Source of the DNA: a virus
Length of the DNA: 64,000 nucleotides
IMG/VR virus record: IMGVR_UViG_3300008267_000003
Location: 98,012 to 162,011 of that record
Direction: 5' to 3' (one strand)
Positions 1 to 64,000 of the stretch are shown here, in pieces. The notes beneath the pieces are model-generated. The model was given only the letters and a program-made list of their open reading frames with translations, was not told the origin of the DNA and searched no databases. How positions within the stretch are numbered: position 1 is the first letter of the stretch; every line of letters begins with the position of its first letter. Position numbers and translations under genes: made by a program.

Positions 1-2
1 TC

Positions 3-233
3 AGAGTCATAGCAAGTGCCTGGAACGAGTATGAGCAGGTAGCAGAACAAGAAAAGATTCTTTTGAAAAAATATCCAAAGAATATTTGGGTAGAAGAGTA
101 TGTTGGTGTAACAGATAAAACTTATAAATTTTCAGGTGTAACAGAGTGTGTTAGTTTAACATACAATCAGGTTGTAGAAGCAAGAAAATATATGTATAAT
201 TTGAGAGAGGAGTGGGGTAATGATAAGCACTAG
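3..233 (+). CDS. C-terminal end of a gene cut by the window edge
   Basis: An open frame enters from the left edge and ends at a TAG at 231-233, giving the last 76 residues of a protein. The fragment is charged, with several aromatic residues, and shows no motif I recognise. It overlaps the next start codon (220) by 14 bases, the usual spacing in this genome, so it is probably translated in the same operon as the QueD-like gene. Function unknown. Confidence 0.6.
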   Translation, partial: RVIASAWNEYEQVAEQEKILLKKYPKNIWVEEYVGVTDKTYKFSGVTECVSLTYNQVVEARKYMYNLREEWGNDKH

Positions 234-642
234 TATATGGGTAACATTTCAGAAAGAGGGTATCCACAAGTACCCAGCTGCAACATCAGACCCTAAACTT
301 GCTGAAGTATCGTTTCTAGGATATCCACACCGACATATGTTCCATTTCAAAGTGGAGCTAGAGGTGTTTCACGATGACCGTGATGTTGAATTTATTTTGT
401 TGAAGCGTGAGTTAGAAGGCCTATATAATACAGGCACGCTTCAACTTAATAATATGTCCTGTGAGATGATTGCTAGAGAACTTCTTACCTATATGCATGA
501 GAACTACCGTGGTCGCAACTGTACAATTAGTGTCAGTGAAGATAACGAGAATGGTTGTACACTTGTTTATAAAAAAGACGCGACACTAGAACCTGGTAAG
601 TCTATAGATTTCACTAAAGCTCAACTTGCTGACTGGAAATAA
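220..642 (+). CDS. QueD / 6-pyruvoyl-tetrahydropterin synthase-like protein
   Basis: The 140-residue protein has an HRHMFHFKVELEV segment at residues 37-49. It resembles the zinc-binding H-x-H strand of the QueD/PTPS (T-fold) family. It is followed by a D...EF..LK element (about 54-63) and a CEMIARELL helix (about 81-89), as in that family. QueD makes 6-carboxytetrahydropterin in 7-deazaguanine synthesis. The usual N-terminal Cys/His element of the catalytic site is not obvious, so activity is uncertain. It sits directly before a TGT-like gene, which supports a role in 7-deazaguanine or pterin chemistry. The assignment rests on motif resemblance only. Confidence 0.5.
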   Translation: MISTSIWVTFQKEGIHKYPAATSDPKLAEVSFLGYPHRHMFHFKVELEVFHDDRDVEFILLKRELEGLYNTGTLQLNNMSCEMIARELLTYMHENYRGRNCTISVSEDNENGCTLVYKKDATLEPGKSIDFTKAQLADWK

Positions 643-644
643 TT

Positions 645-1496
645 ATGGCTACATTTTGTCATATTGCACCGATCCCCCATCTTGAAATTGTTAAGGGAGC
701 ATCAACACACTTACTACTTGCTCATCTAGTTGAGCAGAGTCCTGAATACGTTGACTTCTACCTTCAAGAACAAAAGAACGGTAGTACGTTGATTCTTGAC
801 AACTCTGCTTTTGAAATGTACAAGCAGAATAGACCAATGTATGATATTAACAACCTAATTAACATGGCCAGAAAGGTCAATGCTAACTATGTCGTGATGT
901 CGGACTATCCCAATGACTATGGATCAAAAACAATTAAGGCTGCAGAACAACTAGCCCCACAACTACGAGCGGAAGGCTTTGGTACCTTCTTCTGTCCCCA
1001 ATCAAAGATAGGAGATAGAGATGACTTGTTCAATGCTTTTGAGTGGGCAGCTGATTCTGATCACGTTGATTACATTGGCGTATCCATACTTGCAATTCCA
1101 AACGCATATGCAGTCGAGAAAGGTAATAAACTACAACGGTTTGTAAGTCGTTTCATGTTTATGCAAGAGCTATACGATTGTGGTATCTTATCTAAGATCA
1201 AAGCTAATGGTAAAAAGATCCACATGCTTGGTATGCTTGATGGTCCTGGTGAGATTAGATTGATGAGTCAGTTCAGTGAGTATATCAATACATGGGATAG
1301 CAGTGCTGCTATTTGGCTTGGTCTTCATGCTGGTAGAACATTTGACGACTCTCCTACCGGTCTACTACATGGTAAGTACGAGGAAGAGGTTGACTTCAAC
1401 TACCGCAACGACAAAAGCGTGTTGACTGCAATCATCAATAAGAGTATAATTGACAACTATGTTCAGATATACCTAATGGAGAGTGAAGATGCCTAA
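645..1496 (+). CDS. TGT-like (queuine tRNA-ribosyltransferase / DpdA-like) TIM-barrel protein
   Basis: A 283-residue protein with alternating hydrophobic strands, like a TIM barrel. LDNSAFE at 51-57 resembles the aspartate strand of tRNA-guanine transglycosylases. A second acidic strand, VVMSDYP, lies at 83-89, and a GVS..AIPNA strand at about 145. Phage DpdA proteins of this superfamily insert 7-deazaguanines into DNA, and TGTs act on tRNA. The gene starts 3 bases after the QueD-like gene, so the two are co-expressed. No full QueC/QueE/FolE set is visible in the window, so preQ0/preQ1 would have to come from genes outside it or from the host. An uncharacterised phage relative of the fold is the alternative. 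Confidence 0.5.
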   Translation: MATFCHIAPIPHLEIVKGASTHLLLAHLVEQSPEYVDFYLQEQKNGSTLILDNSAFEMYKQNRPMYDINNLINMARKVNANYVVMSDYPNDYGSKTIKAAEQLAPQLRAEGFGTFFCPQSKIGDRDDLFNAFEWAADSDHVDYIGVSILAIPNAYAVEKGNKLQRFVSRFMFMQELYDCGILSKIKANGKKIHMLGMLDGPGEIRLMSQFSEYINTWDSSAAIWLGLHAGRTFDDSPTGLLHGKYEEEVDFNYRNDKSVLTAIINKSIIDNYVQIYLMESEDA

Positions 1497-1872
1497 TTAT
1501 CAATATAATGAAGATGTTTACCTTGCGGACATTAAGAAATATCTTGATTCTACGTATGGTCAGCATTATGTGGCTAAAGATATACAAGTGGTGGATGTGT
1601 GGGAGTCTCTTGGTTCGCTTGAATCAACAGCACGTGATACTGCTATCAAATACCTGTGTCGGTATGGTAAGAAGGATGGTAAGAATAGGAAAGATCTATT
1701 AAAAGCCATTCACTATATTATTTTAATGATGTATGCTGGTGAAGAAGAACAACAAGCTGAAAAGCTTCAGAAAGTTTTTCAGCAAAGGCCACTTGGGCCA
1801 CTTGATCCACAACAAGACATTCGTGATGCTTATGAAAGGGTAGATTATCATGATTCATATTCTGGGAAGTAA
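1489..1872 (+). CDS. DUF3310 family protein
   Basis: The 127-residue protein carries the DUF3310 pattern. An ELGSLE-like WESLGSLES segment is followed by a DTAIKYLCRYGKKDG segment and a KDLLKAIHYI helix. Phage DUF3310 proteins are often annotated as nucleotide kinase-like, but no biochemical function is established that I can cite. The start is taken at ATG 1489, which overlaps the end of the previous gene by 8 bases. It lies among nucleotide-metabolism genes, consistent with a role there. Confidence 0.75.
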   Translation: MPNYQYNEDVYLADIKKYLDSTYGQHYVAKDIQVVDVWESLGSLESTARDTAIKYLCRYGKKDGKNRKDLLKAIHYIILMMYAGEEEQQAEKLQKVFQQRPLGPLDPQQDIRDAYERVDYHDSYSGK

Positions 1873-2356
1873 TAGCAATTCAACCCTCACTGAGGTGCAA
1901 GAAGGAGACTCTCAACCAAATGCAATTGACCTTCGTTTGGATAGAGTGTTTGCTATGAATAATGCTGAGTTTGTTATTGATAACGAATCAAAGAAGCATC
2001 GTGGTACATACGAATGGTTACCAGATGCTGATGGTTGGTATCACTTGAACGAGGGTACGTATGAGATAGTAATGGAGAACATCATCCATATTGGTCCTGA
2101 TGAGGCTGGTTGGGTTATTACCCGATCAACTTTAAATCGTAATGGTGTATTCATTACATCTGGACTCTATGATTCTGGATACCATGGTGTGATGGCTGGT
2201 GCATTGCACGTGCGTGGTGGTCCAGTAAAGATTAAGAAAGGAACACGTGTAGCACAGTTCCTACTTTTTAAAGCAGAAGCATTATCCGAGTACAACGGCT
2301 CATATGGTTTGAAAAGTGAGCATGATAAAAAATATACACAAGGAGTTTTACAATGA
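1850..2356 (+). CDS. dUTPase / dCTP deaminase superfamily protein
   Basis: The 168-residue protein shows motifs of the trimeric dUTPase/Dcd fold. These are an N-terminal AIDLRLD strand (25-31), TRSTLNRNGV (91-100, like the RSS..G motif) and SGLYDSGYHG (104-113, like the dUTPase AGVID.DYRG motif). A GTRVAQFLLF strand lies near 146. These enzymes lower dUTP or make dUMP for dTMP synthesis. That fits with the phage ThyX (40.7 kb) and dCMP deaminase (6.2 kb). Motifs alone do not decide between deaminase and diphosphatase. The start overlaps the previous gene by 23 bases. Confidence 0.7.
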   Translation: MIHILGSNSNSTLTEVQEGDSQPNAIDLRLDRVFAMNNAEFVIDNESKKHRGTYEWLPDADGWYHLNEGTYEIVMENIIHIGPDEAGWVITRSTLNRNGVFITSGLYDSGYHGVMAGALHVRGGPVKIKKGTRVAQFLLFKAEALSEYNGSYGLKSEHDKKYTQGVLQ

Positions 2357-3318
2357 GTGAAGGTTTCAAATTACAAATAAGCATTGAGGAGCTACAGAAA
2401 CGTAAGTTGTTTCTTGCTGTTCCAATGTACGGTGGTCAGTGCGCTGGTATGTTCACACGATCAGTAGCAGACCTGTCGGCTGTGTGTACTAAACACGGTA
2501 TTCCTCTACAGCTCTTCTTCCTTTTTAACGAGTCTCTTGTTACACGTGCACGTAACTACTGTGTAGATGAGTTTATGCGTTCTGGTGCAACCCACCTGAT
2601 GTTTATCGATAGTGATATTGGATTTAATCCACAGGATGTTATCGCTATGCTGGCTATGCAGTCGGATGAAAGTCCATATGATGTTATTGGTGGTCCTTAT
2701 CCTAAGAAATGTATTTCATGGGAGAAGATTAAGCAAGCGGTTGATAAGGGTATGGCAGACGAGAATCCAAATCAACTTGAGAAGTATGTTGGTGACTATG
2801 TGTTTAATCCTAAAACAACACAGCGCGAGATTCCTCTCAACCAACCAGTTGAAGTTCTCGAGATTGGTACTGGTTTCATGATGGTTCGTCGTAAGACATT
2901 TGAAGACTATCAGAAAGCATATCCACACCTCTACTACAAACCAGATCATGTGCGTACAGAGCATTTTGATGGTACTCGTGAAATCATGGCTTACTTTGAT
3001 TGCGTTATTGACCGTGGATACGGTTACGAGAATCTTCACCAGTTGTTGCGTGATGTTGCTGAAGGTAAAGAAGGCCTCCAGGATATCGCTAAACGTATGG
3101 TAGATGGAGAACAGCATTCATCTAAACGTTATCTGTCAGAAGACTATATGTTCTGTTACAATGTACAGCGTATGGGTGGCAAAGTATTCTTCTGTCCATG
3201 GATGCAATTGCAACACGTTGGTAGCTATGTGTTTGGTGGTTCGTTAGCTGACCTCGCATCGATTGGTGCATCTGCAACTGCTGATACAAGTAAACTCAAA
3301 CACAAATCCAAGAAGTAA
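2353..3318 (+). CDS. GT-A type glycosyltransferase
   Basis: The 321-residue protein has the order of a GT-A fold. It starts with an N-terminal strand (LFLAVPMYGG, 19-28). A helix with LVTRARNYCVDEFM follows, then HLMFIDSDIGF at 81-91, a DxD-type metal and nucleotide-sugar site. A later GTGFMMVRR and a C-terminal SEDYMFCYNVQRMGGKV acceptor-side segment complete it. Substrate is unknown: DNA base, virion protein or host glycan are all possible. It overlaps the dUTPase-like gene by 4 bases and is followed closely by the sliding clamp, so it is expressed with DNA metabolism genes. That leaves DNA modification open. Confidence 0.7.
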   Translation: MSEGFKLQISIEELQKRKLFLAVPMYGGQCAGMFTRSVADLSAVCTKHGIPLQLFFLFNESLVTRARNYCVDEFMRSGATHLMFIDSDIGFNPQDVIAMLAMQSDESPYDVIGGPYPKKCISWEKIKQAVDKGMADENPNQLEKYVGDYVFNPKTTQREIPLNQPVEVLEIGTGFMMVRRKTFEDYQKAYPHLYYKPDHVRTEHFDGTREIMAYFDCVIDRGYGYENLHQLLRDVAEGKEGLQDIAKRMVDGEQHSSKRYLSEDYMFCYNVQRMGGKVFFCPWMQLQHVGSYVFGGSLADLASIGASATADTSKLKHKSKK

Positions 3319-3334
3319 CTAAGGATATTACATT

Positions 3335-4012
3335 ATGAAACTAAGTGCAAGAACAATTCAGGTTTTGAAGAGCTTTGCTCAGATTAATCCTTCTTTGATC
3401 TTTACACCTGGTAATGAAATCAAGACAGTATCACCACAGAAAACTATCCTAGCTAAAGCTACTATTGCTGAAACAATTCCTCAGCAGTTTGCTATCTACG
3501 ACCTGGTTAAGTTTCTTGGTGTACTGTCGTTGTTCAACGATCCAGATCTTGAGATCAATAACAAATTCATTACTATCAAAGGTGGAAGCTCCAATCTAAA
3601 TTTTGTTTACTGCTCACCAGATATGGTAGTTCAGCCTCCTAAAAAGATGATCGAGCTACCAAACGATTGTGTTGAGAAAACAATAACACCAGCAACTCTT
3701 CAGTCGGTAATGAAAGCAGTTGGTGTACTTCAACTACCAGATGTTGCCTTTGTAGGCAAAGATGGTAAACTCACCATGGAAGCTTTGGATACCAAACCAA
3801 ACAATCCTAATCAAGATAATATCAGTAACAATTTCTCTATAGACATAGGAGAAACTGTTAAAACTTTTAAGATGATCATCAAAGCTGAAAACCTAAAGAT
3901 CATGAATGAAGAGTATACGCTGAAAATATCTCCTCAAGGCCTTTGCCATTTCAAAGGTTCTGATGTAGAGTATTGGATTGCTTGTGAGGAACATTCAACT
4001 TACCTGGGATAA
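3335..4012 (+). CDS. 45: DNA polymerase sliding clamp (gp45-like)
   Basis: A 225-residue protein, close to the 228 residues of T4 gp45, at the T4 position directly before gp44. It begins MKLSARTIQVLKSFAQINPS, the typical gp45 N-terminal helix, followed by clamp-type strands (LIFTPGNEIKTVSP). It ends with a HFKGSDVEYWIACEEHST-like strand. In T4 the trimeric ring tethers the polymerase and also acts as the mobile activator of late transcription. The second role is relevant because T4-type late promoters occur in this window. An AAGGA ribosome site lies upstream. Confidence 0.93.
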   Translation: MKLSARTIQVLKSFAQINPSLIFTPGNEIKTVSPQKTILAKATIAETIPQQFAIYDLVKFLGVLSLFNDPDLEINNKFITIKGGSSNLNFVYCSPDMVVQPPKKMIELPNDCVEKTITPATLQSVMKAVGVLQLPDVAFVGKDGKLTMEALDTKPNNPNQDNISNNFSIDIGETVKTFKMIIKAENLKIMNEEYTLKISPQGLCHFKGSDVEYWIACEEHSTYLG

Positions 4013-4015
4013 TTA

Positions 4016-4957
4016 ATGATTCGTGATGACTTTCTTTGGGTTGAGAAATACAGACCTAAAACTATTGATAATGCTATTCTCCCTGACTCTCTAAAAAAGA
4101 CATTTCAACAATTTGTTGATCAGGGAGAAATTCCAAACCTATTGTTGGCAGGTCGAGCTGGTGTTGGTAAGACAACAGTAGCTCGAGCTATGATTGAGCA
4201 GCTTGAGTGTGATTACCTGATCATCAACGGATCGATGAATGGTAACATTGATACCCTACGAAATGAGATTAAAGAGTTTGCTTCAGCGATCTCTTTTTCT
4301 GGTGGTCGTAAGTATGTTATTCTTGACGAAGCTGATTATCTCAATCCTAATAGTACACAACCAGCTCTTCGCAACTTCATGGAAGAGTTTTCAAGAAACT
4401 GTGGATTTATTCTCACAGCCAACTTTAGTAACCGTATCATTGAACCTCTCCATAGCAGATGCTCGGTAATTGACTTTAAGATCGAAAGAGATCACAAGCC
4501 GCTAATGGCAAAGGATATGTTCAAGCGTGCTTGCACTATCCTAGATACAGAAGGTGTTTCCTACGATTCAAAAGCAGTGGTTGAGGTTGTTAAGAAGTTC
4601 TTTCCTGATATGCGTCGTATCCTCAACGAGCTTCAGAGATACTCTGCTACCGGTAAGATTGATAGCGGTATCCTTGTTAACTTCTCTGAGGAGAATCTAA
4701 AGACTCTCATGGACCTTCTCAAACAGAAGAACTTTACAGAGGTCCGTAAATGGGTTGGTGAGAATAACGACATAGACACTACAACGTTCTTTAGACGCTT
4801 GTACGACTCCGCTTCACAGTATATGAAGCCTGGATCTATTCCGATGCTCGTCATGACTATTGCCGACTACCAGTATAAGGCTGCGTTTGTTGCTGATCAT
4901 GAGATAAATATCCTTGCTTGTCTAACAGAACTAATGGCAGAGGGAGAATTTAAATGA
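4016..4957 (+). CDS. 44: Clamp loader large subunit, AAA+ ATPase (gp44-like)
   Basis: A 313-residue AAA+ protein (T4 gp44 is 319). The N-terminal VEKYRPKTID box is at 9-18 and the Walker A GRAGVGKT at 46-53. The Walker B VILDEADYL lies near 101-109 and an SRCSV arginine-finger motif near 150. Four copies plus one gp62 load gp45 onto primer-template. It starts 3 bases after the gp45 stop. Gene order 45-44-62-regA matches T4, with two small extra genes inserted between 44 and 62. Confidence 0.95.
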   Translation: MIRDDFLWVEKYRPKTIDNAILPDSLKKTFQQFVDQGEIPNLLLAGRAGVGKTTVARAMIEQLECDYLIINGSMNGNIDTLRNEIKEFASAISFSGGRKYVILDEADYLNPNSTQPALRNFMEEFSRNCGFILTANFSNRIIEPLHSRCSVIDFKIERDHKPLMAKDMFKRACTILDTEGVSYDSKAVVEVVKKFFPDMRRILNELQRYSATGKIDSGILVNFSEENLKTLMDLLKQKNFTEVRKWVGENNDIDTTTFFRRLYDSASQYMKPGSIPMLVMTIADYQYKAAFVADHEINILACLTELMAEGEFK

Positions 4958-5133
4958 CATTACTAAGCGAATACGAACAAGGTCCAATCAACTCTAGAGT
5001 ATTCAGATTAAACGATGGTAACTATCAGGTACTCGTGTTCAATGCATTAAGTGGTAAAGAAGTAGCCGAATTCTTTAAGAACTATGAACAGGCTACAAAC
5101 TTTGCGGAATCCAGAATGCTACTTAATGAGTAA
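4954..5133 (+). CDS. Hypothetical small protein between gp44 and gp62
   Basis: A 59-residue frame whose ATG overlaps the gp44 stop (ATGA-type overlap), with GAGGGAGA upstream as ribosome site. It reads as a small beta-strand protein (FRLNDGNYQVLVFNALSG) followed by a helix (EVAEFFKNYEQATNFAESRM). I do not recognise a family. Tight coupling to both neighbours supports it being real. Confidence 0.7.
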   Translation: MTLLSEYEQGPINSRVFRLNDGNYQVLVFNALSGKEVAEFFKNYEQATNFAESRMLLNE

Positions 5134-5413
5134 AATTATAGTTGGAATTATTCAGTGGATACGTAATGACTATACTTCTTATCATTTCCGCTTTATTGCC
5201 GAGCTTGTTGCTTGGGGGATTAGTATTGGGTGTAGCATTACTATGGCACTTACCGTACCAACTCCTCCCCTCTTGGTTCTTTACCCTGTGTGGATTCTTG
5301 GCTGCACTATCTATGCTTGGGCTTCTTGGACTCGCAGGAGTTTTGGTATGCTGGCTAACTACATACTCTTAGTCACTATTGATACAATTGGTCTTATAAG
5401 AATGTTAACATGA
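5126..5413 (+). CDS. Small membrane protein with about three membrane segments
   Basis: A 95-residue protein starting at ATG 5126, which overlaps the previous gene by 8 bases. After a short amphipathic start (SKIIVGIIQWIRNDY) there are hydrophobic segments at roughly 25-45, 50-65 and 74-92, with an FRFIAELVAWGISIGCS core. Function is unknown. Its place inside the clamp-loader block and its overlaps suggest co-translation with replication proteins, perhaps a membrane anchor for them, but this is a guess. Confidence 0.75.
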   Translation: MSKIIVGIIQWIRNDYTSYHFRFIAELVAWGISIGCSITMALTVPTPPLLVLYPVWILGCTIYAWASWTRRSFGMLANYILLVTIDTIGLIRMLT

Positions 5414-5787
5414 ATGTTTTTGAATTTGTAAATGCAATCAATTCCACCAAGCAAGACCTTCTAAGCGATCCAGCTTTGGAGAGACATTACTCCCCATACA
5501 TGGTGAATAAGGCTCTTTCATACTTCCCGGATACGATGTTGTATGCCAATGAAATGAACCGTAATTCCCACATAGACTCTAAGCTTCAGTTTCATTTTTT
5601 TCTAAATAGTATAAGACCTGCAAAGCGATTTGCAAAGTGGGTGAAGAAACAAAATGATAATGACCTTACTGCTGTCATGGAATATTATGGTTATAGTCCT
5701 GAAAAAGCCAAAAGTGCATTATCCATCCTTTCTTCAGATCAAATGATCACTATAAAACAAAAATTAGAAAAAGGTGGACAATTATGA
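5410..5787 (+). CDS. 62: Clamp loader small subunit (gp62-like)
   Basis: A 125-residue protein. Its central segment YSPYMVNKALSYFPDT (27-42) followed by FHFFLNSIRPAKRFAKWVKK (62-81) corresponds to the gp62 pattern Y..FMV..ALS.FP and F...PRGKRYGKW of T4. At 125 residues it is shorter than T4 gp62 (187), as is common in marine T4-like phages. It has no ATPase motif, as expected for this subunit. It overlaps regA by 4 bases, keeping the T4 order 62-regA. Confidence 0.88.
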   Translation: MNVFEFVNAINSTKQDLLSDPALERHYSPYMVNKALSYFPDTMLYANEMNRNSHIDSKLQFHFFLNSIRPAKRFAKWVKKQNDNDLTAVMEYYGYSPEKAKSALSILSSDQMITIKQKLEKGGQL

Positions 5788-6179
5788 ACATTATTGACAA
5801 TCTTGTCGAGGTTGCGTTATCTTCTGAGGAAGACTTCTTAAAAATTAAAGAAACCCTGACACGTATTGGTGTTGCATCAAGAAAAGACAAGAAGCTATTT
5901 CAGTCTTGTCATATTCTGCATAAGCAAGGAAGATATTACATTGTGCATTTCAAAGAGCTATTTGCACTAGATGGTAAACCCTCCAATTTCTCAGATGATG
6001 ATAAGGCCAGACGTAACACAATTATTAACCTCATTGCAGAGTGGGGTCTAGTTAAGTTAGTCAATCCTCAGAAATCAAGCAGTCCAGTGGCTCCATTCTC
6101 ACAGGTAAAGGTCATCACTCACAAGGAAAAGGGTGAGTGGGAACTTGTTGCCAAATACAATATAGGTAAGAAAAAGTAA
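5784..6179 (+). CDS. regA: RegA translational repressor
   Basis: A 131-residue protein that aligns through its length with T4 RegA (122 residues). Conserved blocks are EDFLKIKETLTRIGVASRKD (16-35), SCHILHKQGRYYIVHFKELF (41-60), AEWGLVKLV and EWELVAKYNIG at the C terminus. RegA binds the start regions of early mRNAs and blocks translation of clamp, loader and other early genes. It lies at the conserved site after gp62. In T4, gene 43 follows, whereas here the polymerase is 3 kb away with its own promoter. Confidence 0.95.
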   Translation: MNIIDNLVEVALSSEEDFLKIKETLTRIGVASRKDKKLFQSCHILHKQGRYYIVHFKELFALDGKPSNFSDDDKARRNTIINLIAEWGLVKLVNPQKSSSPVAPFSQVKVITHKEKGEWELVAKYNIGKKK

Positions 6180-6797
6180 TTGGAATCATCTAAAAAATGG
6201 GATTATAGATTCCTGGAGTTAGCGGAATCTGTATCCAAGTGGTCTAAGGATCCCTCAACAAAGGTAGGTAGTGTTATAGTTGACTCAAAGCGTAGAGTCA
6301 TTGGTATGGGTTATAATGGATTCCCACGTGGTGTTGATGATAGTGAAGAACGGTACAATGACCGGGAAACTAAGCTACTTTTTGTCTGTCATGCAGAGCG
6401 AAATGCGCTAGACAATGCCCCGGGCAGTGTTGAGGGAGCAACACTATACGCTACTATGTTCCCCTGCAACGAATGTTGTAAAAGTATTATCCAGAAAGGT
6501 ATTACTAAAGTAGTAACATTTGTACCTAGCAGGGCAAAATATCTGTTGTACAAATATGATAACTCATATACAATGTTAAGTGAGTCTGGTGTGAAGGTTT
6601 ACCAGTATGATTATGGACTTTATGAGGGGTGGAAAAATGGAAGTAATGGATCGAACAAAGCTACAGAAACTCCTGGAATCAAACGTGTGCAAAGTGTCGT
6701 TCACGAAACAGGACGGCACAGTACGGGATATGGTTTGTACACTGAAGGACTCGATTATCGTTCCACACGAAAAGAAGACAGATCGAGTGAAGACTGA
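6180..6797 (+). CDS. dCMP deaminase (zinc-dependent), unusually long C-terminal overlap
   Basis: Converts dCMP to dUMP, feeding the ThyX at 40.7 kb. The cytidine-deaminase zinc motifs are clear: CHAERNALD near 70 (H-A-E) and PCNECCKSI near 99 (P-C-x2-C). An N-terminal DPSTKVGSVIVD and MGYNGFPRG are as in T4 Cd. The start is a TTG immediately after regA. The frame is 205 residues, but the last 53 codons overlap the DUF2693 gene (6637-6888). They read as low-quality protein, so the natural end may have been lost by a mutation. See findings. Confidence 0.9.
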   Translation: MESSKKWDYRFLELAESVSKWSKDPSTKVGSVIVDSKRRVIGMGYNGFPRGVDDSEERYNDRETKLLFVCHAERNALDNAPGSVEGATLYATMFPCNECCKSIIQKGITKVVTFVPSRAKYLLYKYDNSYTMLSESGVKVYQYDYGLYEGWKNGSNGSNKATETPGIKRVQSVVHETGRHSTGYGLYTEGLDYRSTRKEDRSSED

Positions 6798-6888
6798 AAA
6801 TAACAACGTAATGGCGGTTTGGGATGCTGAAAAAAACGCTTGGCGTTCTTTCAAGATCGATAGTATAATATCATTCCAACCTTTGTGA
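6637..6888 (+). CDS. DUF2693 / SH3-like small phage protein
   Basis: An 83-residue protein from ATG 6637, preceded by GAGGGG. The pattern KLLESNVCKVSFTKQDGT...MVCTLKDS..VP followed by NVMAVWDAEKNAWRSFKIDSI is that of the small DUF2693-type beta-barrel proteins common in T4-like phages. Function is unknown. Its first 161 bases lie inside the end of the dCMP deaminase frame. The frame could also be opened at 6607, but the ribosome site favours 6637. Confidence 0.8.
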   Translation: MEVMDRTKLQKLLESNVCKVSFTKQDGTVRDMVCTLKDSIIVPHEKKTDRVKTENNNVMAVWDAEKNAWRSFKIDSIISFQPL

Positions 6889-6895
6889 GGATATC

Positions 6896-7117
6896 ATGTA
6901 CCAACGTAAAGCTAATATGAAACCTGCAGCTTTGCAGGATGGTTGTAACGTATCTCTGCGCTCTCTCATTGCGTTTATTGAAGACTGTGAGAAGACCCTC
7001 AAAGCTAAGGGTCAAGAAGATGAGGCGTTCCGTTTCGAGTGTATTGCTGAGTATCTGAGAAAAGATTTTAGCCCTTCTAAGGGTTTAACCTTCAAGTCAG
7101 GGGTGCTTGGATTATAA
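6896..7117 (+). CDS. Hypothetical 73-residue protein
   Basis: Starts at ATG 6896 after GAGGATATC. It is a small, mainly helical and charged protein (LRSLIAFIEDCEKTLKAKG, DEAFRFECIAEYLRKDF). I recognise no family. Its stop codon lies inside the late-promoter octamer at 7113-7120. Confidence 0.7.
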   Translation: MYQRKANMKPAALQDGCNVSLRSLIAFIEDCEKTLKAKGQEDEAFRFECIAEYLRKDFSPSKGLTFKSGVLGL

Positions 7118-7120
7118 ATA
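7113..7120 (+). promoter_or_regulatory. T4-type late promoter TATAAATA
   Basis: Exact match to the T4 late-promoter octamer, overlapping the stop codon of the upstream gene. A strong terminator lies only about 60 bases further on, so transcription from here would give a short RNA unless the terminator is read through into phoH. Confidence 0.6.
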
Positions 7121-7176
7121 CTAAAAACATCACAGGATTATTGCATGCACTATAAACAAGTATTGCAGTAGTAAGG

Positions 7177-7210
7177 AAAGGCACACTAGCTTAGGCTGTG
7201 TGCCTTTTTT
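7177..7210 (+). terminator. Rho-independent terminator
   Basis: AAAGGCACAC (7177-7186) pairs with GTGTGCCTTT (7198-7207) around an 11-base loop, followed by a T run. It separates the replication and nucleotide block from phoH. Confidence 0.9.
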
Positions 7211-7241
7211 GTTTTCTAAACTCTAACAAGAAGGACAGCGC

Positions 7242-7985
7242 ATGAAACACAAAGCAAGAACTGCTGAAGCCTCCATCCACCAATTTCCAGATCAAACGAA
7301 AAGGAAACTCAAACTAAAAATCGATGACTTAAACGTCTTTGATGCTCTCACCAAAAACCAATCTAAATTCTTTGAACTATACAAACAAGGAGCACAAGCA
7401 ATTATGCTGCATGGTGCAGCTGGTACTGGTAAAACGTTTATTGCGCTTTACAAAGCACTGGAAGAGGTTATGGATAGAAGTAACCCATACCAGAAAGTAG
7501 TGTTGGTCAGATCTGTAGTTCCTTCCCGAGAAATTGGTCACCTACCAGGAGATGAAAAAGAAAAGACAGATGTTTATGTAGCACCTTATAGAGCCATTTG
7601 CCAGGATCTTTTTGATACTGAGCAAGCATATGAAAGGTTGGTGGAGCAGAAGAATATTGAGTTTATGATTACTTCGTTTGTTAGAGGCATCACTATTGAT
7701 AACGCTGTCATCATAGTTGACGAATGTCAGAACATGAATTTCCAAGAGCTCAGTTCTATTATTACTAGAGTAGGAGAAAACACAAAGATTATATTCTGTG
7801 GTGATTTCAAACAAACCGATCTATGCAAGAAGCATGATCAATCAGGCCTCAAGGATTTCGTAGAGGTAGTTAACAAAATGCCATCATTCAGAAATGTTGA
7901 ATTTGGTATTGAAGATATTGTTCGCAGTTCTCTTGTAAAGGAGTTTATTGTAGCAAATTTACATATTCAATCTATAAAAAGTTGA
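7242..7985 (+). CDS. phoH: PhoH-like ATPase
   Basis: A 247-residue P-loop protein with the PhoH arrangement. NQSKFFELYK lies before a Walker A GAAGTGKT near 58-65. VVLVRSVVPS near 86-95 is followed by GHLPGDEKEK, a PhoH signature, then AVIIVDECQNM (Walker B) near 157-167 and an IIFCGDFKQTDL strand. PhoH-like proteins are very common in marine phages; their role (RNA or DNA metabolism, once linked to phosphate stress) is unsettled. It stands alone between two terminator/promoter regions, with AGAAGGACAG as ribosome site. Confidence 0.93.
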   Translation: MKHKARTAEASIHQFPDQTKRKLKLKIDDLNVFDALTKNQSKFFELYKQGAQAIMLHGAAGTGKTFIALYKALEEVMDRSNPYQKVVLVRSVVPSREIGHLPGDEKEKTDVYVAPYRAICQDLFDTEQAYERLVEQKNIEFMITSFVRGITIDNAVIIVDECQNMNFQELSSIITRVGENTKIIFCGDFKQTDLCKKHDQSGLKDFVEVVNKMPSFRNVEFGIEDIVRSSLVKEFIVANLHIQSIKS

Positions 7986-8012
7986 CTTTCTATAGGAGAT
8001 AAGGTATAAATA
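7982..8012 (+). promoter_or_regulatory. Combined host-type and late promoter before hsp20
   Basis: TTGACT (7982-7987) and TATAAA (8005-8010) are 17 bases apart, a good sigma70 promoter. The same -10 region is part of TATAAATA (8005-8012), the exact T4 late octamer. The hsp20 gene could be transcribed both by unmodified host polymerase and by the late polymerase. A GC-rich hairpin follows in the leader (about 8013-8040). Confidence 0.7.
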
Positions 8013-8072
8013 GGGATGCGTTGCCTTCGGGGACGCATTCTTAATTTAACCTTGCTTAATAGGAGGTCTTCA

Positions 8073-8588
8073 ATGACTAATCTAGTAGACGCACTCGCTA
8101 ACACTTTTGCTTTCGGCCCTGGCTTCAAATACGGAACAAAAGACATGGACAAATTCTTTGTTGGTTTTGATGAGCAATTCAACAAAATGGCAAAGCTACA
8201 TGATGAAGTAACAAAAAACATTCCCAACTACCCTCCATACAATATCAAGAAAGTAAGCGATAGTAAGTATACTATTGAGCTTGCAGTTGCTGGTTTTGCC
8301 AAGCAAGATATTGAACTTGAGTTTGTCGATAACAAATTAATTATTACTGGCAAAGCATCAGATGATAGTGAAAATGAGCACTTCCTGTTCAAAGGAATTG
8401 CTAATAGAGCATTCACTCGTACATTTGTTCTTGACGACCAAGTCGAGATTCAAAACGCTGAGATGTTGAATGGAATGTTAAAGATTTTCCTTGAGCGTAT
8501 TATTCCAGAGCATAAAAAGCCCAAGAAAATTGAAATCAATGAGAAACCTTCAAATGGGAACAAAGAGTTCTTGACGGAGGAAAAATGA
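8073..8588 (+). CDS. Small heat-shock protein Hsp20
   Basis: A 171-residue protein from ATG 8073, preceded by a strong TAGGAGGT site. The alpha-crystallin domain runs from about 54 to 160. It has YNIKKVSDSKYTIELAVAGF, ELEFVDNKLIITGKA, a NRAFTRTFVLDDQVEIQNAE segment and the GMLKIFLER closing strand. Hsp20 holdases keep unfolding proteins soluble, and phage copies are thought to help virion protein folding. It is controlled by the combined promoter at 7982-8012 and co-transcribed with the next small gene. Confidence 0.92.
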   Translation: MTNLVDALANTFAFGPGFKYGTKDMDKFFVGFDEQFNKMAKLHDEVTKNIPNYPPYNIKKVSDSKYTIELAVAGFAKQDIELEFVDNKLIITGKASDDSENEHFLFKGIANRAFTRTFVLDDQVEIQNAEMLNGMLKIFLERIIPEHKKPKKIEINEKPSNGNKEFLTEEK

Positions 8589-8761
8589 GCGAATTTATTC
8601 AGAACATTCTCGAAGTGACGAGGAAGTTTCTGTTTAATGAACCAAGCTCAGCACAATTTTCCAAAACAGAACTTCAGTACTTGAATCAATCTGTTGACCA
8701 CTGTGACCTTGAGCACAGAATGAAACAGCTTGAAAGAAAGCACACCCACCTTCGTTATTAA
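8585..8761 (+). CDS. DUF3563-like small protein
   Basis: A 58-residue protein whose start overlaps the hsp20 stop by 4 bases (ATGA), with GGAGG ahead. The C-terminal half, QYLNQSVDHCDLEHRMKQLE, resembles the DUF3563 pattern YL..S.D..DLE.RM..LER found in small bacterial proteins. Function unknown. A terminator starts right after its stop, so hsp20 and this gene form a two-gene unit. Confidence 0.75.
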   Translation: MSEFIQNILEVTRKFLFNEPSSAQFSKTELQYLNQSVDHCDLEHRMKQLERKHTHLRY

Positions 8762-8764
8762 CAT

Positions 8765-8790
8765 AAGGGGACGCAATGTCCCCTTTCTTT
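8765..8790 (+). terminator. Rho-independent terminator after the hsp20 unit
   Basis: AAGGGGAC (8765-8772) pairs with GTCCCCTT (8778-8785) around a 5-base loop, followed by TCTTT. It directly follows the stop codon at 8759-8761. Confidence 0.85.
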
Positions 8791-8800
8791 AAGGAAATAT

Positions 8801-9109
8801 ATGAGCGTACGAGTAATAAGACTTGTCAATGGTGAAGAACTAATTGGTGAGCTTGAACTGGTTAAAAAAAATAATCATCACAACGATTACAAACTCTCTA
8901 AAGTAGGTGTTGTATCATTAGTACCAACACAAACAGGAGTGGGTATTTCTTTATATCCCTTTGCACCATACTCAGATGATGATGACTTTATTTTTCGACA
9001 TGAGCATGTTGTAACATCATTTGGTCCTTCAGTAGATCTTCTAAACAATTATAATAAAATGTTTGGATCTGGTATCCAGATTGCTTCTACAGGATCGTTG
9101 ATAAAATAA
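8801..9109 (+). CDS. Sm-like beta-barrel small protein
   Basis: A 102-residue protein. Its N-terminal VRVIRLVNGEELIGELELV (3-21) has the alternating pattern of an Sm1-like strand pair. It is followed by YKLSKVGVVSLVPT and a FIFRHEHVVTSFGPS strand. Similar proteins are widespread in T4-like marine phages near the DNA polymerase. An RNA-binding (Hfq/LSm-like) role is possible but not shown by specific residues. The promoter of the polymerase gene lies in its last codons. Confidence 0.7.
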   Translation: MSVRVIRLVNGEELIGELELVKKNNHHNDYKLSKVGVVSLVPTQTGVGISLYPFAPYSDDDDFIFRHEHVVTSFGPSVDLLNNYNKMFGSGIQIASTGSLIK

Positions 9110-9126
9110 TTACCCATCTGTATAAT
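9098..9126 (+). promoter_or_regulatory. Sigma70-type promoter for DNA polymerase
   Basis: TTGATA (9098-9103), 17 bases, TATAAT (9121-9126). The -35 lies inside the end of the previous gene; the predicted start of transcription is about 12 bases upstream of the gp43 ATG. Confidence 0.8.
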
Positions 9127-9146
9127 AATGGTTTTAGTGAGGGTAC

Positions 9147-11675
9147 ATGCGCTTCTATACAAACGTAAATGTTGTTGGTGATTCTGTCTTTGTGAGAGGA
9201 TATGATGGGGATAAGCGCTTTGAGCTCAAGGCACCTTATCACCCATACATCTTTGTTAACTCAAACAAGAAAACCAATTACAAAACACTCAATGGTAAAT
9301 CTGTTGAGCGGATTGAATTTGAAAGTATCAAGAACTCACGTGACTTCATTGATAATTACTCAAACGTGAGTGGGTTCGAGATACACGGCTCAAATCTCTT
9401 CACCTACCAAGCAATCTACGATCTTTACAAGGGTGAGGTAGTTTATGATGTAGATCGTATCAATGTTGTTTCACTTGATATTGAGACATCAACCCTCAAC
9501 GGTTTCCCTAACCACGAGCTTGCCGATAAAGAGGTAATTACACTATCTCTTAGGAAAAAAGGAAAGGTAATTGTACTAGGTACAAGACCCTATACTCCTA
9601 AATCAAATGACATTGTATATTGGCAATGCCGTAATGAGATTGATTTGCTTCAGAAGTTTCTTCAGATATGGAACTCTGATAAATGGAAGCCAGATGTTGT
9701 TACTGGATGGAATGTAGAGTACTTCGATATTCCATATCTCTACAGACGCATATCTAACATGCTTGGTAAGAAAGAAGCAGATAAATTATCTCCATGGAAG
9801 ATTGTTCGTGAACGTCAGGTTGGTGGAGAAGGATCGTCGAAGGTATATGATCTGATAGGTATTTCAGTTCTCGACTATCTTGCTCTGTATAAGAAGTTTT
9901 CTTACACTCCTCAAGAATCATATAAACTGGATCATATTGCTGAGTACGAGCTTGGTGAAAAGAAACTTGACTACTCAGAATATGAGACGATGCATGAGTT
10001 CTATGTAAACAACTTTGAGAAGTTTGTAGACTATAACATACATGACGTTGTCCTTGTTGATAAACTTGAAGAGAAGTTAAAGTTTATTGAGCAGGTATTT
10101 GCTATCTCATATGACGCCAAGGTCAATTACAACGATACATTTACCACTGTCCGTATATGGGATGTTATTATTACAAACTATCTAATGGACAGGGGTATTG
10201 TTGTTCCTCACATTGAACGCGAAGAGCTTGATCAACGTGCTTCTGATGATAAAAGACTTGGTCCGATTGTTGGTGCGTATGTAAAAGACCCACAGGTTGG
10301 TATGCATGAATGGGTTTGTTCATTTGACCTTAACAGTCTATACCCTCACTTGATTATGCAGTACAACATTAGTCCGGATACATTCATAGACATGGAGGAT
10401 GGTATCTCCATTGAGCGTATGCTTGATAAGGCTATTGGATCTAATCTTGAATCTAAGCTCAGAGAAAAGAACTATACAATTACACCCAAGGGTGCTCTAT
10501 TTACAAAAGATAGAGTTGGCTTCTTAGCTGAGCTGATGGAGACCATGTATAATGATCGTTCTGCTTGGAAGAAGCGAATGATTGAAGCAAAGAAGAAGTA
10601 TGAGCAGACACCTACTCGTGAGCTTGAAAATGAGATCGCAAGATGTAACAACATGCAGATGGCAAAGAAGATTCAGCTGAACTCTGCCTATGGTGCTCTT
10701 GGTAATGTTTTCTTCAGATGGTATCAACGTGATCTAGCAGAAGCAATCACAACATCTGGTCAGTTGTCTATTCGTTGGATGGAAAAGAATATCAATCAAT
10801 ATCTTAACAAGCTGTTTAAAACAGATAACGAAGACTATGTGATTGCTTGTGATACTGACTCTATGTACATCCGTCTTCAGCGACTAGTGGATCAAGTATT
10901 TGATAAAGATGCTGATGTGAATAAGGTTGTAAAGTTCCTTGATGATGTTTGTGAAAAGAAACTACAACCGTTCATTGACAACACCTTCAATGACCTTGGT
11001 GAGTACATGATGGTCATGAAACAGAAGATGGTGATGAAGCGAGAGGCTATTGCTAACAAGGGTATATGGACTGGAAAGAAACACTACATCCTCAATGTGT
11101 TTAACAATGAGGGTGTTTCATATACTCAACCAAAGTTAAAGATGCAAGGTATTGAAGCGGTTCGATCTTCTACTCCTTCTGTTTGCAGAAGGAACTTTAA
11201 GAATGCTCTTGATGTGATTATGAATCATGATGAGAAAGCCATTCATAAGTTTGTTAGTGACTTTAAACATGAGTATATGCTTTTACCTTTTGAAGATATT
11301 GCTTTCCCACGTTCAGTTAAGGACCTTAACAAGTACAAAGACAGCGCATCGATCTATAGGAAATCAACTCCTATTCACGTCAAGGGATCGTTGATATACA
11401 ATAGCCTTCTTAAAGAAAAGAAACTTGAAACTAAATATCAAACCATTAAAGATGGTGATAAGATCAAGTTCATATATCTAAAAGCACCGAACCCAGCAAG
11501 AGACACTGTTATATCTTGCCCAAGCACTTTACCAAAAGAGTTTAGTATAGAACCTTACATTGATTATGATCTTCAGTTTGAGAAATCATTCCTCGATCCA
11601 ATCAAAGGTATATTAGATGCTATTGGATGGCATATAACAGAACGTAGAGCAACCCTAGAACAATTCTTCGAATAG
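9147..11675 (+). CDS. 43: Family B DNA polymerase (gp43-like)
   Basis: An 842-residue replicative polymerase (T4 gp43 is 898) with 3'-5' proofreading. SLDIETSTL near 109-117 is exonuclease motif I. The polymerase palm motifs are DLNSLYPHLI near 394 (motif A), KIQLNSAYGALGN near 508 (motif B) and DTDSMYI near 570 (motif C). The frame is intact with no intron or split. It has its own sigma70-type promoter, with GTGAGGGT as ribosome site. This differs from T4, where it follows regA directly. Confidence 0.97.
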   Translation: MRFYTNVNVVGDSVFVRGYDGDKRFELKAPYHPYIFVNSNKKTNYKTLNGKSVERIEFESIKNSRDFIDNYSNVSGFEIHGSNLFTYQAIYDLYKGEVVYDVDRINVVSLDIETSTLNGFPNHELADKEVITLSLRKKGKVIVLGTRPYTPKSNDIVYWQCRNEIDLLQKFLQIWNSDKWKPDVVTGWNVEYFDIPYLYRRISNMLGKKEADKLSPWKIVRERQVGGEGSSKVYDLIGISVLDYLALYKKFSYTPQESYKLDHIAEYELGEKKLDYSEYETMHEFYVNNFEKFVDYNIHDVVLVDKLEEKLKFIEQVFAISYDAKVNYNDTFTTVRIWDVIITNYLMDRGIVVPHIEREELDQRASDDKRLGPIVGAYVKDPQVGMHEWVCSFDLNSLYPHLIMQYNISPDTFIDMEDGISIERMLDKAIGSNLESKLREKNYTITPKGALFTKDRVGFLAELMETMYNDRSAWKKRMIEAKKKYEQTPTRELENEIARCNNMQMAKKIQLNSAYGALGNVFFRWYQRDLAEAITTSGQLSIRWMEKNINQYLNKLFKTDNEDYVIACDTDSMYIRLQRLVDQVFDKDADVNKVVKFLDDVCEKKLQPFIDNTFNDLGEYMMVMKQKMVMKREAIANKGIWTGKKHYILNVFNNEGVSYTQPKLKMQGIEAVRSSTPSVCRRNFKNALDVIMNHDEKAIHKFVSDFKHEYMLLPFEDIAFPRSVKDLNKYKDSASIYRKSTPIHVKGSLIYNSLLKEKKLETKYQTIKDGDKIKFIYLKAPNPARDTVISCPSTLPKEFSIEPYIDYDLQFEKSFLDPIKGILDAIGWHITERRATLEQFFE

Positions 11676-11682
11676 GAAAACA

Positions 11683-11985
11683 ATGGCTAAGATTACTATA
11701 GACTTAGACGACGCGTACACTGACTTTGGATTTTCAGCTGTAAGTGAAGATGAACTCAAATCAATGGAGCGTCAGCTTCAACAGCAAGTCCAACAAAAAG
11801 AACAAGAGTTATCGTTGACTTCCAAAGAATATAAAGATAAACTGGAAACTCTTTATAAACTAATTATGCCACTGCTACTCAATCTTGCTAAAGATGATGA
11901 TAAAGAATACATCTACTGGCCAGAAAGAACCAAGAAAATGAAAGCATTCATTGATAAGGTGGATAAACTAGTAAACAATGATTAA
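11683..11985 (+). CDS. Hypothetical coiled-coil protein after DNA polymerase
   Basis: A 100-residue acidic protein starting 7 bases after gp43, with TAGGAAAAC as ribosome site. The middle (about 22-60) is Gln- and Glu-rich with heptad-like spacing (SMERQLQQQVQQKEQELSLT), so a coiled coil is likely. The end, EYIYWPERTKKMKAFIDKV, is conserved-looking; similar proteins follow the polymerase in other marine T4-like phages. No function assigned. Confidence 0.75.
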   Translation: MAKITIDLDDAYTDFGFSAVSEDELKSMERQLQQQVQQKEQELSLTSKEYKDKLETLYKLIMPLLLNLAKDDDKEYIYWPERTKKMKAFIDKVDKLVNND

Positions 11986-12880
11986 CTATCTTGCTTTAGT
12001 TGTTGCTGTAGGTCTCTCTTCTGTAGCAGCTTACTTTTCTATACTTGGACTCACTGCAATCTTTGCAGCTTCATATTGGCCTGTTATTATTATGGGATCA
12101 ATGCTCGAGGCTGCTAAGGTTGTTGCTGCTTCATGGGCATTTCGTAATTGGAATGTAGCTCCTGCGTTCATCAGATACTATCTCGTAGCGGCTGTTGCTA
12201 TTCTAATGATGATCACATCAATGGGTACGTTTGGGTATCTTTCCAAAGCTCATATTGAACAAACCTCATCTGTTGGTGATATTGCGGCTCAGGTTGCAGT
12301 GTATGATGAAAGGATCAAGAATCTAAATGAAAACATCGAGGCTAACCGTAAACTTCTTAAACAGTTTGACGAGGCAGTTGACCAGGTCATGTCACGCTCG
12401 ACGGATTCTAAGGGGGCGGAACGCTCGCTCCAAATTAGAAAATCACAACAGAAAGAGCGTAGCCGCCTCATGGAAGAAATTTCTACTCTACAAAAAGAGG
12501 TTGGGAGGCTTAGTGCTGAGAGATCCCCACTGGTTTCGCAAGTCAAAAAAGTCGAGAAAGAGGTCGGTCCAATCAAGTACATCGCAGAACTTTTTATTGA
12601 TAGGGCTGATGATTCGTTTTTGGAGAAGACGGTCCGCTGGGTTATTATAATGATTGTGACTGTATTTGATCCTCTGGCTGTGCTGTTGCTTATTGCAGCC
12701 AATATGGGTATAATACGACAAGGTAGGATTAGTAAGATGAACAACACACGGGCTGCAAATATAGAAGTGAATAGAGATCTTGCTGCTGAGAGAAGGTTCA
12801 AAAAGCTACAAGAGCTAACTGGCAAGGCAAGCCGCAGTAAAGTTACTATTGACAAAAACAAGATAAGGAAGATGACATGA
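11978..12880 (+). CDS. Membrane protein with central coiled coil
   Basis: A 300-residue protein. Hydrophobic segments lie at about 3-35, 38-50 and 68-90. A long charged coiled coil spans about 103-190 (AVYDERIKNLNENIEANRKL onward). A C-terminal membrane segment follows at about 220-245 (WVIIMIVTVFDPLAVLLLIA), then a basic tail. Cyanophage-like T4 relatives carry such a protein just before uvsX. Function is unknown. It overlaps both neighbours by a few bases (8 and 4), so it is translated with the recombination genes. Confidence 0.8.
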   Translation: MINYLALVVAVGLSSVAAYFSILGLTAIFAASYWPVIIMGSMLEAAKVVAASWAFRNWNVAPAFIRYYLVAAVAILMMITSMGTFGYLSKAHIEQTSSVGDIAAQVAVYDERIKNLNENIEANRKLLKQFDEAVDQVMSRSTDSKGAERSLQIRKSQQKERSRLMEEISTLQKEVGRLSAERSPLVSQVKKVEKEVGPIKYIAELFIDRADDSFLEKTVRWVIIMIVTVFDPLAVLLLIAANMGIIRQGRISKMNNTRAANIEVNRDLAAERRFKKLQELTGKASRSKVTIDKNKIRKMT

Positions 12881-13932
12881 GTTTTTTAAAGAGTTTGATT
12901 AAGGAGATTGGTGATGAGGACACTTATTTGGCCAGTGACGGCGGTGGTAGTGCTGAGTATTCTGGTTGTATTGATACTGGCAGCTATATTCTCAACGCTC
13001 TTCTCTCTGGCAGCATCTATGGCGGCGTACCTGATAATAAAATTACTGCATTTGCAGGAGAGTCCGCTACTGGTAAAACTTTCTTCGTACTTGGTATCGT
13101 TAGAGCCTTCCTTGACAAGAACCCAAACGCAGCAGTCGTCTACTACGATACAGAAGCAGCCGTCACCAAAGCAATGATGGAATCTCGTGGCATTGATACA
13201 ACACGTGTTATCATTGCTGAGCCAGATACAATTCAAAAATTTAAAACTCATGCTTTAAAGTTGATTGAGGCCTATGAGAAGCAGCCAGAAGATACACGTC
13301 CTAAGATGATGTTCGTGTTAGATAGTCTAGGATTGTTGTCAACATCAAAAGAGATGGAAGATTCTCTTGATGGTAAAGATGTAAGGGACATGACAAAGTC
13401 GCAAGTTATCAAAGCTGCTTTTAGAGTACTGACATTGAAGTTGGCAAAGGTCAAAGTACCTATGCTTGTTACTAACCACGTGTATGAGGTGATTGGATCG
13501 TATGTACCAACAAAAGAACTCGGAGGCGGAACAGGTCTCAAGTATGCTGCCAGCACTATTGCAATGCTCTCTAAAAAGAAAGAGAAGGATGGCGATGGAG
13601 ACATCATTGGTAACCAAATCAAAATCAAAACATACAAGTCGAGACTCTCAAAAGAGAACCAAGACGCAACTGTGCTACTTACTTACGACAAGGGCCTAGA
13701 TAGATACTTTGGTTTACTAGACCTTGCTGAAGAAGCTGGTGTAATTAAAAAAGTATCAACACGGTATGAGTTGCCAGATGGGCGTAAAGTATTTGGTAAA
13801 GAGATTAACAATAATCCAGAACAATACTTTACAGAAGAGATTTTGCAACAGCTAGAGAACTACGCAAAAGGAAAGTATAGTTATGGATCCCAAGTCGGAA
13901 CATTACAAGATAACCTTCAAGAATCAGAGTGA
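12877..13932 (+). CDS. uvsX: RecA-like recombinase (UvsX)
   Basis: A 351-residue recombinase of the UvsX/RecA fold, with Walker A GESATGKT near 62-69. PKMMFVLDSLGLLSTSKEM near 142-160 is the Walker B strand, followed by VPMLVTNHVYEVIGS and KELGGGTGLKYAAS (DNA-binding loop 2 region). It catalyses strand exchange for recombination-dependent replication. Partners UvsY and gp32 are not in the window. It precedes gp41 with one small gene between, a typical marine T4-like order. Confidence 0.95.
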   Translation: MSFLKSLIKEIGDEDTYLASDGGGSAEYSGCIDTGSYILNALLSGSIYGGVPDNKITAFAGESATGKTFFVLGIVRAFLDKNPNAAVVYYDTEAAVTKAMMESRGIDTTRVIIAEPDTIQKFKTHALKLIEAYEKQPEDTRPKMMFVLDSLGLLSTSKEMEDSLDGKDVRDMTKSQVIKAAFRVLTLKLAKVKVPMLVTNHVYEVIGSYVPTKELGGGTGLKYAASTIAMLSKKKEKDGDGDIIGNQIKIKTYKSRLSKENQDATVLLTYDKGLDRYFGLLDLAEEAGVIKKVSTRYELPDGRKVFGKEINNNPEQYFTEEILQQLENYAKGKYSYGSQVGTLQDNLQESE

Positions 13933-14065
13933 CCAGATAGGCTTCAAGTTCTTTTTTAATGACAGAGACATACTGGACTTTCTTAAGACGAGACCTAATG
14001 GTGCACTAATACTCAAATTGGAGCAATATGATAGAGAAACTGATACTTTCCAACTTATTAAGTAA
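13883..14065 (+). CDS. Hypothetical small protein overlapping uvsX and gp41
   Basis: A 60-residue frame from ATG 13883, preceded by AAAGGAAAG. It overlaps uvsX by 50 bases and gp41 by 38. It reads HYKITFKNQSDQIGFKFFF then DILDFLKTRPNGALILKLE, compatible with a small alpha/beta protein. A similar tiny gene is often found between these two genes in related phages. Function unknown. Confidence 0.7.
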   Translation: MDPKSEHYKITFKNQSDQIGFKFFFNDRDILDFLKTRPNGALILKLEQYDRETDTFQLIK

Positions 14066-15419
14066 TGAGGAGTATGGCCGAAAGGCCATTCCTTTTTTAA
14101 AGTCGGAGTACTTTCAAGAAAGAACTATACGAGCGCTATACGATAGTATCGATACGTTTGTAAAGCAGTATAACAAGTTTCCTAGTAAAGAAGCACTTGT
14201 TATTGAATTAGATAATGACAAATCAATAGCGAGTATCTTCAGTGATGTTGAATCGCTAGTAACTGATCTTGAAGATACTCCTTCAACCAATCTCGAGTGG
14301 CTCTTAGACCAGACAGAGAAGTTCTGTCAGGATAAAGCAATTTATAATGCTATCATGAAGTCCATTCAGATCATCGATACGGACAAAGATAATCATAGCA
14401 AGGGTGCTATACCTCAAATTCTATCTGACGCTCTTGCTGTATCTTTTGACTCCAACGTGGGTCATGATTTTTTAGAAGACTTTGAGTCTCGATATGACTT
14501 TTATCACAAGAAAGAAAAACGTGTTCCATTCGATCTGGATTACTTTAACAAGATTACTAAGGGAGGACTCCCAACTAAGACCCTTAATGTGGTACTTGCT
14601 GGTACTGGTGTTGGTAAGTCTCTCTTCATGTGTCATTGTGCTGCAGCTAACCTCTTTAAAGGACATAATGTTCTTTATATAACAATGGAAATGGCTGAGG
14701 AGCGTATTGCTGAACGTATTGATGCAAATATGCTTAATGTTACTGTCGATGAACTGGCACTGCTTCCTAAAGATTCTTATCAGAAGAAGATTGATCGTGT
14801 TCGTGAGAAGACTAACGGTAAGTTAATAATTAAAGAATATCCTACAGCATCTGCTGGTGCCGGTCACATGAGACATTTGTTGAATGAGTTGAAACTTAAA
14901 CGAAACTTCAAACCAGATATCATATACATTGATTATCTTAATATTTGTATTTCTTCGAGATTGAAATATGGTGCAAATGTCAACTCTTATACATACATCA
15001 AGGCTATTGCAGAAGAGCTGAGAGGTCTTGCTGTTGAGTTTGATGTCCCGATCGTTACAGCTACACAGACTACTAGAAGCGGATTTACTAGTAGTGATCT
15101 GGGCCTTGAAGATACCAGTGAATCATTTGGCCTTCCAGCCACAGCTGACTTTATGATTGCATTGATAAGTTCAGAAGAGTTGCAGGACCTCAACCAATTC
15201 ATGGTTAAGCAGCTTAAGAACCGCTTTAATGATCCAGGGACTCATAGAAGATTTGTTATAGGCGTTGACAGGTCTAAGATGAGACTGTATGATGTAGAAC
15301 AGACAGCACAAGAAGATGTGCTTGATGATGATACACCAGTATTCGATAAATCAGATTCCGGAATGAGAATCAAATCAGAAAAAGGTAAGTTTAAAGATGC
15401 TTTTAAATCGTTTAGTTAG
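14028..15419 (+). CDS. 41: Replicative DNA helicase (gp41, DnaB-like)
   Basis: A 463-residue hexameric 5'-3' helicase. It has a DnaB-type N-terminal domain, then GGLPTKTLNVVLAGTGVGKS near 179-198 (Walker A). IIYIDYLNIC near 300 is Walker B, and PIVTATQTTRSGF near 341 is the DnaB-like motif with the glutamine switch. It works with the gp61-like primase encoded at 39.2 kb. A GGAG site sits only a few bases before the ATG. Length and motif order are normal. Confidence 0.95.
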   Translation: MIEKLILSNLLSNEEYGRKAIPFLKSEYFQERTIRALYDSIDTFVKQYNKFPSKEALVIELDNDKSIASIFSDVESLVTDLEDTPSTNLEWLLDQTEKFCQDKAIYNAIMKSIQIIDTDKDNHSKGAIPQILSDALAVSFDSNVGHDFLEDFESRYDFYHKKEKRVPFDLDYFNKITKGGLPTKTLNVVLAGTGVGKSLFMCHCAAANLFKGHNVLYITMEMAEERIAERIDANMLNVTVDELALLPKDSYQKKIDRVREKTNGKLIIKEYPTASAGAGHMRHLLNELKLKRNFKPDIIYIDYLNICISSRLKYGANVNSYTYIKAIAEELRGLAVEFDVPIVTATQTTRSGFTSSDLGLEDTSESFGLPATADFMIALISSEELQDLNQFMVKQLKNRFNDPGTHRRFVIGVDRSKMRLYDVEQTAQEDVLDDDTPVFDKSDSGMRIKSEKGKFKDAFKSFS

Positions 15420-15585
15420 CATATTCTGGTTTCTGATTATGTTCACAATAGTATTCTCCATATCAACTTTCTTTCTAACAGTTAACCATGTCATTAGTTA
15501 TGTTAGCAGGTTGTTTGATTTACCTATGGTTGTAATCTATACGATGATAGAAAGACAAAATGAGGCTGAGGACGAGAAAGTTTAA
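15397..15585 (+). CDS. Small membrane protein
   Basis: A 62-residue frame that overlaps the end of gp41 by 23 bases. Residues 5-35 are strongly hydrophobic (RLVSIFWFLIMFTIVFSIST), with a second short hydrophobic stretch and an acidic tail (ERQNEAEDEKV). It is probably a single-pass inner membrane protein. An internal ATG at 15439 would shorten the first segment. No family recognised. Confidence 0.6.
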   Translation: MLLNRLVSIFWFLIMFTIVFSISTFFLTVNHVISYVSRLFDLPMVVIYTMIERQNEAEDEKV

Positions 15586-16036
15586 TAATCGAAAGCTATC
15601 CAGTATACTTCGAACAGCAACTAAATTTTATATTCAACACCTACTTCCAAACTATAAACACAGTCTTTTCAAAATTGACATAATTGGTGTAAAAAATTTA
15701 GAAGCGGATGGTACATTCGAGAAAATATCAACGAACAGATATACTATAGAGCTGAGGACTGATTTAGATATACAAATAATGCTACTAACGCTTGCTCATG
15801 AATTGGTTCACCTTAAACAATATGCAACCAATGAATTGAGAAGCCGGGTGGTTGCTGGCCAGCTTGTTGATATATGGAAAGGCAAGCGGTACAGGAATCT
15901 CAAATACGATGACCAACCGTGGGAGATAGAAGCGTTACAAAAAGAACAAGATTTGTTCGAAGATTTCATATCCGAGTGTTATGCGTCTGGAAAATTGATA
16001 AATAAGCTAGTGAAACTGCGCGGTTTCACCCGTTGA
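15560..16036 (+). CDS. Zinc metallopeptidase-like protein (HExxH)
   Basis: A 158-residue protein with LTLAHELVHLKQY at 77-88. H80, E81 and H84 form the zincin H-E-x-x-H site. A downstream PWEIEALQKEQ at 120-130 could give the third, glutamate ligand, as in SprT-like or related gluzincin folds. The N terminus is basic. The target is unknown. It starts inside the previous small membrane gene and is followed by a second, unrelated HExxH gene and by ClpP. The three form a small proteolysis block. Confidence 0.7.
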   Translation: MRLRTRKFNNRKLSSILRTATKFYIQHLLPNYKHSLFKIDIIGVKNLEADGTFEKISTNRYTIELRTDLDIQIMLLTLAHELVHLKQYATNELRSRVVAGQLVDIWKGKRYRNLKYDDQPWEIEALQKEQDLFEDFISECYASGKLINKLVKLRGFTR

Positions 16037-16061
16037 CCTAATTCCCACTTTCCATTATAGT
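16033..16061 (+). promoter_or_regulatory. Sigma70-type early promoter (TTGACC, 17 bp, TATAGT)
   Basis: TTGACC (16033-16038) overlaps the stop of the upstream gene, and TATAGT is at 16056-16061, 17 bases apart. It shares the extended TTGACCTAATTCC start with the promoter at 63505, part of a recurrent family in this genome. Confidence 0.75.
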
Positions 16062-16089
16062 AATAATACATTACTAACTCGGAGCTTCT

Positions 16090-16593
16090 ATGTCTAAGAC
16101 TTTTGTTGCTATTTTAGCAATGTATTTTATTTTTGTGATTAGCAATGACCCAGCAGAGAAACGTGCAGTAATCCAGCCCGCGCAGACGTTATCTCCTGAT
16201 ATGATGAATCTACTATCAACAGCTAAGAAGTATACTAACTATCAGGGAACTCTTAGTCTACCGCACGTCAGCGAGGTTTCTCAGAAAAAGCTAGAGGAGA
16301 TGTACTGCAATAACCGTCCTCGCTGTCCAGTATCTGCTCTTTACTTCCAAGGTCAGATATTCTACAGTGACCGTCTAGATATGCAGGACTTGTTATCACG
16401 TTCTATCCTCCTCCATGAGTTCGTACACCACGTACAGAATGAAAGACACGGTGATACATACGATTGTGATATGTGGAAAGCAAAAGAGTTAGAAGCATAC
16501 AAAATACAAGCTCAGTTTCTTAGGAAACATGGATATAATGACCAAATCATTCGCGATGTTGTAAAGACATTGAGATGCCCTATTAAAGGATAA
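16090..16593 (+). CDS. Exported or membrane-anchored HExxH peptidase-like protein
   Basis: A 167-residue protein. Residues 4-17 are hydrophobic (TFVAILAMYFIFVI), a signal peptide or anchor. LLHEFVHHVQNE at 107-118 has H109, E110 and H113 as a zincin site, and KELEAYKIQAQ (132-142) is the likely glutamate helix. Several cysteines (C73, C79, C126 and C162) fit a disulfide-bonded periplasmic protein. It resembles the DUF6647 type of phage proteins. It is the first gene after the promoter at 16033 and precedes clpP by 2 bases. Confidence 0.7.
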   Translation: MSKTFVAILAMYFIFVISNDPAEKRAVIQPAQTLSPDMMNLLSTAKKYTNYQGTLSLPHVSEVSQKKLEEMYCNNRPRCPVSALYFQGQIFYSDRLDMQDLLSRSILLHEFVHHVQNERHGDTYDCDMWKAKELEAYKIQAQFLRKHGYNDQIIRDVVKTLRCPIKG

Positions 16594-16595
16594 GC

Positions 16596-17165
16596 ATGAC
16601 AAATAAAGTGAGTGAAACCACTGCAGCTACAGCGCAAGATGATGTTGATTTGCTATTATATAAATCTGGATCGTTTTATCTTTCCGGTGACATCGATGAA
16701 CATTCTGTTTCAGATTGCATAAAGTGGATACTGGCTGAAAATATGGCCAACCGTCATACGCATCTGAACTTGTACATAAACAGTCTTGGTGGTGACCTAT
16801 ACCAGGCTTTTGGTCTTATTGACCTGATAAAAGCTAGTAGAATTCCTGTACACACAATAGGCGTAGGTAGTTTGATGAGTGCTGCATTTCTTATCTTTAT
16901 TTCTGGTTCAAAAGGCAATCGAATTATGACTAAAAATACTAGCGTCATGTCTCACCAGTTCTCAACCTATTATGAGGGTAAAGAACACGACGTTAAAGCT
17001 TCAGAAAAAGAAACTAGATATATTAAGCAGCGTATGTTAGATGTTATTAAACAAAGCTGTACAATGGACGAGAGAATGATAAAGCGAAAGCTACTTCCAC
17101 CATCCGATGTCTGGCTATCTGCAGATGAATGCGTGGAGTTAGGTGTAGCAGATGCAATCTTCTAG
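16596..17165 (+). CDS. ClpP-like serine protease
   Basis: A 189-residue protein of the ClpP/crotonase fold. The triad can be traced. Ser95 lies in GSLMSAAFLIF (91-101), His120 in SVMSHQF (117-122) and Asp171 in the PPSDVWLSADE segment (168-178). LYINSLGGDLYQAFGLIDLI (59-78) is the typical oxyanion-side strand. The Ser motif has one residue more than E. coli ClpP. Phage ClpP-like proteins act as free peptidases or prohead proteases. Because no adjacent capsid genes are seen, an intracellular role is more likely here. Confidence 0.85.
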   Translation: MTNKVSETTAATAQDDVDLLLYKSGSFYLSGDIDEHSVSDCIKWILAENMANRHTHLNLYINSLGGDLYQAFGLIDLIKASRIPVHTIGVGSLMSAAFLIFISGSKGNRIMTKNTSVMSHQFSTYYEGKEHDVKASEKETRYIKQRMLDVIKQSCTMDERMIKRKLLPPSDVWLSADECVELGVADAIF

Positions 17166-17173
17166 TAAAATTG

Positions 17174-17195
17174 ACCCACTTCGGTGGGTTTTTTT
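17174..17195 (+). terminator. Rho-independent terminator with TTCG loop after clpP
   Basis: ACCCAC (17174-17179), TTCG, GTGGGT (17184-17189), then a T run. It isolates the early proteolysis block from the late cargo cluster. Confidence 0.92.
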
Positions 17196-17199
17196 ATGA

Positions 17200-17207
17200 T
17201 ATAAATA
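17200..17207 (+). promoter_or_regulatory. T4-type late promoter TATAAATA for the cargo cluster
   Basis: Exact octamer placed between a terminator and the first of four tightly linked genes with capsid-targeting-like leaders. Transcription would start about 20 bases before the ATG at 17232. Confidence 0.8.
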
Positions 17208-17231
17208 GAAGATAATGTTACGGAGTATGCA

Positions 17232-18242
17232 ATGAAATCATTTTTTCAATTCATTTTAGAATCAGTTTTAGTTGAGAAAGCACCTACACCATCAACAGGT
17301 GCTCTCGAAGCAGCTAATAAAACAAACACAGCATTCGGAGATGCTTATGAGACAGCAACTGTCCTTCTTCTTCATAATAATACAGCTGCCCAGCATAATA
17401 AAGATAAAAACTACCTAGCTTCCATTGAGCATGTGAAACAAAAACATGAAAAAGCTATGGCCAGTCTGCCTTCTAATAAAGCAGGTGATGCGCTCACGTT
17501 TGCAAGACGATCAGTGCATGCATATCTTGGAACACTATCGCATCAGGGCATTACTCAAGATCATATACATGAGGTTCATCATACAAGCCAAGGTATCAGT
17601 TCACATTTAGGTAAAACAGTCGATAGAGCAAGTAATCCTCACGATCTGTTAATAAAGGGTTCTAAAGATGGTAAATCTTTCATGCACGGTGCATCTCTCA
17701 AAGCTAAATCAGGTACTGCATCAAACAATTCAGTAGCTGCTTTTGAAAGAGCAAGTAATGCAGGTGATTCAAAACTTGGAGTAAAGACTAATATTTCTAA
17801 GCATTGGGAAGAAGGTAAGAAGAATGCTGGGTTGGTTGGTAAGACTGCTAAAGCGATAAAAGAACTACGCCATGATCCAGAAGTCAAAGAAGCTAATAGA
17901 AAAACTCAAAATGCATCAGCTGGTACACATGCAGAGGATTTTAACAACGCTAGTCACGAGGCTAAGCAGAAACACATGCTACACTTCTTAAAAGCAAATC
18001 CAATCCTTCCATACCATTATGTTGTTGGTAATAAGGGTACATCAACACCTATCAAAACACATCCAGCTGTTCAAGCTATCCACAATTCCAAATCATTAAC
18101 TGCCACTACAAAGAACAATGTAGTTCATTTCCACAATGAAAAAGGTGAACACATTGCTTCTGCTGAGCATAGAACAACTCATGGACCTTTTGTGAGTCCA
18201 CAAGTTAATTTTAAATTTGGAACAATGAAAGCTGCAAAATAA
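17232..18242 (+). CDS. Putative capsid cargo protein, nuclease-like
   Basis: A 336-residue, His- and Lys-rich protein. The first ten residues, MKSFFQFILE, followed by S, match the T4 internal-protein leader (MKTYQEFIAE), and ILE|S fits the gp21 prohead protease rule [L/I]xE. Downstream, SNPHDLLIKG (about 136-145) and HGASLKAKSG (about 155-164) resemble the D...SLKxK arrangement of PD-(D/E)XK-type nucleases. I treat that only as a hint. It is the first gene after the late promoter and abuts the next gene with a 1-base overlap. Leader recognition is firmer than the enzymatic guess. Confidence 0.6.
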   Translation: MKSFFQFILESVLVEKAPTPSTGALEAANKTNTAFGDAYETATVLLLHNNTAAQHNKDKNYLASIEHVKQKHEKAMASLPSNKAGDALTFARRSVHAYLGTLSHQGITQDHIHEVHHTSQGISSHLGKTVDRASNPHDLLIKGSKDGKSFMHGASLKAKSGTASNNSVAAFERASNAGDSKLGVKTNISKHWEEGKKNAGLVGKTAKAIKELRHDPEVKEANRKTQNASAGTHAEDFNNASHEAKQKHMLHFLKANPILPYHYVVGNKGTSTPIKTHPAVQAIHNSKSLTATTKNNVVHFHNEKGEHIASAEHRTTHGPFVSPQVNFKFGTMKAAK

Positions 18243-19408
18243 TGCGTCATATATTCTATCTACTGAAAGAATCAGCAGCCAACGAAGAGAAGTTAAAGCA
18301 TCTTGAGCATGCAGAAGACCATCCTATCAACGCTGGTGTTGATGGATACAAACATGCTGTCAACACTCTTACCGCTGTACATAAAACACTCACAGGTCAA
18401 AAGGGTGGTGCTGATCTAATGACCAAATATGATGGCAGTCCGAGTATTGTATTTGGACATCATCCACAGACTGGTAAGTTCTTTGTTGCATCCAAATCTG
18501 CGTTCAACAAAGATCCAAAGATTAACTATACTGACGAAGACATTGAAACTAATCATGGTCATGCTCCTGGTCTAGTATCTAAACTAAAGACCGCACTAGC
18601 CCATCTTCCAAAAGTTAGCCCTCAGAAAGGCGTCTTTCAAGGAGATGTGATGCATACATCTGAGGATGTGGAAGAGAAGGGTGGTAAGGTTCACTTTAAA
18701 CCAAATCTAATTAAGTACTCTACACCAGCCGACTCAGCAGAAGGTAAGAAGATTAAGAACTCCAAGATTGGTGTTTATGTCCATACAGGATATGAGGGTG
18801 GTGATGTTGAGTCCATGAAAGCAAACTATACTCCAAATCTTTCTGGTTTTGCTAACCACGACAGTGTCCATATGATGAAATGGGGATATGACACAAAGAA
18901 TTCAGACTATAATGAAGATGCTCAGAAGCAATTTAAAAGACATTTAGAAGATGCAACGGATGTTGGTAAGAAACTAAAACCTAAAGATTATGCAGCTATT
19001 GAACCTCACACCGAACATATAAAAACTTACATCAACAAGACAGTAAGAGATGATTCAACCCCTACTGCAGAAGGTTTGTATGATCATGTCAGAGACCAGC
19101 ATGAAAAGGGTATTGAAAAGGTCAAAACTCAAAAAGCAAAAGATCAAAAGACTCAAGCAATGAATACGCAGCTAGGTCATATAAGAGCTAACACTGAGGC
19201 TATCAGCAATGTGTTTGCAATGCATCATCACCTACAGAAAGCAAAGGATGTATTAGTCAATGCTATGTCTCATGGCCAAGACTTCGAACATCATATTGGT
19301 GATACAAAAACAAAACCAGAAGGATTTGTTGCTGTTGTAAATAATAGACCAACTAAGCTGGTTGATAGAAACGAGTTTAGTAAACAGAATTTCTTAGCGA
19401 GACAATAA
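18242..19408 (+). CDS. Putative capsid cargo, DUF6267-like with KxDG (ligase-like) motif
   Basis: A 388-residue protein. The leader MRHIFYLLKE|S fits the [L/I]xE cleavage form. MTKYDGSPSIVFG (60-72) has the K-x-D-G motif I of covalent nucleotidyltransferases (DNA/RNA ligases, capping enzymes). KGVFQGDVM (129-137) could be motif III, and later Lys-rich strands (KFFVASKSAFNK, FKPNLIKYS) fit ligase folds. Related phage proteins carry the label DUF6267 with no known function. No OB-fold domain is evident. It lies next to HAD-phosphatase-like and nucleotidyltransferase genes, consistent with nucleic-acid end repair. Confidence 0.6.
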   Translation: MRHIFYLLKESAANEEKLKHLEHAEDHPINAGVDGYKHAVNTLTAVHKTLTGQKGGADLMTKYDGSPSIVFGHHPQTGKFFVASKSAFNKDPKINYTDEDIETNHGHAPGLVSKLKTALAHLPKVSPQKGVFQGDVMHTSEDVEEKGGKVHFKPNLIKYSTPADSAEGKKIKNSKIGVYVHTGYEGGDVESMKANYTPNLSGFANHDSVHMMKWGYDTKNSDYNEDAQKQFKRHLEDATDVGKKLKPKDYAAIEPHTEHIKTYINKTVRDDSTPTAEGLYDHVRDQHEKGIEKVKTQKAKDQKTQAMNTQLGHIRANTEAISNVFAMHHHLQKAKDVLVNAMSHGQDFEHHIGDTKTKPEGFVAVVNNRPTKLVDRNEFSKQNFLARQ

Positions 19409-20013
19409 TGAAAAGATTCTCTCAATTCATAGCTGAGGCAGTGCAGAAGAAAGCATTGCATGTTTTTGATATTGATGATACTCTTATGCATACAACGGCA
19501 AAGATCCACGTTAAGGACCCTCAAGGTAAGGTAGTAAAGACTCTTACAAATCAAGAGTTTAACGATCATAAGCTACCTGCAGGACACAGCTACGACTTTG
19601 GTGAATTCAGAAACGCTGAGAAGTTTAATAAAGAGTCTAAGCCAATGCCGCACATGATCAACCATGTGAAGAAGCTGACATCTGATCCAAGCAATCATGT
19701 TATATTTAATACAGCACGTGCTAACTTTGATGATAAGAATACTTTCTTGCATACCTTCAAGAAGCATGGTATTAATATGAACAAGATTCATGTTATCAGA
19801 GCAGGTAACCTCAATAAAGAGGGTGCCCCTGCTGAGAAGAAAGCTGTAGTCATTCACGGCTACATAAAGAAGCACAAGTACAATGATGTCCATATGTACG
19901 ACGATAGCAAGACTAATCTAAAGTCTTTTGTTGGATTAAAACAGGCTCATCCAAACACAACATTCCATGCTCATCACGTTGAGGGTGAGAATGTAACAAC
20001 GAAGGTAGTATAA
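19408..20013 (+). CDS. Putative capsid cargo, HAD-family phosphatase
   Basis: A 201-residue protein. The leader MKRFSQFIAE|A is nearly identical to the T4 internal-protein sequence MKTYQEFIAE. A HAD core follows: DIDDTLMHT (21-29; D21 nucleophile, D23 acid), IFNTARANF near 110 (motif II) and MYDDSKTNLKS near 162 (motif IV). This arrangement resembles polynucleotide kinase 3'-phosphatase domains and phage HAD enzymes. No kinase P-loop is present. The substrate is unknown; nucleic-acid 3'-phosphates are my inference from the neighbours. Confidence 0.75.
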   Translation: MKRFSQFIAEAVQKKALHVFDIDDTLMHTTAKIHVKDPQGKVVKTLTNQEFNDHKLPAGHSYDFGEFRNAEKFNKESKPMPHMINHVKKLTSDPSNHVIFNTARANFDDKNTFLHTFKKHGINMNKIHVIRAGNLNKEGAPAEKKAVVIHGYIKKHKYNDVHMYDDSKTNLKSFVGLKQAHPNTTFHAHHVEGENVTTKVV

Positions 20014-20621
20014 TGAAAAGATTTACCAATTTCCTCCTAGAAGGAAAAGATAAGACTGCGGTTCTACTATTTGGTAGAATGAATCCCATTACTAGTGGTC
20101 ATGAGGAGAACGTAGAAGCTGCCCATGATCTGGCAAACTCTCATGATGGCCACCTTCATGTTGTTGCTAGTGGTTCACATGATGAGAAAAAGAATCCTCT
20201 TTCACCAGAACAAAAGCAAAAACATTTGCAGCGTGCATTCGGACACTTAGACAGTACAACAATTACTACAGCATCTAAATCAAAACCAACAATCATGCAT
20301 CATGCATCTGATATTGCTAAGACAGGTGTTAAGCATCTAGTGATTGCTGGTGGTAGTGACAGGGCAGAGGAGTATAAAACGTTGCTCAATAAGTATAATG
20401 GAGTCAAAGGAAAAGCTCATGGTGAGTATCACTTTGATTCAATTACAGTAAAGAATACCGGTGAACGTAAGGCTGGTGTTAGTGGTACTGATATGAGAAA
20501 TCATGCTTCAGGTGGTAACTACGGTAAGTTCAAAGCTGGACTTCCAAGTAAAATCAAGAAGAATGAGAAGTACTCAAGAGATATGTACAATGATGTAAGA
20601 TCGGGAATGAATATTAAATGA
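20013..20621 (+). CDS. Putative capsid cargo, HxGH-type nucleotidyltransferase
   Basis: A 202-residue protein. The leader MKRFTNFLLE|G ends in LLE at residue 10. The core is a cytidylyltransferase/adenylyltransferase Rossmann domain. It has LLFGRMNPITSGHEENV (18-34; T-S-G-H as the nucleotide site), NPLSPEQKQKHL near 64, a HLVIAGGSDRAEEY strand near 109 and a SGTDMRNH signature near 157. It resembles nicotinamide-nucleotide or pantetheine-phosphate adenylyltransferases. NAD synthesis or repair is one option, nucleotide-end modification another. It overlaps the LamG adhesin start by 4 bases. Confidence 0.75.
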   Translation: MKRFTNFLLEGKDKTAVLLFGRMNPITSGHEENVEAAHDLANSHDGHLHVVASGSHDEKKNPLSPEQKQKHLQRAFGHLDSTTITTASKSKPTIMHHASDIAKTGVKHLVIAGGSDRAEEYKTLLNKYNGVKGKAHGEYHFDSITVKNTGERKAGVSGTDMRNHASGGNYGKFKAGLPSKIKKNEKYSRDMYNDVRSGMNIK

Positions 20622-23600
20622 CTACAAAGATCACTGCTGATAACATTGAGCAAACTACACTTGCCACACTTTCAGGTGGTCCAGCAATTGCTAATATTCA
20701 GATTGCAAATTCATCATACGGTCTATTAGATGATACTGCTGTGAATACAGCTGGTGGCTATGTGGTAATTAATGGAACTAAGTTTTCGAATGGATGTTCT
20801 GTCCTTATAGGTAACACTGTAGCTACAACTGTTACGTTTGTATCAGCTACTCAGGTTAGAGCTCAGGTACCTGCAAAGGTTGGAGCTTCATATGTGGTGT
20901 ATGTGACTAATCCGGATGGTGGTACTGCTATTGCAGTAAACGGTCTTACATATAGTAACACTCCTGTTTGGGCTACAAATAGTACATTGACCCCGGGTGC
21001 TGTTGATGAGGCTATTAGTATTAATTTATCTGCCCCTTCAGATTCCAACGTTGTTTATTCTGTTGCTGCAGGTAGCTCGCTTCCATCTGGTGTGTCATTA
21101 GCTTCAAATGGATTGTTGAGCGGCACTATCACTGGTATATCAGAAGAAACCACTTATAACTTTACCGTGGATGCGATCGACGTTGAACTACAGGATACGT
21201 CTAGATCATTTAGCATAACTATTATAGCTGGTGATCAATACTACAAAAACACAACATTACATTTGAATGGTGAAACAGCATCTAATACATGGATCATAGA
21301 TGCTAGTACTAATAAGTTTCCAATCACCGTTGCTGGTGATACTAAGCCCGTAGGATTTAGTCCATATGAAACTATTTGGAGTAATTATTTTGATGGTGCC
21401 GGGGATGACTTAACGATCCCTACGAACTCGGCTTTCACTTACGGTACTGGAGATTTTACCATAGAAATGTGGGTGTATATAACAGCCAATCCAGGCGATT
21501 ACGCTTATTTTTATGCCCAAGGGCCTAACACAACTGCGTCTATGTGTTTATATATTCAAAGTGGGAAATTCAATGTTTGGAACGGATCCAACATTATTGT
21601 TGGATCAACATCATATTCACTGAACAGGTGGTATCACGTTGCGTTAAGTAGATCGGGAACATCTTTAAAATTGTTTTTGAATGGTGTTGAAGATGGATCT
21701 GCAACAAATAGTAGTAATATAACAACCGGGTCTACATATGGTTCAACCATCGGTCGTTGGGTAGAAATTGTAGATAATCGTTATTTCACTGGATACATCT
21801 CAAATGCTCGTGTCGTTAAAGGCACTGCACTCTACACAGCAAACTTCACTCCACCAACCTCACCATTAACCGCAATCACAAACACCAGTTTATTAACCTG
21901 TCAAAGTAATAGATTAAGAGATGCTAGCACAAATAATTTTACAATTACAAGAAACGGTGATGTATCAGTAAGTAATTTTGGTCCTTTTGTCGAAACTGAT
22001 TTAATTACTGGTAGTGCATTTTTTGATGGCACAGGGGATTATTTAAATGCAGGTACTACTCAACTTTGGACTCCTGCTAATAGTTTTACTGTAGAAAGCT
22101 GGTTTTATATTACTTCTTTTGGTGGTAACACTAGAGGGCTTTTTGCTAAAGATGCTGGTACCTCAGGTTCCTCTAGAGGCATATCGATTTACGTAAACAC
22201 AAATGGATCGGTAACTGTATTTTATTCATCATCTGGATCAGACGAATTATCTGCAACTTCTGTTTCTTCTGGTTTAGTAACAGTTAATCAATGGTATCAT
22301 TTTGCTTTTGTCAAAAACGGAAGTAGTTGCACTCTTTATTTAAATGGATCTTCAGTATTATCCTTCACTTCAGCAACTATTGCGTGTCCCGTATCTCCAT
22401 CAAATTTAATCGGTGCGTTTACAAATGGATCAACTGCTTTAAATATGCTAGGGTATATGAGTGATTTTAGATTGGTTTCAAACACAGCAGTCTACACTTC
22501 AAACTTTACACCACCAACCACACCATTAACTGCAATTGCAAACACAAGTTTACTCACACTACAATCTCGTATTGGCGAAAACAATAATCGTTTTGTTGAT
22601 ACTTCTGGATTGAATAATATTATCACTAGAAACGGTAATACAACACAAGGTACATTTAGTCCATATCAAAGAGGTGGTTGGAGTGGTTATTTTACGGGAT
22701 CATCAACAAGTTACATATCGACACCATCGACAACATTATTAAATCAAGGACAAACATACACTGTACAGTGTTGGATATATCCAACATCATTTACAACATC
22801 AACTAGCGCTGTTCGTAGAATGTATCTGTTTGTTAAGGGTGTTATTTACGCAGGTTTATCAATACATAGTGACGGAACATTAGGTTGGTATGGTTGGCCT
22901 ACTCCTGGTGGAATGATAGCTACTTCAGCGGCAGGAACAATCACAACTAATTCTTGGCAGCATGTTGCACTCGTTGTTAATCCCGGCAACTATATTAAGT
23001 TATTTAAAAATGGTGTAGAAGTAGGAACAGCGAGTTATACTGCTGCAGGCGCAGATGGATCAGCGATAATAATAGGGCATGGTGATACAGGTCAAGGTAC
23101 CGATGGATTCATTGGATATATTAGTAATTTTAAGATAACCCAATCAGCATTAACCGGTGGTCAATTGGATTATTCCACCACACCAACAATTTCCTCACCA
23201 ACAGGATCCTCGTTATTAACATTGCAAACGAATCAATTCAATGATACAAGCAACTATAATTTATCTATAACACCAGCCGCAGCTGCATCAGTACAACCAT
23301 TTAGTCCATTCAAAACGCATACGATAACAGCTAATACTCTTAGTGTTTTTTTTAATGGTACTGGAGACTTTTTAAGTGTTCCTGTAAATACTGCTTTTCA
23401 ATTTGGAACTGGAGATTTTACAATTGAATGCTGGTGGTATCCGACAAGTTTAGCAACATTCCAACCTTTGATTTATCATACTGATGACAGCGGCGTTGCT
23501 GGAACAGGAGAGTATGTATTAGTTTATAATACAACTTTAGGAATGAGGTTTTATATAAACGGTGGAACAACAACAATAACACAAGGAAATACTACAGGAT

Positions 23601-25147
23601 GGTCTACAAATTTGTGGTACCATGTAGCAGCAGTTAGAAACGGAAATACGTTAACGATTTATAGAAACGGAATTTCTATTGCAAGCGGTAGTGTTTCGGG
23701 AATTACTATTGGTGCAAGTGTACTAACTTACATAGCCGGAGAACCATTTGATCCAGGATATATGACAGGGTATATTTCGAATGTTCGTATCGTTAAAGGA
23801 ACCGCAGTCTACACTTCAAACTTTACACCACCAACCTCACCATTAACCGCAATTGCAAACACCAGTTTATTAACCTGTCAGTCGAGCAGTATAATTGACA
23901 ATAGCACAAATAATTTTGCAATTACAAGAAATGGTAATGCTAGAGTTACTACTGTGAATCCATTAGGATTTACCGTAACTAATTTATCAGGATCATCGGC
24001 GGATTATTCCATCATTGACGAAGGTGGTAGTATGTACTTTGATGGCACTGGTGATTATTTGGCAACTGCGGATAAAGTTGATTTAAGACCAGGAACTTCC
24101 AACTTTACTTTAGAAGGTTGGATTTATCGTGATGTTGCTGGTGCAGCACACACCATATATGCAAAAGGTGGAGCGTCAACAGGTATTTTATTACAAGTCA
24201 CATCTACAAATGTATTGAGGTTTACTCATACAACAACTAATATAGATTCTACTATAACTATACCAGCAAAATCTTGGACTCATGTAGCAGTGGTACGTAG
24301 TGGCACTTCAACAAATCAAACTAAACTCTATATTAATGGTGTATTTGCAGCACAAGGAACAGTAAGTACTGATTTCACACAAACAGAAGAAGCTAGAGTT
24401 GGAACAAACAGAGCTGCTGGTGAAAACTTTAATGGTTATATTTCCGCATTGAGATTCTTAAAAGGTGTTGATCATTACACTTCTGGATTTGTACCACCAG
24501 CTGCACCACTAACACCCATTGTAGGAAGTACTTTATTGTTGAATGGTACTAATGGTGGTGTTTTTGATTACACTAGAAAAAATAATTTAGAAACAGTTGG
24601 TGATATTAAGATCAGAAACAATATTGTTAAGTATGGTAACACATCAATGTATTTTGATGGTACTGGAGATTATTTAAAAGCATCAACATCCGACATGGGT
24701 AATTTTGGCACAGGAAATTTTACAATTGAGATGTGGGTGTACTTTAACACTGTTTCAGGAACACAAAATTTAATTGATTTTAGAACAGCAACAAATGATG
24801 TTGCTTTAACAATCGCCTTAGCGAGTAGTGCTATAATATTATATGTAACCGGGTCTACAAGAATAACAACATCAACTTTGTCTGCTACAACTTGGTATCA
24901 TATCGCGTGTGTTCGCAGTTCTGGTGTTACAAAAATTTATATCAATGGAACTCAATCTGGATCTAATTATACCGATACCAATTCTTATGTAGGAAAGGCA
25001 AATAGGCCTTTGATCGGCGAATTGGCTGATGGAACTACACCATTACAACCATTAAATGCTTATGTTGACGATCTTCGTATCACCAAAGGTGTTGCAAGAT
25101 ACACCGCAAACTTCACAGCACCTACATCAGCTTTACTGACCAGATGA
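20618..25147 (+). CDS. Giant LamG-repeat adhesin (tail-fibre or virion receptor-binding protein)
   Basis: A 1509-residue extracellular-type protein. Residues about 20-110 form an IPT/TIG-like domain (VVINGTKFSNGCSVLIG). Residues about 113-205 form a cadherin-like putative-Ig domain (SLPSGVSLASNGLLSGTITG). Then come six concanavalin A-like (LamG) domains starting near 253, 466, 689, 909, 1138 and 1344, each marked by YFDGTGDYL and FTIEMWVY strands. Such modules bind glycans, so I infer host-surface recognition. There is no signal peptide, as expected for a virion part. Linkers between LamG units are nearly identical at DNA level, see repeats. The N terminus (MTTKITADNIEQTTLATLSG) is shared with the next gene. 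Confidence 0.85.
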   Translation: MTTKITADNIEQTTLATLSGGPAIANIQIANSSYGLLDDTAVNTAGGYVVINGTKFSNGCSVLIGNTVATTVTFVSATQVRAQVPAKVGASYVVYVTNPDGGTAIAVNGLTYSNTPVWATNSTLTPGAVDEAISINLSAPSDSNVVYSVAAGSSLPSGVSLASNGLLSGTITGISEETTYNFTVDAIDVELQDTSRSFSITIIAGDQYYKNTTLHLNGETASNTWIIDASTNKFPITVAGDTKPVGFSPYETIWSNYFDGAGDDLTIPTNSAFTYGTGDFTIEMWVYITANPGDYAYFYAQGPNTTASMCLYIQSGKFNVWNGSNIIVGSTSYSLNRWYHVALSRSGTSLKLFLNGVEDGSATNSSNITTGSTYGSTIGRWVEIVDNRYFTGYISNARVVKGTALYTANFTPPTSPLTAITNTSLLTCQSNRLRDASTNNFTITRNGDVSVSNFGPFVETDLITGSAFFDGTGDYLNAGTTQLWTPANSFTVESWFYITSFGGNTRGLFAKDAGTSGSSRGISIYVNTNGSVTVFYSSSGSDELSATSVSSGLVTVNQWYHFAFVKNGSSCTLYLNGSSVLSFTSATIACPVSPSNLIGAFTNGSTALNMLGYMSDFRLVSNTAVYTSNFTPPTTPLTAIANTSLLTLQSRIGENNNRFVDTSGLNNIITRNGNTTQGTFSPYQRGGWSGYFTGSSTSYISTPSTTLLNQGQTYTVQCWIYPTSFTTSTSAVRRMYLFVKGVIYAGLSIHSDGTLGWYGWPTPGGMIATSAAGTITTNSWQHVALVVNPGNYIKLFKNGVEVGTASYTAAGADGSAIIIGHGDTGQGTDGFIGYISNFKITQSALTGGQLDYSTTPTISSPTGSSLLTLQTNQFNDTSNYNLSITPAAAASVQPFSPFKTHTITANTLSVFFNGTGDFLSVPVNTAFQFGTGDFTIECWWYPTSLATFQPLIYHTDDSGVAGTGEYVLVYNTTLGMRFYINGGTTTITQGNTTGWSTNLWYHVAAVRNGNTLTIYRNGISIASGSVSGITIGASVLTYIAGEPFDPGYMTGYISNVRIVKGTAVYTSNFTPPTSPLTAIANTSLLTCQSSSIIDNSTNNFAITRNGNARVTTVNPLGFTVTNLSGSSADYSIIDEGGSMYFDGTGDYLATADKVDLRPGTSNFTLEGWIYRDVAGAAHTIYAKGGASTGILLQVTSTNVLRFTHTTTNIDSTITIPAKSWTHVAVVRSGTSTNQTKLYINGVFAAQGTVSTDFTQTEEARVGTNRAAGENFNGYISALRFLKGVDHYTSGFVPPAAPLTPIVGSTLLLNGTNGGVFDYTRKNNLETVGDIKIRNNIVKYGNTSMYFDGTGDYLKASTSDMGNFGTGNFTIEMWVYFNTVSGTQNLIDFRTATNDVALTIALASSAIILYVTGSTRITTSTLSATTWYHIACVRSSGVTKIYINGTQSGSNYTDTNSYVGKANRPLIGELADGTTPLQPLNAYVDDLRITKGVARYTANFTAPTSALLTR
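21835..23885 (+). repeat. Near-identical inter-LamG linker repeats
   Basis: Three copies of a roughly 70-base segment, encoding TANFTPPTSPLTAI(T/A)NTSLLT-like linkers, lie near 21,835-21,905, 22,491-22,561 and 23,810-23,885. They differ at only a few bases, while the LamG domains between them are diverged. They are natural sites for recombination that would change domain number. Confidence 0.8.
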
Positions 25148-25500
25148 CAACTAAAATAACAGCAGCTAATATTTCCGAAGCAGCACTAACCACTATTAGT
25201 GGTGGTCCTAAAGTAACATCCATCTCATCCACTAACTCACTTTACGGTGCTTTAGAATCTAACACAGTTAATGCTACTGCAGGTGGATACATTAAAGTCT
25301 TAGGTTCAGGATTTGCTAATGTTACACAGATATATATTGACGTAGATAACCCAACTCTTGCAACATCTGTTTCGTTTATTAGTAACACAGAAGTGAGAGC
25401 TGTTGTACCAGCCAAAACAGCTGGTTCATATCTCGTATACGTTGTAAGAACAACAGATGGCGCAGTAGCCACTGTCATTAACGGAATAACATATGCGTAA
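25144..25500 (+). CDS. Single IPT/TIG-domain protein, paralogue of the adhesin N terminus
   Basis: A 118-residue protein that is essentially one IPT/TIG domain. Its start MTTKITAANISEAALTTISG copies the first residues of the 1509-residue adhesin (MTTKITADNIEQTTLATLSG). The body (YIKVLGSGFANVTQIYIDV, EVRAVVPAKTAGSYLVYVV) repeats the first domain of that protein. It probably arose by duplication. It may cap or assemble with the adhesin, or provide an alternative short virion decoration. It overlaps the adhesin stop by 4 bases. Confidence 0.8.
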   Translation: MTTKITAANISEAALTTISGGPKVTSISSTNSLYGALESNTVNATAGGYIKVLGSGFANVTQIYIDVDNPTLATSVSFISNTEVRAVVPAKTAGSYLVYVVRTTDGAVATVINGITYA

Positions 25501-25531
25501 AAACGTAAGAAAAAATAACTAAAGGACTAAC

Positions 25532-26173
25532 GTGAATACATTATTTGACGATATTGCAAAATTTAGAGATGAAGAGGTTGATGGTATTGGAGGGTGGTGG
25601 TGGCCCGTTGCTGATGATGGAGCGTGGGATGGTCCAAGTAAAGATTGGCAAGGGTTGAAGAATGCATTTCAATATGTGAAACAAAAAGGGGTTGTAGTTC
25701 AGGCAGGAGGTAATTGTGGTCTTTATCCAAGGCTACTATCCGAACATTTTGACTATGTTTACACATTCGAACCAGATCTCTATAACTTCCACTTTCTAGC
25801 TCGTAACTGCCAAAAAGAAAACATTATTAAAATTAATGCTGCTCTTGGTGAAATGAACAAATTAGTAGGTACATCTAGATCCGGATATACAAGTAACAAC
25901 TGCGGTGGATTGACTGTCACAAACAACAATACTTTTATTCCAACATTCTCCATTGATCAACTAGCACTTAGTCGCTGTGATATGATTCAGCTCGATTGTG
26001 AGGGTTATGAACCAAACGTGATTGTTGGTGCAATGGAAACAATTCTACAGTTTAAACCAGTTATAACATTGGAAACCTGCACAATAGAGATTGAACAATT
26101 ACTAACTCCTCTTGGTTATAAAAGAATGGAAGGACGATTTGGTCATGTTGATCAATGTCTCGTAGCTTCATGA
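25532..26173 (+). CDS. FkbM-like SAM methyltransferase
   Basis: A 213-residue protein starting at GTG 25532 with AAAGGAC upstream. Rossmann-type motifs are GVVVQAGGNCGLYPRLL near 53 (SAM loop I) and YVYTFEPDLYNF near 75 (acidic end of strand 2). IIKINAALG near 95 and DMIQLDCEGYEP near 150 complete the FkbM signature. These enzymes O-methylate sugars. Its place directly after the adhesin genes suggests glycan or adhesin-associated modification, which is inference. A second FkbM gene is at 48.6 kb. Confidence 0.8.
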   Translation: MNTLFDDIAKFRDEEVDGIGGWWWPVADDGAWDGPSKDWQGLKNAFQYVKQKGVVVQAGGNCGLYPRLLSEHFDYVYTFEPDLYNFHFLARNCQKENIIKINAALGEMNKLVGTSRSGYTSNNCGGLTVTNNNTFIPTFSIDQLALSRCDMIQLDCEGYEPNVIVGAMETILQFKPVITLETCTIEIEQLLTPLGYKRMEGRFGHVDQCLVAS

Positions 26174-26175
26174 AT

Positions 26176-26183
26176 TATAAATA
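26176..26183 (+). promoter_or_regulatory. T4-type late promoter TATAAATA
   Basis: Exact octamer immediately after the FkbM stop and 45 bases before the ATG at 26229. It drives the second cargo/virion block. The leader between contains a short GCAG...CTGC inverted repeat. Confidence 0.8.
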
Positions 26184-26228
26184 AAGTATAATCCCGGCAG
26201 TAAGGCCTAGGTAAACCTGCGGAAAACT

Positions 26229-28142
26229 ATGAAAAAAGATAAAGATAATCAAAATACGGCTATCAGCCGTGCCAAAAAAGGACAAGCAATTCTAACTGGT
26301 AATCCAGCAGATATTGTTGTTGTCAGCCCCGAAGAAAAGCCTAAAAAGCTCCAATCAGAAGATCATTTACTTGAAAAAGTAGTTAGCCTTGTTCAACGTC
26401 GTAAGAGAGCAATCTCTATGAGACGTCGTGAACCTAAGATGGAGCGTAGACGTCAAATCTTAAAAACTAGACTAGCATCTAAAGAAAAGTTAATGCAGCG
26501 TGCCATGAGAATGGCTAAGCAGCTTTTGCGTAGAAAGATGGCTGGTAAACGTGGCTCTCAGTATCAATACCTTGGTCCTACAGAAAGACTTAATATTGAT
26601 AAAATGATTGAGCCAAGAGCCCAGGCAATTAAAAAGATTGCAATGAGACTGCTTCCAAGAGTTCAATCTGGTGAAAGAAGAAGACTTAGTGCAGTTCACG
26701 CTGGCAAATCTACTAAAGGTGTTTATAACACATCAACCAGTATTGTATCTCACTACGAACCAAGTATTAAATCCAATTTGATTGGTGAGAAGATCTCCAA
26801 AGAAGATTTGAATCAATTGTTCAGTCTTTACGAAGCTGGTTTTATGAGAAATCTTGGTTCTGTAATAACTTCTCCTATTAGAGCAGCTGGTATTGTAGGT
26901 AAGATTGGTTTAGGAGCAGCGGCAATCAGCAGTGCAATGTCTACACCTAGAGGGGCTGTAGGTACACTGGCTGCAGGAACTGCTGCTGCAAGTAAGAAGA
27001 TGTCTGAGTTTGGAAAAATAGACAAAGACAAAGAAAAAGATACTGGTAAGTCATGGTCTCTGTTCAAAACTCCTCAAGAGAAAATGGAGTTGGAAAGACT
27101 CAAGCAATCTAAAGAAGCCACAACACAGTCAAAGATAACTACTCAGCAAAAGAAACTTGATTTAGCATCACAGAAGGATGAATTAGAGAAGAAAAAGAAA
27201 CTTAACCTTGTAGCTCATAAAGAATGGGACTATGAAGGATATCTTACTGAAAAAGCTCTGCACAGCATATTTCAAAAGTCTCTAGATAGTGATATACCTT
27301 TTGAGTCTCTTAAAGAAGTATTCAACAGGGGAATACAAGAGTGTAGCTGTCAAGGTATGAAAGAGAAGCAACAGGTTGCAATGCAGCGTGTTAACTCGTT
27401 TATCTCTCAGGGTAAGTCTTATTATGAAGAGGATAAGGATATTGCTGAGAGACAAGGTCTATGGGCTAATATTCACGCTAAGCGTAAACGTATCGAATCT
27501 GGGTCTGGTGAAAGAATGAGAAAGCCAGGATCCAAAGGTGCTCCAACAAAACAAAACTTTGTTGATGCTGCAGAGGAAACTGTAAAGAAGACACCACATG
27601 AAAAGTTTAAAGCTGGTTTAAAGAAAGCTGGATACGATCCTGACGCAGGTGCAAAAAGGTTATTAGATCTTATTGCAAAGCAAAAGAAAGAGCGTGAAGA
27701 GCGTGAAGCAAAGTATAAAGAGATGTCTGAAGAAGATCAGCTCAATGAGTATGGAGATACTGCTAAGGGTCAGAAAATGCTGACCAAGGTTCAGAAACGA
27801 GCAGTAGATAGAGTAGTATCTAAAAAAGCAGATACAGATCCTAAGTATGCTAAAAAGAATAGCGATACTGCTAAACGTGCTTGGGAGAGATTTACTAATA
27901 TTGATGAGAGCTTTGTCGTGGACCGTGCAGCTGGTTACAGTACGACGTACACAGCGGCGGATTTAGGTATTAAAATGCAAGGTGGTTTTGAACTACATCC
28001 TTCAGTAACGGAAGAAGGTGGGGCAGGTGATGAGGGTACTAACAAGCTAGTTAATAAATATAAAAAAGATACTCCAGGTGAGCAGCTTGAAGCTATGATT
28101 AGAATGATGAGATCAAAAAGAAAGGCTAGCACACCATGCTAA
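26229..28142 (+). CDS. Large basic virion-associated protein with Ala/Gly hydrophobic segment
   Basis: A 637-residue, very Lys/Arg-rich protein. Residues about 55-155 are a strongly basic helical region (RRKRAISMRRREPK...ERRR). Residues about 210-265 contain a hydrophobic Gly/Ala-rich stretch (SPIRAAGIVGKIGLGAAAIS) that could insert in a membrane. A charged coiled-coil region follows to about 345, then more Lys-rich sequence. Similar basic proteins occur in the structural region of marine T4-like phages. It could bind DNA in the head or take part in DNA ejection. I see no enzyme motif. It overlaps the next gene by 7 bases. Confidence 0.6.
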   Translation: MKKDKDNQNTAISRAKKGQAILTGNPADIVVVSPEEKPKKLQSEDHLLEKVVSLVQRRKRAISMRRREPKMERRRQILKTRLASKEKLMQRAMRMAKQLLRRKMAGKRGSQYQYLGPTERLNIDKMIEPRAQAIKKIAMRLLPRVQSGERRRLSAVHAGKSTKGVYNTSTSIVSHYEPSIKSNLIGEKISKEDLNQLFSLYEAGFMRNLGSVITSPIRAAGIVGKIGLGAAAISSAMSTPRGAVGTLAAGTAAASKKMSEFGKIDKDKEKDTGKSWSLFKTPQEKMELERLKQSKEATTQSKITTQQKKLDLASQKDELEKKKKLNLVAHKEWDYEGYLTEKALHSIFQKSLDSDIPFESLKEVFNRGIQECSCQGMKEKQQVAMQRVNSFISQGKSYYEEDKDIAERQGLWANIHAKRKRIESGSGERMRKPGSKGAPTKQNFVDAAEETVKKTPHEKFKAGLKKAGYDPDAGAKRLLDLIAKQKKEREEREAKYKEMSEEDQLNEYGDTAKGQKMLTKVQKRAVDRVVSKKADTDPKYAKKNSDTAKRAWERFTNIDESFVVDRAAGYSTTYTAADLGIKMQGGFELHPSVTEEGGAGDEGTNKLVNKYKKDTPGEQLEAMIRMMRSKRKASTPC

Positions 28143-28402
28143 GTTTCTTAGAATACATAGCTGAAGCAGAATATCAAGGTCGTGATGTACCTCTTAACAA
28201 GCCTATGGCTGGAGACGTAAAGAAGTCAAAAGTGTTTGTCAAGAATGAGTCAGGTAACGTTGTAAAAGTAAACTTTGGTGACAAGAATATGACTATTAAA
28301 AAGAATATTCCTGCTCGCCGTAGAAGCTTTAGAGCAAGACACAACTGCGACAATCCTGGTCCTAAAACAAAAGCAAGATATTGGTCATGTAAGGCATGGT
28401 AA
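28136..28402 (+). CDS. Small capsid-targeted protein with Cys/His/Arg-rich C terminus
   Basis: An 88-residue protein. The leader MLSFLEYIAE|A has the same FxxxIAE form as T4 internal proteins. The C terminus RSFRARHNCDNPGPKTKARY followed by WSCKAW is a compact, conserved-looking motif. Its two cysteines and one histidine might bind metal. Similar endings occur in other marine phage virion proteins, to my recollection under DUF5872 or no name. Function unknown; a head-packaged basic protein is likely. Confidence 0.65.
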   Translation: MLSFLEYIAEAEYQGRDVPLNKPMAGDVKKSKVFVKNESGNVVKVNFGDKNMTIKKNIPARRRSFRARHNCDNPGPKTKARYWSCKAW

Positions 28403-28403
28403 T

Positions 28404-28850
28404 ATGAAAGAACAACTAAACGAAAAAATGAAGGTGGTATTAGCAGATAGTTTTGCTTTCTACCTCAAAGCACACCAGTTTCACTGGAATGTTGAAGGAC
28501 CTAATTTTCCACAGTATCATGAGTTTCTTGGTAACTTGTACGAAGAAGTGCATGCTGCTATTGATACAATCGCAGAAGAGATAAGATCACTTGGTGTATA
28601 CGCTCCAGGTTCATTTAGTAGATATTCTGAGTTATCCTCAATTAAAGATAATAGAGGTCTTCCATCAGCAGGTGAGATGATGAATGAATTGTTAGCTGAT
28701 AACCAGATTGTTTTAAATACTCTAGATGAAGCTTATAGATTAGCTGAAGAGTATGATGAAATTGGTCTATCTAACTTCTTGCAGGATAGATATGATGCAC
28801 ATAAAAAGCATGCGTGGATGCTTTCATCCATTCTAAAGAGAGACAGATGA
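28404..28850 (+). CDS. Dps-like ferritin
   Basis: A 148-residue four-helix protein of the Dps family. The ferroxidase ligands are in exact Dps spacing: H27 (in FHWNVEG), H39, D54 and E58 (AAIDTIAEE). Dps forms 12-mers that oxidise and store iron and shield DNA. Here it is embedded among putative capsid cargo genes. Its own N terminus, MKEQLNE|K, contains an LxE but is also close to a normal Dps start, so packaging is undecided. It overlaps the next gene by 4 bases. Confidence 0.9.
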   Translation: MKEQLNEKMKVVLADSFAFYLKAHQFHWNVEGPNFPQYHEFLGNLYEEVHAAIDTIAEEIRSLGVYAPGSFSRYSELSSIKDNRGLPSAGEMMNELLADNQIVLNTLDEAYRLAEEYDEIGLSNFLQDRYDAHKKHAWMLSSILKRDR

Positions 28851-29422
28851 AATACGTTACATTAGAAAATAGAATTAGATCGGTTATTCGTGAGTCTAGA
28901 AAAAGACTTTACGAAGCTAAAAAGCCACCTATTGAAAAAGATCAGGCAGATCAGATTGCTGCTGGTACATACGTAACAAAACACTTTGAGATGTGTCCTG
29001 GGTCACAGAAACTATTCACATCTTTACCCAAAGGTGTTGACCCAATGAAAGCAGAGAGATTAGCTATTCTACATGATCAGCTATTTGCTCTTGAAAAGCA
29101 CGCTAAAGCTCAGGAAAGAACTACTCAGTCTGATGTTGATGAGGCTGGTAAATTAGCAGATAGAATTAGAACATTAGCTGACGAAATGGGTATTGCAGAC
29201 AGAGTTGGGTATATCAAAGATCATTTAGACCTCTTTAATAAATATTTACAGCCAGATAGTAATATTGTTGATAAACTTACCCCAGAGCATATGAAGAGAT
29301 TGTTTACTCCTCCTATTACCAGCACTCCTGAACCTAAGGATAATGATATTGATAACTCAAAGTTTGTTTTATCAAGAAATATTAAAGCTCAAAGAAAACT
29401 AAAAATCATAGACGCAGACTAA
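28847..29422 (+). CDS. Hypothetical protein with IRE leader, putative capsid cargo
   Basis: A 191-residue helical, charged protein. The N terminus MKYVTLENRIRSVIRE|S ends in IRE at residue 16, a longer version of the [L/I]xE leader seen in its neighbours. The body has no motif I recognise. It includes THFEMCPGSQKLF-like and ADRIRTLADEMGIADRVGYI segments. Position, overlap with the Dps gene and leader type suggest it is packaged with the rest of this block. Confidence 0.6.
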   Translation: MKYVTLENRIRSVIRESRKRLYEAKKPPIEKDQADQIAAGTYVTKHFEMCPGSQKLFTSLPKGVDPMKAERLAILHDQLFALEKHAKAQERTTQSDVDEAGKLADRIRTLADEMGIADRVGYIKDHLDLFNKYLQPDSNIVDKLTPEHMKRLFTPPITSTPEPKDNDIDNSKFVLSRNIKAQRKLKIIDAD

Positions 29423-29423
29423 A

Positions 29424-32186
29424 ATGAAAAAAATCTACGAAGACATCAACAGGATCCTTAGTGAGAAGAAGTTTACTTCATCTTCTCGGTCACAACCAAT
29501 TATAGATGTTAAATTTAAGGAGGTAAGGGATTTTGTACCAGATTTGAAGACACCTATCAATCGTAGAGGTGGTCCTCCAGACGGTCTTCCAAAAAGGTTA
29601 GCTGGAAGTCTTGGTAGAGGAGCTAATATTCTAGCTCTAGCTGATTTATTAAGCACTCACGGTGAATTGAATACAGGTGAAGATGACGAGCTTAAGAAGA
29701 GACGCGCGTCTGATCCAAAATATCAGGAAGCTGAGCGTCAGCTGAATAAACCTAGACCTGTAAATTTTAGAGATGATAAAGGAATTCAGTATGATACTCA
29801 GGGTAACCCATTCAGAGATCCTAACAAGGAAGCAATGGCTACCCACTCAGCAATAACTAAGAAAGACGTTGTTCCGCAGGCATCATCTATAAGCACAACT
29901 AGACGAGCAACGTCAAAGAGAGTTGCTTCCGACAATACAGCTAGTAGTAATCAAACAACTGCTAACACTTACTGGACTAACCCAAATCAACCTGCTAAAT
30001 CTGAACCAGCTAAGCCAGAACCAGCTAAGCCAGAACCAGCTAAGCCAGAACCAGCTAAGCCAGAACCAGCTAAGCCAGAACCAGCTAAGCCAGCATGGAC
30101 AGAGCCAGCTTATCCAGAACCTAAAGCAAACTCAGCTAAACCTGAGCCACCTAAAGCAGAACCTAAAGCAGATGTATCAAGTGTAGCTAAAGAATATATC
30201 AAGGCGAATGCATCTAGCAAGCCAGAGCCTGCTTCTACTGAAGAAAAACCAGAAGAAAAATCTAAAAGAGTAAAGATTATTAAACCTAGTACTACTTCTG
30301 AAAGCTCCATGCTTAGTAGAATCAGAAATGCTTTAAGTGAGAAGCATCAGGTGGATGAGGTTGTTGGTGTTGGTACCAAAGCTGTCAAATACGGTCCGTC
30401 TGCTATTAGATTTGGCTACAAATTTTTCAGAGATGTTTTTAAAGATAATAAATCAGAGGTTACTGTTACAAAACCTCCTCCAGCTCCTAAACCTGAATCC
30501 AAACCTCAACCACAACTTCCTCCTCCAGCTTCTGCAGCTAAGGTAGAAAGACAAGTACCTACGTCAAAAGATGTAGTAAAGACCGAGCCAAAGCAATCCA
30601 GTGTAAATGTTTCCAAAGACGCTAAAACTGAAAGACAAGTTAATGTTTCCAAGGACGCTAAAACAGAAAGACAGGCTACTGTTTCCAAGGAAGTTAGATC
30701 AGATAAAACTGGAAAAGGAAAAGTAGGTCAGAAAAATGCTACTCAGGATATTGTTGTTAGACAAGCAGAACCAGTAAAAACAGATAATGTACCTGCTGTA
30801 AAAACAGACAATGTTCCTGCCGTAAAAACAGATGTAAAACCTTCTGTAAAAACAGATAATGTACCTGCTGTAAAAACAGACAATGTTCCTGCCGTAAAAA
30901 CACAAACAGGAACTGCTGTAGTAACTACAACTACAACTAAAAATCAAGTAGAAACTAAACCAGAAACTCAGTCAAAATTAAAAAGAGTTGGGCCACCACC
31001 ACCTCCACCTCCAGTAGATCAACAAACAACCGAACCGGAACCACCTAAGAAAAATACATTTAAGCATGGTCCTGAGCCTTTAATCTTTAAAAATGAACCT
31101 CCTAGGGAAGATCCAAAACCTCAACCTAATAACGTAGTGCCTCCGGAGCCTCCAGCACCTCCGCCTCCACCTCCACCACCGCCTCCTAAAAAAGGACCTT
31201 CGTTAGTGGATCCAGTGCCTCAGCCTAATGTTGTAGTGCCACCAACACCAGCTCCAAGGAAGAGTGTTCAGGATTGTCCAACTGGTGATTGTGATCCAAA
31301 CCTGGACGTCAAAGCGATGTATGCTAAACTAGCATCATCTACCTCAAGAGGCTACAAAGAATCCAAACCTAAATTTTCAATGGAAGACACCCAAATGAAC
31401 ATCAACAAGAAATTTAATGTATCAGATAATCTATATCAGTCCGTAATGGAAGTGATGACAAAAGCTAAAAAACCTGGATCAGTTCCTGGTAATCAGGCCG
31501 AGAGAGATCTTGCTGCTAAGCATGGTGACCCAGATAGAATCACTCACGGTGACATTCTTGTTGCACGTGGTGTTGTAAAGAGTAACAAACCACCTATGAA
31601 GGAAGAAATAAGTGTTTCTAAGGACACTCCAGGCAACGGCTACGAGCATCAGTGCGCAATCCATGTTAAGCAAGTCAGCGAGGGATCGATGGATAAAATG
31701 TCATTGAGTCAGTTGAAAGCTAAGCACGAGCATCACTACACAAGTGATAGTCAGAATTATCCTGGAGCAGAAAATGATGTAGATGATGATCCTGATCGTA
31801 TGGAAAAACATAATAAAGCTTCTAAGGCCATTGAATCCCATGTAGCCAAGAAGTTTGGTAAAGCATCAAGTCGTTCAATGGTGGCTGATAGCAAACGCAA
31901 AGTCAAACAAATATACAAGTCAATGTACAATGAAGGGGTATCAAAGAACATGGACACTCCAGGCAACGGCTACGAGCATCAGTGCGCAATCCATGTTAAG
32001 AGTGAGTCGTTTGGAGAAGGCCGTACAGTAACTACTCAACATGCTGATCCAGATGCATACGGTAACATTGCATGGTATGATGTTATGTTTGAGCATGGTA
32101 TTGAAAAAGGTGTTCCAACTTCTGAGCTTGAGATTCTTGTTTCTGAGTCGCATATGCATTCAAAGCGTAAAAAAAAGGGAATGTAA
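29424..32186 (+). CDS. Long proline-rich repeat protein with cargo-type leader
   Basis: A 920-residue, largely low-complexity protein. The leader MKKIYEDINRILSE|K ends in LSE. Residues about 194-223 are six PAKPE-type repeats. Residues about 395-425 hold VSKDAKTERQ repeats, about 450-493 VKTDNVPA repeats, and near 525 and 585 there are polyproline runs. Two globular-looking parts remain: about 640-720 and the C terminus (about 735-920). The second contains the 16-residue DTPGNGYEHQCAIHVK segment twice. It may be an extended linker that spans or coats a structure. It shows the strongest internal DNA repeats in the window. Confidence 0.65.
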   Translation: MKKIYEDINRILSEKKFTSSSRSQPIIDVKFKEVRDFVPDLKTPINRRGGPPDGLPKRLAGSLGRGANILALADLLSTHGELNTGEDDELKKRRASDPKYQEAERQLNKPRPVNFRDDKGIQYDTQGNPFRDPNKEAMATHSAITKKDVVPQASSISTTRRATSKRVASDNTASSNQTTANTYWTNPNQPAKSEPAKPEPAKPEPAKPEPAKPEPAKPEPAKPAWTEPAYPEPKANSAKPEPPKAEPKADVSSVAKEYIKANASSKPEPASTEEKPEEKSKRVKIIKPSTTSESSMLSRIRNALSEKHQVDEVVGVGTKAVKYGPSAIRFGYKFFRDVFKDNKSEVTVTKPPPAPKPESKPQPQLPPPASAAKVERQVPTSKDVVKTEPKQSSVNVSKDAKTERQVNVSKDAKTERQATVSKEVRSDKTGKGKVGQKNATQDIVVRQAEPVKTDNVPAVKTDNVPAVKTDVKPSVKTDNVPAVKTDNVPAVKTQTGTAVVTTTTTKNQVETKPETQSKLKRVGPPPPPPPVDQQTTEPEPPKKNTFKHGPEPLIFKNEPPREDPKPQPNNVVPPEPPAPPPPPPPPPPKKGPSLVDPVPQPNVVVPPTPAPRKSVQDCPTGDCDPNLDVKAMYAKLASSTSRGYKESKPKFSMEDTQMNINKKFNVSDNLYQSVMEVMTKAKKPGSVPGNQAERDLAAKHGDPDRITHGDILVARGVVKSNKPPMKEEISVSKDTPGNGYEHQCAIHVKQVSEGSMDKMSLSQLKAKHEHHYTSDSQNYPGAENDVDDDPDRMEKHNKASKAIESHVAKKFGKASSRSMVADSKRKVKQIYKSMYNEGVSKNMDTPGNGYEHQCAIHVKSESFGEGRTVTTQHADPDAYGNIAWYDVMFEHGIEKGVPTSELEILVSESHMHSKRKKKGM
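30003..30092 (+). repeat. Six tandem copies of a 15-base coding repeat
   Basis: The unit GAACCAGCTAAGCCA is repeated six times without interruption at 15-base spacing, encoding a PAKPE array. Identical units at DNA level suggest recent expansion by slippage. Confidence 0.95.
30774..30902 (+). repeat. 72-base-period tandem duplication
   Basis: 57 bases at 30774-30830 recur exactly at 30846-30902 (24-codon period), encoding VKTDNVPAVKTDNVPAVKT. Within each copy is a further, diverged 24-base subrepeat. Confidence 0.9.
31622..32000 (+). repeat. Exact 49-base direct repeat, 330 bases apart
   Basis: 31622-31670 and 31952-32000 are identical over 49 bases, in the same reading frame, encoding DTPGNGYEHQCAIHVK. 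Flanks are unrelated. Recombination between the copies would remove exactly 110 codons. Confidence 0.92.
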
Positions 32187-33077
32187 ATGAAGACTCTAAA
32201 GCAGATTATTGAGGGTGTTGTTGTTACGTCTGATTTTAAATTGGACAGAAAAGGTCGCAAGTATAAAGCTCATCGTATGTCGATGGGTGATGATATGAAG
32301 GAAGATTCAAATCCTTATACGAAAGTATACGAAGAGGATACCTTTACTAAAACCCTTCCTCGTATGGGCAACAAAGCCTTGGATACAGCCAAAGGTTTAA
32401 TTAGTCCTTATGAAAAAGCTATGTCTGATATGTCCCCTGGATCTGATTACTACAAGAAAAACATAGAAAATAATCCAGAAGCAAAAGCAAAAGTTGATGA
32501 TTTCATGAAGTCAGCTCCCAAAGCTAGTGAGCTTGATTCCAGCATCGATAAAACAAAACAAAAATTCAACAAAGCTCTCACAAACAAAGGCACGGTGGGT
32601 GATTCTGTTGAAGAGGATACTTCAATAATGAACGCAGAAAGATCAAAAGTTCTAGCAAGATTTATCAAAAGTGCTACTCCAAAAAATGGACAAGTTGTAT
32701 ATAATGTTGATACGAGTGGAGAAGTTTCTGAAGCACGAGGACGTCCTGCTGGTGCTGCTACTCTTGCTAAACGTGCAGCTGCAGCTTCTAAGCCACGTGA
32801 GGATGATGAGGAAGGTGAACATTACGAAGCAGATAGTGGAGTAGAAGCAGATCAGCATATCCATGTTCAGTTAAAGAAAGCTGCTGACTCTGATCAGAAA
32901 CCATTTGAAGTATCCTTCAAGAATGGTAAGAAACATACTGTATCTCAGAAGGTTGCTAAGGATATTCTCAGTGCTACAGAAAGACTAAAACCAGAACACA
33001 GAAAGAACGTTCATGATGAGATTCATCATTCTTATGATAATCTAATGTCGGTTCATAGATTGGTAGCTCGTAAATAA
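32187..33077 (+). CDS. Hypothetical cargo-type protein with IIE leader
   Basis: A 296-residue charged protein whose start MKTLKQIIE|G has IIE at residues 7-9, matching the gp21-type site. The body is hydrophilic, rich in Lys, Glu and Asp, and has an acidic stretch (EDDEEGEHYEADSG). The C-terminal domain (about 215-296, IHVQLKKAADSDQ onward) looks folded and may be a strand-rich module followed by helices. It starts one base after the long repeat protein. Function unknown. Confidence 0.65.
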   Translation: MKTLKQIIEGVVVTSDFKLDRKGRKYKAHRMSMGDDMKEDSNPYTKVYEEDTFTKTLPRMGNKALDTAKGLISPYEKAMSDMSPGSDYYKKNIENNPEAKAKVDDFMKSAPKASELDSSIDKTKQKFNKALTNKGTVGDSVEEDTSIMNAERSKVLARFIKSATPKNGQVVYNVDTSGEVSEARGRPAGAATLAKRAAAASKPREDDEEGEHYEADSGVEADQHIHVQLKKAADSDQKPFEVSFKNGKKHTVSQKVAKDILSATERLKPEHRKNVHDEIHHSYDNLMSVHRLVARK

Positions 33078-33448
33078 TGCCTCTCATAGCTTCTAATGTG
33101 GTAATTGTACCTCCTCCAATCAAGCCTGAACCAAAAGAACAGTCAATTGTTGTTGGTGGTAGTGATTGGAGAGATCAACTCAGTAAACAAATTGAGCAAA
33201 GAGTTGTGGAATTACCACCTAAAGAAGCAGTAGTAACTACTCAACGTCAAATTATTGTTGGTGGTGGCAACTGGAGAGATCAGCTTAATAAGCAGATTGA
33301 ACAAAATGAGCCATTAGAAGTAATTGCTGTTGCGGTTGAACCACCAGACGTACCAAAACCTAAGAAGAGCAGAAAGAAGTCAGAAAAGTTGATAGAGTAC
33401 AAAGAATCTTCTTTTATGAGTGATATGCTGTCAATTAACAAAGAATAA
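33077..33448 (+). CDS. Small protein with duplicated GG(S/N)WRDQL motif
   Basis: A 123-residue protein built around two copies of a motif. VVGGSDWRDQLSKQIEQRV lies at about 26-44 and IVGGGNWRDQLNKQIEQNE at about 61-79, separated by a proline-rich linker. The tail is basic (KPKKSRKKSEK), ending with a short helix. The duplicated short helix may be a binding peptide for a virion partner. It lacks the [L/I]xE leader. Overlaps the previous stop by 1 base. Confidence 0.65.
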   Translation: MPLIASNVVIVPPPIKPEPKEQSIVVGGSDWRDQLSKQIEQRVVELPPKEAVVTTQRQIIVGGGNWRDQLNKQIEQNEPLEVIAVAVEPPDVPKPKKSRKKSEKLIEYKESSFMSDMLSINKE

Positions 33449-33452
33449 ATAC
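33445..33452 (+). promoter_or_regulatory. Likely late promoter, AATAAATA variant
   Basis: AATAAATA, one base off the T4 octamer, spans the stop codon of the upstream gene and lies about 30 bases before the ATG at 33482. It may drive the following virion and lysis genes. Confidence 0.45.
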
Positions 33453-33481
33453 AAGTAGTTCGATTTTTTAAGGAGTAAAAA

Positions 33482-34342
33482 ATGCCATTATGGGGAAATC
33501 AAGACGCAGCAAGTAACTCAGTTATTTCTGCTCCTGCTCAATTTAAACAAGCACCAAACACTGCAAACAGAGATGCTTTGTACGGTAATACTACACAAGA
33601 TGGAGTAGTTGCTGGCCAGACAGTTGGTATGTATGCTGCTGATACTACAGAGATGAGTGTTGGTTCTGGTCCAGTTGTTGATGCTGTTATCACTTTTGCT
33701 GGTTCTGGATACAGAGCAAACACAACTGTAGCATTTAGTGCTAATAACACCGGAGCTGATGCTGCTGCCAATGCTCAATCAAATGCTTCTGGTAGAATCA
33801 CTGCTGTTAATCTAACAAACAATGGTTCTGGATATTCTACATCACCAATCATTACAATTGCTGCACCAGCTGCTCAGACATTTGCTGGTAACACAACATC
33901 TGTTACTGTTGGTAACACAACAAATACTGGCTGGATCACACTTGGATCCAATAGAGTATTCTTTGTTAACAACGACATTGTAACTTACCTTGTTGCTGCA
34001 AGTAACACTGCTATTGGTGGTCTTACAAACAACACCACATATGCGGTGCAAACAATTAACTCAACAGCTATTCAGTTGCTGGTCAGTGTTGGTGGTGCTT
34101 CTGTTAACCTCTCTTCTGCTGAAACTACTACAGCTCAGGCTGGCCATTCGCTTACTGGTGAAACAGCAACTGGTGCAGTTACTGTTGGTGGTGCAAAAAA
34201 TAGAGGTATTTCTCACGCTGGATGGGTAGTTAGAACTGAAGGTACTGGTGGTCGTGCTGGTCGTGTACAGTATGAGACATTGGTCGCTATGAGTTCTATT
34301 ACTGGTGACGGTTCGGATGACAATCCTCTACCTGACGCATAA
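33482..34342 (+). CDS. Virion structural protein (Gly/Thr/Asn-rich)
   Basis: A 286-residue protein starting MPLWGNQDAASNSV, a start seen in virion proteins of many marine T4-like phages. Two similar beta segments lie near 60-75 (VDAVITFAGSGYRANTTVAF) and 100-125 (ITAVNLTNNGSGYSTSPIIT), typical of extended strand-rich structural proteins. The C-terminal segment GISHAGWVVRTEGTGGRAGR is also characteristic. AAGGAG is the ribosome site. Its exact location in the particle is unknown. Confidence 0.75.
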   Translation: MPLWGNQDAASNSVISAPAQFKQAPNTANRDALYGNTTQDGVVAGQTVGMYAADTTEMSVGSGPVVDAVITFAGSGYRANTTVAFSANNTGADAAANAQSNASGRITAVNLTNNGSGYSTSPIITIAAPAAQTFAGNTTSVTVGNTTNTGWITLGSNRVFFVNNDIVTYLVAASNTAIGGLTNNTTYAVQTINSTAIQLLVSVGGASVNLSSAETTTAQAGHSLTGETATGAVTVGGAKNRGISHAGWVVRTEGTGGRAGRVQYETLVAMSSITGDGSDDNPLPDA

Positions 34343-34626
34343 TGACTGATCGTGCTAAAAAGATATCGGAGCTGACCGCGCTGGCAGCTCCGGCTGGTGA
34401 AGACCTGATGGTGATTGTAGATGATCCATCAGGTACTCCTATTACCAAGTATGTCACAGTTTCAAACCTACTAGGTAATTCATCAGCTAACGTTGTGGTG
34501 TATCATGCTACTCCTGCCAACAGTACAATTACTGTTAAGAAGGGGACAATATTGATTGATAATAACTATATCTATGTTGCAACAGCAAACAATACACTTA
34601 AAAGGGTTTCATTGACTTCTTTCTAA
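34342..34626 (+). CDS. Small virion protein, fibre- or decoration-like
   Basis: A 94-residue protein with the phage-fibre start RAKKISELTALAAPAGEDLM and VIVDDPSGTPITKYVTVSNL. This pattern is common in tail-fibre and decoration proteins, followed by short strands (TVKKGTILIDNNYIYVATAN). It starts on the last base of the previous gene, so both are made together. Confidence 0.7.
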   Translation: MTDRAKKISELTALAAPAGEDLMVIVDDPSGTPITKYVTVSNLLGNSSANVVVYHATPANSTITVKKGTILIDNNYIYVATANNTLKRVSLTSF

Positions 34627-34627
34627 T

Positions 34628-35032
34628 ATGCCAATTGATGATTTGAATGAAGCAAATGCTTTAATATATGCTGCAAAACATTATGACAATCCTCATTTTT
34701 TTGATACTATAGAATTCTATGAAGATCTAAGTAGGTTTAAATATTTAAAGAAATTGTTTGGACGATATAATGATACAGGTGAAATTAATGATAGGCTGGT
34801 CTTAAATCATCTCACAGTAATTTATAATGTTTTTGGTGTTGAAGCAGCTACTAGATTGTTGTTCCTCAAGATGGAAAATTATAGTTCTTATTTGAAACCA
34901 TTCTTACTGTTTTTGAACTTTTGTCCAGATGTCATATATAATGTCAATGGTAGAAACATACGAACATCAGACATTGTAATGGATCCTAAAATAGTAGAAA
35001 TGTTAAGACAAATAAATGATCAAACAAGATAA
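34628..35032 (+). CDS. Hypothetical helical phage protein
   Basis: A 134-residue mostly helical protein. It is notable for aromatic-rich helices (HFFDTIEFYEDLSRFKYLKK, LVLNHLTVIYNVFGVEAATR) and a VIYNVNGRNIRTSDIVMDPK segment. Relatives with this pattern are found in marine T4-like genomes near structural genes, but I know no function. It overlaps the next gene by 17 bases. Confidence 0.7.
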   Translation: MPIDDLNEANALIYAAKHYDNPHFFDTIEFYEDLSRFKYLKKLFGRYNDTGEINDRLVLNHLTVIYNVFGVEAATRLLFLKMENYSSYLKPFLLFLNFCPDVIYNVNGRNIRTSDIVMDPKIVEMLRQINDQTR

Positions 35033-35558
35033 AAAGCCTAAGCTTCCATCACAAATCAAAGATGTTCCTTCTTTGACGAAGAATCCTCTTGTCGATGTTT
35101 TTCTCACATACCAATTCATTAAACGTATTGTAGTTCCATTCGAGCAATGGGATGCCTACAAACTTGGTATCATAGATAAAAACGGTAAGGTTCTCAAGAA
35201 AAAGAACACACTTAAAACAAAACAAGAAAAGGCTGCGTGGGGATATTTTGATATTTTAACAGCCAATCTAAAGAAGATGTTGGCTAAAGTTCCTGCAGCT
35301 AACAACGTCGTTGGATCATCAGTTGCATCATACCTTCTGATTAAAGAGAGTAACAGTGAAGCTTTGTTAAATGAAGTATATTTTGAAGTAAGATTCAAAG
35401 AAGTATATGAAGAATTTTCTAATATGAATACTGGTGATACCAATATGCCTGCAAACCATGCTAGCTCAGATATTGCGACGTATGACCCTATACTGCTAAA
35501 AAAAGTATCCAAAGCAAAATCTATGTTGAAGAGAAAGGTTCCAAATGTGGGTTCTTAA
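35016..35558 (+). CDS. Hypothetical phage protein, late region
   Basis: A 180-residue protein with a basic N terminus (KQDKKPKLPSQIKDVPSLTK) and helical body (VFLTYQFIKRIVVPFEQWDA). A conserved-looking NNVVGSSVASYLLIKESNSE segment and a basic end complete it. No catalytic motif visible. It overlaps both neighbours by 14-17 bases, so translation is coupled through to the spanin pair. Confidence 0.7.
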   Translation: MIKQDKKPKLPSQIKDVPSLTKNPLVDVFLTYQFIKRIVVPFEQWDAYKLGIIDKNGKVLKKKNTLKTKQEKAAWGYFDILTANLKKMLAKVPAANNVVGSSVASYLLIKESNSEALLNEVYFEVRFKEVYEEFSNMNTGDTNMPANHASSDIATYDPILLKKVSKAKSMLKRKVPNVGS

Positions 35559-36051
35559 CTTCCTACCTGACTGGATATTTCACGCTCTGCTTGTTGTAGG
35601 TATTTTAGGATACATTGCAACATTCCTCATTAGATTCTTACCTGGATTTGTATACGTATACAAGCTACCCATCCAACTTATTTCCACTGGTGTTATTGCT
35701 CTTAGCGTTTATATGTTAGGTGCTATTGCTGAAAGAGCTGCGTGGGAAGCCAGAGTAAAAGAAATGGAAGAAAAGGTCAGAATTGCAGAACAAAAAGCTC
35801 AGCAAGTAAATGAAGAAATACAAATCAAGGTAGTCGAAAAAACTAAAGTGATCAAAGAAAAAGGTCAGCTTAGAATAGAGTATGTTAATAAGCTGGTGAA
35901 AGGTGACACTGTAGAGATAGTAAAAGACATGAGTGAAGAAGAGAAGCAAAAGTTTCTTGCGAAACAAAAAGAGCTTCAAGATGCTTTAAAGAATTGTCCT
36001 GTTCCCAAGATTCTTGTAGAAGAACATAATAGAGTGGTGGATCAAAAATGA
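35545..36051 (+). CDS. Rz-like inner-membrane spanin (i-spanin)
   Basis: A 168-residue protein. Hydrophobic segments at about 10-33 and 40-65 are followed by a long charged coiled coil (about 68-125, EARVKEMEEKVRIAEQKAQQ onward) and a C-terminal domain ending with a Cys-Pro segment. This is the plan of class II i-spanins. Overlap of its last 4 bases with a small lipoprotein gene is the classic Rz/Rz1 arrangement. It acts after the endolysin to fuse inner and outer membranes. The presence of two rather than one N-terminal segments is the only deviation. Confidence 0.75.
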   Translation: MWVLNFLPDWIFHALLVVGILGYIATFLIRFLPGFVYVYKLPIQLISTGVIALSVYMLGAIAERAAWEARVKEMEEKVRIAEQKAQQVNEEIQIKVVEKTKVIKEKGQLRIEYVNKLVKGDTVEIVKDMSEEEKQKFLAKQKELQDALKNCPVPKILVEEHNRVVDQK

Positions 36052-36314
36052 GAGCATTCATAATTATTGGTACTTTACTACTTACTGGATGTTCAACCAC
36101 TGTTCCTGTTACTGCAAAGTTTCCTGCTGCTCCAGCAGTTTTAATGGAGAAATGTCCCCAACTGAAAAAGCTTCAAGGTGATCAAGTCTCTATAGTAGAT
36201 CTGCATACCACGGTAGTGGAAAATTATACATTCTTTTATGAGTGCTCAGTTAAAGTTGAGGCGTGGCAAGAGTGGTATTCTTCTCAGAAGAAGATATTTG
36301 AGGATGTCAAGTAA
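36048..36314 (+). CDS. Rz1-like outer-membrane lipoprotein spanin (o-spanin)
   Basis: An 88-residue lipoprotein: signal MRAFIIIGTLLLTGC with lipobox LLTGC (Cys15). A short Pro-containing linker and a helical C terminus (WQEWYSSQKKIFEDVK) follow. It overlaps the i-spanin by 4 bases. The matched pair implies a host with an outer membrane. Confidence 0.78.
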   Translation: MRAFIIIGTLLLTGCSTTVPVTAKFPAAPAVLMEKCPQLKKLQGDQVSIVDLHTTVVENYTFFYECSVKVEAWQEWYSSQKKIFEDVK

Positions 36315-37030
36315 TGCCTAATTATTTTCTAACAGATGATATACATCTAAATGTTTCAAGAGGTTTAGTAAAAGATGCTGAGGTTGTAAACGTCTTTGGA
36401 TATAATTCGAACGTTGCAACAGATTTTATTCCTCTATGGGAAAACAACGTAGAATATACCTACCCAACATCTAACCTAGTAATGTCAGCGGTGAGCTCGA
36501 ACACAACTGATATTGGGGTAGTATATTTAATTCAGGGTTTGGATTCTAATTTTGATAAACTACAGACAACATTTACAGTGAACGGGACTTCTCCTGTTGT
36601 AATTGACAACCCTTTTTTTAGAATTAACAACGTTGTATCAATAAGTGGTAGTGAGGTAGGGAATATCACAATAGCTAACTCTGGAACTACTTACGCAAAG
36701 GTCCTAGCTGGTACTGGGAAAAATCAAGCTTCAATTTTCACAGTACCAAGAGGGTATGAATTTTTCTTATATCGAATAGATGCTTTCAGCGCTACAGCTT
36801 TATCGAATAAATACTGTATTTTCCGGAATGTGGTGAGAAGTTCATTAGCCAACACAGTCCTAAGAGTTGCCGAAACTACTTTTATAAACAATATGAATAT
36901 AATGAGACGATTTCCGTTCAAATATAGTGAAAAAGTAGATATTCAGTTTCAAGCAAAAAGTAGTAGTCAAACTAATGAGGTAGGTATTTTTTCTGAGGGT
37001 GTATTAGTAAAAAAGCCAATAGGACCATAA
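36314..37030 (+). CDS. Hypothetical virion protein (strand-rich)
   Basis: A 238-residue protein beginning MPNYFLTDDIHLNVSRGLVK, rich in Asn, Thr and Val, with many predicted strands. The middle VVSISGSEVGNITIANSGTT resembles short adhesin-like repeats, and the C terminus is LVKKPIGP. I infer a structural or head-fibre-type protein because it lies in the late region and lacks enzyme motifs. It overlaps the o-spanin by 1 base. Confidence 0.6.
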   Translation: MPNYFLTDDIHLNVSRGLVKDAEVVNVFGYNSNVATDFIPLWENNVEYTYPTSNLVMSAVSSNTTDIGVVYLIQGLDSNFDKLQTTFTVNGTSPVVIDNPFFRINNVVSISGSEVGNITIANSGTTYAKVLAGTGKNQASIFTVPRGYEFFLYRIDAFSATALSNKYCIFRNVVRSSLANTVLRVAETTFINNMNIMRRFPFKYSEKVDIQFQAKSSSQTNEVGIFSEGVLVKKPIGP

Positions 37031-37140
37031 TAAATATTTTGGATACACACCTTAGGACCGTTAATCTTTAAGAGTGTATAAGGAGGCCCCTGCCTACTAC
37101 ATCTGCATTACAATTGCAGAGGACATAAGTGGGGCAACAC
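37031..37140 (+). ncRNA. Structured leader region upstream of endolysin
   Basis: No gene fits here. The segment can fold as ATACAC/GTGTAT (about 37043 and 37074). A longer hairpin follows: GCCCC (about 37085) pairs with GGGGC (about 37131) around an inner hairpin CTGCA-TTACAAT-TGCAG (37103-37119). An AATAAATA late-promoter-like site lies at about 37029-37036. It may be a 5' leader that controls endolysin expression. Function not known. Confidence 0.4.
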
Positions 37141-37167
37141 CAACCATTATAATAAAGAAGGTGACAT

Positions 37168-37794
37168 ATGAACTTAACACTACAACAACTAAAGCAGTTG
37201 CTTCCTAAAAATCCGTACGTTGAACATTGGCATCATGCTCTTGAGCAGCTGCTACCTGATTATGATATTAACACGCCAAAGCGCATTGCTGCATTTGTTG
37301 CACAGTGCGCACATGAGTCTGGTGGGTTCACAGCTATTAAAGAGAACCTAAACTACAAGGCTCCTACTCTAAGAAAGCTATTTTCTAAATACTTTCCTAA
37401 CGATGAACTTGCAGCAGTCTACGCATCCAAACCTAATAAGCAGGAAGCTATTGCAAATAGAATCTACGCAAGTCGTATGGGTAACGGAGATGAAGCTAGT
37501 GGAGATGGGTATCGCTACTGCGGTCGTGGATTAATCCAGCTGACTGGTAAGAGCAACTATCAAAACTTTGCTGATAGTCTGGAAATGAGAGTTGAAGATG
37601 TGCCTGAATATCTTGCTACATTTGAGGGCGCTGCACAGAGTGCTTGCTGGTTCTGGGAAGCAAACAACCTTAATAGATTTGCAGATGCTGGTGACATTAA
37701 AGGATTAACAAAAGCAATCAATGGTGGTTACATAGGATTGGAAGATCGCATCAAGCACTATGAGCATGCGCTTCATGTACTAGGAGCTCACTAA
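37168..37794 (+). CDS. Endolysin, glycoside hydrolase family 19
   Basis: A 208-residue lysozyme/chitinase-fold muramidase. Catalytic acid E50 is in AQCAHESGGF (45-54), with the second acid E59 in IKENLNY. The GH19 signature is YRYCGRGLIQLTGKSNY near 112-128. There is no signal peptide, so it needs a holin, and candidates lie downstream. A strong AGAAGGTG site precedes the ATG. It cleaves host peptidoglycan at lysis together with the spanin pair just upstream. Confidence 0.93.
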   Translation: MNLTLQQLKQLLPKNPYVEHWHHALEQLLPDYDINTPKRIAAFVAQCAHESGGFTAIKENLNYKAPTLRKLFSKYFPNDELAAVYASKPNKQEAIANRIYASRMGNGDEASGDGYRYCGRGLIQLTGKSNYQNFADSLEMRVEDVPEYLATFEGAAQSACWFWEANNLNRFADAGDIKGLTKAINGGYIGLEDRIKHYEHALHVLGAH

Positions 37795-38024
37795 TGAAAT
37801 ATCTACCCCTACTAATGCTTGTAGCGTTGATGGGATGTGAAGAGCGCTACAGATATCCATGTCAAGATCCAGGAAACTGGCAAGAGGACTTCTGTAAGAA
37901 GCCTATTTGCAGTGCAAACGGCACTTGCCCAGAAGATCTTACCCCATATGAAAAAGAAAAGGTTGGAGGCACAACTGGAAATCCAAATCTACAGCCTGCA
38001 CCCAGCAAAGGAGATTGTAAATGA
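37794..38024 (+). CDS. Small lipoprotein in the lysis cluster
   Basis: A 76-residue protein with a lipoprotein signal (MKYLPLLMLVALMGC; Cys15 after LMG). A Cys-rich mature part follows (cysteines at about 23, 33, 38, 44 and 75), ending Pro-rich. It could be a secondary o-spanin-type or superinfection-exclusion lipoprotein. It starts on the last base of the endolysin gene. Confidence 0.7.
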   Translation: MKYLPLLMLVALMGCEERYRYPCQDPGNWQEDFCKKPICSANGTCPEDLTPYEKEKVGGTTGNPNLQPAPSKGDCK

Positions 38025-38473
38025 TTAACGAATTATGGTCAGGAGAAAGATACTCTACAGAAGAACTTAACGCACGTTTAAAATTCTTCATTGGTATCGT
38101 TTTAGGTTTAACACTATTTGGTATTGTGTTTGTTGTATTGTATAGTCTTATTTTTGTTACTCAACCAATGAACGGTATGAGTCCTGTGGATAACAAGTTC
38201 TTTGAGCTTATCATTCCAATCGCGACATTCTTAACTGGTACACTATCTGGTATTATGTTGGCAGGTGACGATAAGGATCTGAGAGCAAAGGCATTAGAGG
38301 CTGCTAACAAGCCACCTCCACCTTCAGCTCCACCTCCAGCACCAAGACCATCTCCAATGGCATCATCAAGCATGGGAATGGATGCTCCACCTAGTATGGC
38401 ACCAGCTGGTGGTGTAACAATGGGATTTGGTGGTAAGCCAGCTCCTCCTCCTGCGTTTGAACCAGAATTATGA
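38021..38473 (+). CDS. Membrane protein with proline-rich tail, holin candidate
   Basis: A 150-residue protein with hydrophobic segments at about 22-47 (FFIGIVLGLTLFGIVFVVLY) and about 65-85. The cytoplasmic-type tail is rich in Pro, Ala and Met (KPPPPSAPPPAPRPSPM). Two membrane segments next to an endolysin without export signal make it a holin candidate. The long Pro-rich tail is unusual for one. Confidence 0.6.
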   Translation: MINELWSGERYSTEELNARLKFFIGIVLGLTLFGIVFVVLYSLIFVTQPMNGMSPVDNKFFELIIPIATFLTGTLSGIMLAGDDKDLRAKALEAANKPPPPSAPPPAPRPSPMASSSMGMDAPPSMAPAGGVTMGFGGKPAPPPAFEPEL

Positions 38474-38694
38474 ACTTCTTAGTCAAGATGCTTTCCGGAG
38501 AAGGAGAGGATAATCCAAGTAGCAAGAGAACTATTACCTTCCTTGCTTTTCTGCTAATTGCAGCTGGATATGTAGCAGAGGTGTTCTTCGAAAAAAGAGT
38601 AAATCCTGAAACCTTCAACGCAGTAATGTATATTGTACTTGGAGGTCTGGGATTTACCACAGCTGAAAAATTTACTAACAAGGAAAAGAAATGA
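38470..38694 (+). CDS. Two-segment membrane protein, holin candidate
   Basis: A 74-residue protein with segments at about 22-40 (RTITFLAFLLIAAGYVAEVF) and about 52-65 (VMYIVLGGLGFTTA) and a Lys-rich end. Small size, two segments and a charged C terminus are classical holin traits. It overlaps both neighbours by 4 bases. I cannot tell which of the two adjacent candidates is the holin. Confidence 0.65.
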   Translation: MNFLVKMLSGEGEDNPSSKRTITFLAFLLIAAGYVAEVFFEKRVNPETFNAVMYIVLGGLGFTTAEKFTNKEKK

Positions 38695-38894
38695 AAAAAG
38701 AGATTCTACTTGGATCAATGATCCTATTCCTTCTTTTTGCTCCACTATCTAAAGCAGCATTTGCTGGTGGTGAGATGAAAGAAGTTTGCCATAAAGAAGT
38801 TAAAAAAGGCAAAGAAGTCGACGTCTGTAAAAAGATCAAAGTGCACAAGAAGTTAGAAGGCACAGCGATCCCAGAAAAAGCACCTAAGAAATAA
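38691..38894 (+). CDS. Small secreted basic protein
   Basis: A 67-residue protein. Residues 1-22 form a signal peptide (KKEILLGSMILFLLFAPLSK), with a likely cleavage near AFA. The mature part is Lys-rich with two cysteines (EVCHKEVKKGKEVDVCKKIK) that could pair. Function unknown; periplasmic location inferred. Confidence 0.65.
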   Translation: MKKEILLGSMILFLLFAPLSKAAFAGGEMKEVCHKEVKKGKEVDVCKKIKVHKKLEGTAIPEKAPKK

Positions 38895-38895
38895 G

Positions 38896-39147
38896 ATGTC
38901 AATGGAACTTTTTGACACCCAATCAAGGATAGCCATCTTGGAGCACGAAGTTAAGAACATTTCTGAACTTATGAAAGAGCTTCGTAAGGAACAGAAAGAA
39001 CAACATGAAGCTATGATGAGTCGTATTGATTCTATTGATAAGAGGATTGACATTCTCGAAAGATGGCGTTATATGGTGATTGGTGGTGCAATTGTTGTTG
39101 GATACCTCATTGCTCAGTTAGTTCAGCTTGCAAAAGTTATGAGTTGA
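38896..39147 (+). CDS. Coiled-coil protein with C-terminal membrane anchor
   Basis: An 83-residue protein. An amphipathic coiled coil (about 8-58, IAILEHEVKNISELMKELRK onward) is followed by a single hydrophobic segment at about 61-80 (VIGGAIVVGYLIAQLV). This layout is shared by small proteins in many phage lysis regions and might be an antiholin or holin-like pinholin partner. The host-type promoter for the primase lies in its last codons. Confidence 0.65.
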   Translation: MSMELFDTQSRIAILEHEVKNISELMKELRKEQKEQHEAMMSRIDSIDKRIDILERWRYMVIGGAIVVGYLIAQLVQLAKVMS

Positions 39148-39172
39148 TTTACAAACAGGTTGCATATATAAT
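39144..39172 (+). promoter_or_regulatory. Sigma70-type promoter for primase
   Basis: TTGATT (39144-39149), 17 bases, TATAAT (39167-39172). It overlaps the stop of the last lysis-region gene and sits 24 bases before the primase ATG, marking the switch from late to early genes. Confidence 0.82.
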
Positions 39173-39195
39173 CCTCTTGTTACTACGAGGAACTT

Positions 39196-40233
39196 ATGCA
39201 ACCTATTGATTACAAATATATTGGTCTTATATCATCACGCCTGCCACTGTTCAAGAAAAGAGCAGATGGTACGTATAACTTCAGATGCGTACTCTGTGGC
39301 GACTCCCAAACAAACAAGAGAAAAGCTCGTGGTTTCATCCTAACAAAGGATAATCAAACCACGTATTATTGTCATAACTGTCATGCATCTCTGAGTCTTG
39401 CTAATTTCATAAAGCATATTGATACTCAGTTATTTGATGAATACCAAAAAGAAAGATTAGCTGAAAAATATTCAGCTACTCAAGTTGGAATAACCGCAAA
39501 AGACCGTGACATCACCAAGGTGGTTTTTCCTAAATACCTGCGCGAGGCTGCTTTCAAGAAGCTCTCCAAAATATCCTCTCTCCGCTATGATCATCCTGCG
39601 AAAAAGTATGTAGACGAGCGAAAGATTCCAACAAAGCATCATCACAAGCTCTTTCTGTCTTTAAAGTTTAAGGAATGGGTTAATACAATTGTTCCTGATA
39701 AATTTAACGAAGAGTCCTTGCAAAACGATGGTCCAAGGTTGATCATACCTTTCATTGATATGGATGGTTCTTTGATAGGATTTACAGGTCGTGCATTTGG
39801 TAATTCAAAGGTGAGATACATAACAATACATGTTGATGCTAACAAACCTCTAATATTTGGATTGGATGCTATTAAGAAAACTGAGAAGATTTACGTAACA
39901 GAAGGTCCTTTAGACTCGTTATTCTTACCCAATGCGCTTGCAATGGGGTCATCCAACAATTTGAATGGATTGAAGCAGTTTATTGATGATCCTTCTAAAT
40001 TTGTTCTTGTAATGGATAACGAACCAAAGAACAAAGATATCTGCAAGATAGTTGAAAAAGCAATAGAACTTGGGTACAATGTATGTATTTGGCCGCAGCA
40101 TATAGTAGAGAAGGATGTAAATGAGATGGTACTTAATGGAACCAAACCTGAAGACGTTAAATTGACTATTGAATGTAACACGGTATCTGGTCTAGAAGCA
40201 AAACTTAAATTAGCACATTGGAAGAAATGTTAG
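39196..40233 (+). CDS. 61: DNA primase (gp61-like)
   Basis: A 345-residue primase, the size of T4 gp61 (342). The N-terminal zinc-binding region has FRCVLCGDS (about 29-37) and YYCHNCHASLSLANFIKH (about 56-73). The TOPRIM-like centre has IYVTEGPLDSLFL (about 235-247) and FVLVMDNEPKN (about 271-281). It makes RNA primers for lagging-strand synthesis with the gp41 helicase at 14 kb. A GAGGAAC ribosome site is present. Confidence 0.92.
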   Translation: MQPIDYKYIGLISSRLPLFKKRADGTYNFRCVLCGDSQTNKRKARGFILTKDNQTTYYCHNCHASLSLANFIKHIDTQLFDEYQKERLAEKYSATQVGITAKDRDITKVVFPKYLREAAFKKLSKISSLRYDHPAKKYVDERKIPTKHHHKLFLSLKFKEWVNTIVPDKFNEESLQNDGPRLIIPFIDMDGSLIGFTGRAFGNSKVRYITIHVDANKPLIFGLDAIKKTEKIYVTEGPLDSLFLPNALAMGSSNNLNGLKQFIDDPSKFVLVMDNEPKNKDICKIVEKAIELGYNVCIWPQHIVEKDVNEMVLNGTKPEDVKLTIECNTVSGLEAKLKLAHWKKC

Positions 40234-40436
40234 AAATAGAAAAGAAAGCAAAACAATATCTCAGGTCCATGGATAGAATGATTATGGGTTGTGATACAGA
40301 AGAAGAGATAAGAATGCTTGCATGTGCAATGATGACGTCAGCAATAATAATACTCGAGCAGCAAATTGGCGTTAGAGGTACGAAGAAAATGCTTGAACAG
40401 ACTATGGAGAAACGACATGGAGCAGATACTAAATGA
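40227..40436 (+). CDS. Hypothetical small helical protein
   Basis: A 69-residue, all-helical, Met- and Glu-rich protein (MLEIEKKAKQYLRSMDRMIM start). The frame could also open at TTG 40218; I prefer ATG 40227. It overlaps the primase end and the following gene. Function unknown. Confidence 0.6.
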   Translation: MLEIEKKAKQYLRSMDRMIMGCDTEEEIRMLACAMMTSAIIILEQQIGVRGTKKMLEQTMEKRHGADTK

Positions 40437-40731
40437 GTATGAAGAACTTGATCCAGACAAGCGCAAACACCAAGAGCGTATTGGCCAGAAACAAAATCAC
40501 ATAAAAAAGCAGTACACAATAGCAAAGCGTAACGGTGGTAATCAGAGGTATCTGAAACAACCACATAGGCTTGCTAAACACAACGCCATGGATTGTGGTG
40601 TTCCTAACTGCCCTCTATGTGGTAATCGTAGAAGAGTGTGGGAAGAGAAGACAATCCAAGAACTTAAATTTGAACAGACTGAGAAATGGAATGATGATGA
40701 ACGTGAAGCTGATAAGCTACTCGGAACCTAG
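40417..40731 (+). CDS. Hypothetical basic protein with CxxC motif
   Basis: A 104-residue protein from ATG 40417 (GGAG upstream), Lys/Gln-rich. KHNAMDCGVPNCPLCGNRRR at about 53-72 has C59, C64 and C67, which may form a zinc knuckle, perhaps for nucleic-acid binding. Overlaps the start of thyX by about 35 bases. Confidence 0.65.
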   Translation: MEQILNEYEELDPDKRKHQERIGQKQNHIKKQYTIAKRNGGNQRYLKQPHRLAKHNAMDCGVPNCPLCGNRRRVWEEKTIQELKFEQTEKWNDDEREADKLLGT

Positions 40732-41362
40732 TGGCTTAATGCCTGCAGACATAGATGATATACAAGACCTTATTGCATACTGTGCCAGAGTCTCTAACCC
40801 GTCCAACCAGACGAATACGGAGACTTCAGAAAAGCTCATCCAGTACCTCGCAAAACACCAACACTGGAGCCCATTTGAAATGGTATCAGCATGTATTGAG
40901 ATCGAAACAACCAGAGACATTGCAAGACAAATCCTTAGACACCGAAGCTTTAGCTTCCAAGAGTTCAGCCAGCGGTACGCAGATCCGACCAAAGAACTGG
41001 ATTTCGTATTACGAGACGCAAGAATGCAGGACACCAGTAATAGACAAAACAGCATAGAAACAGATAACACTGCTCTACAGACCATGTGGGAAGAGCAACA
41101 GCGTTTTATTATTGCTTCTGCAAAGAGTGCTTATGATTGGGCAATTGTTAACGGGATTGCTAAGGAACAAGCAAGAGCAGTGCTACCGGAAGGACTGACA
41201 GTATCACGTTTGTACATGAATGGAACAATTAGATCGTGGATTCATTACATTGAGCTACGTAGTGCTAACGGCACACAAAAGGAACATATGGAGATAGCAA
41301 AGCAGTGTGCAGTAGAGCTGGCCAAGATATTTCCAATGATAAGAGAATACGTTCAACAATAA
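40697..41362 (+). CDS. thyX: FAD-dependent thymidylate synthase ThyX
   Basis: A 221-residue enzyme that makes dTMP from dUMP using FAD. RHRSFSFQEFSQRY (81-94) is the ThyX signature RHRxxSxxxxSxRY. ARAVLPEGLTVSRLYMNGTI lies near 160 and the C-terminal RSANGTQKEHMEIA helix follows. Three ATGs (40691, 40694, 40697) are possible starts. I use the last, since MNVKLISYS is a usual ThyX beginning. It works with dCMP deaminase (6.2 kb) and the dUTPase-like protein (1.8 kb). Confidence 0.95.
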   Translation: MNVKLISYSEPSGLMPADIDDIQDLIAYCARVSNPSNQTNTETSEKLIQYLAKHQHWSPFEMVSACIEIETTRDIARQILRHRSFSFQEFSQRYADPTKELDFVLRDARMQDTSNRQNSIETDNTALQTMWEEQQRFIIASAKSAYDWAIVNGIAKEQARAVLPEGLTVSRLYMNGTIRSWIHYIELRSANGTQKEHMEIAKQCAVELAKIFPMIREYVQQ

Positions 41363-41379
41363 TAACAAAGAGGTAACAA

Positions 41380-43167
41380 TTGAAATACACAATAACAATC
41401 GATAAAACCAGAGACGCTTTATTCGATGATCATGGCATGAAAAGACTCAAAGAATCGTACATGCTAGATAGTGAGGAATCTCCACAAGAACGTTTTGCAT
41501 TTGTCTCGTCAGCATTTGCTTCAAATCAAGAACACGCACAGAGGTTATATGACTATTCATCCAAACACTGGTTGTCTTACTCCACTCCAATCCTTTCGTT
41601 TGGAAGAACACAAAAAGGATTACCTATATCTTGCTTTCTTAATTACATGCATGATAGCTCCGCTGGTCTCGTTGATAACCTCTCAGAAACAAACTGGTTA
41701 TCAATGCTTGGAGGTGGTGTAGGTGTCGGCTTTGGCATCCGTTCCGCTGATGATAAGTCTACTGGGGTTATGCCTCATTTGCGTATATACGACGCTTCGT
41801 CTCTTGCATACAGACAGGGACGGACTCGCAGAGGCTCTTACGCTGCCTATTTGGATATCGATCACCCTGATATTGCTTTATTCCTGGACATGCGAAAGCC
41901 GACAGGGGATCCTAACATGCGGGCTTTGAACCTGCATCATGGACTCAACATTACAGATAAGTTTATGCAGTTGGTTGAAGCTTGTATGCTTGACCCGGAC
42001 TGTGATGATAGTTGGGAATTAAAAGATCCACATGATGGAGAAGTTCGTGAAGTAGTATCAGCAAAAGCACTATGGCAACAAATCCTTGAACTAAGAATGC
42101 AAACTGGTGAACCTTACCTTCACTTTGTAGATACAAGTAACAAACATCTACCAAAGCACTTGAAGGATAAAGGTCTTAAAGTAAGACAGTCTAACCTGTG
42201 TTCTGAGATTGTTCTTCCTACTGATAAAGACAGAACAGCTGTGTGCTGTTTATCGTCTGTTAATTTGGAGTATTATGATGATTGGAAAGGTAATGATCTT
42301 TTTCTTCGGGACATCGCTGAGATGTTGGATAACGTACTTCAGTACTTTATTGACAATGCTCCTAGCGCTATTTCTCGAGCGATATACTCTGCCAGCCAGG
42401 AGCGCAGCATTGGTGTGGGGGCTCTTGGTTATCATGCTTATCTGCAGAAGAATAACATACCATGGGAATCGTCGATGGCTGTTGGCAGAAACAAACAGAT
42501 CTTCAAGCACATCAGGAGTAAACTAGATGCAGCTAATTTGGAACTAGGTAGGGAAAGAGGAGAAGCTCCTGATGCTGTTGGTACTGGTATGCGTTTTAGC
42601 CACCTTATGGCTATTGCCCCTAATGCCAGCTCCTCTATTATCATGGGGAATACTTCTCCTAGTATTGAACCATATCGCGCTAATGCCTATAGACAAGACA
42701 CCCTCTCAGGATCTTCTCTTAACAGAAACAGATTCCTTGACACAATCATTAAAAAGGAAGCAGAGAACCACCCAGACGGATGGTACGATGAAACGTGGTC
42801 AAGTATTATTGCAACTGATGGATCCGTCCAGCACCTTGAATGGATGGATGAGTGGACAAAAGACGTTTACAAAACAAGTATGGAAATTGACCAGCGATGG
42901 CTCGTACAGCATGCAGCAGATCGTCAAGAGTATATTGATCAAGCACAATCCTTAAACCTCTTCTTCAGACCAGATGTAAACATTAAGTACTTACACGCAG
43001 TTCATTTCCAAGCATGGAAACAAGGGCTTAAGAGTCTTTACTATTGCAGAAGCGAAAAGATTGGTAAGGCTGACAAGGTATCTAAGCGTATTGAACGTCA
43101 GGTGATTGAAGAGATTGATATCAAGGCATTAGCATCGGAGGAAGTCTGTCTGGCTTGCGAAGGATGA
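41380..43167 (+). CDS. nrdA: Ribonucleotide reductase class I large subunit (NrdA)
   Basis: A 595-residue catalytic subunit; start TTG 41380 with AAAGAGGT upstream. It is shorter than host NrdA (about 750) because the N-terminal ATP cone is absent, so dATP feedback control is probably lost. Radical-site elements are QSNLCSEIVLP near 270 and AVCCLSSVNLEYY near 286, then PNASSSIIMGNTSPSIEPY near 412. The C terminus EEVCLACEG keeps the CxxC shuttle pair. The small subunit NrdB is 3 kb away (46.2 kb). Confidence 0.95.
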   Translation: MKYTITIDKTRDALFDDHGMKRLKESYMLDSEESPQERFAFVSSAFASNQEHAQRLYDYSSKHWLSYSTPILSFGRTQKGLPISCFLNYMHDSSAGLVDNLSETNWLSMLGGGVGVGFGIRSADDKSTGVMPHLRIYDASSLAYRQGRTRRGSYAAYLDIDHPDIALFLDMRKPTGDPNMRALNLHHGLNITDKFMQLVEACMLDPDCDDSWELKDPHDGEVREVVSAKALWQQILELRMQTGEPYLHFVDTSNKHLPKHLKDKGLKVRQSNLCSEIVLPTDKDRTAVCCLSSVNLEYYDDWKGNDLFLRDIAEMLDNVLQYFIDNAPSAISRAIYSASQERSIGVGALGYHAYLQKNNIPWESSMAVGRNKQIFKHIRSKLDAANLELGRERGEAPDAVGTGMRFSHLMAIAPNASSSIIMGNTSPSIEPYRANAYRQDTLSGSSLNRNRFLDTIIKKEAENHPDGWYDETWSSIIATDGSVQHLEWMDEWTKDVYKTSMEIDQRWLVQHAADRQEYIDQAQSLNLFFRPDVNIKYLHAVHFQAWKQGLKSLYYCRSEKIGKADKVSKRIERQVIEEIDIKALASEEVCLACEG

Positions 43168-43168
43168 T

Positions 43169-43804
43169 ATGAAAACTATAGCGTTGTTTGTTCATCAACC
43201 TAAATGCTCAGTGCAATCAGGGAATGGAATAATCAGGGCTCTCTCTCCATATTATAGATTCAAGATATTTACTAAACATGAGATCGAATCCGACTTCTTT
43301 GATAACGTTGATATGGTGTGCCTACCTGGTGGTATCGGTGATTCAGATTCCTTTGATAGTTTATTTAAAGCCAATGGATCCTATATCAAGTCATTCGTAC
43401 AACGTGGTGGCAGGTATCTTGGAATCTGTATGGGGGCTTATTGGGCTGATCATAACTATTTTGGGTTCTTGGAAAATACAGAAGCTCAGCAATACATAAG
43501 ACAGCCCAACACCTGTACTAGACGACCTCATGCTAAAGCAATGAAGATCAACTGGAAGGGTGAGAATCAAAGGATGTTCTTTTATGACGGTCCTACGTTT
43601 GTTGGTACAGGGTTTAATACTGTTGCTACATATCCAAATGGTAACCCAATGGCAATATATCAAGGACGTCTAGGACTTATAGGATGCCATCCTGAGAGTG
43701 AAGAGCACTGGTATAAATATTACTCCTGGATGAGAGGTTTATATCATGATGGCGAGCACCACAAGCTGCTACTTAATTTTGTTAGAGAGTTGATGGAGAA
43801 GTGA
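43169..43804 (+). CDS. Class I glutamine amidotransferase-like protein (BPL N-terminal-domain type)
   Basis: A 211-residue protein of the DJ-1/GATase fold. VDMVCLPGGIGDSDSF (47-62) and RYLGICMGAYWA (about 83-94), with the nucleophile-elbow Cys in GIC, followed by a LIGCHPESEEHW His/Glu pair near 172. This Cys-His-Glu set is like that of class I amidotransferases and the BPL_N family. The partner enzyme and substrate are unknown. It lies right after nrdA. Confidence 0.75.
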   Translation: MKTIALFVHQPKCSVQSGNGIIRALSPYYRFKIFTKHEIESDFFDNVDMVCLPGGIGDSDSFDSLFKANGSYIKSFVQRGGRYLGICMGAYWADHNYFGFLENTEAQQYIRQPNTCTRRPHAKAMKINWKGENQRMFFYDGPTFVGTGFNTVATYPNGNPMAIYQGRLGLIGCHPESEEHWYKYYSWMRGLYHDGEHHKLLLNFVRELMEK

Positions 43805-43805
43805 T

Positions 43806-43970
43806 ATGATAGGTGAAATGATAGTGTGGGGTTTTTTCAGTGCTATGGGCTGGATGATGGCAAATTGGACAGTGGATAAAGTATTCCCTGACAAGCCACC
43901 AGCTGTTGAGCAAAAAGTAGAGGAGAAAAAGGATGGCAGAGATTCTAAGCTTCCCAGACAAGAAAAGTGA
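43806..43970 (+). CDS. Small single-pass membrane protein
   Basis: A 54-residue protein: hydrophobic residues 5-22 (MIVWGFFSAMGWMMANW) and a charged, Lys/Glu-rich tail. It overlaps the next small gene by 38 bases. Tight packing supports it being real, function unknown. Confidence 0.6.
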   Translation: MIGEMIVWGFFSAMGWMMANWTVDKVFPDKPPAVEQKVEEKKDGRDSKLPRQEK

Positions 43971-44118
43971 GAGAGAAATTGCTAAGCTTCATGATGATGT
44001 TTTAATTGAAGAGCACAGAGTGAAACTAATGACTCTTTATGCTCAGATGGAGCACGTTCTAAAAGAGATTAACTATCATAAGGAAGTTATAAAATTACTA
44101 GAAAAGGGTAATAAGTAA
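43933..44118 (+). CDS. Hypothetical coiled-coil small protein
   Basis: A 61-residue charged helical protein (REIAKLHDDVLIEEHRVKLM onward) with GAGGAGAAAAAGG upstream of the ATG. A short coiled coil is likely. Its stop shares bases with the next ATG. No family recognised. Confidence 0.6.
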   Translation: MAEILSFPDKKSEREIAKLHDDVLIEEHRVKLMTLYAQMEHVLKEINYHKEVIKLLEKGNK

Positions 44119-44288
44119 TGTGGTGGTTAGCTATAATTATTACATCTGTAGACCCATACACTCAACCAAAAGGGAGTCTCAATGTTCCTTTTACCACCGA
44201 GCAAAAATGCAAAGAAGCAAAACAACAAATAACAAGTTCTTTCTCTGTCGAGGGATATAGACTAACAGCTAGCTGCACAGTGAGATGA
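44118..44288 (+). CDS. Small exported or membrane-tethered protein
   Basis: A 56-residue protein with a short hydrophobic start (WWLAIIITSV) and two cysteines (C31, C54) in a hydrophilic remainder (FTTEQKCKEAKQQI). The Cys pair suggests a periplasmic, disulfide-bonded domain. Overlaps the next gene by 4 bases (ATGA). Confidence 0.6.
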   Translation: MWWLAIIITSVDPYTQPKGSLNVPFTTEQKCKEAKQQITSSFSVEGYRLTASCTVR

Positions 44289-44572
44289 AAGACTTATTAA
44301 AATTTCTACCACAGATCTTGAGCTACATGCCCGAGATCATAAAGTATATAAAGTATATTCCAATACTAATGGTGTTAGGTGTTGTTGGGTATGTTGGATA
44401 CTATTTTGCTACGACATACAAAGACCCGTTTAAATGTTACAACAATGAGATATACGAAAGAATGTCTATAGACTCAAATGTGTATAAGTTCAAAGGTGGA
44501 TATTGCGTTAATCTAGACGCTAAGGAGATTCAAAATAGTAACGATAACCAGCCAAGCGGCAAAGAAGATTAA
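44285..44572 (+). CDS. Small membrane protein
   Basis: A 95-residue protein with one clear membrane segment at about 26-48 (IPILMVLGVVGYVGYYFATT). The extracytoplasmic domain contains two cysteines (KCYNNEIYE, GGYCVNLD) and the tail is acidic. Its last 38 bases overlap the Fe-S carrier gene and contain that gene's ribosome site. Confidence 0.65.
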   Translation: MKDLLKFLPQILSYMPEIIKYIKYIPILMVLGVVGYVGYYFATTYKDPFKCYNNEIYERMSIDSNVYKFKGGYCVNLDAKEIQNSNDNQPSGKED

Positions 44573-44858
44573 ATCTATTATTGATCAAGAAGACCCTTTA
44601 CTTAAACTTAGAATATTTGTTCAGGGTGGAGGATGTTCTGGCTTTCAGTATGGATTTTCGTTAGAGGAGAACCCACTAACAGAAGACGATATGGTGTTCA
44701 CTAAAGACGATATAGAAGTTGTAGTAGATGCGATGAGCATGCAGTACCTGAATGAAGCTGTGATTGACTACGAGGAAACATTAATGGGTTCGGAATTCAA
44801 AATCAAAAACCCTAACGTAACTGCTACATGCGGTTGCGGATCCTCTTTCACGGTATAA
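44535..44858 (+). CDS. A-type Fe-S cluster carrier (IscA/ErpA/HesB-like), non-canonical ATA start
   Basis: The frame encodes about 107 residues with the full HesB pattern: TITSQAAKKIKSIIDQED, then LRIFVQGGGCSGFQYGFS, and the C-terminal ATCGCGSSF. The three cluster-binding cysteines have A-type carrier spacing (GGC ... CGC). It would pass Fe-S clusters to phage or host enzymes. No ATG, GTG or TTG lies between the in-frame stop at 44514-44516 and the conserved start of the domain. AAGGAG at 44522-44527 is seven bases before ATA 44535, which would give I/M-V-T-I-T. The next gene starts one base after the stop. Confidence 0.82.
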   Translation: MVTITSQAAKKIKSIIDQEDPLLKLRIFVQGGGCSGFQYGFSLEENPLTEDDMVFTKDDIEVVVDAMSMQYLNEAVIDYEETLMGSEFKIKNPNVTATCGCGSSFTV

Positions 44859-45089
44859 ATGGAACCAGAAAAAAAAGAACAAGACGAACAAGAAGACCTA
44901 TCAAGCAAGCTAAACAAGTTTAAACCCAAGAAGAAGATGACAGTGTCTATGGATCTTTTAGACGGGGCAAACAATTATGATGACAAACTTGTTGTTGTCA
45001 AAGCAGTTACAGAAAAAGAAATGAAGAGAGTTGTTCTACTAATGAAGAAGATGTTGAAGGATGGAGTTGACAGTAAAAACAAACTATGA
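44859..45089 (+). CDS. Hypothetical acidic-basic small protein
   Basis: A 76-residue protein with a highly charged first part (EPEKKEQDEQEDLSSKLNKF), then MTVSMDLLDGANNYDDKLVV and a helix (EMKRVVLLMKKMLKDGVD). It starts directly after the Fe-S carrier stop and overlaps the next gene by 4 bases. Function unknown. Confidence 0.65.
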   Translation: MEPEKKEQDEQEDLSSKLNKFKPKKKMTVSMDLLDGANNYDDKLVVVKAVTEKEMKRVVLLMKKMLKDGVDSKNKL

Positions 45090-45607
45090 ATAGAAGACCA
45101 CTATATTATATTTCTAGAAACAAAGAAGAAGAACTGATTGACAAATTAATTACCTTGGTAGATAATAGGAACTTCAATCCTGATCATACTGCAGTTATAC
45201 AGGCGTCAGTAGATTTTGCAGGGACTGCAGCCATGCATCTTTCTCACGCATGGTCTGTTAAAGGTGAGGTACTTCCAATCATTCCAATTGAGGTAACTTA
45301 TCCGGGTGAGAGCTACGAGTATGTAATCTCAAAGTTCAGATATGATATGGATTGGCACCTCAAACACAAAGGGTATAAGAACTTTGTGGTGGTGGAAGCT
45401 GGTATCATCAGAGGTGGTAATTGGAAGTGGATATTGGAGGAGTTTGAAATTCTTGGGTACTACCGAAAGGATGTAACCCTTGTGACATTGTGTGAAAACA
45501 TCCACAGCGTAGTTAAGTCCGACTATGTTGGTGAGTACTACGATGACAACGAAAAGGATTTGACTTTTTACTTTGAGAAGTTTAACAAGAACTGGCCTAT
45601 AAACTGA
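45086..45607 (+). CDS. Conserved phage protein, possibly phosphoribosyltransferase-like fold
   Basis: A 173-residue protein with alternating strands and helices. HTAVIQASVDFAGTAAMHLS lies near 34 and NFVVVEAGIIRGGNWKWILE near 98. VTLVTLCENIHSVVKSDYVG lies near 130 and a YYDDNEKDLTFYFEKFN end follows. The VVVE.GIIRGG segment loosely recalls the PRPP loop of type I phosphoribosyltransferases, but key acidic pairs are missing. I give this only as an option; function unknown. Confidence 0.6.
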   Translation: MNRRPLYYISRNKEEELIDKLITLVDNRNFNPDHTAVIQASVDFAGTAAMHLSHAWSVKGEVLPIIPIEVTYPGESYEYVISKFRYDMDWHLKHKGYKNFVVVEAGIIRGGNWKWILEEFEILGYYRKDVTLVTLCENIHSVVKSDYVGEYYDDNEKDLTFYFEKFNKNWPIN

Positions 45608-45608
45608 T

Positions 45609-45788
45609 ATGTATACACTAATAAACTTTATCTCTTTTGTCATTTTAACATTTATCTCTATTCGTATGGGAGATCCAGTAGGTATTGTTCTTTGCCTGAT
45701 TGGTTTTACTATAATGCTTGTACCATGTGAAGAAATGGATCTACATTATGATAATCACAATAATAAATATAAACTAGGAGAAACATGA
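45609..45788 (+). CDS. Small membrane protein
   Basis: A 59-residue protein with two hydrophobic segments (about 4-18, TLINFISFVILTFISI; about 22-39, PVGIVLCLIGFTIMLV) and an acidic/His-rich tail. It overlaps the nuclease start by 4 bases. Possibly helps place the secreted nuclease, but nothing shows this. Confidence 0.6.
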   Translation: MYTLINFISFVILTFISIRMGDPVGIVLCLIGFTIMLVPCEEMDLHYDNHNNKYKLGET

Positions 45789-46216
45789 AAAAGATCTTAT
45801 TGCTTTTAGCTTTTTTACCGCTAATCAGCTTTGCTAAAGATAAAAATGGTGTATTGTATGATGTTGTAATCACCAGAGTCAAGGATGGAGATACCGTTGC
45901 ATTTCAAGCAACATGGCTTCCTGATCCACTACCCAAAGAACTTGCAGTAAGAGTTTACGGTGTTGATACTCCTGAAAAAGGATTTCGTGCTAAGTGTCCA
46001 CAAGAAGAAGCAAGAGGACAGGCTGCTACCAACTTCACAAAGAACGCAGTAGCCAAATCTATCAAACGTCAAGTGCTTTTAATGGATTGGGATAAATTTG
46101 GTGGACGTGTACTTGGTGATGTCATTCTTGATGGTGTTAGCCTGAGACAGATGTTAATTCAGAATGGTTTTGCAAGAGAGTACTATGGTGAAACTAAACA
46201 AAGTTGGTGCAATTAA
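45785..46216 (+). CDS. Secreted thermonuclease-like (SNase) nuclease
   Basis: A 143-residue protein with an N-terminal signal peptide (KKILLLLAFLPLISFA, cleavage about 17) and a staphylococcal-nuclease fold. Active-site equivalents are R56 and D61-T62-P-E64 in RVYGVDTPE, and R108 in GGRVLGD. RVKDGDTV (31-38) is the calcium-side strand. It would act in the periplasm or outside, degrading nucleic acid there. The gene sits just before nrdB and overlaps its start by 1 base. Confidence 0.88.
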   Translation: MKKILLLLAFLPLISFAKDKNGVLYDVVITRVKDGDTVAFQATWLPDPLPKELAVRVYGVDTPEKGFRAKCPQEEARGQAATNFTKNAVAKSIKRQVLLMDWDKFGGRVLGDVILDGVSLRQMLIQNGFAREYYGETKQSWCN

Positions 46217-47205
46217 TGGCTAAACAGAAATCAAAACTAGTAGACGAAAGAAACTCTTTCAAGCCGTTTTTCTATCCTTGGGCGTATGACGCTTGGTTGA
46301 AGCATGAACAAAGTCATTGGATGCATACAGAGGTTCCAATGATTGAGGATGTTAAAGATTGGAAGAATAAGTTAAACGATCAAGAGAAGCATTTCCTAAC
46401 AAACATCTTCAGATTCTTTACACAGGGTGATGTAGATGTTGCTGGTGGGTATGTTAAAAATTATCTACCATACTTCCCACAACCTGAAGTAAGAATGATG
46501 TTGCTTGGGTTTGCAGCAAGAGAAGCACTACACATTGCAGCCTATAGCCACCTGATTGAGACTCTGGGAATGCCTGAGTCAACTTATAACGAGTTTCTCG
46601 AATATGAGGAGATGAGAGCCAAACATGATTACCTTCTTGATATTAGCTCACAGAATGGTGATGCTGCTTCTACTGCTACTCACATTGCAGTATTCTCTGC
46701 TTTCACCGAAGGAATGCAACTATTCAGTTCCTTTATCATGCTACTTAACTTCCCACGCCACGGTAAGATGAAAGGTATGGGCCAGATTGTTACCTGGTCG
46801 ATTGTAGATGAAACACAACATGCTGAGTCAATGATTAGGTTGTTTAGAACCTATGTTGAAGAGAACAAAGAGATATGGAATGATGATCTGAAAGGTAGAA
46901 TCTATACTATAGCAGAACGAATGGTTGAACTTGAAGATAAGTTTATTGATCTATCATTCTCACAGGGTACTATGGAGGGGTTAGATGCAGAAGATGTTAA
47001 GCGCTATATTCGCTATATTGCTGACCGCAGGCTTATTTCTCTTGGTCTTAAAGGGATTTTCAAAGTAAAGAAGAATCCTTTACCTTGGGTAGAAGAAATG
47101 ATCAATGCTCCTACGCATACTAACTTCTTTGAGAATCGTGCAACAGACTATGCTAAGGGTGCTCTTAGCGGTGATTGGGGTGATGTTTGGGCTAGGGCTG
47201 CGTAA
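46216..47205 (+). CDS. nrdB: Ribonucleotide reductase class I small subunit (NrdB)
   Basis: A 329-residue ferritin-like di-iron protein. AAREALHIAAYSHLI holds E103, H106 and Y110 (101-115), the E-x2-H-x3-Y of the radical site. SIVDETQHAESM near 195 supplies the second E...H pair. The start is ATG 46216 in a TAATG overlap with the nuclease gene. The C terminus (SGDWGDVWARAA) is the tail that binds NrdA. With NrdA it makes dNDPs for phage DNA. Confidence 0.95.
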   Translation: MAKQKSKLVDERNSFKPFFYPWAYDAWLKHEQSHWMHTEVPMIEDVKDWKNKLNDQEKHFLTNIFRFFTQGDVDVAGGYVKNYLPYFPQPEVRMMLLGFAAREALHIAAYSHLIETLGMPESTYNEFLEYEEMRAKHDYLLDISSQNGDAASTATHIAVFSAFTEGMQLFSSFIMLLNFPRHGKMKGMGQIVTWSIVDETQHAESMIRLFRTYVEENKEIWNDDLKGRIYTIAERMVELEDKFIDLSFSQGTMEGLDAEDVKRYIRYIADRRLISLGLKGIFKVKKNPLPWVEEMINAPTHTNFFENRATDYAKGALSGDWGDVWARAA

Positions 47206-47344
47206 TTAACTCAATTATGACCGTTTGAAGTCTAAATGAAGTACGCTTGAAGTCCATTTGATGAAATTTTGATTAAAAAAGTGGGGTTTTGAAAAGTCGT
47301 GTAATATATACGGTCGTTGTTCAACAACGATACGAAAGGACACA
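47206..47344 (+). promoter_or_regulatory. AT-rich intergenic region with repeats and a palindrome
   Basis: No gene is visible between nrdB and the small secreted peptide. TTGAAGTCTA and TTGAAGTCCA (about 47225 and 47248) form a direct repeat at 23-base spacing. A perfect palindrome CGTTGTTCAACAACG lies at 47315-47329, just after TAATATATA (47302-47310), a possible -10. It may be an operator; no clean -35 at 17 bases is found. Confidence 0.4.
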
Positions 47345-47443
47345 ATGAAGACTTTTCTAACCCCGCTTTTTGCATTATTAATTTCAACAACTGCGCTAGC
47401 AGCCGACATCACGGTAGCTTTTAATTCAACTCGGTCACAATAA
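47345..47443 (+). CDS. Tiny secreted peptide
   Basis: A 32-residue frame with GAAAGGAC upstream. Residues 1-20 form a model signal peptide (KTFLTPLFALLISTTALAA) with AxA cleavage, leaving a 12-residue product, DITVAFNSTRSQ. It may be a real micro-peptide or the remains of a longer secreted gene. Confidence 0.5.
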   Translation: MKTFLTPLFALLISTTALAADITVAFNSTRSQ

Positions 47444-47516
47444 TAAGGTGACACTGGATCCGTAACCAGTAACTTTCAAAACATATATACTTACTCCCGT
47501 TCAAGGAGTAGGTATT

Positions 47517-47975
47517 ATGTACAACCTTACAAAATCAATAATCCTCAGCTTAGCTCTATTAGCAACAAGCGCTTTTAGTTATGAGCTTGGAGTGATCAAT
47601 AATTCCGATGGATCACGAGGTATCACACATAACCCGGATGAATGGGTGTATGCTGAGTCAGGTAGTTCCTACAAAGTTTACATTGAAAAAAGTATGATAG
47701 GCCACAAAGGCGATGAAGTTGATTTTCATTCGGTAACAGAATTCAATACATTTGAGGAATACAAAGGTCTCCCGTACAAAATAAAACGTATATATACATA
47801 CGGTGTAATGAGCTGTAAAAGATCAATGTTAATGATCTTTGTTGATATGTATACTGATCTTGACAATACAATAAGATTTTCAAGTGCATATCAGAACGGC
47901 TCTTACATAGTCGATATGAATGAAACAGAACTAAGAAAACAAATAAAATACATGGTTTGTGGAGATACTATATGA
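47517..47975 (+). CDS. Secreted protein, possibly surface-adhesin E-like
   Basis: A 152-residue protein with a signal peptide (SIILSLALLATSAFS, cleavage near 21). A strand-rich domain follows, with an aromatic start (DEWVYAESGSSYKVYIEKSM) and two cysteines (about 100 and 149) that could pair. The layout resembles small surface-adhesin E-type periplasmic proteins. The upstream CAAGGAG is a strong ribosome site. Role in infection unknown. Confidence 0.65.
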   Translation: MYNLTKSIILSLALLATSAFSYELGVINNSDGSRGITHNPDEWVYAESGSSYKVYIEKSMIGHKGDEVDFHSVTEFNTFEEYKGLPYKIKRIYTYGVMSCKRSMLMIFVDMYTDLDNTIRFSSAYQNGSYIVDMNETELRKQIKYMVCGDTI

Positions 47976-48142
47976 TCGGTGACGATAAAGAAATTCAGAT
48001 GTGTAGAACATGCGATGCAGAGTTTGTGGTTGATGGATACAATATAGACGAGTCTTTATCCTTTTGTCCATACTGTGGCTCTATGATGGGTGAAGATCCC
48101 ATGGAAGAAGAATTCTTTGATGATGAAAATATAGACAGATGA
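47972..48142 (+). CDS. Zinc-ribbon small protein
   Basis: A 56-residue acidic protein with two CxxC pairs, CRTCDAEF (about 11-18) and CPYCGSMM (about 33-40), a classic zinc ribbon, followed by an acidic tail (EEEFFDDENIDR). The start at 47972 overlaps the previous stop (ATGA). Confidence 0.75.
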   Translation: MIGDDKEIQMCRTCDAEFVVDGYNIDESLSFCPYCGSMMGEDPMEEEFFDDENIDR

Positions 48143-48549
48143 CCTGGCTATATAATAATGAAGAGTTTAGTGAACTTCCTGAAAACTATTATGGTTTTGT
48201 GTACTTAATAACAAACAACTCCTCTGGTAAAAAATACTTTGGTAAGAAGCTCTTCTATTCTCAGAAACAAAGACAAGTCAAGGGAAAGAAGAAAAAGTAC
48301 AAGGTTGAATCTGATTGGAAATTGTATTATGGTTCCAATGAAGAACTAGCTAATGATGTCAGTCAGAACGGTGTAGAAGCATTCACAAAAGTCATATTGA
48401 AGCTCTGTAGGACGAAGGGTGAGTGCTCCTATTTTGAAGCTAAATATCAATTTGAAAACGATGTTCTCTTACATCCAGAACTGTATTATAATTCTTGGGT
48501 ACAGTGTAAAATACATCGTAAACATTTAAAATTGTCAGACGCAGGGTAG
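48139..48549 (+). CDS. GIY-YIG-type endonuclease (homing-like)
   Basis: A 136-residue protein with GFVYLITN (19-26) and KKYFGKKLF (31-39), a variant of the GIY...YIG core. KVESDWKLYYGSNEEL follows near 55-70 and a glutamate in YFEAKYQFE near 100, as in T4 Seg-like nucleases. It likely nicks or cuts DNA and may be a free-standing homing nuclease. Its last ten bases, including the stop, lie inside the tRNA gene, so mobility next to a tRNA is plausible. Confidence 0.75.
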   Translation: MTWLYNNEEFSELPENYYGFVYLITNNSSGKKYFGKKLFYSQKQRQVKGKKKKYKVESDWKLYYGSNEELANDVSQNGVEAFTKVILKLCRTKGECSYFEAKYQFENDVLLHPELYYNSWVQCKIHRKHLKLSDAG

Positions 48550-48614
48550 CGCAGCGGTAGAGCGCGGGACTCATAATCCCGAGGTCGGAGGTTCGATTCC
48601 TTCCCCTGCAACCA
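48540..48614 (+). tRNA. tRNA-Met (CAT anticodon), initiator-like C1:A72
   Basis: A 75-base cloverleaf with encoded CCA. The acceptor is CGCAGGG / CCCTGCA with an unpaired C1:A72. The anticodon stem is CGGGA/TCCCG with loop CTCATAA, and the T arm is GGAGG-TTCGATT-CCTTC. Anticodon CAT is at 48572-48574. The C1:A72 mismatch and CTCATAA loop are features of bacterial initiator tRNA. However, the D stem has C11:G24 and a G12:A23 mismatch, and only two of the three initiator G:C pairs next to the loop. It may be an initiator or a diverged elongator/Ile2 tRNA. Confidence 0.9.
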
Positions 48615-48620
48615 AACACT

Positions 48621-49475
48621 ATGGAAAATCCAATTGCTCAAGCCAGCGCACGTCATGGCAACTTTCTCTTCTTTCGTAACGATGATCCAATTGGAGCATG
48701 CCTTCACCACTATGGTGAATGGGCTCAGCAAGAGTTAGATCTATTTGACATGATTCTAACAGAGCACTCCTCTGTAGCCGACATAGGAGCAAACATCGGT
48801 ACTCACTCCGTGTTCTTTTCTAAAAAAGCTAATAAGGGTAAGCTCATCTGCTTTGAACCTCAAATTTATATCTTTGAGCTGCTTTGTGCGAATCTACTTT
48901 TCAATGGTTGCTACAATGTTATTCCTGTCAATGCTGCCTTATCAAATAAAGCATCTCGACAGCGCATGGTCAACTTCAATCCTTTTGTTGAAAATAAAAT
49001 AAACTATGGTGAGTTTAAAATTAACAACCATGATGACAAAGGGATTGTAACAGCTGTTCAAACTCTTGACAGTTATATTGACACATACAGGTTTGATTTA
49101 ATTAAGATGGATGTTGAAGGTCATGAAGTGGAAGCACTTGATGGTGCTAAGAAGATAATCAAAAAGCACAAACCAGCAATGTATATTGAATACAATAGTG
49201 ACTTAGGTAATGAGGAATTACTTCAGGTACTTGAGAAAAGTGGTTACAATTGCTACTGGCATGTTTATACCAAACACAACCCTAAGAACTTTAATAACAA
49301 AACTCAAGATGTATGGTGTGAAGAGAGCTTAATTATAGACAAGAACACATATCATAAGAAGTATGAAGGCAATCTACTTTGTGTTCATCGTGATAGTCCC
49401 CAACCTTCAGGTCTACCGTTGTTGCAAGATCAAAGAAACCTTCTTCAATTTCTGACCCATGTTGGAGCATTTTAA
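48621..49475 (+). CDS. FkbM-family methyltransferase
   Basis: A 284-residue SAM methyltransferase. SSVADIGANIGTHSVFFSKK (about 49-68) is SAM motif I and GKLICFEPQIYIFELL (about 72-87) carries the acidic residue. NVIPVNAALSNK follows and FDLIKMDVEGHEVEALDGAK (about 156-175) is the FkbM core. It probably O-methylates a sugar. The last part is less conserved. Its stop overlaps the end of the opposing minus-strand gene by 4 bases. Confidence 0.85.
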   Translation: MENPIAQASARHGNFLFFRNDDPIGACLHHYGEWAQQELDLFDMILTEHSSVADIGANIGTHSVFFSKKANKGKLICFEPQIYIFELLCANLLFNGCYNVIPVNAALSNKASRQRMVNFNPFVENKINYGEFKINNHDDKGIVTAVQTLDSYIDTYRFDLIKMDVEGHEVEALDGAKKIIKKHKPAMYIEYNSDLGNEELLQVLEKSGYNCYWHVYTKHNPKNFNNKTQDVWCEESLIIDKNTYHKKYEGNLLCVHRDSPQPSGLPLLQDQRNLLQFLTHVGAF

Positions 49476-50239
49476 TCTTCACAATTGACCCATTTTAAGT
49501 TACTGTAGTGACTATAAGGCCAAGTACCTTTTGGTATCAAGCAAGTACCCAGTTCTGGTTTTTCTGTCTTTCTTATCTCAACAACTGACCATACTAAAAT
49601 AATAAAATATAAAACAGCGACGAATACAATACTCCATCTAGTTATTTTACTTTTTATTCTTTTGTTTCTTGCAGCTCTTTTCTCAGCTTTTATTTTATCT
49701 TCAGCTCTTTTTCTTGAAATGGCAATTGCTTGCTCTTTTTTAATACGCTCCATCATTGTTTCTGTTCTTGTGTACAGATCACCTAATTCTGGAGGACACT
49801 GGTATACCATTATTTCACGTAGTTCATCCTTCATTGCTTGGAGGCGACTTATCATTAGAACTCTTTGTAGAGCTCGTTTGCCTATGCTAACATTACCTGT
49901 GTATACATCGAAAGCATGTTTCTCTTCCTCTTCGAAGATAGCCATACATGTTGCATAGTTTTCAAAATACGTACCTAATTCTTCACCAATTTGAGTAAAT
50001 ATGTCATCGGGTTGTTTTTTACTCAACTCGATAATACGGTTCTTCTCCTCAATATACTGATTCTTTTCAGCTACTGATGGAGGCTTGTCTTTATGTCTTT
50101 CTGTGAATTGCTCTTCTAGATCATTAAGTATACCTTTAACATCACCTGCTGCGGATTGTATTTCTTTATAGAGAGCACACCCTTTTTTAACGGCAGCTAC
50201 TGCTCCGTTTGCTAATGCAAAAAGCGTTAGTGGATCCAT
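49472..50239 (-). CDS. Minus-strand protein with one membrane segment
   Basis: A 255-residue protein. Its start PLTLFALANGAVAAVKKGCA is followed by a long charged helical part (about 20-195) with coiled-coil potential and a Lys/Arg-rich stretch (AISRKRAEDKIKAEKRAARN). One membrane segment lies at about 208-226 (WSIVFVAVLYFIILVWSVV), then a 29-residue Cys-containing end. Similar proteins occur in marine T4-like structural regions. I know no function. It is the second gene of the only minus-strand unit here and ends tail-to-tail with the FkbM gene. Confidence 0.7.
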   Translation of the reverse strand: MDPLTLFALANGAVAAVKKGCALYKEIQSAAGDVKGILNDLEEQFTERHKDKPPSVAEKNQYIEEKNRIIELSKKQPDDIFTQIGEELGTYFENYATCMAIFEEEEKHAFDVYTGNVSIGKRALQRVLMISRLQAMKDELREIMVYQCPPELGDLYTRTETMMERIKKEQAIAISRKRAEDKIKAEKRAARNKRIKSKITRWSIVFVAVLYFIILVWSVVEIRKTEKPELGTCLIPKGTWPYSHYSNLKWVNCED

Positions 50240-50271
50240 TTAATTCTGAGAATAACAACATTAAAACTAAA

Positions 50272-50499
50272 TTACTTGAAACGAGTGACCAATTTCATAT
50301 TTTCTGCTAGGTTTTTGACATACTCATCAGCATCATTTAACACGGGAGTCCAAAATCCATAAGTTAAATCATTCAGTGCTTTGGTATAATGAAGAAAGCC
50401 GTTACGCTTTAAATTGATAAATTCACAAACAAATTGTTGATTTTTTTCTATAACTTCCGTTATAGTGATGGGTGTGTACTGCGGTAACAAGTGGAACAT
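50272..50499 (-). CDS. Conserved small phage protein, minus strand
   Basis: A 75-residue protein (FHLLPQYTPITITEVIEKNQ, NGFLHYTKALNDLTYGFWTP). ATG at 50499 follows AAGGACA; the frame could open further upstream at TTG 50541 but that would cover the promoter. A GATAAATA late-promoter-like octamer lies on the minus strand about 20 bases before the start. Function unknown; probably late. Confidence 0.7.
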   Translation of the reverse strand: MFHLLPQYTPITITEVIEKNQQFVCEFINLKRNGFLHYTKALNDLTYGFWTPVLNDADEYVKNLAENMKLVTRFK

Positions 50500-50541
50500 T
50501 TTGTCCTTTTTTTTCAAGTATTTATCTATTATAGCGCGCAA
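50500..50541. promoter_or_regulatory. Divergent intergenic region, minus-strand late-type promoter
   Basis: Between the minus-strand unit and the plus-strand phosphomannomutase-like gene. On the minus strand the order is TATAAT, then GATAAATA (T4 late variant, about 50517-50524), then the ribosome site of the 75-residue gene. On the plus strand a TATTAT (50527-50532) could serve as -10, but I see no -35 at the right distance. Confidence 0.5.
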
Positions 50542-51291
50542 ATGAAAACAGTTTTTATATTTGATGTTGATGGAACTCTGACGCCTAGCCGAGAACCTAT
50601 GGACTCTCAGTTTCGCAAGTGGTTCAAATCATGGGTTAAACGAGGTGGCAAGGAAGTTTACTTTGCGACTGGTAGTGACTACCCCAAGACCCAGGAACAA
50701 CTTGGTAACGACGTTCTGGACCTGGCTAATGCTGTGTTCTCATGTGCCGGAAATGCTATATACTCGAAGGGTGATCTCAAGTATCAAAGCAAGTGGACTT
50801 TGAAAGAGCCTCAGATCCAGTGGTTGAATGAACAACTGCAGAAGAGTTTGTTTACTGGTAAGACTGGAAGACATATTGAAAACCGCATTGGACTAGTCAA
50901 TTTTAGTATTGTTGGAAGAGCTGCAGATAAAGAGCAGCGTGCCAAGTATGTTGAATATGACCGAAAGACCGGTGAACGTGCCAGTATTGCTAAAGAGTTT
51001 AATAAGAGATTCAGTCATATTGCAATTGCTCAGGTAGCTGGTGAAACTGGTATTGACATAATGGAACCTGGAAAAGATAAAGGGCAGATTGCTCAATACT
51101 TCAATGAACCAAACCTCCATGTTTACTTTTTTGGTGATCAGATGGACTTTGGAGGTAATGACTGGCCACTTGGTACATCATTAAAAGAGTTGTATACACC
51201 ATATATAATCAAACGAAGTGAAGCAACAACCGTGAAAGTGAAGAGTTGGAAAGACACTTGGAATTATCTACAAAAAATGGAGAATAAATAA
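50542..51291 (+). CDS. HAD-family phosphomannomutase-like protein
   Basis: A 249-residue protein from ATG 50542. MKTVFIFDVDGTLTPSREPM begins with HAD motif I (D8, D10). VYFATGSDYPKTQEQLG near 38 is motif II and a cap region follows. GKDKGQIAQYF near 182 supplies the motif III Lys, and VYFFGDQMDFGGNDWPLG near 199 is motif IV. This order fits eukaryotic-type phosphomannomutases, which interconvert mannose 6- and 1-phosphate. With the glycosyltransferase downstream it could feed sugar-nucleotide synthesis. The upstream extension of the frame to 50491 has no support. Confidence 0.78.
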   Translation: MKTVFIFDVDGTLTPSREPMDSQFRKWFKSWVKRGGKEVYFATGSDYPKTQEQLGNDVLDLANAVFSCAGNAIYSKGDLKYQSKWTLKEPQIQWLNEQLQKSLFTGKTGRHIENRIGLVNFSIVGRAADKEQRAKYVEYDRKTGERASIAKEFNKRFSHIAIAQVAGETGIDIMEPGKDKGQIAQYFNEPNLHVYFFGDQMDFGGNDWPLGTSLKELYTPYIIKRSEATTVKVKSWKDTWNYLQKMENK

Positions 51292-51461
51292 TGAAGGCCA
51301 CAAGTACTTTTAACATGAGTAAAGAAACTAAACGAGTACTAGCTACTCTTGATGGTCAGAACAAAGCTGACTATAAAAACCTCATGATTAAAGCTCAGCT
51401 AGCTTACGAGCAGGCTAAGAGAGAAACTTTTAAACAATCAAGAAGTTCAGGTGAAGAATAA
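51291..51461 (+). CDS. Hypothetical small basic helical protein
   Basis: A 56-residue protein, Lys/Ser/Thr-rich (FNMSKETKRVLATLDGQNKA, LMIKAQLAYEQAKRETFKQS). It shares one base with each neighbour (stop/start overlaps). No motif recognised. Confidence 0.6.
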   Translation: MKATSTFNMSKETKRVLATLDGQNKADYKNLMIKAQLAYEQAKRETFKQSRSSGEE

Positions 51462-52408
51462 TGGAAGTTAATGAATTGTCAAAGAATGCAAAGGGTGGTA
51501 CCGAGTTGATGCTCGATTCTTTGCACAAAAACCTACCCGAAGATCTCCTCCAATACTTTCAAATCATACCTTCTCGTGTCAGAGAGGTAGATGACTCTAA
51601 GATTAAAATTTACTGGTTGCATGACCTACCAGGTGATCCAGAATCTGAGCACCTGAAGAATGGTGGATGGAATAAATTTGATAAACTTGTATTTGTTTCT
51701 AACTGGCAGATGCAAGCCTATCAGAAACATTACGGTCTACCATGGTACAAGTGTGTAGTACTACACAACGCTATTGAACCAATTCCATTTGTTGAAAAGC
51801 CAAAAGATAAAATCAAACTTATCTATCATACCACCCCTCATCGTGGTTTGAATATTCTCGTATCGATGTTTGATGCGCTTGTACAGAAGTACCCTAACAA
51901 AGATATTGAACTAGATGTATACTCTAGCTTTAAGATATATGGTTGGGAGCAGCGTGATGAGCCATACAAAGAGGTATTTAATTTCTGTAGGAACCATCCA
52001 AAGATTAACTATCATGGATCTGTTCCTAACCACGAGATAAGAGAAGCACTACAACAAGCTCACATATACGCATATCCAAACATCTGGCAAGAGACTTCCT
52101 GTATATCGTTGATGGAGGCAATGTCAGCTGGTTTGGTCTGTATCCATCCTAACTATGCTGCATTGTATGAGACAGCTGCTAACTGGACTCAGATGTACCA
52201 GTGGCAGGACAATCAACGTGATCACGCTAAAACCTTGTTAGACTTGACTTCTGCAACAATAGAGATGTATAATGATGATTCTGTACAGAACATGATTAAA
52301 GCTCAGAAGTACTATGCAGATATGTTTTACAGTTGGGAAGGTAGGAAGGCTCAGTGGTTCAATCTTCTAACAGCTTTACTTAAAGAGCATCGAAGAATAG
52401 ATTATTAA
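51461..52408 (+). CDS. Glycosyltransferase, GT4-like (GT-B fold)
   Basis: A 315-residue protein. KIKIYWLHDLPGDPESEHLK and FDKLVFVSNWQMQAYQKHYG lie in the first half, then KLIYHTTPHRGLNILVSMFD near 123-142 with the R-G-L.I motif of GT4 enzymes. AHIYAYPNIWQETSCISLME near 200 contains the E-x-x-x-x-x-x-E donor-binding motif, and AMSAGLVCIHPNYAALYE follows. It transfers a sugar from a nucleotide donor to an unknown acceptor. The context with the phosphomannomutase-like gene suggests a mannose-type donor, by inference. Confidence 0.85.
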   Translation: MEVNELSKNAKGGTELMLDSLHKNLPEDLLQYFQIIPSRVREVDDSKIKIYWLHDLPGDPESEHLKNGGWNKFDKLVFVSNWQMQAYQKHYGLPWYKCVVLHNAIEPIPFVEKPKDKIKLIYHTTPHRGLNILVSMFDALVQKYPNKDIELDVYSSFKIYGWEQRDEPYKEVFNFCRNHPKINYHGSVPNHEIREALQQAHIYAYPNIWQETSCISLMEAMSAGLVCIHPNYAALYETAANWTQMYQWQDNQRDHAKTLLDLTSATIEMYNDDSVQNMIKAQKYYADMFYSWEGRKAQWFNLLTALLKEHRRIDY

Positions 52409-52409
52409 A

Positions 52410-53261
52410 ATGATTATTGTTGACTTCAACCAAATCTGTATCTCTAACTTGATGATGCAGATTGGTAATCACACTAACCTTGTCTTTGAGGAGGGCCTTG
52501 TTCGTCACATGGTCCTCAACTCACTACGTTTATACAACCAGAAGTTTGGGAAGATATACGGACACATGGTCATAGCATGTGATGATAAGAATTACTGGCG
52601 TAAACAAATATTCCCTTACTACAAGGCTGGTCGTAAGAAGACTAGAGATGAAAGTGATATTGACTGGCCAGTTGTATTTGATACACTGAACAGGATTAGA
52701 GACGAGATCAAACAGCATCTTCCCTTCACTGTTGTTCAGGTAGACAATTGTGAAGCGGATGACATTATTGCAACTATATGTCTTAACACTAAAGAAGATG
52801 TATTGATTCTATCTGCAGATAAAGACTTTATTCAGCTACACAGTGAAAGAGTTATTCAGTTTGATCCTATTCGTAAACGCAACGTTCAAGTAGAGGATCC
52901 TAAACAGTATTTGAAAGAGTTGGTTATCAAAGGAGATAGTGGAGATGGGATTCCTAATGCTTTGTCTAGTGGTGATAGTTTTGTGGAAGGTATCCGTCAA
53001 AAAGCGATAGCAAAGAAGAAGCTAGCTGAATGGCTAGACATGAGTTGGGATCAACTATATAATGATGTACCCGAACTAAAAGTTGGTTTGGAAAGAAATA
53101 AGAAGTTGATTTGCCTGACAGAAATACCTGATCACATATCTTCAAGGATATGGCAAGAGTTTCAGACTCAGTTCGAAACTCCTAAGAAGGTAAATATAGT
53201 TGGATATCTTCAACAATTTAAACTTAAAACACTGATGGAACACGCTGGGGATTTTACATGA
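52410..53261 (+). CDS. rnh: RNase H / 5'-3' exonuclease (T4 Rnh, FEN family)
   Basis: A 283-residue flap nuclease that removes lagging-strand primers. MIIVDFNQICISN starts with the first metal aspartate (D5). MVIACDDKNYWRKQIFPYYK (about 53-72) is the conserved helix region. QVDNCEADDIIATI (about 110-123) and DVLILSADKDFIQL (about 130-143) give the acidic cluster, and IKGDSGDGIPN near 174 the helix-hairpin motif. Size and order match T4 Rnh (305). Confidence 0.93.
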   Translation: MIIVDFNQICISNLMMQIGNHTNLVFEEGLVRHMVLNSLRLYNQKFGKIYGHMVIACDDKNYWRKQIFPYYKAGRKKTRDESDIDWPVVFDTLNRIRDEIKQHLPFTVVQVDNCEADDIIATICLNTKEDVLILSADKDFIQLHSERVIQFDPIRKRNVQVEDPKQYLKELVIKGDSGDGIPNALSSGDSFVEGIRQKAIAKKKLAEWLDMSWDQLYNDVPELKVGLERNKKLICLTEIPDHISSRIWQEFQTQFETPKKVNIVGYLQQFKLKTLMEHAGDFT

Positions 53262-53674
53262 AATTAGGATTGGCTGAAATACTTAAGAAAGCTTCTGAGT
53301 TTGACAAGAAGCAAGAGCGAATAGACTATCTCTACAGGAATGATTCACATGCACTTAGAGCTATTCTAAAATATGCATATGATCCCAAAGTTAAATTCCT
53401 ATTGCCTGAAGGATCTCCACCATACAAACCTAATGATCTTCCAGATCTTCAAAGTGTTTTGTATAGTGAGCTCAGAAAGCTCTACCTCTTTATTGAGGGT
53501 GGTAACGACAACTTGAAACCAGTTAGGAGAGAGTATCTGTTTGTTCAGCTTCTTGAGAATCTTGACAAGCAAGATGCAGAACTTATCATATCTGTTAAAG
53601 ATAAAAAGATTCCATACAAAGGAATAACTAAGAAGTTTGTTGAAGAATTGTATCCAGGACTATTAGAGGGCTAA
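53258..53674 (+). CDS. DUF6433-like phage protein
   Basis: A 138-residue helical protein (AEILKKASEFDKKQERIDYL; HALRAILKYAYDPKVKFLLP; GITKKFVEELYPGLLEG). A protein of this pattern follows RNase H in many T4-like marine genomes and is labelled DUF6433, as far as I recall. No function known. It overlaps rnh by 4 bases. Confidence 0.75.
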   Translation: MKLGLAEILKKASEFDKKQERIDYLYRNDSHALRAILKYAYDPKVKFLLPEGSPPYKPNDLPDLQSVLYSELRKLYLFIEGGNDNLKPVRREYLFVQLLENLDKQDAELIISVKDKKIPYKGITKKFVEELYPGLLEG

Positions 53675-53675
53675 G

Positions 53676-53867
53676 ATGGGTAAGACGAACAAGCAGTATC
53701 GTTCACTAGATGAAAAACAACATCACGTATCAAAAGCAATAAAAAAAGAAGTTTCAGAAAAATCAGTCAAGTTCATTGATAAAGCGTTAAAAAATAAACG
53801 CTATGAACAATTTTATGACGACTTGGATTACGAAAGAGAAAAGGAGTATTGGGATGAGCAAAGGTAA
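53676..53867 (+). CDS. Hypothetical small charged protein
   Basis: A 63-residue, very charged helical protein (SLDEKQHHVSKAIKKEVSEK, FYDDLDYEREKEYWDEQR). It overlaps the next gene by 14 bases and supplies its AAGGAG ribosome site. Function unknown. Confidence 0.65.
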   Translation: MGKTNKQYRSLDEKQHHVSKAIKKEVSEKSVKFIDKALKNKRYEQFYDDLDYEREKEYWDEQR

Positions 53868-54063
53868 TTGGTTTTGGCATAATCGCTTCATGAGTTGGTT
53901 TGAAGGTAAACTTCTGACATTCACCAATTGGTTTTGGAGGAAACGTCACGAAGCTCCGCAGCAACTATCTCCACCTCAAGAAAAAGCTTCAAGTAAACCT
54001 AGAGCTAGAAAGACTCCAGCCAAGAAGGTTGCTAATAAGACCAACTGGAATGTAAAAGAATAG
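53854..54063 (+). CDS. Small protein with Trp-rich start and Lys/Ala/Pro basic tail
   Basis: A 69-residue protein from ATG 53854, seven bases after AAGGAG. The first half has amphipathic aromatic segments (NWFWHNRFMSWFEGKLLTFT). The tail (KPRARKTPAKKVANK) resembles histone H1/AlgP-like DNA-binding tails. It could bridge membrane or protein and DNA; no homologue named. Confidence 0.65.
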   Translation: MSKGNWFWHNRFMSWFEGKLLTFTNWFWRKRHEAPQQLSPPQEKASSKPRARKTPAKKVANKTNWNVKE

Positions 54064-54064
54064 T

Positions 54065-54358
54065 ATGCCCATTTACACTTTTAAAGATAGGGATACAGAT
54101 GATATTGTCGAGTTTACTTTACGCATTTCTGATTACGATAACTTTCTCGCCTCTAATCCTAATCTTGAGCGTTATATTGACAATGTTCCTGGACTTGTTA
54201 GCGGGGTCGGAGGAATAAAGACTGACTCTGGATTTAAAGAAGTTCTCTCAAAGATATCAGATGCTCACCCAAACAGCCAATTGGCTGATCGCCACAAAAC
54301 CAAATCAATTAAAGAATCTCAGACAGACAGAGTATTCAATAAACATTTCGGCAAATAA
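54065..54358 (+). CDS. Conserved phage protein, FmdB-like start without cysteines
   Basis: A 97-residue protein. MPIYTFKDRDTDDIVEFTLR resembles the start of FmdB-type zinc-ribbon proteins, but no cysteine pairs follow. The rest is conserved-looking (SGVGGIKTDSGFKEVLSKIS and LADRHKTKSIKE). It is common next to RNase H in T4-like marine phages; role unknown. Confidence 0.7.
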   Translation: MPIYTFKDRDTDDIVEFTLRISDYDNFLASNPNLERYIDNVPGLVSGVGGIKTDSGFKEVLSKISDAHPNSQLADRHKTKSIKESQTDRVFNKHFGK

Positions 54359-54360
54359 TC

Positions 54361-55017
54361 TTGCGCACAAAGCATTTCACACATAAGCCATTTCCTAAAA
54401 TAGAGATACCTCGAAAGGAAATAGATGGAAAACGCTATTATGTTACTCCAGGCGGTGACCACTATCGTTCTGTTACTACTGTTCTTTCTGCTCTAAGTAA
54501 AGAAGGTATTGATAAGTGGAGAGATAAAATAGGTCATGAGGAAGCCAACCGAATCTCTAACAAGGCATCAACAAGAGGTACTAAACTTCACAACATGATG
54601 GAAGATTATGTTGGTAATGTTGAAGACTTTGCGTTGAACAAAATGCCTTCGACCACTTCGTTATTTCTTGATTTACAGCCATATGTTGACAATAATGTTG
54701 AAGAGGTGTATGGTATTGAATATCCACTGTATTCAGATCGGTTGAAAGCTGCAGGAACTTCTGATCTTATATGCATGTATAATGGTAAGCCTACCATTCT
54801 TGACTATAAGACAGCTAACAAACCGAAGCAGGAAAAGTGGATTAAGAACTATTTTATACAGTCAACAGCATACTCGATGATGGTAAAAGAGAGATATGAC
54901 TTTGATATTGAGCAGATTGTGATTATGATTGCTGTGGATAACGATAATCCACAGATCTTTGTGAAAGATCCAAATGAGTTTGTCAAAGAAACTATCCATA
55001 TTTTTGATACCTATTAG
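54361..55017 (+). CDS. PD-(D/E)XK exonuclease (RecB/MGME1-like)
   Basis: A 218-residue nuclease starting at TTG 54361. RSVTTVLSALSKEGIDKWRD (about 38-57) is the N-terminal helix typical of this family and STRGTKLHNMMEDY (about 71-84) carries the conserved His. AGTSDLICMY (about 132) and PTILDYKTANKPKQEKWIKN (about 144-163) are the D...D-x-K catalytic motifs, followed by QSTAYSMMV. It likely degrades or trims DNA ends in replication or recombination. Confidence 0.82.
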   Translation: MRTKHFTHKPFPKIEIPRKEIDGKRYYVTPGGDHYRSVTTVLSALSKEGIDKWRDKIGHEEANRISNKASTRGTKLHNMMEDYVGNVEDFALNKMPSTTSLFLDLQPYVDNNVEEVYGIEYPLYSDRLKAAGTSDLICMYNGKPTILDYKTANKPKQEKWIKNYFIQSTAYSMMVKERYDFDIEQIVIMIAVDNDNPQIFVKDPNEFVKETIHIFDTY

Positions 55018-55333
55018 TATTATAGGATGCTCCTCTGTTCCCAAAGAGGAGCATGGTTCTATTTTAATGGAAGATGTTATAGTTGAACGAACCACAATGC
55101 GATCAACAACACAAAACCCTAGACCCAAACCTGGAAGCGCTTTAATCAATGGTGATAACATTAGTGTGGGCACCCTTATTGTCAATTCTCCAAACGCAAG
55201 AGTTGATAACTCTCCCAGGTCTTGTAACTGTAGAACCAGTAATAGTTACGAAAAAGACAACGACTCAGATCGTGATGCTAAGCTGTTTGGATCCTATCTT
55301 TTCCTCACTCTCCTGGCAGTCGTAACAAGATAA
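54974..55333 (+). CDS. Lipoprotein with C-terminal hydrophobic segment
   Basis: A 119-residue protein. Lipoprotein signal with lipobox SIIGC (Cys19), then a low-complexity polar region with CNC and a final hydrophobic stretch (GSYLFLTLLAVVTR). It overlaps the nuclease gene by 44 bases in another frame, yet the lipobox is convincing. Perhaps a cell-surface or exclusion lipoprotein. Confidence 0.6.
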   Translation: MSLSKKLSIFLIPISIIGCSSVPKEEHGSILMEDVIVERTTMRSTTQNPRPKPGSALINGDNISVGTLIVNSPNARVDNSPRSCNCRTSNSYEKDNDSDRDAKLFGSYLFLTLLAVVTR

Positions 55334-55351
55334 TTACTATTTTATTAACTG

Positions 55352-55380
55352 TTGACTTTATTATTTAATGTGTTGATGAT
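55352..55380 (+). promoter_or_regulatory. Sigma70-type early promoter (TTGACT, 17 bp, GATGAT)
   Basis: TTGACT (55352-55357) with GATGAT (55375-55380) at 17 bases. The -10 is weak but the TTGACTTTA context matches other promoters in the genome. The whole gap 55334-55426 is AT-rich and holds no gene. Confidence 0.6.
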
Positions 55381-55426
55381 CGACTTTGTAGTTTGACGTT
55401 ATTATCATTTTATTATGGAGATTCAT

Positions 55427-55948
55427 ATGACAGCAGTTATCAATGCAAAGCAAGTTCTCAAGACCTACGGCATCAAAGGAGAATCCGTTGTCCGAGCTAT
55501 TCAACAAGTTGGTGAAGATATTGGCCTCTCATCAGACCCTCTCGCCTATGCAAACTCTCTTATTTCAGATCTTGGGGGTACTGATCAGTATGATCTTGCT
55601 TCAGCTCGTATTATCGCTAAAGCTCTGGTAGAGCAGGCAATGAACCAGGAAGAGTATGACCGTCCTGAAGCTGTTACTATTGCAGATCAGAAGCTGGAAA
55701 AGATCCGTAAGGATATGCCTTATGTGTTTGCAGAGTCTGAAGCTGCTGAAGATAGTATGTCTTCAACCACTTCTCGTAAGGTCAAGATCAAGTCGGTCAA
55801 GACTAACGACAAGAAGCCTAAGGCTAAAGCCATCTTTGATGCAAACAAAGATAAGACCAACGGTGAGATCGCTCAGATGATTGCAGCTGAGCTTGAGATC
55901 ACATATGCTAACGCATACTACTATGTTTCACGCGTGTTCAAGCGCTAA
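55427..55948 (+). CDS. Putative DNA-binding protein, start of early region
   Basis: A 173-residue protein from ATG 55427 (GGAG upstream). The N-terminal domain is helical (INAKQVLKTYGIKGESVVRA). The middle is Lys-rich (SRKVKIKSVKTNDKKPKAKA). The C-terminal 40 residues contain KTNGEIAQMIAAELEITYAN, which reads like a helix-turn-helix (N-x-E-I-A...L.I...A-Y-Y). I infer a regulator. It is flanked by its own promoter and terminator, making a single-gene unit that may be strongly expressed. Confidence 0.65.
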   Translation: MTAVINAKQVLKTYGIKGESVVRAIQQVGEDIGLSSDPLAYANSLISDLGGTDQYDLASARIIAKALVEQAMNQEEYDRPEAVTIADQKLEKIRKDMPYVFAESEAAEDSMSSTTSRKVKIKSVKTNDKKPKAKAIFDANKDKTNGEIAQMIAAELEITYANAYYYVSRVFKR

Positions 55949-55967
55949 GAGTTAATGCAGTACTTTC

Positions 55968-55993
55968 ACCCTGACTTCGGTCAGGGTTTTTTT
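55968..55993 (+). terminator. Rho-independent terminator with TTCG loop
   Basis: ACCCTGAC (55968-55975), TTCG, GTCAGGGT (55980-55987), then TTTTTTT. Very strong by form; it closes the one-gene unit 55427-55948. Confidence 0.95.
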
Positions 55994-56014
55994 GTTTCTA
56001 CTATGTGAGGACTT

Positions 56015-56209
56015 ATGTCATTCTTTACACTCTCAGACCGTAACGGTCACTCAATTACATTTAATTCAGAACAGGTCACCCATGTTGCAGATGGTGTTGA
56101 AGAAGGAGCTGGTGTCGCAGTCTATCTTGTTGGTGGTGGATGTGAGATAGTTTCTGAGAACTATCTTGAGGTTGTTGGGATGTTGAAAGGTCTTCACAAT
56201 GGATACTAA
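56015..56209 (+). CDS. Hypothetical small strand-rich protein
   Basis: A 64-residue protein (FFTLSDRNGHSITFNSEQVT, VAVYLVGGGCEIVSENYLEV) that looks like a small beta barrel. TGTGAGGAC precedes the ATG. It overlaps the next gene by 11 bases. Function unknown. Confidence 0.65.
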   Translation: MSFFTLSDRNGHSITFNSEQVTHVADGVEEGAGVAVYLVGGGCEIVSENYLEVVGMLKGLHNGY

Positions 56210-56429
56210 CGACGAACTGTCTCGTGTCCTAAATAGGATCAAGAAACTTCAAGAGTGGGAAGTTGTTGTTAAAGTACCAGAAGACTTTCAATTCTACGGT
56301 GTAGTACCGTACGACATTAACATCACAAACGGAATTGCTTTTGTTAAAGTGATTGCTGCTACTCTTGAAGAAGCTACGATGAAAGCAAAGAACTATTTCA
56401 ATGGGCCGCAAGAAGAAGATCCGACCTGA
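56199..56429 (+). CDS. Hypothetical small alpha/beta protein
   Basis: A 76-residue protein: helix (ELSRVLNRIKKLQEWEVVVK), then INITNGIAFVKVIAATLEEA. No family recognised. Overlaps both neighbours (11 and 29 bases). Confidence 0.65.
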   Translation: MDTNDELSRVLNRIKKLQEWEVVVKVPEDFQFYGVVPYDINITNGIAFVKVIAATLEEATMKAKNYFNGPQEEDPT

Positions 56430-56751
56430 GAAGGAATGTCCAAGATGCGGTACACTTCACATCAAACGAGGAGTGTACTGCAGCTACAGCTGCGCCAACG
56501 TTCGTGAGCATTCTGAAGAGGATAAGCTCAACAAGTCCGTAGCAGTTGCAGCTTACCACAAGACAGAAGAAGCTGAGGAGCATAAATGGAAACTCTCTCA
56601 CATCGCTCGTGCTGCCAGACAATACCAAACAGATTCAACTGTCATCATGCCTACCATAGAAGATATGGAGCCACCACTTCCCCCGCAAGATTATGAAGAA
56701 CATTACCGCGGCAGAGTCTCCGGCAGAGATATTTGGTTTGATGCTGACTAA
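56401..56751 (+). CDS. Small zinc-finger protein
   Basis: A 116-residue protein with an N-terminal zinc knuckle, ECPRCGTLHIKRGVYCSYSC at about 12-31 (C-x2-C-x11-C-x3-C), preceded by a basic GRKKKIRPEK tail. The rest is acidic and polar. The CxxC...CSYSC form is typical of small phage nucleic-acid-binding fingers. Confidence 0.75.
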   Translation: MGRKKKIRPEKECPRCGTLHIKRGVYCSYSCANVREHSEEDKLNKSVAVAAYHKTEEAEEHKWKLSHIARAARQYQTDSTVIMPTIEDMEPPLPPQDYEEHYRGRVSGRDIWFDAD

Positions 56752-56780
56752 CTCCTTGATTATCCACAAGATCTTTTCTG

Positions 56781-56809
56781 TTGACTTATTTTCACCAGAA
56801 GTCCATAAT
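56781..56809 (+). promoter_or_regulatory. Sigma70-type early promoter (TTGACT, 17 bp, CATAAT)
   Basis: TTGACT (56781-56786), 17 bases, CATAAT (56804-56809). It has the TTGACTTA(A/T)TTT start shared with promoters at 57698 and 60469. Confidence 0.78.
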
Positions 56810-56839
56810 CTCTATATTAAATAATTAGTTGGAGGTTAC

Positions 56840-57010
56840 ATGATTGATAACATTAATGCAGAGCTGCAGTTGATTGCGCAGGAAGCGTATGATGCTGTGG
56901 TTGACGTTATGTTCGAAGATTACATCGACGAGATATTAGCTAACGAAGAGTTGTTGATGTATGCTACTAACTCGTACGATTGTGATTGCATTTATTATGG
57001 GAAGCAATAA
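56840..57010 (+). CDS. Hypothetical small acidic protein
   Basis: A 56-residue acidic helical protein (LQLIAQEAYDAVVDVMFEDY) with a C-terminal CDCIYYGKQ. Preceded by TTGGAGGT, a strong ribosome site. First gene after the promoter at 56781. Confidence 0.65.
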   Translation: MIDNINAELQLIAQEAYDAVVDVMFEDYIDEILANEELLMYATNSYDCDCIYYGKQ

Positions 57011-57192
57011 TGCGTAAGAACTCTGGTTACAAATTCTGTATTCACTTTACTCGTAAGTTGTATGGTGGTAAAGTATTGTATCATGATTATGTTCGGTACT
57101 GTGATAGAGAGTCGACAGAGAAGACCGTTGCCTTTTATTTGACTTGTAAGGATATCAAGAATGTTCGTGTAGAATATTCTGGAAATAAATAA
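57010..57192 (+). CDS. Hypothetical small basic protein
   Basis: A 60-residue protein (GYKFCIHFTRKLYGGKVLYH, VAFYLTCKDIKNVRVEY), strand-rich and basic. Shares one base with each neighbour. No family recognised. Confidence 0.65.
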   Translation: MRKNSGYKFCIHFTRKLYGGKVLYHDYVRYCDRESTEKTVAFYLTCKDIKNVRVEYSGNK

Positions 57193-57308
57193 TGAAAACC
57201 GTATTGATAGTGATCGGAGTGATCATTCTGGCTATACTAATGCTTGCTGCTTTCATGGCAGCTGATGCACACATGAACACAGATGAATATGAGGGTAAAG
57301 ATGAGTAG
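57192..57308 (+). CDS. Very small membrane protein
   Basis: A 38-residue protein with one membrane segment (TVLIVIGVIILAILMLAAFM) and an acidic end. Overlaps the next gene by 8 bases. Confidence 0.6.
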   Translation: MKTVLIVIGVIILAILMLAAFMAADAHMNTDEYEGKDE

Positions 57309-57693
57309 TTCACAAATTGTATGTAACCGAATCATAACTCCAGATGGTACTGTTCTGCAGTCTCATCATCGACACGACTATAAAGTGTATGTGGATAAGA
57401 ATGGAAGAGAGTACATGGTTGATGGAGGTAATGAATACCTAAGACGCACTGTACATTATGAAGCTCCTTACACTGAGTTCTCTCTGACAGTTGACGATCC
57501 GTACGAGGACGTGCGGCAAGGATTCACGTGGGGCACTCGTGGCAAGGATGGTAAGCAACCACTTACCTGGGTTCCGCTCTGCGACCTTGCGACTGACCAC
57601 ATCATTGCTATTTTAGAAACACAAGAACTTGCTAATTATGTAACAGAATTATTTGAAAAAGAATTGGAATATCGCATAGAGTGCGATGTTTGA
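57301..57693 (+). CDS. Conserved-looking early protein
   Basis: A 130-residue protein from ATG 57301 (GAGGGTAAAG upstream). It reads as a strand-rich domain: IVCNRIITPDGTVLQSHHRH, DKNGREYMVDGGNEYLRRTV, then TWVPLCDLATDHIIAILETQ. The Gly/His-rich pattern is conserved among small phage early proteins, but no function is known to me. Confidence 0.7.
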   Translation: MSSSQIVCNRIITPDGTVLQSHHRHDYKVYVDKNGREYMVDGGNEYLRRTVHYEAPYTEFSLTVDDPYEDVRQGFTWGTRGKDGKQPLTWVPLCDLATDHIIAILETQELANYVTELFEKELEYRIECDV

Positions 57694-57697
57694 GGTG

Positions 57698-57726
57698 TTG
57701 ACTTAATTTCGTTTGAAATGCATACT
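57698..57726 (+). promoter_or_regulatory. Sigma70-type early promoter (TTGACTTAATTTCGTTTGAA family)
   Basis: TTGACT (57698-57703), 17 bases, CATACT (57721-57726). The 20 bases from TTGACT on are almost the same as at 60469, showing a conserved promoter/operator element. Confidence 0.75.
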
Positions 57727-57754
57727 ATCCTTACTGAATTGATGAGGAGGTTAT

Positions 57755-58108
57755 ATGTACACATTTGATGAGAATTCGATTTCCGATCTGCACAAAGATG
57801 CATACGGTTTTCGTCCGGACCAATCGTTCTGGAGTTTCTTTGCTGCTGCTAATCCTGATCAGAAGCAAGCTCTGTGGGATGGTCTGCTTGTAGATCTCAA
57901 GCGTTCTGTTGAAGAAGAACGTGTGATGCAGGAAGAGGCTGTTGTTAAGTTTGAAAATCGTGTTGAGAATCTGATGCACGATGGTACTACTCGTAAGCGT
58001 GTTATTGAGTGGTTGATGGATGCAGATGAATCTCTTGGTGATGTTGAGTACTTTGAGTTCCTCAACAATCTGCCTTATGGTTACCTCAAGTCGAAGGAGT
58101 ATGTATGA
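57755..58108 (+). CDS. Hypothetical early protein
   Basis: A 117-residue helical, charged protein (SISDLHKDAYGFRPDQSFWS, DLKRSVEEERVMQEEAVVKF). GAGGAGG precedes the ATG closely. It is the first gene after the promoter at 57698. Function unknown. Confidence 0.7.
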   Translation: MYTFDENSISDLHKDAYGFRPDQSFWSFFAAANPDQKQALWDGLLVDLKRSVEEERVMQEEAVVKFENRVENLMHDGTTRKRVIEWLMDADESLGDVEYFEFLNNLPYGYLKSKEYV

Positions 58109-58290
58109 AACCAGTAAGCTCTTATGTGACTGCTGATGGTATCACGGTCAATGTATATCCTGAGAAGAAAATCAAACGCAATCCATATATGTCGTTTGGT
58201 GGTTCGTATGCTTTGCTTGGTGCTCTTGCTAAGCGTGGTATACCAGAAGACTCTATGTTTGCAATGCCTACACGTCGGAGGATTAAATAA
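58105..58290 (+). CDS. Hypothetical small basic protein
   Basis: A 61-residue protein (VTADGITVNVYPEKKIKRNP, GGSYALLGALAKRGIPEDSM). Overlaps the previous gene by 4 bases; a small conserved-looking GGSYALLGAL centre but no known family. Confidence 0.65.
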   Translation: MKPVSSYVTADGITVNVYPEKKIKRNPYMSFGGSYALLGALAKRGIPEDSMFAMPTRRRIK

Positions 58291-58562
58291 TGATTAAGGA
58301 TTTTATACCAGCAACTCAGATCGTTCGAGCTGTGCTTCGTAAGCATGGTGTTGGATCGCACGACGTCTACACCAACAATTATGAGAAGTGTAAGACTGTT
58401 AAGACATATGTGAACCGAATTGCTTCACCTCAGGTTGCGTGTGATCAGATTAGTGGTGCGCTAAAGGAAGCTGGGTACAGTAACTTCACGTTTAAGTTTA
58501 ATAATCGAAAAGTTTTTGGCTTCTATCGAACAGCGTTCATAGTTCGTTTGCCTAAGGAGTAA
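58290..58562 (+). CDS. Hypothetical small alpha/beta protein
   Basis: A 90-residue basic protein (IVRAVLRKHGVGSHDVYTNN, VKTYVNRIASPQVACDQISG) with a C-terminal strand pair (NFTFKFNNRKVFGFYRTAFI). Shares a base with the previous stop. Function unknown. Confidence 0.65.
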   Translation: MIKDFIPATQIVRAVLRKHGVGSHDVYTNNYEKCKTVKTYVNRIASPQVACDQISGALKEAGYSNFTFKFNNRKVFGFYRTAFIVRLPKE

Positions 58563-58568
58563 TGTGAA

Positions 58569-58760
58569 ATGGAAGGCATAAAAATTGATTGGGAGACTGC
58601 TGATCGTATTACTTGTGAGAACTTGATTGATCACAGGGACATGCTGACAAAAGAGTTGGACCTGTATGGTCAAGGCAACTGGTTACATCCAGAAGATGTT
58701 GTCTTGTGTAGAGAACGTGTGGATGCTATGAATGTGTTAATTAGGTATTTTGGAAGATAA
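58569..58760 (+). CDS. Hypothetical small protein
   Basis: A 63-residue helical protein (ADRITCENLIDHRDMLTKEL, EDVVLCRERVDAMNVLIRYF) with two cysteines. AAGGAG lies in the previous stop region. Function unknown. Confidence 0.65.
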   Translation: MEGIKIDWETADRITCENLIDHRDMLTKELDLYGQGNWLHPEDVVLCRERVDAMNVLIRYFGR

Positions 58761-59362
58761 TGAAGCCGTATTACCGAACGTCTATTGATGCCTCTAATGC
58801 TCTAAGATCTGATTTTGATCAGGAGGCATTTCTACGTAGCACAGACAGGGCTCATGATCCAGTTAGTATTTGGGCATTCAGGGACTCTGAAATATATGAT
58901 GTGTTCAACAGAGAATGGATACATCGTGTAGAAGAAGCTGTGGGAATGGAAGTTTCTTTTGCTCTTCTTTTTTACCGAGTGCCATTCCTCGAGTTTGAGG
59001 AAGTTCATATTGATCAGGACCCTGATCGCGATAACATTCGTTCAGTGTACTCTCTTAATTTTGTTAACGATGATCTCGATGACAGTTCCATGCTGTGGTA
59101 CGACATTCCTATTGAAACTGGGGATTGCAAGTACACTCCTGCAATGACTCCTTACGTCAGCTGGGCAACTGAAGACGTCCGTCATCTTGAGTACGACAGA
59201 TATACGCTGGGCAAGCAGGTTACTCTTGTGAATGTTGGCCAACCTCATAATGTTATAACTGGCAACAGATACAGATGGTGTTACTGTCTACGATTCAAAG
59301 ATGATAAAATCTTTAGTTGGGATCAGGCAGTTGACTATTTTTCTCATATCATTGTAGAATAG
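58760..59362 (+). CDS. 2-oxoglutarate/Fe(II) dioxygenase-like protein
   Basis: A 200-residue protein of probable double-stranded beta-helix fold. EFEEVHIDQD (79-88) gives an H83-x-D85 pair. A distal NVGQPHNVITGNRYRWCYCL (about 158-177) supplies the second His and an Arg that could bind 2-oxoglutarate. The pattern matches many phage 2OG-oxygenase-like proteins. The substrate is unknown; nucleic acid or protein hydroxylation are both possible. Confidence 0.6.
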   Translation: MKPYYRTSIDASNALRSDFDQEAFLRSTDRAHDPVSIWAFRDSEIYDVFNREWIHRVEEAVGMEVSFALLFYRVPFLEFEEVHIDQDPDRDNIRSVYSLNFVNDDLDDSSMLWYDIPIETGDCKYTPAMTPYVSWATEDVRHLEYDRYTLGKQVTLVNVGQPHNVITGNRYRWCYCLRFKDDKIFSWDQAVDYFSHIIVE

Positions 59363-59365
59363 AAT

Positions 59366-59611
59366 ATGAAATATCTATACAAGAAGACGAAGGTCATATA
59401 TGATGCTCATCAAAAGGAGTATCAAGTATACTACAAGAACTGGTTCGTGTGGAAATACGACAGCTGTTATAAGTTTGATGATACTCAGTCAAAGTACCCA
59501 GTACATTACAGTACTAAGGAAAGTGCTGAGCAAAAAGCAATTACGCGTGCTCAGACTATGTTAAGTACGGTCGAGGTGTGGAGTGGATCTACTTATTGGG
59601 GTACGGAATGA
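59366..59611 (+). CDS. Hypothetical aromatic-rich small protein
   Basis: An 81-residue protein rich in Tyr, Trp and Lys (KVIYDAHQKEYQVYYKNWFV), ending in a helix and a WSGSTYWGTE tail. No family recognised. It lies 3 bases after the dioxygenase-like gene. Confidence 0.65.
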   Translation: MKYLYKKTKVIYDAHQKEYQVYYKNWFVWKYDSCYKFDDTQSKYPVHYSTKESAEQKAITRAQTMLSTVEVWSGSTYWGTE

Positions 59612-59641
59612 ACAGGAAGAGACAGATACAGAGGAGATGGT

Positions 59642-59809
59642 ATGACCATTGTGCCAACGATCCGATATATTGACAACACGAGAGCCTACGATATTGTTGA
59701 GCTAGTTGTGCTTGACAATGGTGAGTCGTGTGATGGAGAGGTGATTGAAGGACCTTTCTTTACGTTTGGTGAAGTACGTCGTCGTTTTTACAGGTTAACA
59801 GGAAACTAG
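59642..59809 (+). CDS. Hypothetical small strand-rich protein
   Basis: A 55-residue protein (IRYIDNTRAYDIVELVVLDN, FTFGEVRRRFYRLTGN) with GAGGAGATGGT upstream. Probably a small beta protein. Function unknown. Confidence 0.6.
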   Translation: MTIVPTIRYIDNTRAYDIVELVVLDNGESCDGEVIEGPFFTFGEVRRRFYRLTGN

Positions 59810-59818
59810 GAGAGCATT

Positions 59819-60031
59819 GTGTTCAATTTTGTTATTGGAACTGTATTTGGTATAATAGTTAGCACTGTTGGTTTTGCTTCACTTGCTAAGGTAATGGATC
59901 CTCCAAGTTATTACTACAATCCTGTTGCGAGGATGGAGTCACTCGCTCAATGTGAGGATATGGCTTCGTCTATTCGAAAGAATGAGACTGGTAAACCAAC
60001 AAAGATAATGTGTGTTCGAACTGTAACTTAA
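59819..60031 (+). CDS. Small membrane-anchored or exported protein
   Basis: A 70-residue protein starting at GTG 59819 after AGGAGAG. Residues 4-24 are hydrophobic (VIGTVFGIIVSTVGFASLAK), and the remainder is polar with two cysteines (QCEDM, IMCVR) that could pair outside the inner membrane. Confidence 0.65.
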   Translation: MFNFVIGTVFGIIVSTVGFASLAKVMDPPSYYYNPVARMESLAQCEDMASSIRKNETGKPTKIMCVRTVT

Positions 60032-60045
60032 AATTATTTTAAATT

Positions 60046-60249
60046 ATGACATTAAAAGAGCTGATTGCTGAACTTGACAACGCTTATGATATTAAGAGAA
60101 GTGTCTATGAGTCGTTGGAAGTATCTGACACAGTAGGATTTCAATTGATATCTGGTCTGCTGGAAGTTCAATTGCAGGAGTTTCAAGATATCATTATCAA
60201 GTTGAAAGTTATTGAACGAGATCTCAAGAAGGAGTCTGCAAGTGAGTAG
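60046..60249 (+). CDS. Hypothetical helical small protein
   Basis: A 67-residue acidic helical protein (LIAELDNAYDIKRSVYESLE, LEVQLQEFQDIIIKLKVIER), likely coiled coil. Its end overlaps the next gene's start and carries that gene's AAGGAG. Confidence 0.65.
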   Translation: MTLKELIAELDNAYDIKRSVYESLEVSDTVGFQLISGLLEVQLQEFQDIIIKLKVIERDLKKESASE

Positions 60250-60412
60250 TGTTAGTGAAGAAGACAGGTTGTTGGTGATTGAGAATCTGATTAAGAAGTA
60301 CGGAGATAAGATTCCGAATCCTGATCACTATCCAAGGATCTTTAAGACACTCGTTAAGCATGAGTTGTTCTACATTGCCCGGGAAAGAGAAGGTAGCTCG
60401 GGAGCTCAATAA
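60242..60412 (+). CDS. Hypothetical small helical protein
   Basis: A 56-residue protein starting at GTG 60242, chosen because AAGGAG lies about 6 bases upstream. Helices LLVIENLIKKYGDKIPNPDH and IFKTLVKHELFYIAREREG. A terminator follows shortly. Function unknown. Confidence 0.6.
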   Translation: MSSVSEEDRLLVIENLIKKYGDKIPNPDHYPRIFKTLVKHELFYIAREREGSSGAQ

Positions 60413-60441
60413 TACAATTTTAGTAACATAATATTTACAGA

Positions 60442-60465
60442 GCCCGCATTTTATGCGGGCTTTTT
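60442..60465 (+). terminator. Rho-independent terminator
   Basis: GCCCGCA (60442-60448), TTTTA, TGCGGGC (60454-60460), then TTTTT. The next promoter starts within four bases of its end. Confidence 0.95.
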
Positions 60466-60468
60466 GCG

Positions 60469-60497
60469 TTGACTTAATTTTGTTTGAGGTGCATAAT
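60469..60497 (+). promoter_or_regulatory. Sigma70-type early promoter (TTGACTTAATTTTGTTTGA family)
   Basis: TTGACT (60469-60474), 17 bases, CATAAT (60492-60497). Near-copy of the promoter at 57698. Back to back with the terminator at 60442. Confidence 0.82.
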
Positions 60498-60524
60498 GGG
60501 GACATATAAACAAGTGAGGAAATT

Positions 60525-60689
60525 ATGAAAAGAACAGAAGATTTGTGGTTTGATGTGTCTGAGGTTTTGATGCTGGACAAGTTCTCGTACGGTGAGATTG
60601 CCAATATGTTTGGCCTGTCGGTTGAGGAAGTGGCTGGAATTGATGGTGAGCTGCGTATCTTTGAAGCTGAATACAATGGAGGGTTTTAA
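60525..60689 (+). CDS. Small helix-turn-helix-like protein
   Basis: A 54-residue acidic protein. LMLDKFSYGEIANMFGLSVE (15-34) has the A-x3-G pattern of sigma-like helix-turn-helix motifs (Y-x-E-I-A-x-x-x-G-L-S-x-x-x-V). Placed first after a strong early promoter, it could act as a small regulator. Size leaves no room for another domain. Confidence 0.65.
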   Translation: MKRTEDLWFDVSEVLMLDKFSYGEIANMFGLSVEEVAGIDGELRIFEAEYNGGF

Positions 60690-60690
60690 T

Positions 60691-60900
60691 ATGAGAGTAG
60701 CGAATGATTTTGGTAATGTCCGTATCGTGTATGATGGTAGTCCGTTCGATGTTTCGTATGACATTAAGGTTGAGTGGTTGGTAGAGGGTGAGTGGGTAAT
60801 GTTCCAGGGTTTTAACAGTCTCTCTGATGATTATGCAATCACGAATGCGAGAGAGGCTGCAAATCGTGCAATCAGGAAGTTAGCTGAAGGAGTAGTATAA
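60691..60900 (+). CDS. Hypothetical small alpha/beta protein
   Basis: A 69-residue protein from ATG 60691: strands VRIVYDGSPFDVSYDIKVEW, then a helix (AITNAREAANRAIRKLAEGV). Likely a small beta-beta-alpha fold, function unknown. The frame could be opened upstream, but the previous gene occupies that part. Confidence 0.65.
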   Translation: MRVANDFGNVRIVYDGSPFDVSYDIKVEWLVEGEWVMFQGFNSLSDDYAITNAREAANRAIRKLAEGVV

Positions 60901-61061
60901 TGAATCCGGCAATCAATTTCATGAATCTGCAGATTGGTCGTTTGTTTCACTGGAATGGTGAGGATTATCAGAAGGTATCTACTCTCACGGCTCGTAAGTT
61001 ATCGACTGGCCGTTCTGTTCACATGAAGAAGTATGAGCCAGTTCACATCATTGCAAACTAA
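60900..61061 (+). CDS. Hypothetical small protein
   Basis: A 53-residue basic protein (FMNLQIGRLFHWNGEDYQKV, ARKLSTGRSVHMKKYEPVHI), a small strand-rich form. Shares a base with the previous stop. Confidence 0.6.
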   Translation: MNPAINFMNLQIGRLFHWNGEDYQKVSTLTARKLSTGRSVHMKKYEPVHIIAN

Positions 61062-61070
61062 GGAGGCAGT

Positions 61071-61259
61071 ATGACATTAGCAGAGCAGAATTACATTGAG
61101 CAGCAGTTGTTTCAATTGGCTCCGTTACCGTTGACGGAAGAGAACTTTCCGTATGGATTTGACTTGCAGATTCAGACGTTAGGCAGGAAGACCAACTTTC
61201 TTCGAATCAATGCAGAGCAGATGAAGAAGATCGAAATGATACTACGAGGTGCAGAATGA
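61071..61259 (+). CDS. Hypothetical small protein
   Basis: A 62-residue protein (AEQNYIEQQLFQLAPLPLTE, DLQIQTLGRKTNFLRINAEQ) after a good AAGGAGG site. Function unknown. Confidence 0.65.
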   Translation: MTLAEQNYIEQQLFQLAPLPLTEENFPYGFDLQIQTLGRKTNFLRINAEQMKKIEMILRGAE

Positions 61260-61423
61260 TGAACAGGGATGAATTTGCTGACATGATGAATGAGTCGTAT
61301 CCTCCGTACAAAATCCTGGGTGTTGAGTTTGGAGCAGGGACTGTACTGCGTGAATGTGATCCTGTGTATTTTGATGTGTTGTACAGTGATTATTGTCAAT
61401 TGATGGAAGTGGAGGAAGTGTGA
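61256..61423 (+). CDS. Hypothetical small acidic protein
   Basis: A 55-residue acidic protein with ATG-ATG start (61256/61259) overlapping the previous stop. LGVEFGAGTVLRECDPVYFD is the core. Function unknown. Confidence 0.6.
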   Translation: MMNRDEFADMMNESYPPYKILGVEFGAGTVLRECDPVYFDVLYSDYCQLMEVEEV

Positions 61424-61596
61424 TGGAAAATTATATTGACGCAATTAAAGAACTAGCGTATCTTCCTAAGGAGACGGCATCAGAGTACATGATCGAGTTG
61501 ATCGGTATGTACAAGGATGAGTATGAGGTGTCGTTTGATGAAGCGTATTCTGATTTGACTGGTGTGTATATTGATGCGGTATTGAGGAAGATTTAA
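61423..61596 (+). CDS. Hypothetical small acidic helical protein
   Basis: A 57-residue acidic helical protein (IDAIKELAYLPKETASEYMI, YEVSFDEAYSDLTGVYIDAV), starting in the previous stop codon after GGAGGAAG. No family recognised. Confidence 0.6.
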   Translation: MENYIDAIKELAYLPKETASEYMIELIGMYKDEYEVSFDEAYSDLTGVYIDAVLRKI

Positions 61597-61599
61597 TTA

Positions 61600-61773
61600 A
61601 TGGAAGAAGAACGTGGATGTGAGTATGAAGATCGTGTGGCAAATACTCCTCAGGAGATGTTAGAGTTCTTGGCAGACAGGCTTGAATATGCGGGTGTTGC
61701 TGAAGTGGTGGCCAGATCATATGCAAAGGATATTCGGCTAATACTAAAGGAATATTATGGAGTTGAAGAATGA
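61600..61773 (+). CDS. Hypothetical small acidic helical protein
   Basis: A 57-residue acidic protein (EEERGCEYEDRVANTPQEML, AEVVARSYAKDIRLILKEYY). The end YYGVEE is shared in form with the end of the 62200 gene (FGVE), as if from a common ancestor. Function unknown. Confidence 0.6.
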   Translation: MEEERGCEYEDRVANTPQEMLEFLADRLEYAGVAEVVARSYAKDIRLILKEYYGVEE

Positions 61774-61982
61774 GTGAATATGATATGAGTATTCATACTA
61801 ACCCTGATGCAATGGCCTGGACTAAGTTCTTCAGGGAATTGAATCCAGATTGTAATGTATCAGATGAAACGATGTTAGGCTGGTTTGCTAATGCAATGAT
61901 GGCAATGCACGATCATCTGGTATTGAAGGGTAATCCAATTAATGGTGATCATGCTGATTATATGTTAAAGGGAAAACAATGA
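61770..61982 (+). CDS. Hypothetical small acidic protein
   Basis: A 70-residue acidic protein (MAWTKFFRELNPDCNVSDET, GWFANAMMAMHDHLVLKGNP). The acidic, His-containing end is GDHADYMLKGKQ. Overlaps both neighbours by 4 bases (ATGA). Confidence 0.65.
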   Translation: MSEYDMSIHTNPDAMAWTKFFRELNPDCNVSDETMLGWFANAMMAMHDHLVLKGNPINGDHADYMLKGKQ

Positions 61983-62200
61983 CTGATGACAAACTAGACA
62001 GTCTGCGTGAGATGGTAAAGGTCCAGGGATACAATGGCAATTGGAACTGTGATCCTTATATGCACGGAATGTATAATGGAATGGAGTTCATGCTATCAGT
62101 AGTGGAAGATCGGGAACCAATATACAGAACTAGACCAGACGTATGGTTATGTGATCTCCCGAAAGATAAAGTGATTGGTAATCCTGTAGGAGCTGAATAA
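61979..62200 (+). CDS. Hypothetical small acidic protein
   Basis: A 73-residue protein (KLDSLREMVKVQGYNGNWNC, MYNGMEFMLSVVEDREPIYR). The segment DPYMHGMYNGMEF recurs in small phage early proteins. Function unknown. Confidence 0.65.
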   Translation: MTDDKLDSLREMVKVQGYNGNWNCDPYMHGMYNGMEFMLSVVEDREPIYRTRPDVWLCDLPKDKVIGNPVGAE

Positions 62201-62430
62201 TGAACGAACGAATTCGAGAACTTTCTGAACAGGCTGAAAAATATGCTGATGATAACTTTAGAGGTGAACCTACGTGGTCTGAAGCATTTGAGTCAAAGTT
62301 CGCCGAGTTGATTATACAGGAATGTGTTGGAGTGGTAGAAGGCGGCAGGTTCTTACATGACCAGGCTCCTACTGCTTTATTTGCTAAAGAATGTAGTAGT
62401 GCAATTAAACGACATTTTGGAGTTGAATGA
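62200..62430 (+). CDS. Hypothetical small acidic protein
   Basis: A 76-residue protein, mainly helical (IRELSEQAEKYADDNFRGEP, FAELIIQECVGVVEGGRFLH), with a C-terminal AIKRHFGVE. This pattern (FAELIVQEC...HFGV) is widespread in small phage proteins of unknown role. Confidence 0.7.
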   Translation: MNERIRELSEQAEKYADDNFRGEPTWSEAFESKFAELIIQECVGVVEGGRFLHDQAPTALFAKECSSAIKRHFGVE

Positions 62431-62573
62431 TGACAGATCAAGAATTAGTTAATGTATTATACGAAGCTAGCCAATCACCGGATGTAAAGTATAACGTTCC
62501 ACTTAGAATGCTTCTCACCATGGCTGCTGAACGTATTACTGAACAATCTAGTAGTATGAAAGAGAACCAATGA
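62430..62573 (+). CDS. Hypothetical small protein
   Basis: A 47-residue acidic protein (DQELVNVLYEASQSPDVKYN, LLTMAAERITEQSSSMKENQ) linked to both neighbours by ATGA overlaps. Function unknown. Confidence 0.6.
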   Translation: MTDQELVNVLYEASQSPDVKYNVPLRMLLTMAAERITEQSSSMKENQ

Positions 62574-62854
62574 CTACCATGACAAAAGAAGAAGTAAGAG
62601 AGTTCCACATATCAGTCCTTGAATCCGTATTTGCAGAAGAGTACTTCACAAGTAAGATGAAGGATACCTTGTTCAACTATGACTTGGATCTTGATGCAGC
62701 ATATAAGATAGAGAGTGTGGAATTGATCTATTCATTCTGGAATGACTTTTGGAATAGACTCCCAGATGATTCATCCATCCACAGAACTCCATTCTACATG
62801 GTATGCGATCTAGCAGAAGGTGATTATTTGATAGGATTGGAAATAGACCGATGA
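62570..62854 (+). CDS. Hypothetical acidic early protein
   Basis: A 94-residue acidic, aromatic-rich protein (HISVLESVFAEEYFTSKMKD, LIYSFWNDFWNRLPDDSSIH). The net negative charge would allow DNA mimicry or host-protein binding, but no family is recognised. Overlaps both neighbours by 4 bases. Confidence 0.65.
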   Translation: MTTMTKEEVREFHISVLESVFAEEYFTSKMKDTLFNYDLDLDAAYKIESVELIYSFWNDFWNRLPDDSSIHRTPFYMVCDLAEGDYLIGLEIDR

Positions 62855-63018
62855 CCAAAGTATACTTGCTGATGGAACATAAAAGTGATGGATCCTGTGA
62901 GATAGTAGATATATATCAAGATAAACAATATGCATTGTTCTGGGCAAGAACAATAAGAGAAAGAGACGGCTTATTTTACTTTGTGACAGAGAGACCACTT
63001 ATTGGAGTACCTGACTAA
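62851..63018 (+). CDS. Hypothetical small protein
   Basis: A 55-residue protein (TKVYLLMEHKSDGSCEIVDI, YALFWARTIRERDGLFYFVT) with a beta-hairpin plus helix pattern. Last gene of this overlapping array. Confidence 0.6.
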   Translation: MTKVYLLMEHKSDGSCEIVDIYQDKQYALFWARTIRERDGLFYFVTERPLIGVPD

Positions 63019-63117
63019 TTTCCTTAGCAAGAAGGATAGAGATATAAAATATCGTAGAATAGTAGTTAGAGGATATATTATATCGTGAAGTCGCACCTAT
63101 AGGATATACAGGAAAAT
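63019..63117. other. AT-rich gap without gene
   Basis: Ninety-nine bases with repeated GATATA-like words (GAGATATAAAATATCG, GGATATATTATATCG, GGATATACAGG). No promoter with proper spacing is seen; the end supplies an AGGAAA ribosome site for the next gene. Confidence 0.5.
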
Positions 63118-63474
63118 ATGATATTAGTTCGAGAAACAACTGATTGGACGACTCCGAATCACACGTATCTGCTGGATGATTCCCGCCAGTATATGCATGG
63201 TTACATCAAGCTGGGTGCTGCAGACATGCAGATGTTCAAACAGCCTATACGCTTCTCTACACGCGGCAGAACGTTCCACTTTATTCGCAGCTGTAACGGA
63301 GAAACCCAGGATGATGCGAAGCACATAGTCTCTGTCCAGGTGGAGGGCAGCAAGGGGAACCAGTATACTGTGATCCTGCAGGACTCTGAGGCTAGCTGTG
63401 ATTGCCCGGGGTACAAGTTCCGGGCAGAGTGTAAGCATATCCCCCTGGCAAGAGAGAGATTACTTTATTTGTAA
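63118..63474 (+). CDS. SWIM-type zinc-finger protein
   Basis: A 118-residue protein. The C-terminal CDCPGYKFRAECKH (about 94-107) fits the SWIM signature CxC-x(n)-CxH, a zinc-binding module for DNA or protein contacts. The N-terminal half is strand-rich (YIKLGAADMQMFKQPIRFST, HIVSVQVEGSKGNQYTVILQ). GC content is visibly higher than in the upstream genes. Possibly a host-interaction or replication-associated protein. Confidence 0.75.
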   Translation: MILVRETTDWTTPNHTYLLDDSRQYMHGYIKLGAADMQMFKQPIRFSTRGRTFHFIRSCNGETQDDAKHIVSVQVEGSKGNQYTVILQDSEASCDCPGYKFRAECKHIPLARERLLYL

Positions 63475-63475
63475 C

Positions 63476-63497
63476 ACCCACTGTTTCTGCGGGTTTT
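63476..63497 (+). terminator. Weak Rho-independent terminator
   Basis: ACCCAC (63476-63481) and GCGGGT (63489-63494) pair with one A-C mismatch, followed by TTTT. It precedes the next promoter by 8 bases. Confidence 0.5.
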
Positions 63498-63504
63498 GAT
63501 CCTG

Positions 63505-63533
63505 TTGACCTAATTCCGTTTAATGTTGATTAT
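63505..63533 (+). promoter_or_regulatory. Sigma70-type early promoter (TTGACC, 17 bp, GATTAT)
   Basis: TTGACC (63505-63510), 17 bases, GATTAT (63528-63533); shares TTGACCTAATTCC with the promoter at 16033. It shows that the real start of the following gene is downstream of 63523. Confidence 0.72.
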
Positions 63534-63561
63534 AGACTACATGAACAAACGAATGGAGAAA

Positions 63562-63831
63562 ATGATGACAGAAGACGAAAAGCGCATGTTTGGCATGTCC
63601 CGCGCAGACATCACTGAAGATTACATGGAGTCGCTGACCGCGCGGCTCTCCGGCCTGGAGATGGTCGTGGCAGGCATCCTGAGCGACAGCCAGGAGCTGC
63701 TAAGTATGGGTCGCACGGAAGACGTCCGCAAGCAGTTGAATGTTGCGAAGTTCATCCTGTTCGAGATGCTGGATCGTCGCGAGAGCGAAGAGACTGTCCT
63801 GGTGAGTTCTGATGGTAAGGAGATTGTATAA
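63562..63831 (+). CDS. Hypothetical protein of higher GC content
   Basis: An 89-residue helical protein from ATG 63562 (or 63565), with GGAG five bases before. MTEDEKRMFGMSRADITEDY, then LSGLEMVVAGILSDSQELLS. Codon use is clearly GC-richer than in genes before 63 kb (many CTG, GAC, CGC codons). The frame opens earlier, but those codons lie in the promoter. Function unknown. Confidence 0.7.
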   Translation: MMTEDEKRMFGMSRADITEDYMESLTARLSGLEMVVAGILSDSQELLSMGRTEDVRKQLNVAKFILFEMLDRRESEETVLVSSDGKEIV

Positions 63832-64000
63832 TGAGTAAATTCAGCAACCTGATCTCTGAGACAGAGTATCTGAAGACTGCACGCGGCTACGACTTCCTGG
63901 AAGCGCTGACATTCATCCTCAACTACGAGGAAGAGTATCCATCTGAGATCCGTCGTGAGCTGAAGGAGTTCATGCGTGACGGTGCCCGTATGTTCGCAAC
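63831..64000 (+). CDS. Hypothetical protein, cut by the right edge
   Basis: Begins at ATG 63831 and is open to the end of the window (56 codons seen). Starts SKFSNLISETEYLKTARGYD, then ALTFILNYEEEYPSEIRREL, a helical acidic protein. It shares the GC-richer codon use of the preceding gene. Function unknown. Confidence 0.65.
   Translation, partial: MSKFSNLISETEYLKTARGYDFLEALTFILNYEEEYPSEIRRELKEFMRDGARMFA

Follow-up and report, generated by a model that had tools for sequence, protein, structure and literature searches.

A block of genes that in all likelihood encodes head cargo of the T4 type, cut by a gp21-type protease and ejected with the DNA, was identified in an uncultured T4-related environmental phage known from sequence alone (IMG/VR record IMGVR_UViG_3300008267_000003, 162 kb). 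This cargo includes a ligase-like protein, a HAD phosphatase, and an NMNAT-like enzyme, all named by prediction. Positions refer to the window, the whole 64,000-nucleotide stretch analyzed, unless given as genome positions. There is good support for packaging by a T4-type capsid-targeting leader in five genes, and a sixth is likely to share it, because the motif residues match those defined by T4 genetics, gp21- and gp22-type proteins are encoded in the same genome, only the motif is conserved across dozens of relatives, and mass spectrometry detected leader-bearing homologues in virions of four cultured phages; this evidence does not carry the full eight genes for which a sequence-only reading had claimed packaging. 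We infer enzyme activities and a purpose for the cargo and, by analogy with T4, cleavage after the leader Glu and ejection into the host. What is new is the set of enzymes and how widely it is spread; the mechanism itself was already known from T4.

The block is flanked by gp41 and a gene likely to encode a virion structural protein. Its features are as follows, with a slash marking the predicted or claimed cut.

17232–18242, plus strand: leader protein 1, 336 aa, MKSFFQFILE/S (leader 17232–17261), strict motif, kept in relatives
18242–19408, plus strand: leader protein 2, 388 aa, MRHIFYLLKE/S (leader 18242–18271), DUF6267 (PF19782, E = 1e-98)
19408–20013, plus strand: leader protein 3, 201 aa, MKRFSQFIAE/A (leader 19408–19437), predicted HAD-superfamily phosphatase, PHROG 415 "polynucleotide kinase" (E = 4e-9)
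20013–20621, plus strand: leader protein 4, 202 aa, MKRFTNFLLE/G (leader 20013–20042), PHROG 3041 (E = 7e-44)
26229–28142, plus strand: 637-aa protein, no N-terminal leader, internal site IAE407 (27441–27449) directly before an LWANIHAK domain
28136–28402, plus strand: leader protein 5, 88 aa, MLSFLEYIAE/AEYQG (leader 28136–28165), PHROG 7595
28404–28850, plus strand: Dps/ferritin-like protein (PF00210, E = 4e-26)
28847–29422, plus strand: 191-aa protein, claimed leader ending IRE16 unsupported by homologues
29424–32186, plus strand: 920-aa proline/lysine-rich protein, claimed leader MKKIYEDINRILSE/K weakly supported
32187–33077, plus strand: leader protein 6, 296 aa, MKTLKQIIE/G (leader 32187–32213), shorter leader variant, supported by homologues
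33482–34342, plus strand: likely homologue of a T4-like virion structural protein bordering the block in cyanophages, from position and N-terminus (MxLWGxxD, MSLYG); PHROG matches weak

All eight open reading frames singled out by the sequence-only reading are present with the starts it quoted, and Glu stands at residue 10 in exactly five of the eight claimed leaders. These five (17232, 18242, 19408, 20013, and 28136) match the T4 capsid-targeting sequence at four key residues (hydrophobic 4 and 7, [LI]8, E10), [LI]xE ending the leader at residue 10; in 32187 it does so at residue 9. Motif enrichment and homologues, in which the five leaders were found again by comparison, uphold these five, and the sixth is kept in L016 and L020, with MKTLKDILSE/G in L015. 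As written, the leaders claimed for 28847 and 29424 do not exceed chance expectation. IRE16 of 28847 was rejected, as it is not conserved in homologues; a nearby [LIV]xE at residue 23 (RLYE/AK, 28907–28915) has a counterpart in several lineages. ILSE14 of 29424 was downgraded, since L016 alone retains it (MKKIYESAKEILSE/K) and the L020 and L015 homologues have lost it.

Chance occurrence was assessed over the 140 gene calls of the 162-kb record with the strict motif M..h..h[ILV].E, the expectation being taken from internal positions. The motif opens seven proteins versus 0.21 expected (P = 2.5e-9). Five of these fall among the 14 genes of the block (about 0.02 expected, P = 1.5e-11) and two among the 126 genes outside it, while 0 of 739 internal Met residues are followed by the motif. 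A variant with aromatic residues at 4 and 7 occurs five times versus 0.02 expected. The bare [LI]xE rule originally put forward proved weak (29 versus 13.9 expected in the first 16 residues), and this loose rule was rejected. One more strict leader occurs elsewhere in the record (MKRFADYINE, genome 1914–1666, minus strand), out of view of the sequence-only reading.

A gp21-type protease, whose absence would by the sequence-only reading have refuted packaging, is encoded in the same genome (PF03420, E = 1.5e-36; PHROG 207, E = 3e-75), as is a gp22-type scaffold. In T4 IPIII, residues 4 and 7 matter for targeting and residues 8 and 10 for processing (PMC9026906), and the T4 record gives MKTYQEFIAE/A as the start of both IPII and IPIII. 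The likeness to T4 IPI, IPII, and IPIII lies in a leader of some 10 residues at the N-terminus, with hydrophobic positions 4 and 7 and [LI]xE before the cut, and in the same head assembly system (gp21, gp22, and gp23 homologues). The T4 internal proteins are, however, three small proteins (95–193 residues) encoded at loci away from gp41, whereas this phage has mostly enzyme-like cargo of 88–388 residues in one block. The earlier description of this cargo as far beyond that of T4 overlooks Alt, a large enzyme cargo of T4 processed by gp21. This ADP-ribosyltransferase is likewise packaged in the head, ejected, and modifies the host, but it is another enzyme, carries a 7-residue N-terminal propeptide (PMC9026906), and lies outside any multi-enzyme block. 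The ejection proteins of giant phage SPN3US and P1 DarA/Hdf are reported to be head-packed as well, some cut by a prohead protease, and delivered to the cell.

The enzyme assignments are predictions. Protein 18242 appears nucleotidyltransferase/ligase-like: K62xDGxP, E360-G361, and K372 correspond to motif I (KxDG) and the later E-G and K motifs of the covalent nucleotidyltransferase (DNA/RNA ligase) superfamily, and K62, D64, G65, E360, G361, and K372 are invariant in 43 sequences including cyanophages. Its AF2 model (pLDDT 89; residues 1–15 below 50) retrieved DNA/RNA ligases or ligase complexes as the first 11 Foldseek matches, but these were weak (best E = 0.01, TM 0.22). The product of 19408 is predicted to be a HAD phosphatase of the polynucleotide-kinase/phosphatase type from its family match and an FDIDDTL sequence that fits the DxDxT motif; Pfam HAD-type matches were below cut-off. 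Superfamily profile matches (PHROG 3041, E = 7e-44; CTP_transf_like, E = 0.001, just under the cut-off; NMNAT profiles weak) point to 20013 as a nucleotidyltransferase of the NMNAT/cytidylyltransferase type. PDB sequence searches with DUF6267, 19408, and 20013 returned nothing significant. Protein 17232 is a putative nuclease, PD-(D/E)xK-like by motif alone, with E40, D138, and HGxSLK157 invariant in six sequences. It has no Pfam match, its AF2 model is of low confidence (pLDDT 74), and structure comparison, which returned no PDB or fold match, gave the nuclease reading no support. No significant Pfam match was obtained for the proteins encoded upstream of DUF6267 in relatives.

Some homologues of the block's enzymes are leaderless and begin at or near the catalytic domain, and the leader is therefore an add-on. 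Among 36 distinct DUF6267 homologues, 32 keep it, with only the motif positions conserved; residue 7, which the filter did not require, is F, Y, L, or I in 32/32 and adjacent positions vary, although these and the other comparison counts overstate independence because the sequences compared are related. Relatives 57–60% identical to 17232 begin MKSFFQFIVE/A (L094) and MKSFSTFVQE/Q (L096), and counterparts of the 19408 leader read MKTFKTFLTE/A (L023) and MKTFLQYLEE/S (L063). The [LIM]xE preceding AE[YF]QG in the 28136 family is kept in many relatives, even with different upstream residues. Relatives of 26229 encode the LWANIHAK domain alone, behind a full leader, and [LIVM]xE lies no more than 12 residues upstream in 21 of 24 distinct LW[DA]NIHAK matches. 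The Dps/ferritin-like protein at 28404 has no leader in the window copy or in homologues and is not counted as cargo. Internal [LI]xE sites are absent from the DUF6267, HAD, NMNAT-like, 28136, and 32187 proteins (about 5.2 expected) and are fewer in leader-bearing than in leaderless forms in all three families compared; the two sites deep within the body of 17232 count against its reading as cargo.

Published mass spectrometry places the NMNAT-like/cytidylyltransferase homologue of 20013 in purified virions of S-SM1, S-SZBM1, S-CREM2, and S-SCSM1, and all four enzymes bear the leader (MKKFSAFLNE/A, MRFRQFIIE/A, MKNFSSFLTE/A, and MKSFLQFLKE/A, respectively). For S-SCSM1, the leader was forecast at the N-terminus before the sequence was looked up, and the forecast fitted. 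Across the S-CREM2 genome, the leader occurs on 4 of 52 virion proteins versus 1 of 167 others (p = 0.012). Most virion-detected nonstructural proteins of this phage are without a strict leader; contaminants can persist in virions purified on CsCl, a possibility that the S-CREM2 authors were unable to rule out. The DUF6267 neighbor in S-SZBM1 is leaderless and absent from the virion list, and S-SZBM1_191 and S-SZBM1_192 have perfect leaders yet went undetected in virions. Virion-associated NMNAT/cytidylyltransferase, SAM hydrolase, and APH-like kinase are known from S-SM1, S-SZBM1, S-SCSM1, S-CREM2, and S-CRM01, and S-SM1, S-SZBM1, and S-CRM01 encode the homologous nucleotidyltransferase in the same gp41-to-gp61 region as this phage; the DUF6267 neighbor is leaderless in the cyanophages examined, whereas it is leader-bearing here. 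As far as we searched, the published virion papers on these cyanophages do not mention the leader. Since tagged enzymes are present in virions of cultured relatives, such phages probably inject ready-made enzymes with their DNA.

During prohead assembly, residues 4 and 7 would dock each protein into the gp22-type core, and the gp21-type protease would then cut after [LI]xE at residue 9–10. The mature proteins would remain among the DNA in the head and exit together with it when a cell is infected. Five proteins at least, and probably six, would travel in this way, comprising the DUF6267 ligase-like nucleotidyltransferase, the HAD phosphatase, the NMNAT-like nucleotidyltransferase, the putative nuclease, and smaller proteins. 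Our best guess at their purpose is protection in the first minutes, before phage gene expression, perhaps by mending nucleic-acid ends and supplying NAD or nucleotides in the face of host defenses.

Delivery to the host would not follow if the leader merely brought assembly factors, like T4 gp22 and gp67, into the prohead core, to be degraded or lost before DNA packaging, a reading to which we assign a small probability. The T4 core also holds proteins digested by gp21 (PMC9026906); in this phage, the protein at genome 72112 (MAKSLKNILE), which adjoins portal and gp21, contains seven [LI]xE sites and resembles a core protein, and 26229 contains nine. The lack of such sites within five of the leader proteins nevertheless argues against core-only targeting, as do the leader-bearing NMNAT-like homologues in mature virions of four phages. 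It is less probable again that the leader marks proteins for processing by the ClpP-like protease at 16596 rather than by gp21, with head loading incidental. Although this gene lies just upstream and matches ClpP-type head maturation protease families, matches to it among the loci compared were confined to the window and seven near relatives, whereas leaders occur widely; moreover, the leaders follow the P3/P1 rule of T4 gp21, whose homologue is present.

The least probable reading, strongly disfavored, takes the leaders for ordinary N-terminal helices, their resemblance due to chance or a general late-protein feature, and the published detections for contaminants. UvsX, the seventh strict match, begins MSFLKSLIKE in the window, and many relatives have a similar start, with no reason for its packaging; bare [LI]xE is common near N-termini. 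UvsX was dropped as a leader protein, its match probably a coincidence, because conservation appears to run along its whole N-terminus. Against ordinary helices stand the rarity of the full motif after internal Met and outside the block, conservation confined to the motif, and the association with virion presence.

On the preferred reading of injected head cargo, the leader offers a mechanism and a sequence rule for predicting the proteins that the head carries. In purified cyanophage virions, several groups have detected enzymes of metabolic and repair-like kinds and were unable to tell whether these were packaged or contaminants. Because T4-like phages count among the most common viruses of aquatic habitats, enzyme delivery at infection could occur widely and be recognizable purely from the genome sequence. 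More tentatively, and with a likelihood that falls a little short of even, T4-like phages may share a conserved cargo island between gp41 and gp61, where the enzymes change, each behind a portable leader, and act in the host ahead of any phage gene expression. T4 61.1 may then be a remnant, and some relatives may have their cargo domains joined in polyproteins, with retained [LI]xE junctions as the sites where gp21 would cut. Gene 61.1 starts MKTFKEFIKE/D and is the only exact match of the leader DNA pattern in T4. Across 18 records, this pattern gave 36 matches versus 1 control match; phage phiM12, which has a related capsid, showed no leader-pattern match and no DUF6267. With one codon removed, the pattern gave few matches, but picked up S-SZBM1_140.

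All eight ORFs for which a sequence-only reading had claimed T4-type capsid-targeting leaders (at 17232, 18242, 19408, 20013, 28136, 28847, 29424 and 32187) are present where that reading placed them. The window spans bases 98012-162011 of a 162-kb IMG/VR virus record; the remainder was read in stretches, and 140 genes were called over the whole. In five, the tenth residue is indeed Glu, within M-x-x-h-x-x-h-[IL]-x-E. A bare [LI]xE, the rule quoted with the claim, proved common and weak proof, and it is the full motif that holds for these five core leaders. With expectation taken from internal positions, a strict motif (hydrophobic at residues 4 and 7, [ILV] at 8, Glu at 10) occurs at 7/140 N-termini versus 0.21 expected (P = 2.5e-9) and at 5 of the 14 genes of the leader block (P = 1.5e-11); it follows none of 739 internal Met residues. 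The five thus stand alone, and the other three required comparison with relatives. The leader of 32187 is likely, being retained in loci L016 and L020 and reading MKTLKDILSE/G in L015 (slash, presumed gp21 cut). The proposed 28847 leader, ending IRE16, is not conserved in relatives, though counterparts exist there for the [LIV]xE that ends at residue 23. The 29424 leader is matched in L016 only, with a different body behind it, and is weakly supported. The count is five firm leaders and one likely, not eight. From L016:16680 onward, the gene in the place of 29424 has closely similar first 15 residues (MKKIYESAKEILSE/K) and a body suggestive of a soluble lytic transglycosylase (ETGG...NPDSGATGIMQ).

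Two further leader-like starts lie outside the block:
L004:1666-1914 (own record, outside the window), minus strand: 82-aa protein beginning MKRFADYINE/VSEPKQ..., a perfect leader, well away from the block
Window 63831-63998, very end of the record: 55-aa ORF beginning MSKFSNLISE/TEYLKT, another possible leader

UvsX (window 12877-13932) also fits the motif (MSFLKSLIKE), and its counterparts in many relatives start similarly; the match is probably coincidental.

Mutational work on T4 IPIII assigned targeting to residues 4 and 7 and processing to 8 and 10 (PMC9026906). IPII and IPIII both begin MKTYQEFIAE/A in the T4 record, and these four positions are retained in the window leaders, with variation elsewhere. 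A gp21-type protease, on whose presence the original claim had been staked, is encoded by the record (PF03420, E = 1.5e-36; PHROG 207, E = 3e-75), as are gp22 and gp23 homologues; the latter has an [LI]xE at residue 56 (LTE/T), a plausible site for a T4-type cut. Two other genes are of note here:
L002:12113-13246 (genome 72112-73245): 377-aa protein beginning MAKSLKNILE/V, flanked by portal and gp21 and containing seven [LI]xE sites
Window 16596-17165: ClpP-like protease, similar to head maturation proteases of the ClpP type and lying immediately upstream of the leader genes

The 377-aa protein gave no PHROG or NCBIfam match and is perhaps a prohead core protein. The ClpP-like and gp21-type proteases coexist in one phage.

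A homologue of 18242 (DUF6267) is present in 466 phage records, almost all of them from marine T4-like phages; 80 IMG/VR loci that were fetched have one as well. In a non-redundant set of 36 with bodies more than 12% different from one another, 32 bear the leader. The filter demanded Glu and the residue two before it, leaving residue 7 free; residue 7 is nonetheless always F, Y, L or I, and 23 of the 32 have F at residue 4, with variable positions between. In Stenotrophomonas phage DLP6, the nearest cultured relative by capsid (75%), the leader pattern is matched exactly just once, where the DUF6267 gene begins. Among homologues of 19408 and 20013, some carry the leader and others begin at or near the catalytic domain, so the leader is a detachable module. 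The slot upstream of DUF6267 is a fast-changing position, occupied in loci L007-L092 by about 20 clusters of unrelated-looking proteins, some with leaders and some without, several with D...(E/S)xK-like motifs.

Homologues of 20013, annotated as NMNAT-like or cytidylyltransferase, were detected by mass spectrometry in purified virions of S-SM1 (PMC3037559), S-SZBM1 (PMC9146016), S-SCSM1 (PMC9602691) and S-CREM2 (PMC10665884), and in S-SM1 and S-SZBM1 they map to the gp41-to-gp61 region. All four bear a leader (MKKFSAFLNE/A, MRFRQFIIE/A, MKSFLQFLKE/A and MKNFSSFLTE/A, respectively); that of S-SCSM1 was predicted before its sequence was checked, and fits. The S-CREM2 authors left contamination open as a source of such enzymes (PMC10665884). 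Across that genome, the strict motif marks 4/52 virion-detected proteins, namely a SAM hydrolase, a 78-residue protein, an APH-like kinase and the cytidylyltransferase, versus 1/167 others (p = 0.012); in the regions first examined, excluding structural proteins and using a slightly looser motif, the counts are 4/13 versus 2/126. The kinase reported from S-CRM01 virions (PMC10665884) appears to be SCRM01_130c, beginning MISFDQFLSE/K. In S-SZBM1, the leaderless DUF6267 neighbour is absent from the virion list; S-SZBM1_191 and _192 bear leaders yet are also missing from it, which counts against packaging. Our text searches, which covered open-access papers, turned up no reference to capsid targeting in marine T4-like phages, a T4 review excepted. 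Two more cyanophage proteins are of note:
L138:7704-10313 (S-CREM2), minus strand: virion-detected, Cas9-annotated nuclease gp12, with LRFASFMAE/A near residue 25, resembling a leader displaced inward from the N-terminus
L185:1546-1941 (S-CRM01): annotated acetyltransferase g185, beginning MKTFDEFLTE/G, predicted to be cargo

Among the cargo candidates, 18242 has invariant K62-x-D-G-x-P, E360-G361 and K372, which we take to resemble motifs of ATP-dependent ligases and related nucleotidyltransferases. Its AlphaFold model (pLDDT 89) is confident apart from residues 1-15, which would fit a removable leader, and its first Foldseek matches are DNA/RNA ligases, weakly. By sequence, 19408 is assigned to the HAD phosphatases, with a relationship to polynucleotide kinases of phages, and 20013 is assigned as an NMNAT-like nucleotidyltransferase; 17232 shows a nuclease-like D...SLK motif only. 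The Dps protein (28404) lacks a leader in the window and in its homologues.

In the most probable mechanism, the leader would dock each cargo protein into the prohead core and gp21 would cleave it C-terminal to [LI]xE, leaving a mature protein that remains in the head and exits with the DNA. Internal [LI]xE sites number 0 in five leader proteins versus about 5.2 expected, and observed/expected ratios for leader-bearing versus leaderless members of three families are 0.41 versus 0.62, 0.62 versus 0.99 and 0 versus 0.39, a shortage that agrees with exposure to gp21, although these are related sequences and the numbers small. Several relatives encode a small domain, with LW[DA]NIHAK at its start, as a separate protein behind a full leader (e.g., MISFKEYLEE/GKRGLWDNIHAK); in others it is fused within longer proteins, as in 26229 of the window; [LIVM]xE lies at most 12 residues upstream in 21 of 24 distinct matches (window: IAE407/RQG). 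Because this site, and that before AE[YF]QG in 28136 (retained in many relatives despite differing upstream residues), persist, the cut itself may be the conserved feature. The likeliest purpose is early nucleic-acid repair together with provision of NAD or nucleotides, offered tentatively and with the balance against it.

Capsid targeting as a mechanism and enzyme cargo, in Alt, were already known from T4. New here are the set of enzymes, the leader they share, their spread among environmental T4-like phages and a connection to unexplained enzymes in cyanophage virions. In T4 itself, one gene alone matches the leader DNA pattern exactly:
L174:1467-1631 (T4 18966-19130), minus strand: gene 61.1, hypothetical, 54 aa, beginning MKTFKEFIKE/D

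It sits between 41 and 61, the cargo-block slot in marine relatives, suggesting that T4 too has cargo at this position.

Follow-up and report, generated by a model that had tools for sequence, protein, structure and literature searches.

In bacterial initiator tRNA (tRNA-fMet), the known function of leaving 1:72 unpaired is to allow formylation, to confer resistance against peptidyl-tRNA hydrolase, and to keep the tRNA out of elongation (PMC4611024, PMC11497404, PMC8576571). The main determinants for Met-tRNA formyltransferase (MTF) lie in the acceptor stem, with A11:U24 as a secondary formylation determinant, and formylation persists when an initiator acceptor stem is combined with the anticodon stem-loop of an elongator; G31:C39 is said to occur in all initiators (PMC4611024). 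In the anticodon stem, residues G1338 and A1339 of 16S rRNA touch 29:41 and 30:40 and not 31:39 (PMC11497404, PMC4611024). Phages are reported generally to avoid encoding tRNA-fMet, a statement made for cases in which its anticodon is the target of a host nuclease (PMC10264068). Phage T5 carries a CAU tRNA, tRNAfM, annotated as "initiator tRNA fMet" (AY543070, positions 32428 to 32505), which, like the tRNA described here in its own phage, is one of many tRNAs that the phage encodes.

The window analyzed here is the final 64 kb of a linear, 162,011-bp IMG/VR record from a T4-like phage that encodes a DNA polymerase, a DnaB-like helicase, and a ribonucleotide reductase, all of phage families. 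Among isolates, its nearest matches at the DNA level include Methylophilales phage Melnitz and marine cyanophages. A single tRNA was found in the window, identified by ARAGORN as tRNA-Met(cat) at positions 48540 to 48614 of the plus strand and matching the Rfam tRNA model (61.9 bits; E = 5e-11); the gene has a CAU anticodon, an initiator-type acceptor end, and an encoded CCA. The 5' strand of its acceptor stem (CGCAGGG, 48540 to 48546, plus strand) begins with C1 (48540), which lies unpaired opposite A72 (48610) of the 3' strand (CCCTGCA, followed by A73 and CCA; 48604 to 48614, plus strand). Pairs 2:71 to 7:66 are all intact, so that 1:72, with C and A, is the one acceptor position lacking a Watson-Crick pair, a lack that is the primary determinant of formylation in initiators, and with G2:C71, C3:G70, and A73 the rest of the initiator acceptor stem is present. 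The D arm (GCGC-AGCGGTA-GAGC, 48549 to 48563, plus strand) is elongator-like, having C11:G24 (48550:48562) in place of the initiator feature A11:U24, together with a G12.A23 mismatch (48551.48561). In the anticodon arm (CGGGA-CTCATAA-TCCCG, 48565 to 48581, plus strand; anticodon CAT, 48572 to 48574), the first two of the three initiator G:C pairs, G29:C41 and G30:C40, are retained, and A31:U39 (48569:48577) replaces G31:C39; the two pairs contacted by 16S rRNA are thus kept and the third is lost. The T arm (GGAGG-TTCGATT-CCTTC) occupies 48587 to 48603 of the plus strand. Elongator tRNA-Met pairs at 1:72, which this tRNA does not; it does share C11:G24 and A31:U39 with elongators, but its 12:23 position is G.A, not U:A. 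The C4:G69 and C5:G68 pairs of tRNA-Ile2 are replaced by A4:U69 and G5:C68. A preliminary description of this DNA had listed C1 opposite A72, the CTCATAA loop, the encoded CCA, C11:G24, and A31:T39, each of which is seen in the sequence, and had overlooked the G12.A23 mismatch.

Scoring position by position against 30 bacterial CAU tRNAs (18 initiators, 5 elongator tRNA-Met, and 7 tRNA-Ile2) divided the molecule into two halves. The reference set is small, although leave-one-out assignment was right for 29/30 of its members, and its Ile2 tRNAs were sorted from elongator tRNA-Met by C4:G69/C5:G68, which makes that split partly one of construction. The acceptor stem (−9.5 as initiator, −16.1 as elongator, −27.4 as Ile2) and the T stem (−4.3, −14.5, and −6.3, respectively) were closest to initiators, whereas the D arm (−20.5, −8.9, and −10.0) and the anticodon arm (−22.9, −8.4, and −10.0) were closest to elongators; A11:U24 (A:T), absent here, is present in 18/18 of the bacterial initiators sampled. 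The tRNA is a chimera, with initiator-like acceptor and T stems and elongator-like D and anticodon arms, and the earlier term "hybrid" was apt. Classification had also been proposed as a check on the initiator reading, and in this form its outcome was mixed: the acceptor and T stems spoke for an initiator, and the molecule as a whole scored as elongator tRNA-Met (−47.9, versus −57.2 as initiator). Across the family, the whole-molecule vote was split between elongator (16 tRNAs) and initiator (14 tRNAs). We set the whole-molecule call aside as misleading, as the two halves disagree. Because the total favors elongator, a standard whole-molecule classifier may mislabel this tRNA, and a refutation by classification could mislead.

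The tRNA gene lies in a conserved locus, between a SegE-like GIY-YIG endonuclease open reading frame (ORF) (48139 to 48549, plus strand; PF19835, 1.9e-36), whose last 10 nucleotides, stop codon included, overlap the 5' end of the tRNA, and an FkbM-type methyltransferase ORF (48621 to 49475, plus strand; PF05050, 3.5e-18). In three related contigs (L030, L031, and L034), the tRNA is identical at 75/75 positions while the flanking kilobases are only ~68 to 71% identical, and a fourth (L029) differs at four positions, which are confined to the T arm with its loop and to position 66. More distant phages with the same arrangement emerged when the endonuclease protein, and not the tRNA, served as the search anchor. 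At the same locus in L336 to L340, the tRNA has diverged strongly and yet keeps C1xA72, G29:C41, G30:C40, and A31:U39; in L342, A1 replaces C1 and is still unpaired with A72. Other relatives of the endonuclease precede Leu-Gly-Met tRNAs, whose CAU member does pair at 1:72.

Conservation of the mismatch was further examined in viral contigs with a pattern that was fixed in the D and anticodon arms only and was therefore blind to the acceptor stem; as C11 was part of the pattern, its conservation among these relatives is no evidence. The pattern matched 52 viral contigs, which together with the window gave 31 distinct tRNAs. In 29/31, position 1:72 cannot pair (A.A in 13, C.A in 11, G.A in 2, U.U in 2, and C.U in 1), these tRNAs being related and the counts hence not independent events; the other two have a weak U1:A72. 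None of the 31 has lost a pair from 2:71 to 7:66, which leaves 1:72 as the sole acceptor mismatch position. The helices elsewhere covary, with 75 alignment cells changed on both sides compared to 21.6 in shuffles, and the 1:72 columns of that alignment are unpaired in 29/30. Among distinct non-CAU phage tRNAs from the loci analyzed in which the rest of the stem is intact, by comparison, 1:72 is mismatched in 44/1,448, of which 39 are tRNA-Gln, and in only 5/1,388 once tRNA-Gln is removed. As the five kinds of mismatch require several changes, none of which fixed a strong pair, the comparison indicates that the lack of a 1:72 pair is under selection and is actively kept in these relatives. Within the phage itself, only tRNA-Gln shares a 1:72 mismatch, and a weak acceptor end is usual for tRNA-Gln. 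Since the phage's tRNAs are otherwise paired there and relatives retain the mismatch, we judge that the C1xA72 mismatch of the window tRNA is more than chance.

A wider census of viral contigs with two acceptor-anchored patterns, some matches of which are host genes at prophage edges, recovered at least 121 distinct CAU tRNAs with C1xA72. Among the matches listed, G30:C40 is present in 115, G31:C39 in 71, and A11:U24 in 56, and 60 of the 65 listed tRNAs that lack A11:U24 still have G:C at 30:40. When CAU tRNAs were drawn regardless of their acceptor stems, 30:40 was G:C in 13/13 of those with C/A at 1:72, versus 56/92 of the others. Isolated phages also carry C1xA72 tRNAs annotated as tRNA-Met, and T5 has one initiator tRNA annotated as such. 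A pattern search of genome contigs returned only three look-alikes, from Celeribacter, Bradyrhizobium, and a Tabrizicola MAG (L210, L211, and L212). These are phage-like CAU tRNAs with the anticodon arm GGACTCATAATCC, in which 1:72 is G1.A72, T1:A72, or unclear; two of the three are not cleanly paired at 1:72, and two of these bacterial genomes also hold canonical initiators. As GGACTCATAATCC also occurs in some bacterial Ile2 tRNAs, the anticodon arm by itself is no proof of an initiator.

We consider it probable (roughly 85%) that the product of this gene is a phage initiator tRNA working like bacterial tRNA-fMet. The preliminary description had favored such a reading, and the non-pairing at 1:72 conserved across relatives lends it strong, sequence-based support; a whole-molecule score nearer to elongators and the missing A11:U24 and G31:C39 count against it. 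From sequence features we infer expression, charging, formylation, P-site use, and timing as follows. The tRNA would be excised from a cotranscript with the endonuclease and methyltransferase genes and charged by the host MetRS via CAU and A73. Its open 1:72 end would then permit formylation by the host MTF and would also keep the tRNA off EF-Tu and peptidyl-tRNA hydrolase, and IF2, together with the grip of 16S rRNA on 29:41 and 30:40, would bring it to the P site. A search of the phage for a formyltransferase found none, so that the tRNA would need that of the host; the phage does encode a peptide deformylase (PF01327, 8e-33), which may help process the products. A search for ribosomal protein S21 in the phage also found none, and scanning the surroundings of the tRNA for promoters and terminators gave matches at chance level only. 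During infection, the tRNA may supplement or replace the host initiator, forming one element of a nearly complete set of phage tRNAs. The earlier suggestion that it rescues initiation when host tRNA is lost is plausible, and a self-sufficient set as host tRNAs fall may be a reason for its carriage.

That set consists of a separate tRNA cluster outside the window (G000:C1:86977-95527; L024, 6978 to 15527), 51 kb from the window tRNA gene, with ~23 genes (24 by ARAGORN and 22 by Rfam) covering all amino acids save Ala. Its tRNA-Ile(tat) (L024:10379-10473) is probably a spurious call. The cluster has no clear elongator tRNA-Met, and its own CAU tRNA, in which both C4:G69 and C5:G68 are present, comes out as Ile2 in the scoring. 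This absence bears on an alternative that we regard as improbable, namely, a dual-function or elongator tRNA-Met that reads internal AUG codons, either exclusively or in addition to initiation, with which the elongator-like D and anticodon arms, the whole-molecule score, and the weak U1:A72 in 2/31 relatives would also agree. The missing elongator proves little for a linear contig that may not hold the whole genome, and a 1:72 mismatch is known to hinder elongation; 29/31 relatives are unpaired at 1:72 through five combinations, as against the 5/1,388 of the non-Gln phage controls.

An Ile2 identity, in which TilS would turn C34 into lysidine and the tRNA would read AUA as isoleucine, had been named as the other possibility, and we find it highly improbable. 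In its favor are the CAU anticodon, A37, A38, and an anticodon arm, GGACTCATAATCC, that some bacterial Ile2 tRNAs also have, and AUA is in use by the phage (132/555 Ile codons in 21 ORFs); however, the two pairs used here for sorting Ile2 are absent, both are found in the phage's other CAU tRNA, Ile2 gives the worst acceptor score (−27.4, versus −9.5 for initiator), and C1xA72 would be left without explanation. Homing endonucleases often adjoin phage tRNAs, and the GIY-YIG ORF overlaps this one by 10 nucleotides, but a decaying or nonfunctional copy, or a tRNA kept merely as a target for homing or integration next to the endonuclease gene, is hardly credible given 75 bases identical between ~68 to 71% identical flanks, compensatory helix changes, an acceptor mismatch always at 1:72 only, and an encoded CCA.

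Several features of the neighborhood deserve mention in their own right. The SegE-like endonuclease adjoins the tRNA in 13/53 contigs with this tRNA type, and its relatives (L343 to L413) repeatedly lie directly before tRNA genes (the present initiator tRNA in some cases, Leu-Gly-Met in others), as though the endonuclease gene were linked to such loci; the C1xA72 tRNA of Rhizobium phage RHph_TM39 is likewise abutted by a homing endonuclease. The ATG of the methyltransferase lies 6 nucleotides past the CCA, with no Shine-Dalgarno sequence in between (48612 to 48623), and once the tRNA has matured, the methyltransferase mRNA would be left almost without a leader. The start of this protein (MEN.IA) is kept in L030 and L034, where the spacing is 10 to 12 nucleotides.

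An IscA/SufA-type Fe-S carrier ORF (PF01521; 44517 to 44858, plus strand) has an in-frame ATA (44535 to 44537) after AAGGAG. The proposal that this ATA is the start codon is supported both by the AAGGAG and by an ATG at the matching position in three relatives (L435, L117, and L131); a near-identical contig (L032) has the same ATA. We dropped the further suggestion that the tRNA explains such unusual starts, because L435 has the same tRNA type and starts its Fe-S gene with ATG. A CAU anticodon pairs no better with AUA.

Compared with bacterial tRNA-fMet, the window tRNA has the same unpaired 1:72, G2:C71, C3:G70, A73, CAU, G29:C41, G30:C40, and CCA; it differs in having C11:G24, G12.A23, and A31:U39 where the bacterial tRNA has A11:U24, G12:C23, and G31:C39, and in being carried by a phage. 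It shares CAU and a similar anticodon arm with tRNA-Ile2 (CAU, lysidine), from which it is distinguished by a mismatched 1:72 and the lack of C4:G69 or C5:G68. Altered or "unconventional" initiator tRNAs, the 3GC mutants, were reportedly described in E. coli by Samhita and coworkers in 2012. In these, as in the window tRNA, the changes lie in the three anticodon-stem G:C pairs; the 3GC initiators are laboratory constructs or bacterial genes, whereas here a natural phage lineage has lost 31:39 only. The lineage thus offers a natural test of what is essential in an initiator, having fixed the 1:72 non-pairing and the two pairs gripped by 16S rRNA while dropping A11:U24 and G31:C39, features described in reviews as determinants or as universal. 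VapC toxins cleave tRNA-fMet at the A38-C39 bond (PMC4105405), and the change from C39 to U39 is suggestive of an escape from nucleases that cut tRNA-fMet. More speculative, and rather unlikely in our view, is the idea that phages repeatedly evolved a minimal initiator, retaining just the features that host machinery has to read (an open 1:72 and G30:C40) with the rest swapped, notably position 39 on the 3' side of the VapC cut, by which phage translation would start despite an anticodon nuclease destroying the host initiator.

Among phage tRNAs, T5 tRNAfM resembles the window tRNA in its 1:72 mismatch (U.U), its G30:C40, and a 31:39 position that is not G:C; it differs in A29:U41, U31.G39, U73, and its D arm, and both its locus and its phage family are unrelated. 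Rhizobium phage V1VFA-S (L040), Stenotrophomonas phage Philippe (L039), and Rhizobium phage RHph_TM39 (L043) carry C1xA72 tRNAs that, like that of the window, have the pyrimidine 11 of elongators, G30:C40, and A31, and that are annotated as plain tRNA-Met; their sequences, loci, and hosts are different, and any orthology to the window tRNA would be putative. In the part of the literature searched, we did not find this variant, its conserved non-pairing, or its apparent abundance. The statement that phages generally avoid encoding tRNA-fMet (PMC10264068) is to be qualified, as viral contigs commonly contain such tRNAs, which tend to be labeled simply as tRNA-Met and which whole-molecule classifiers may call elongators. 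Thus, phage initiator tRNAs as such were already known from T5, while the variant found here is apparently both new and widespread.
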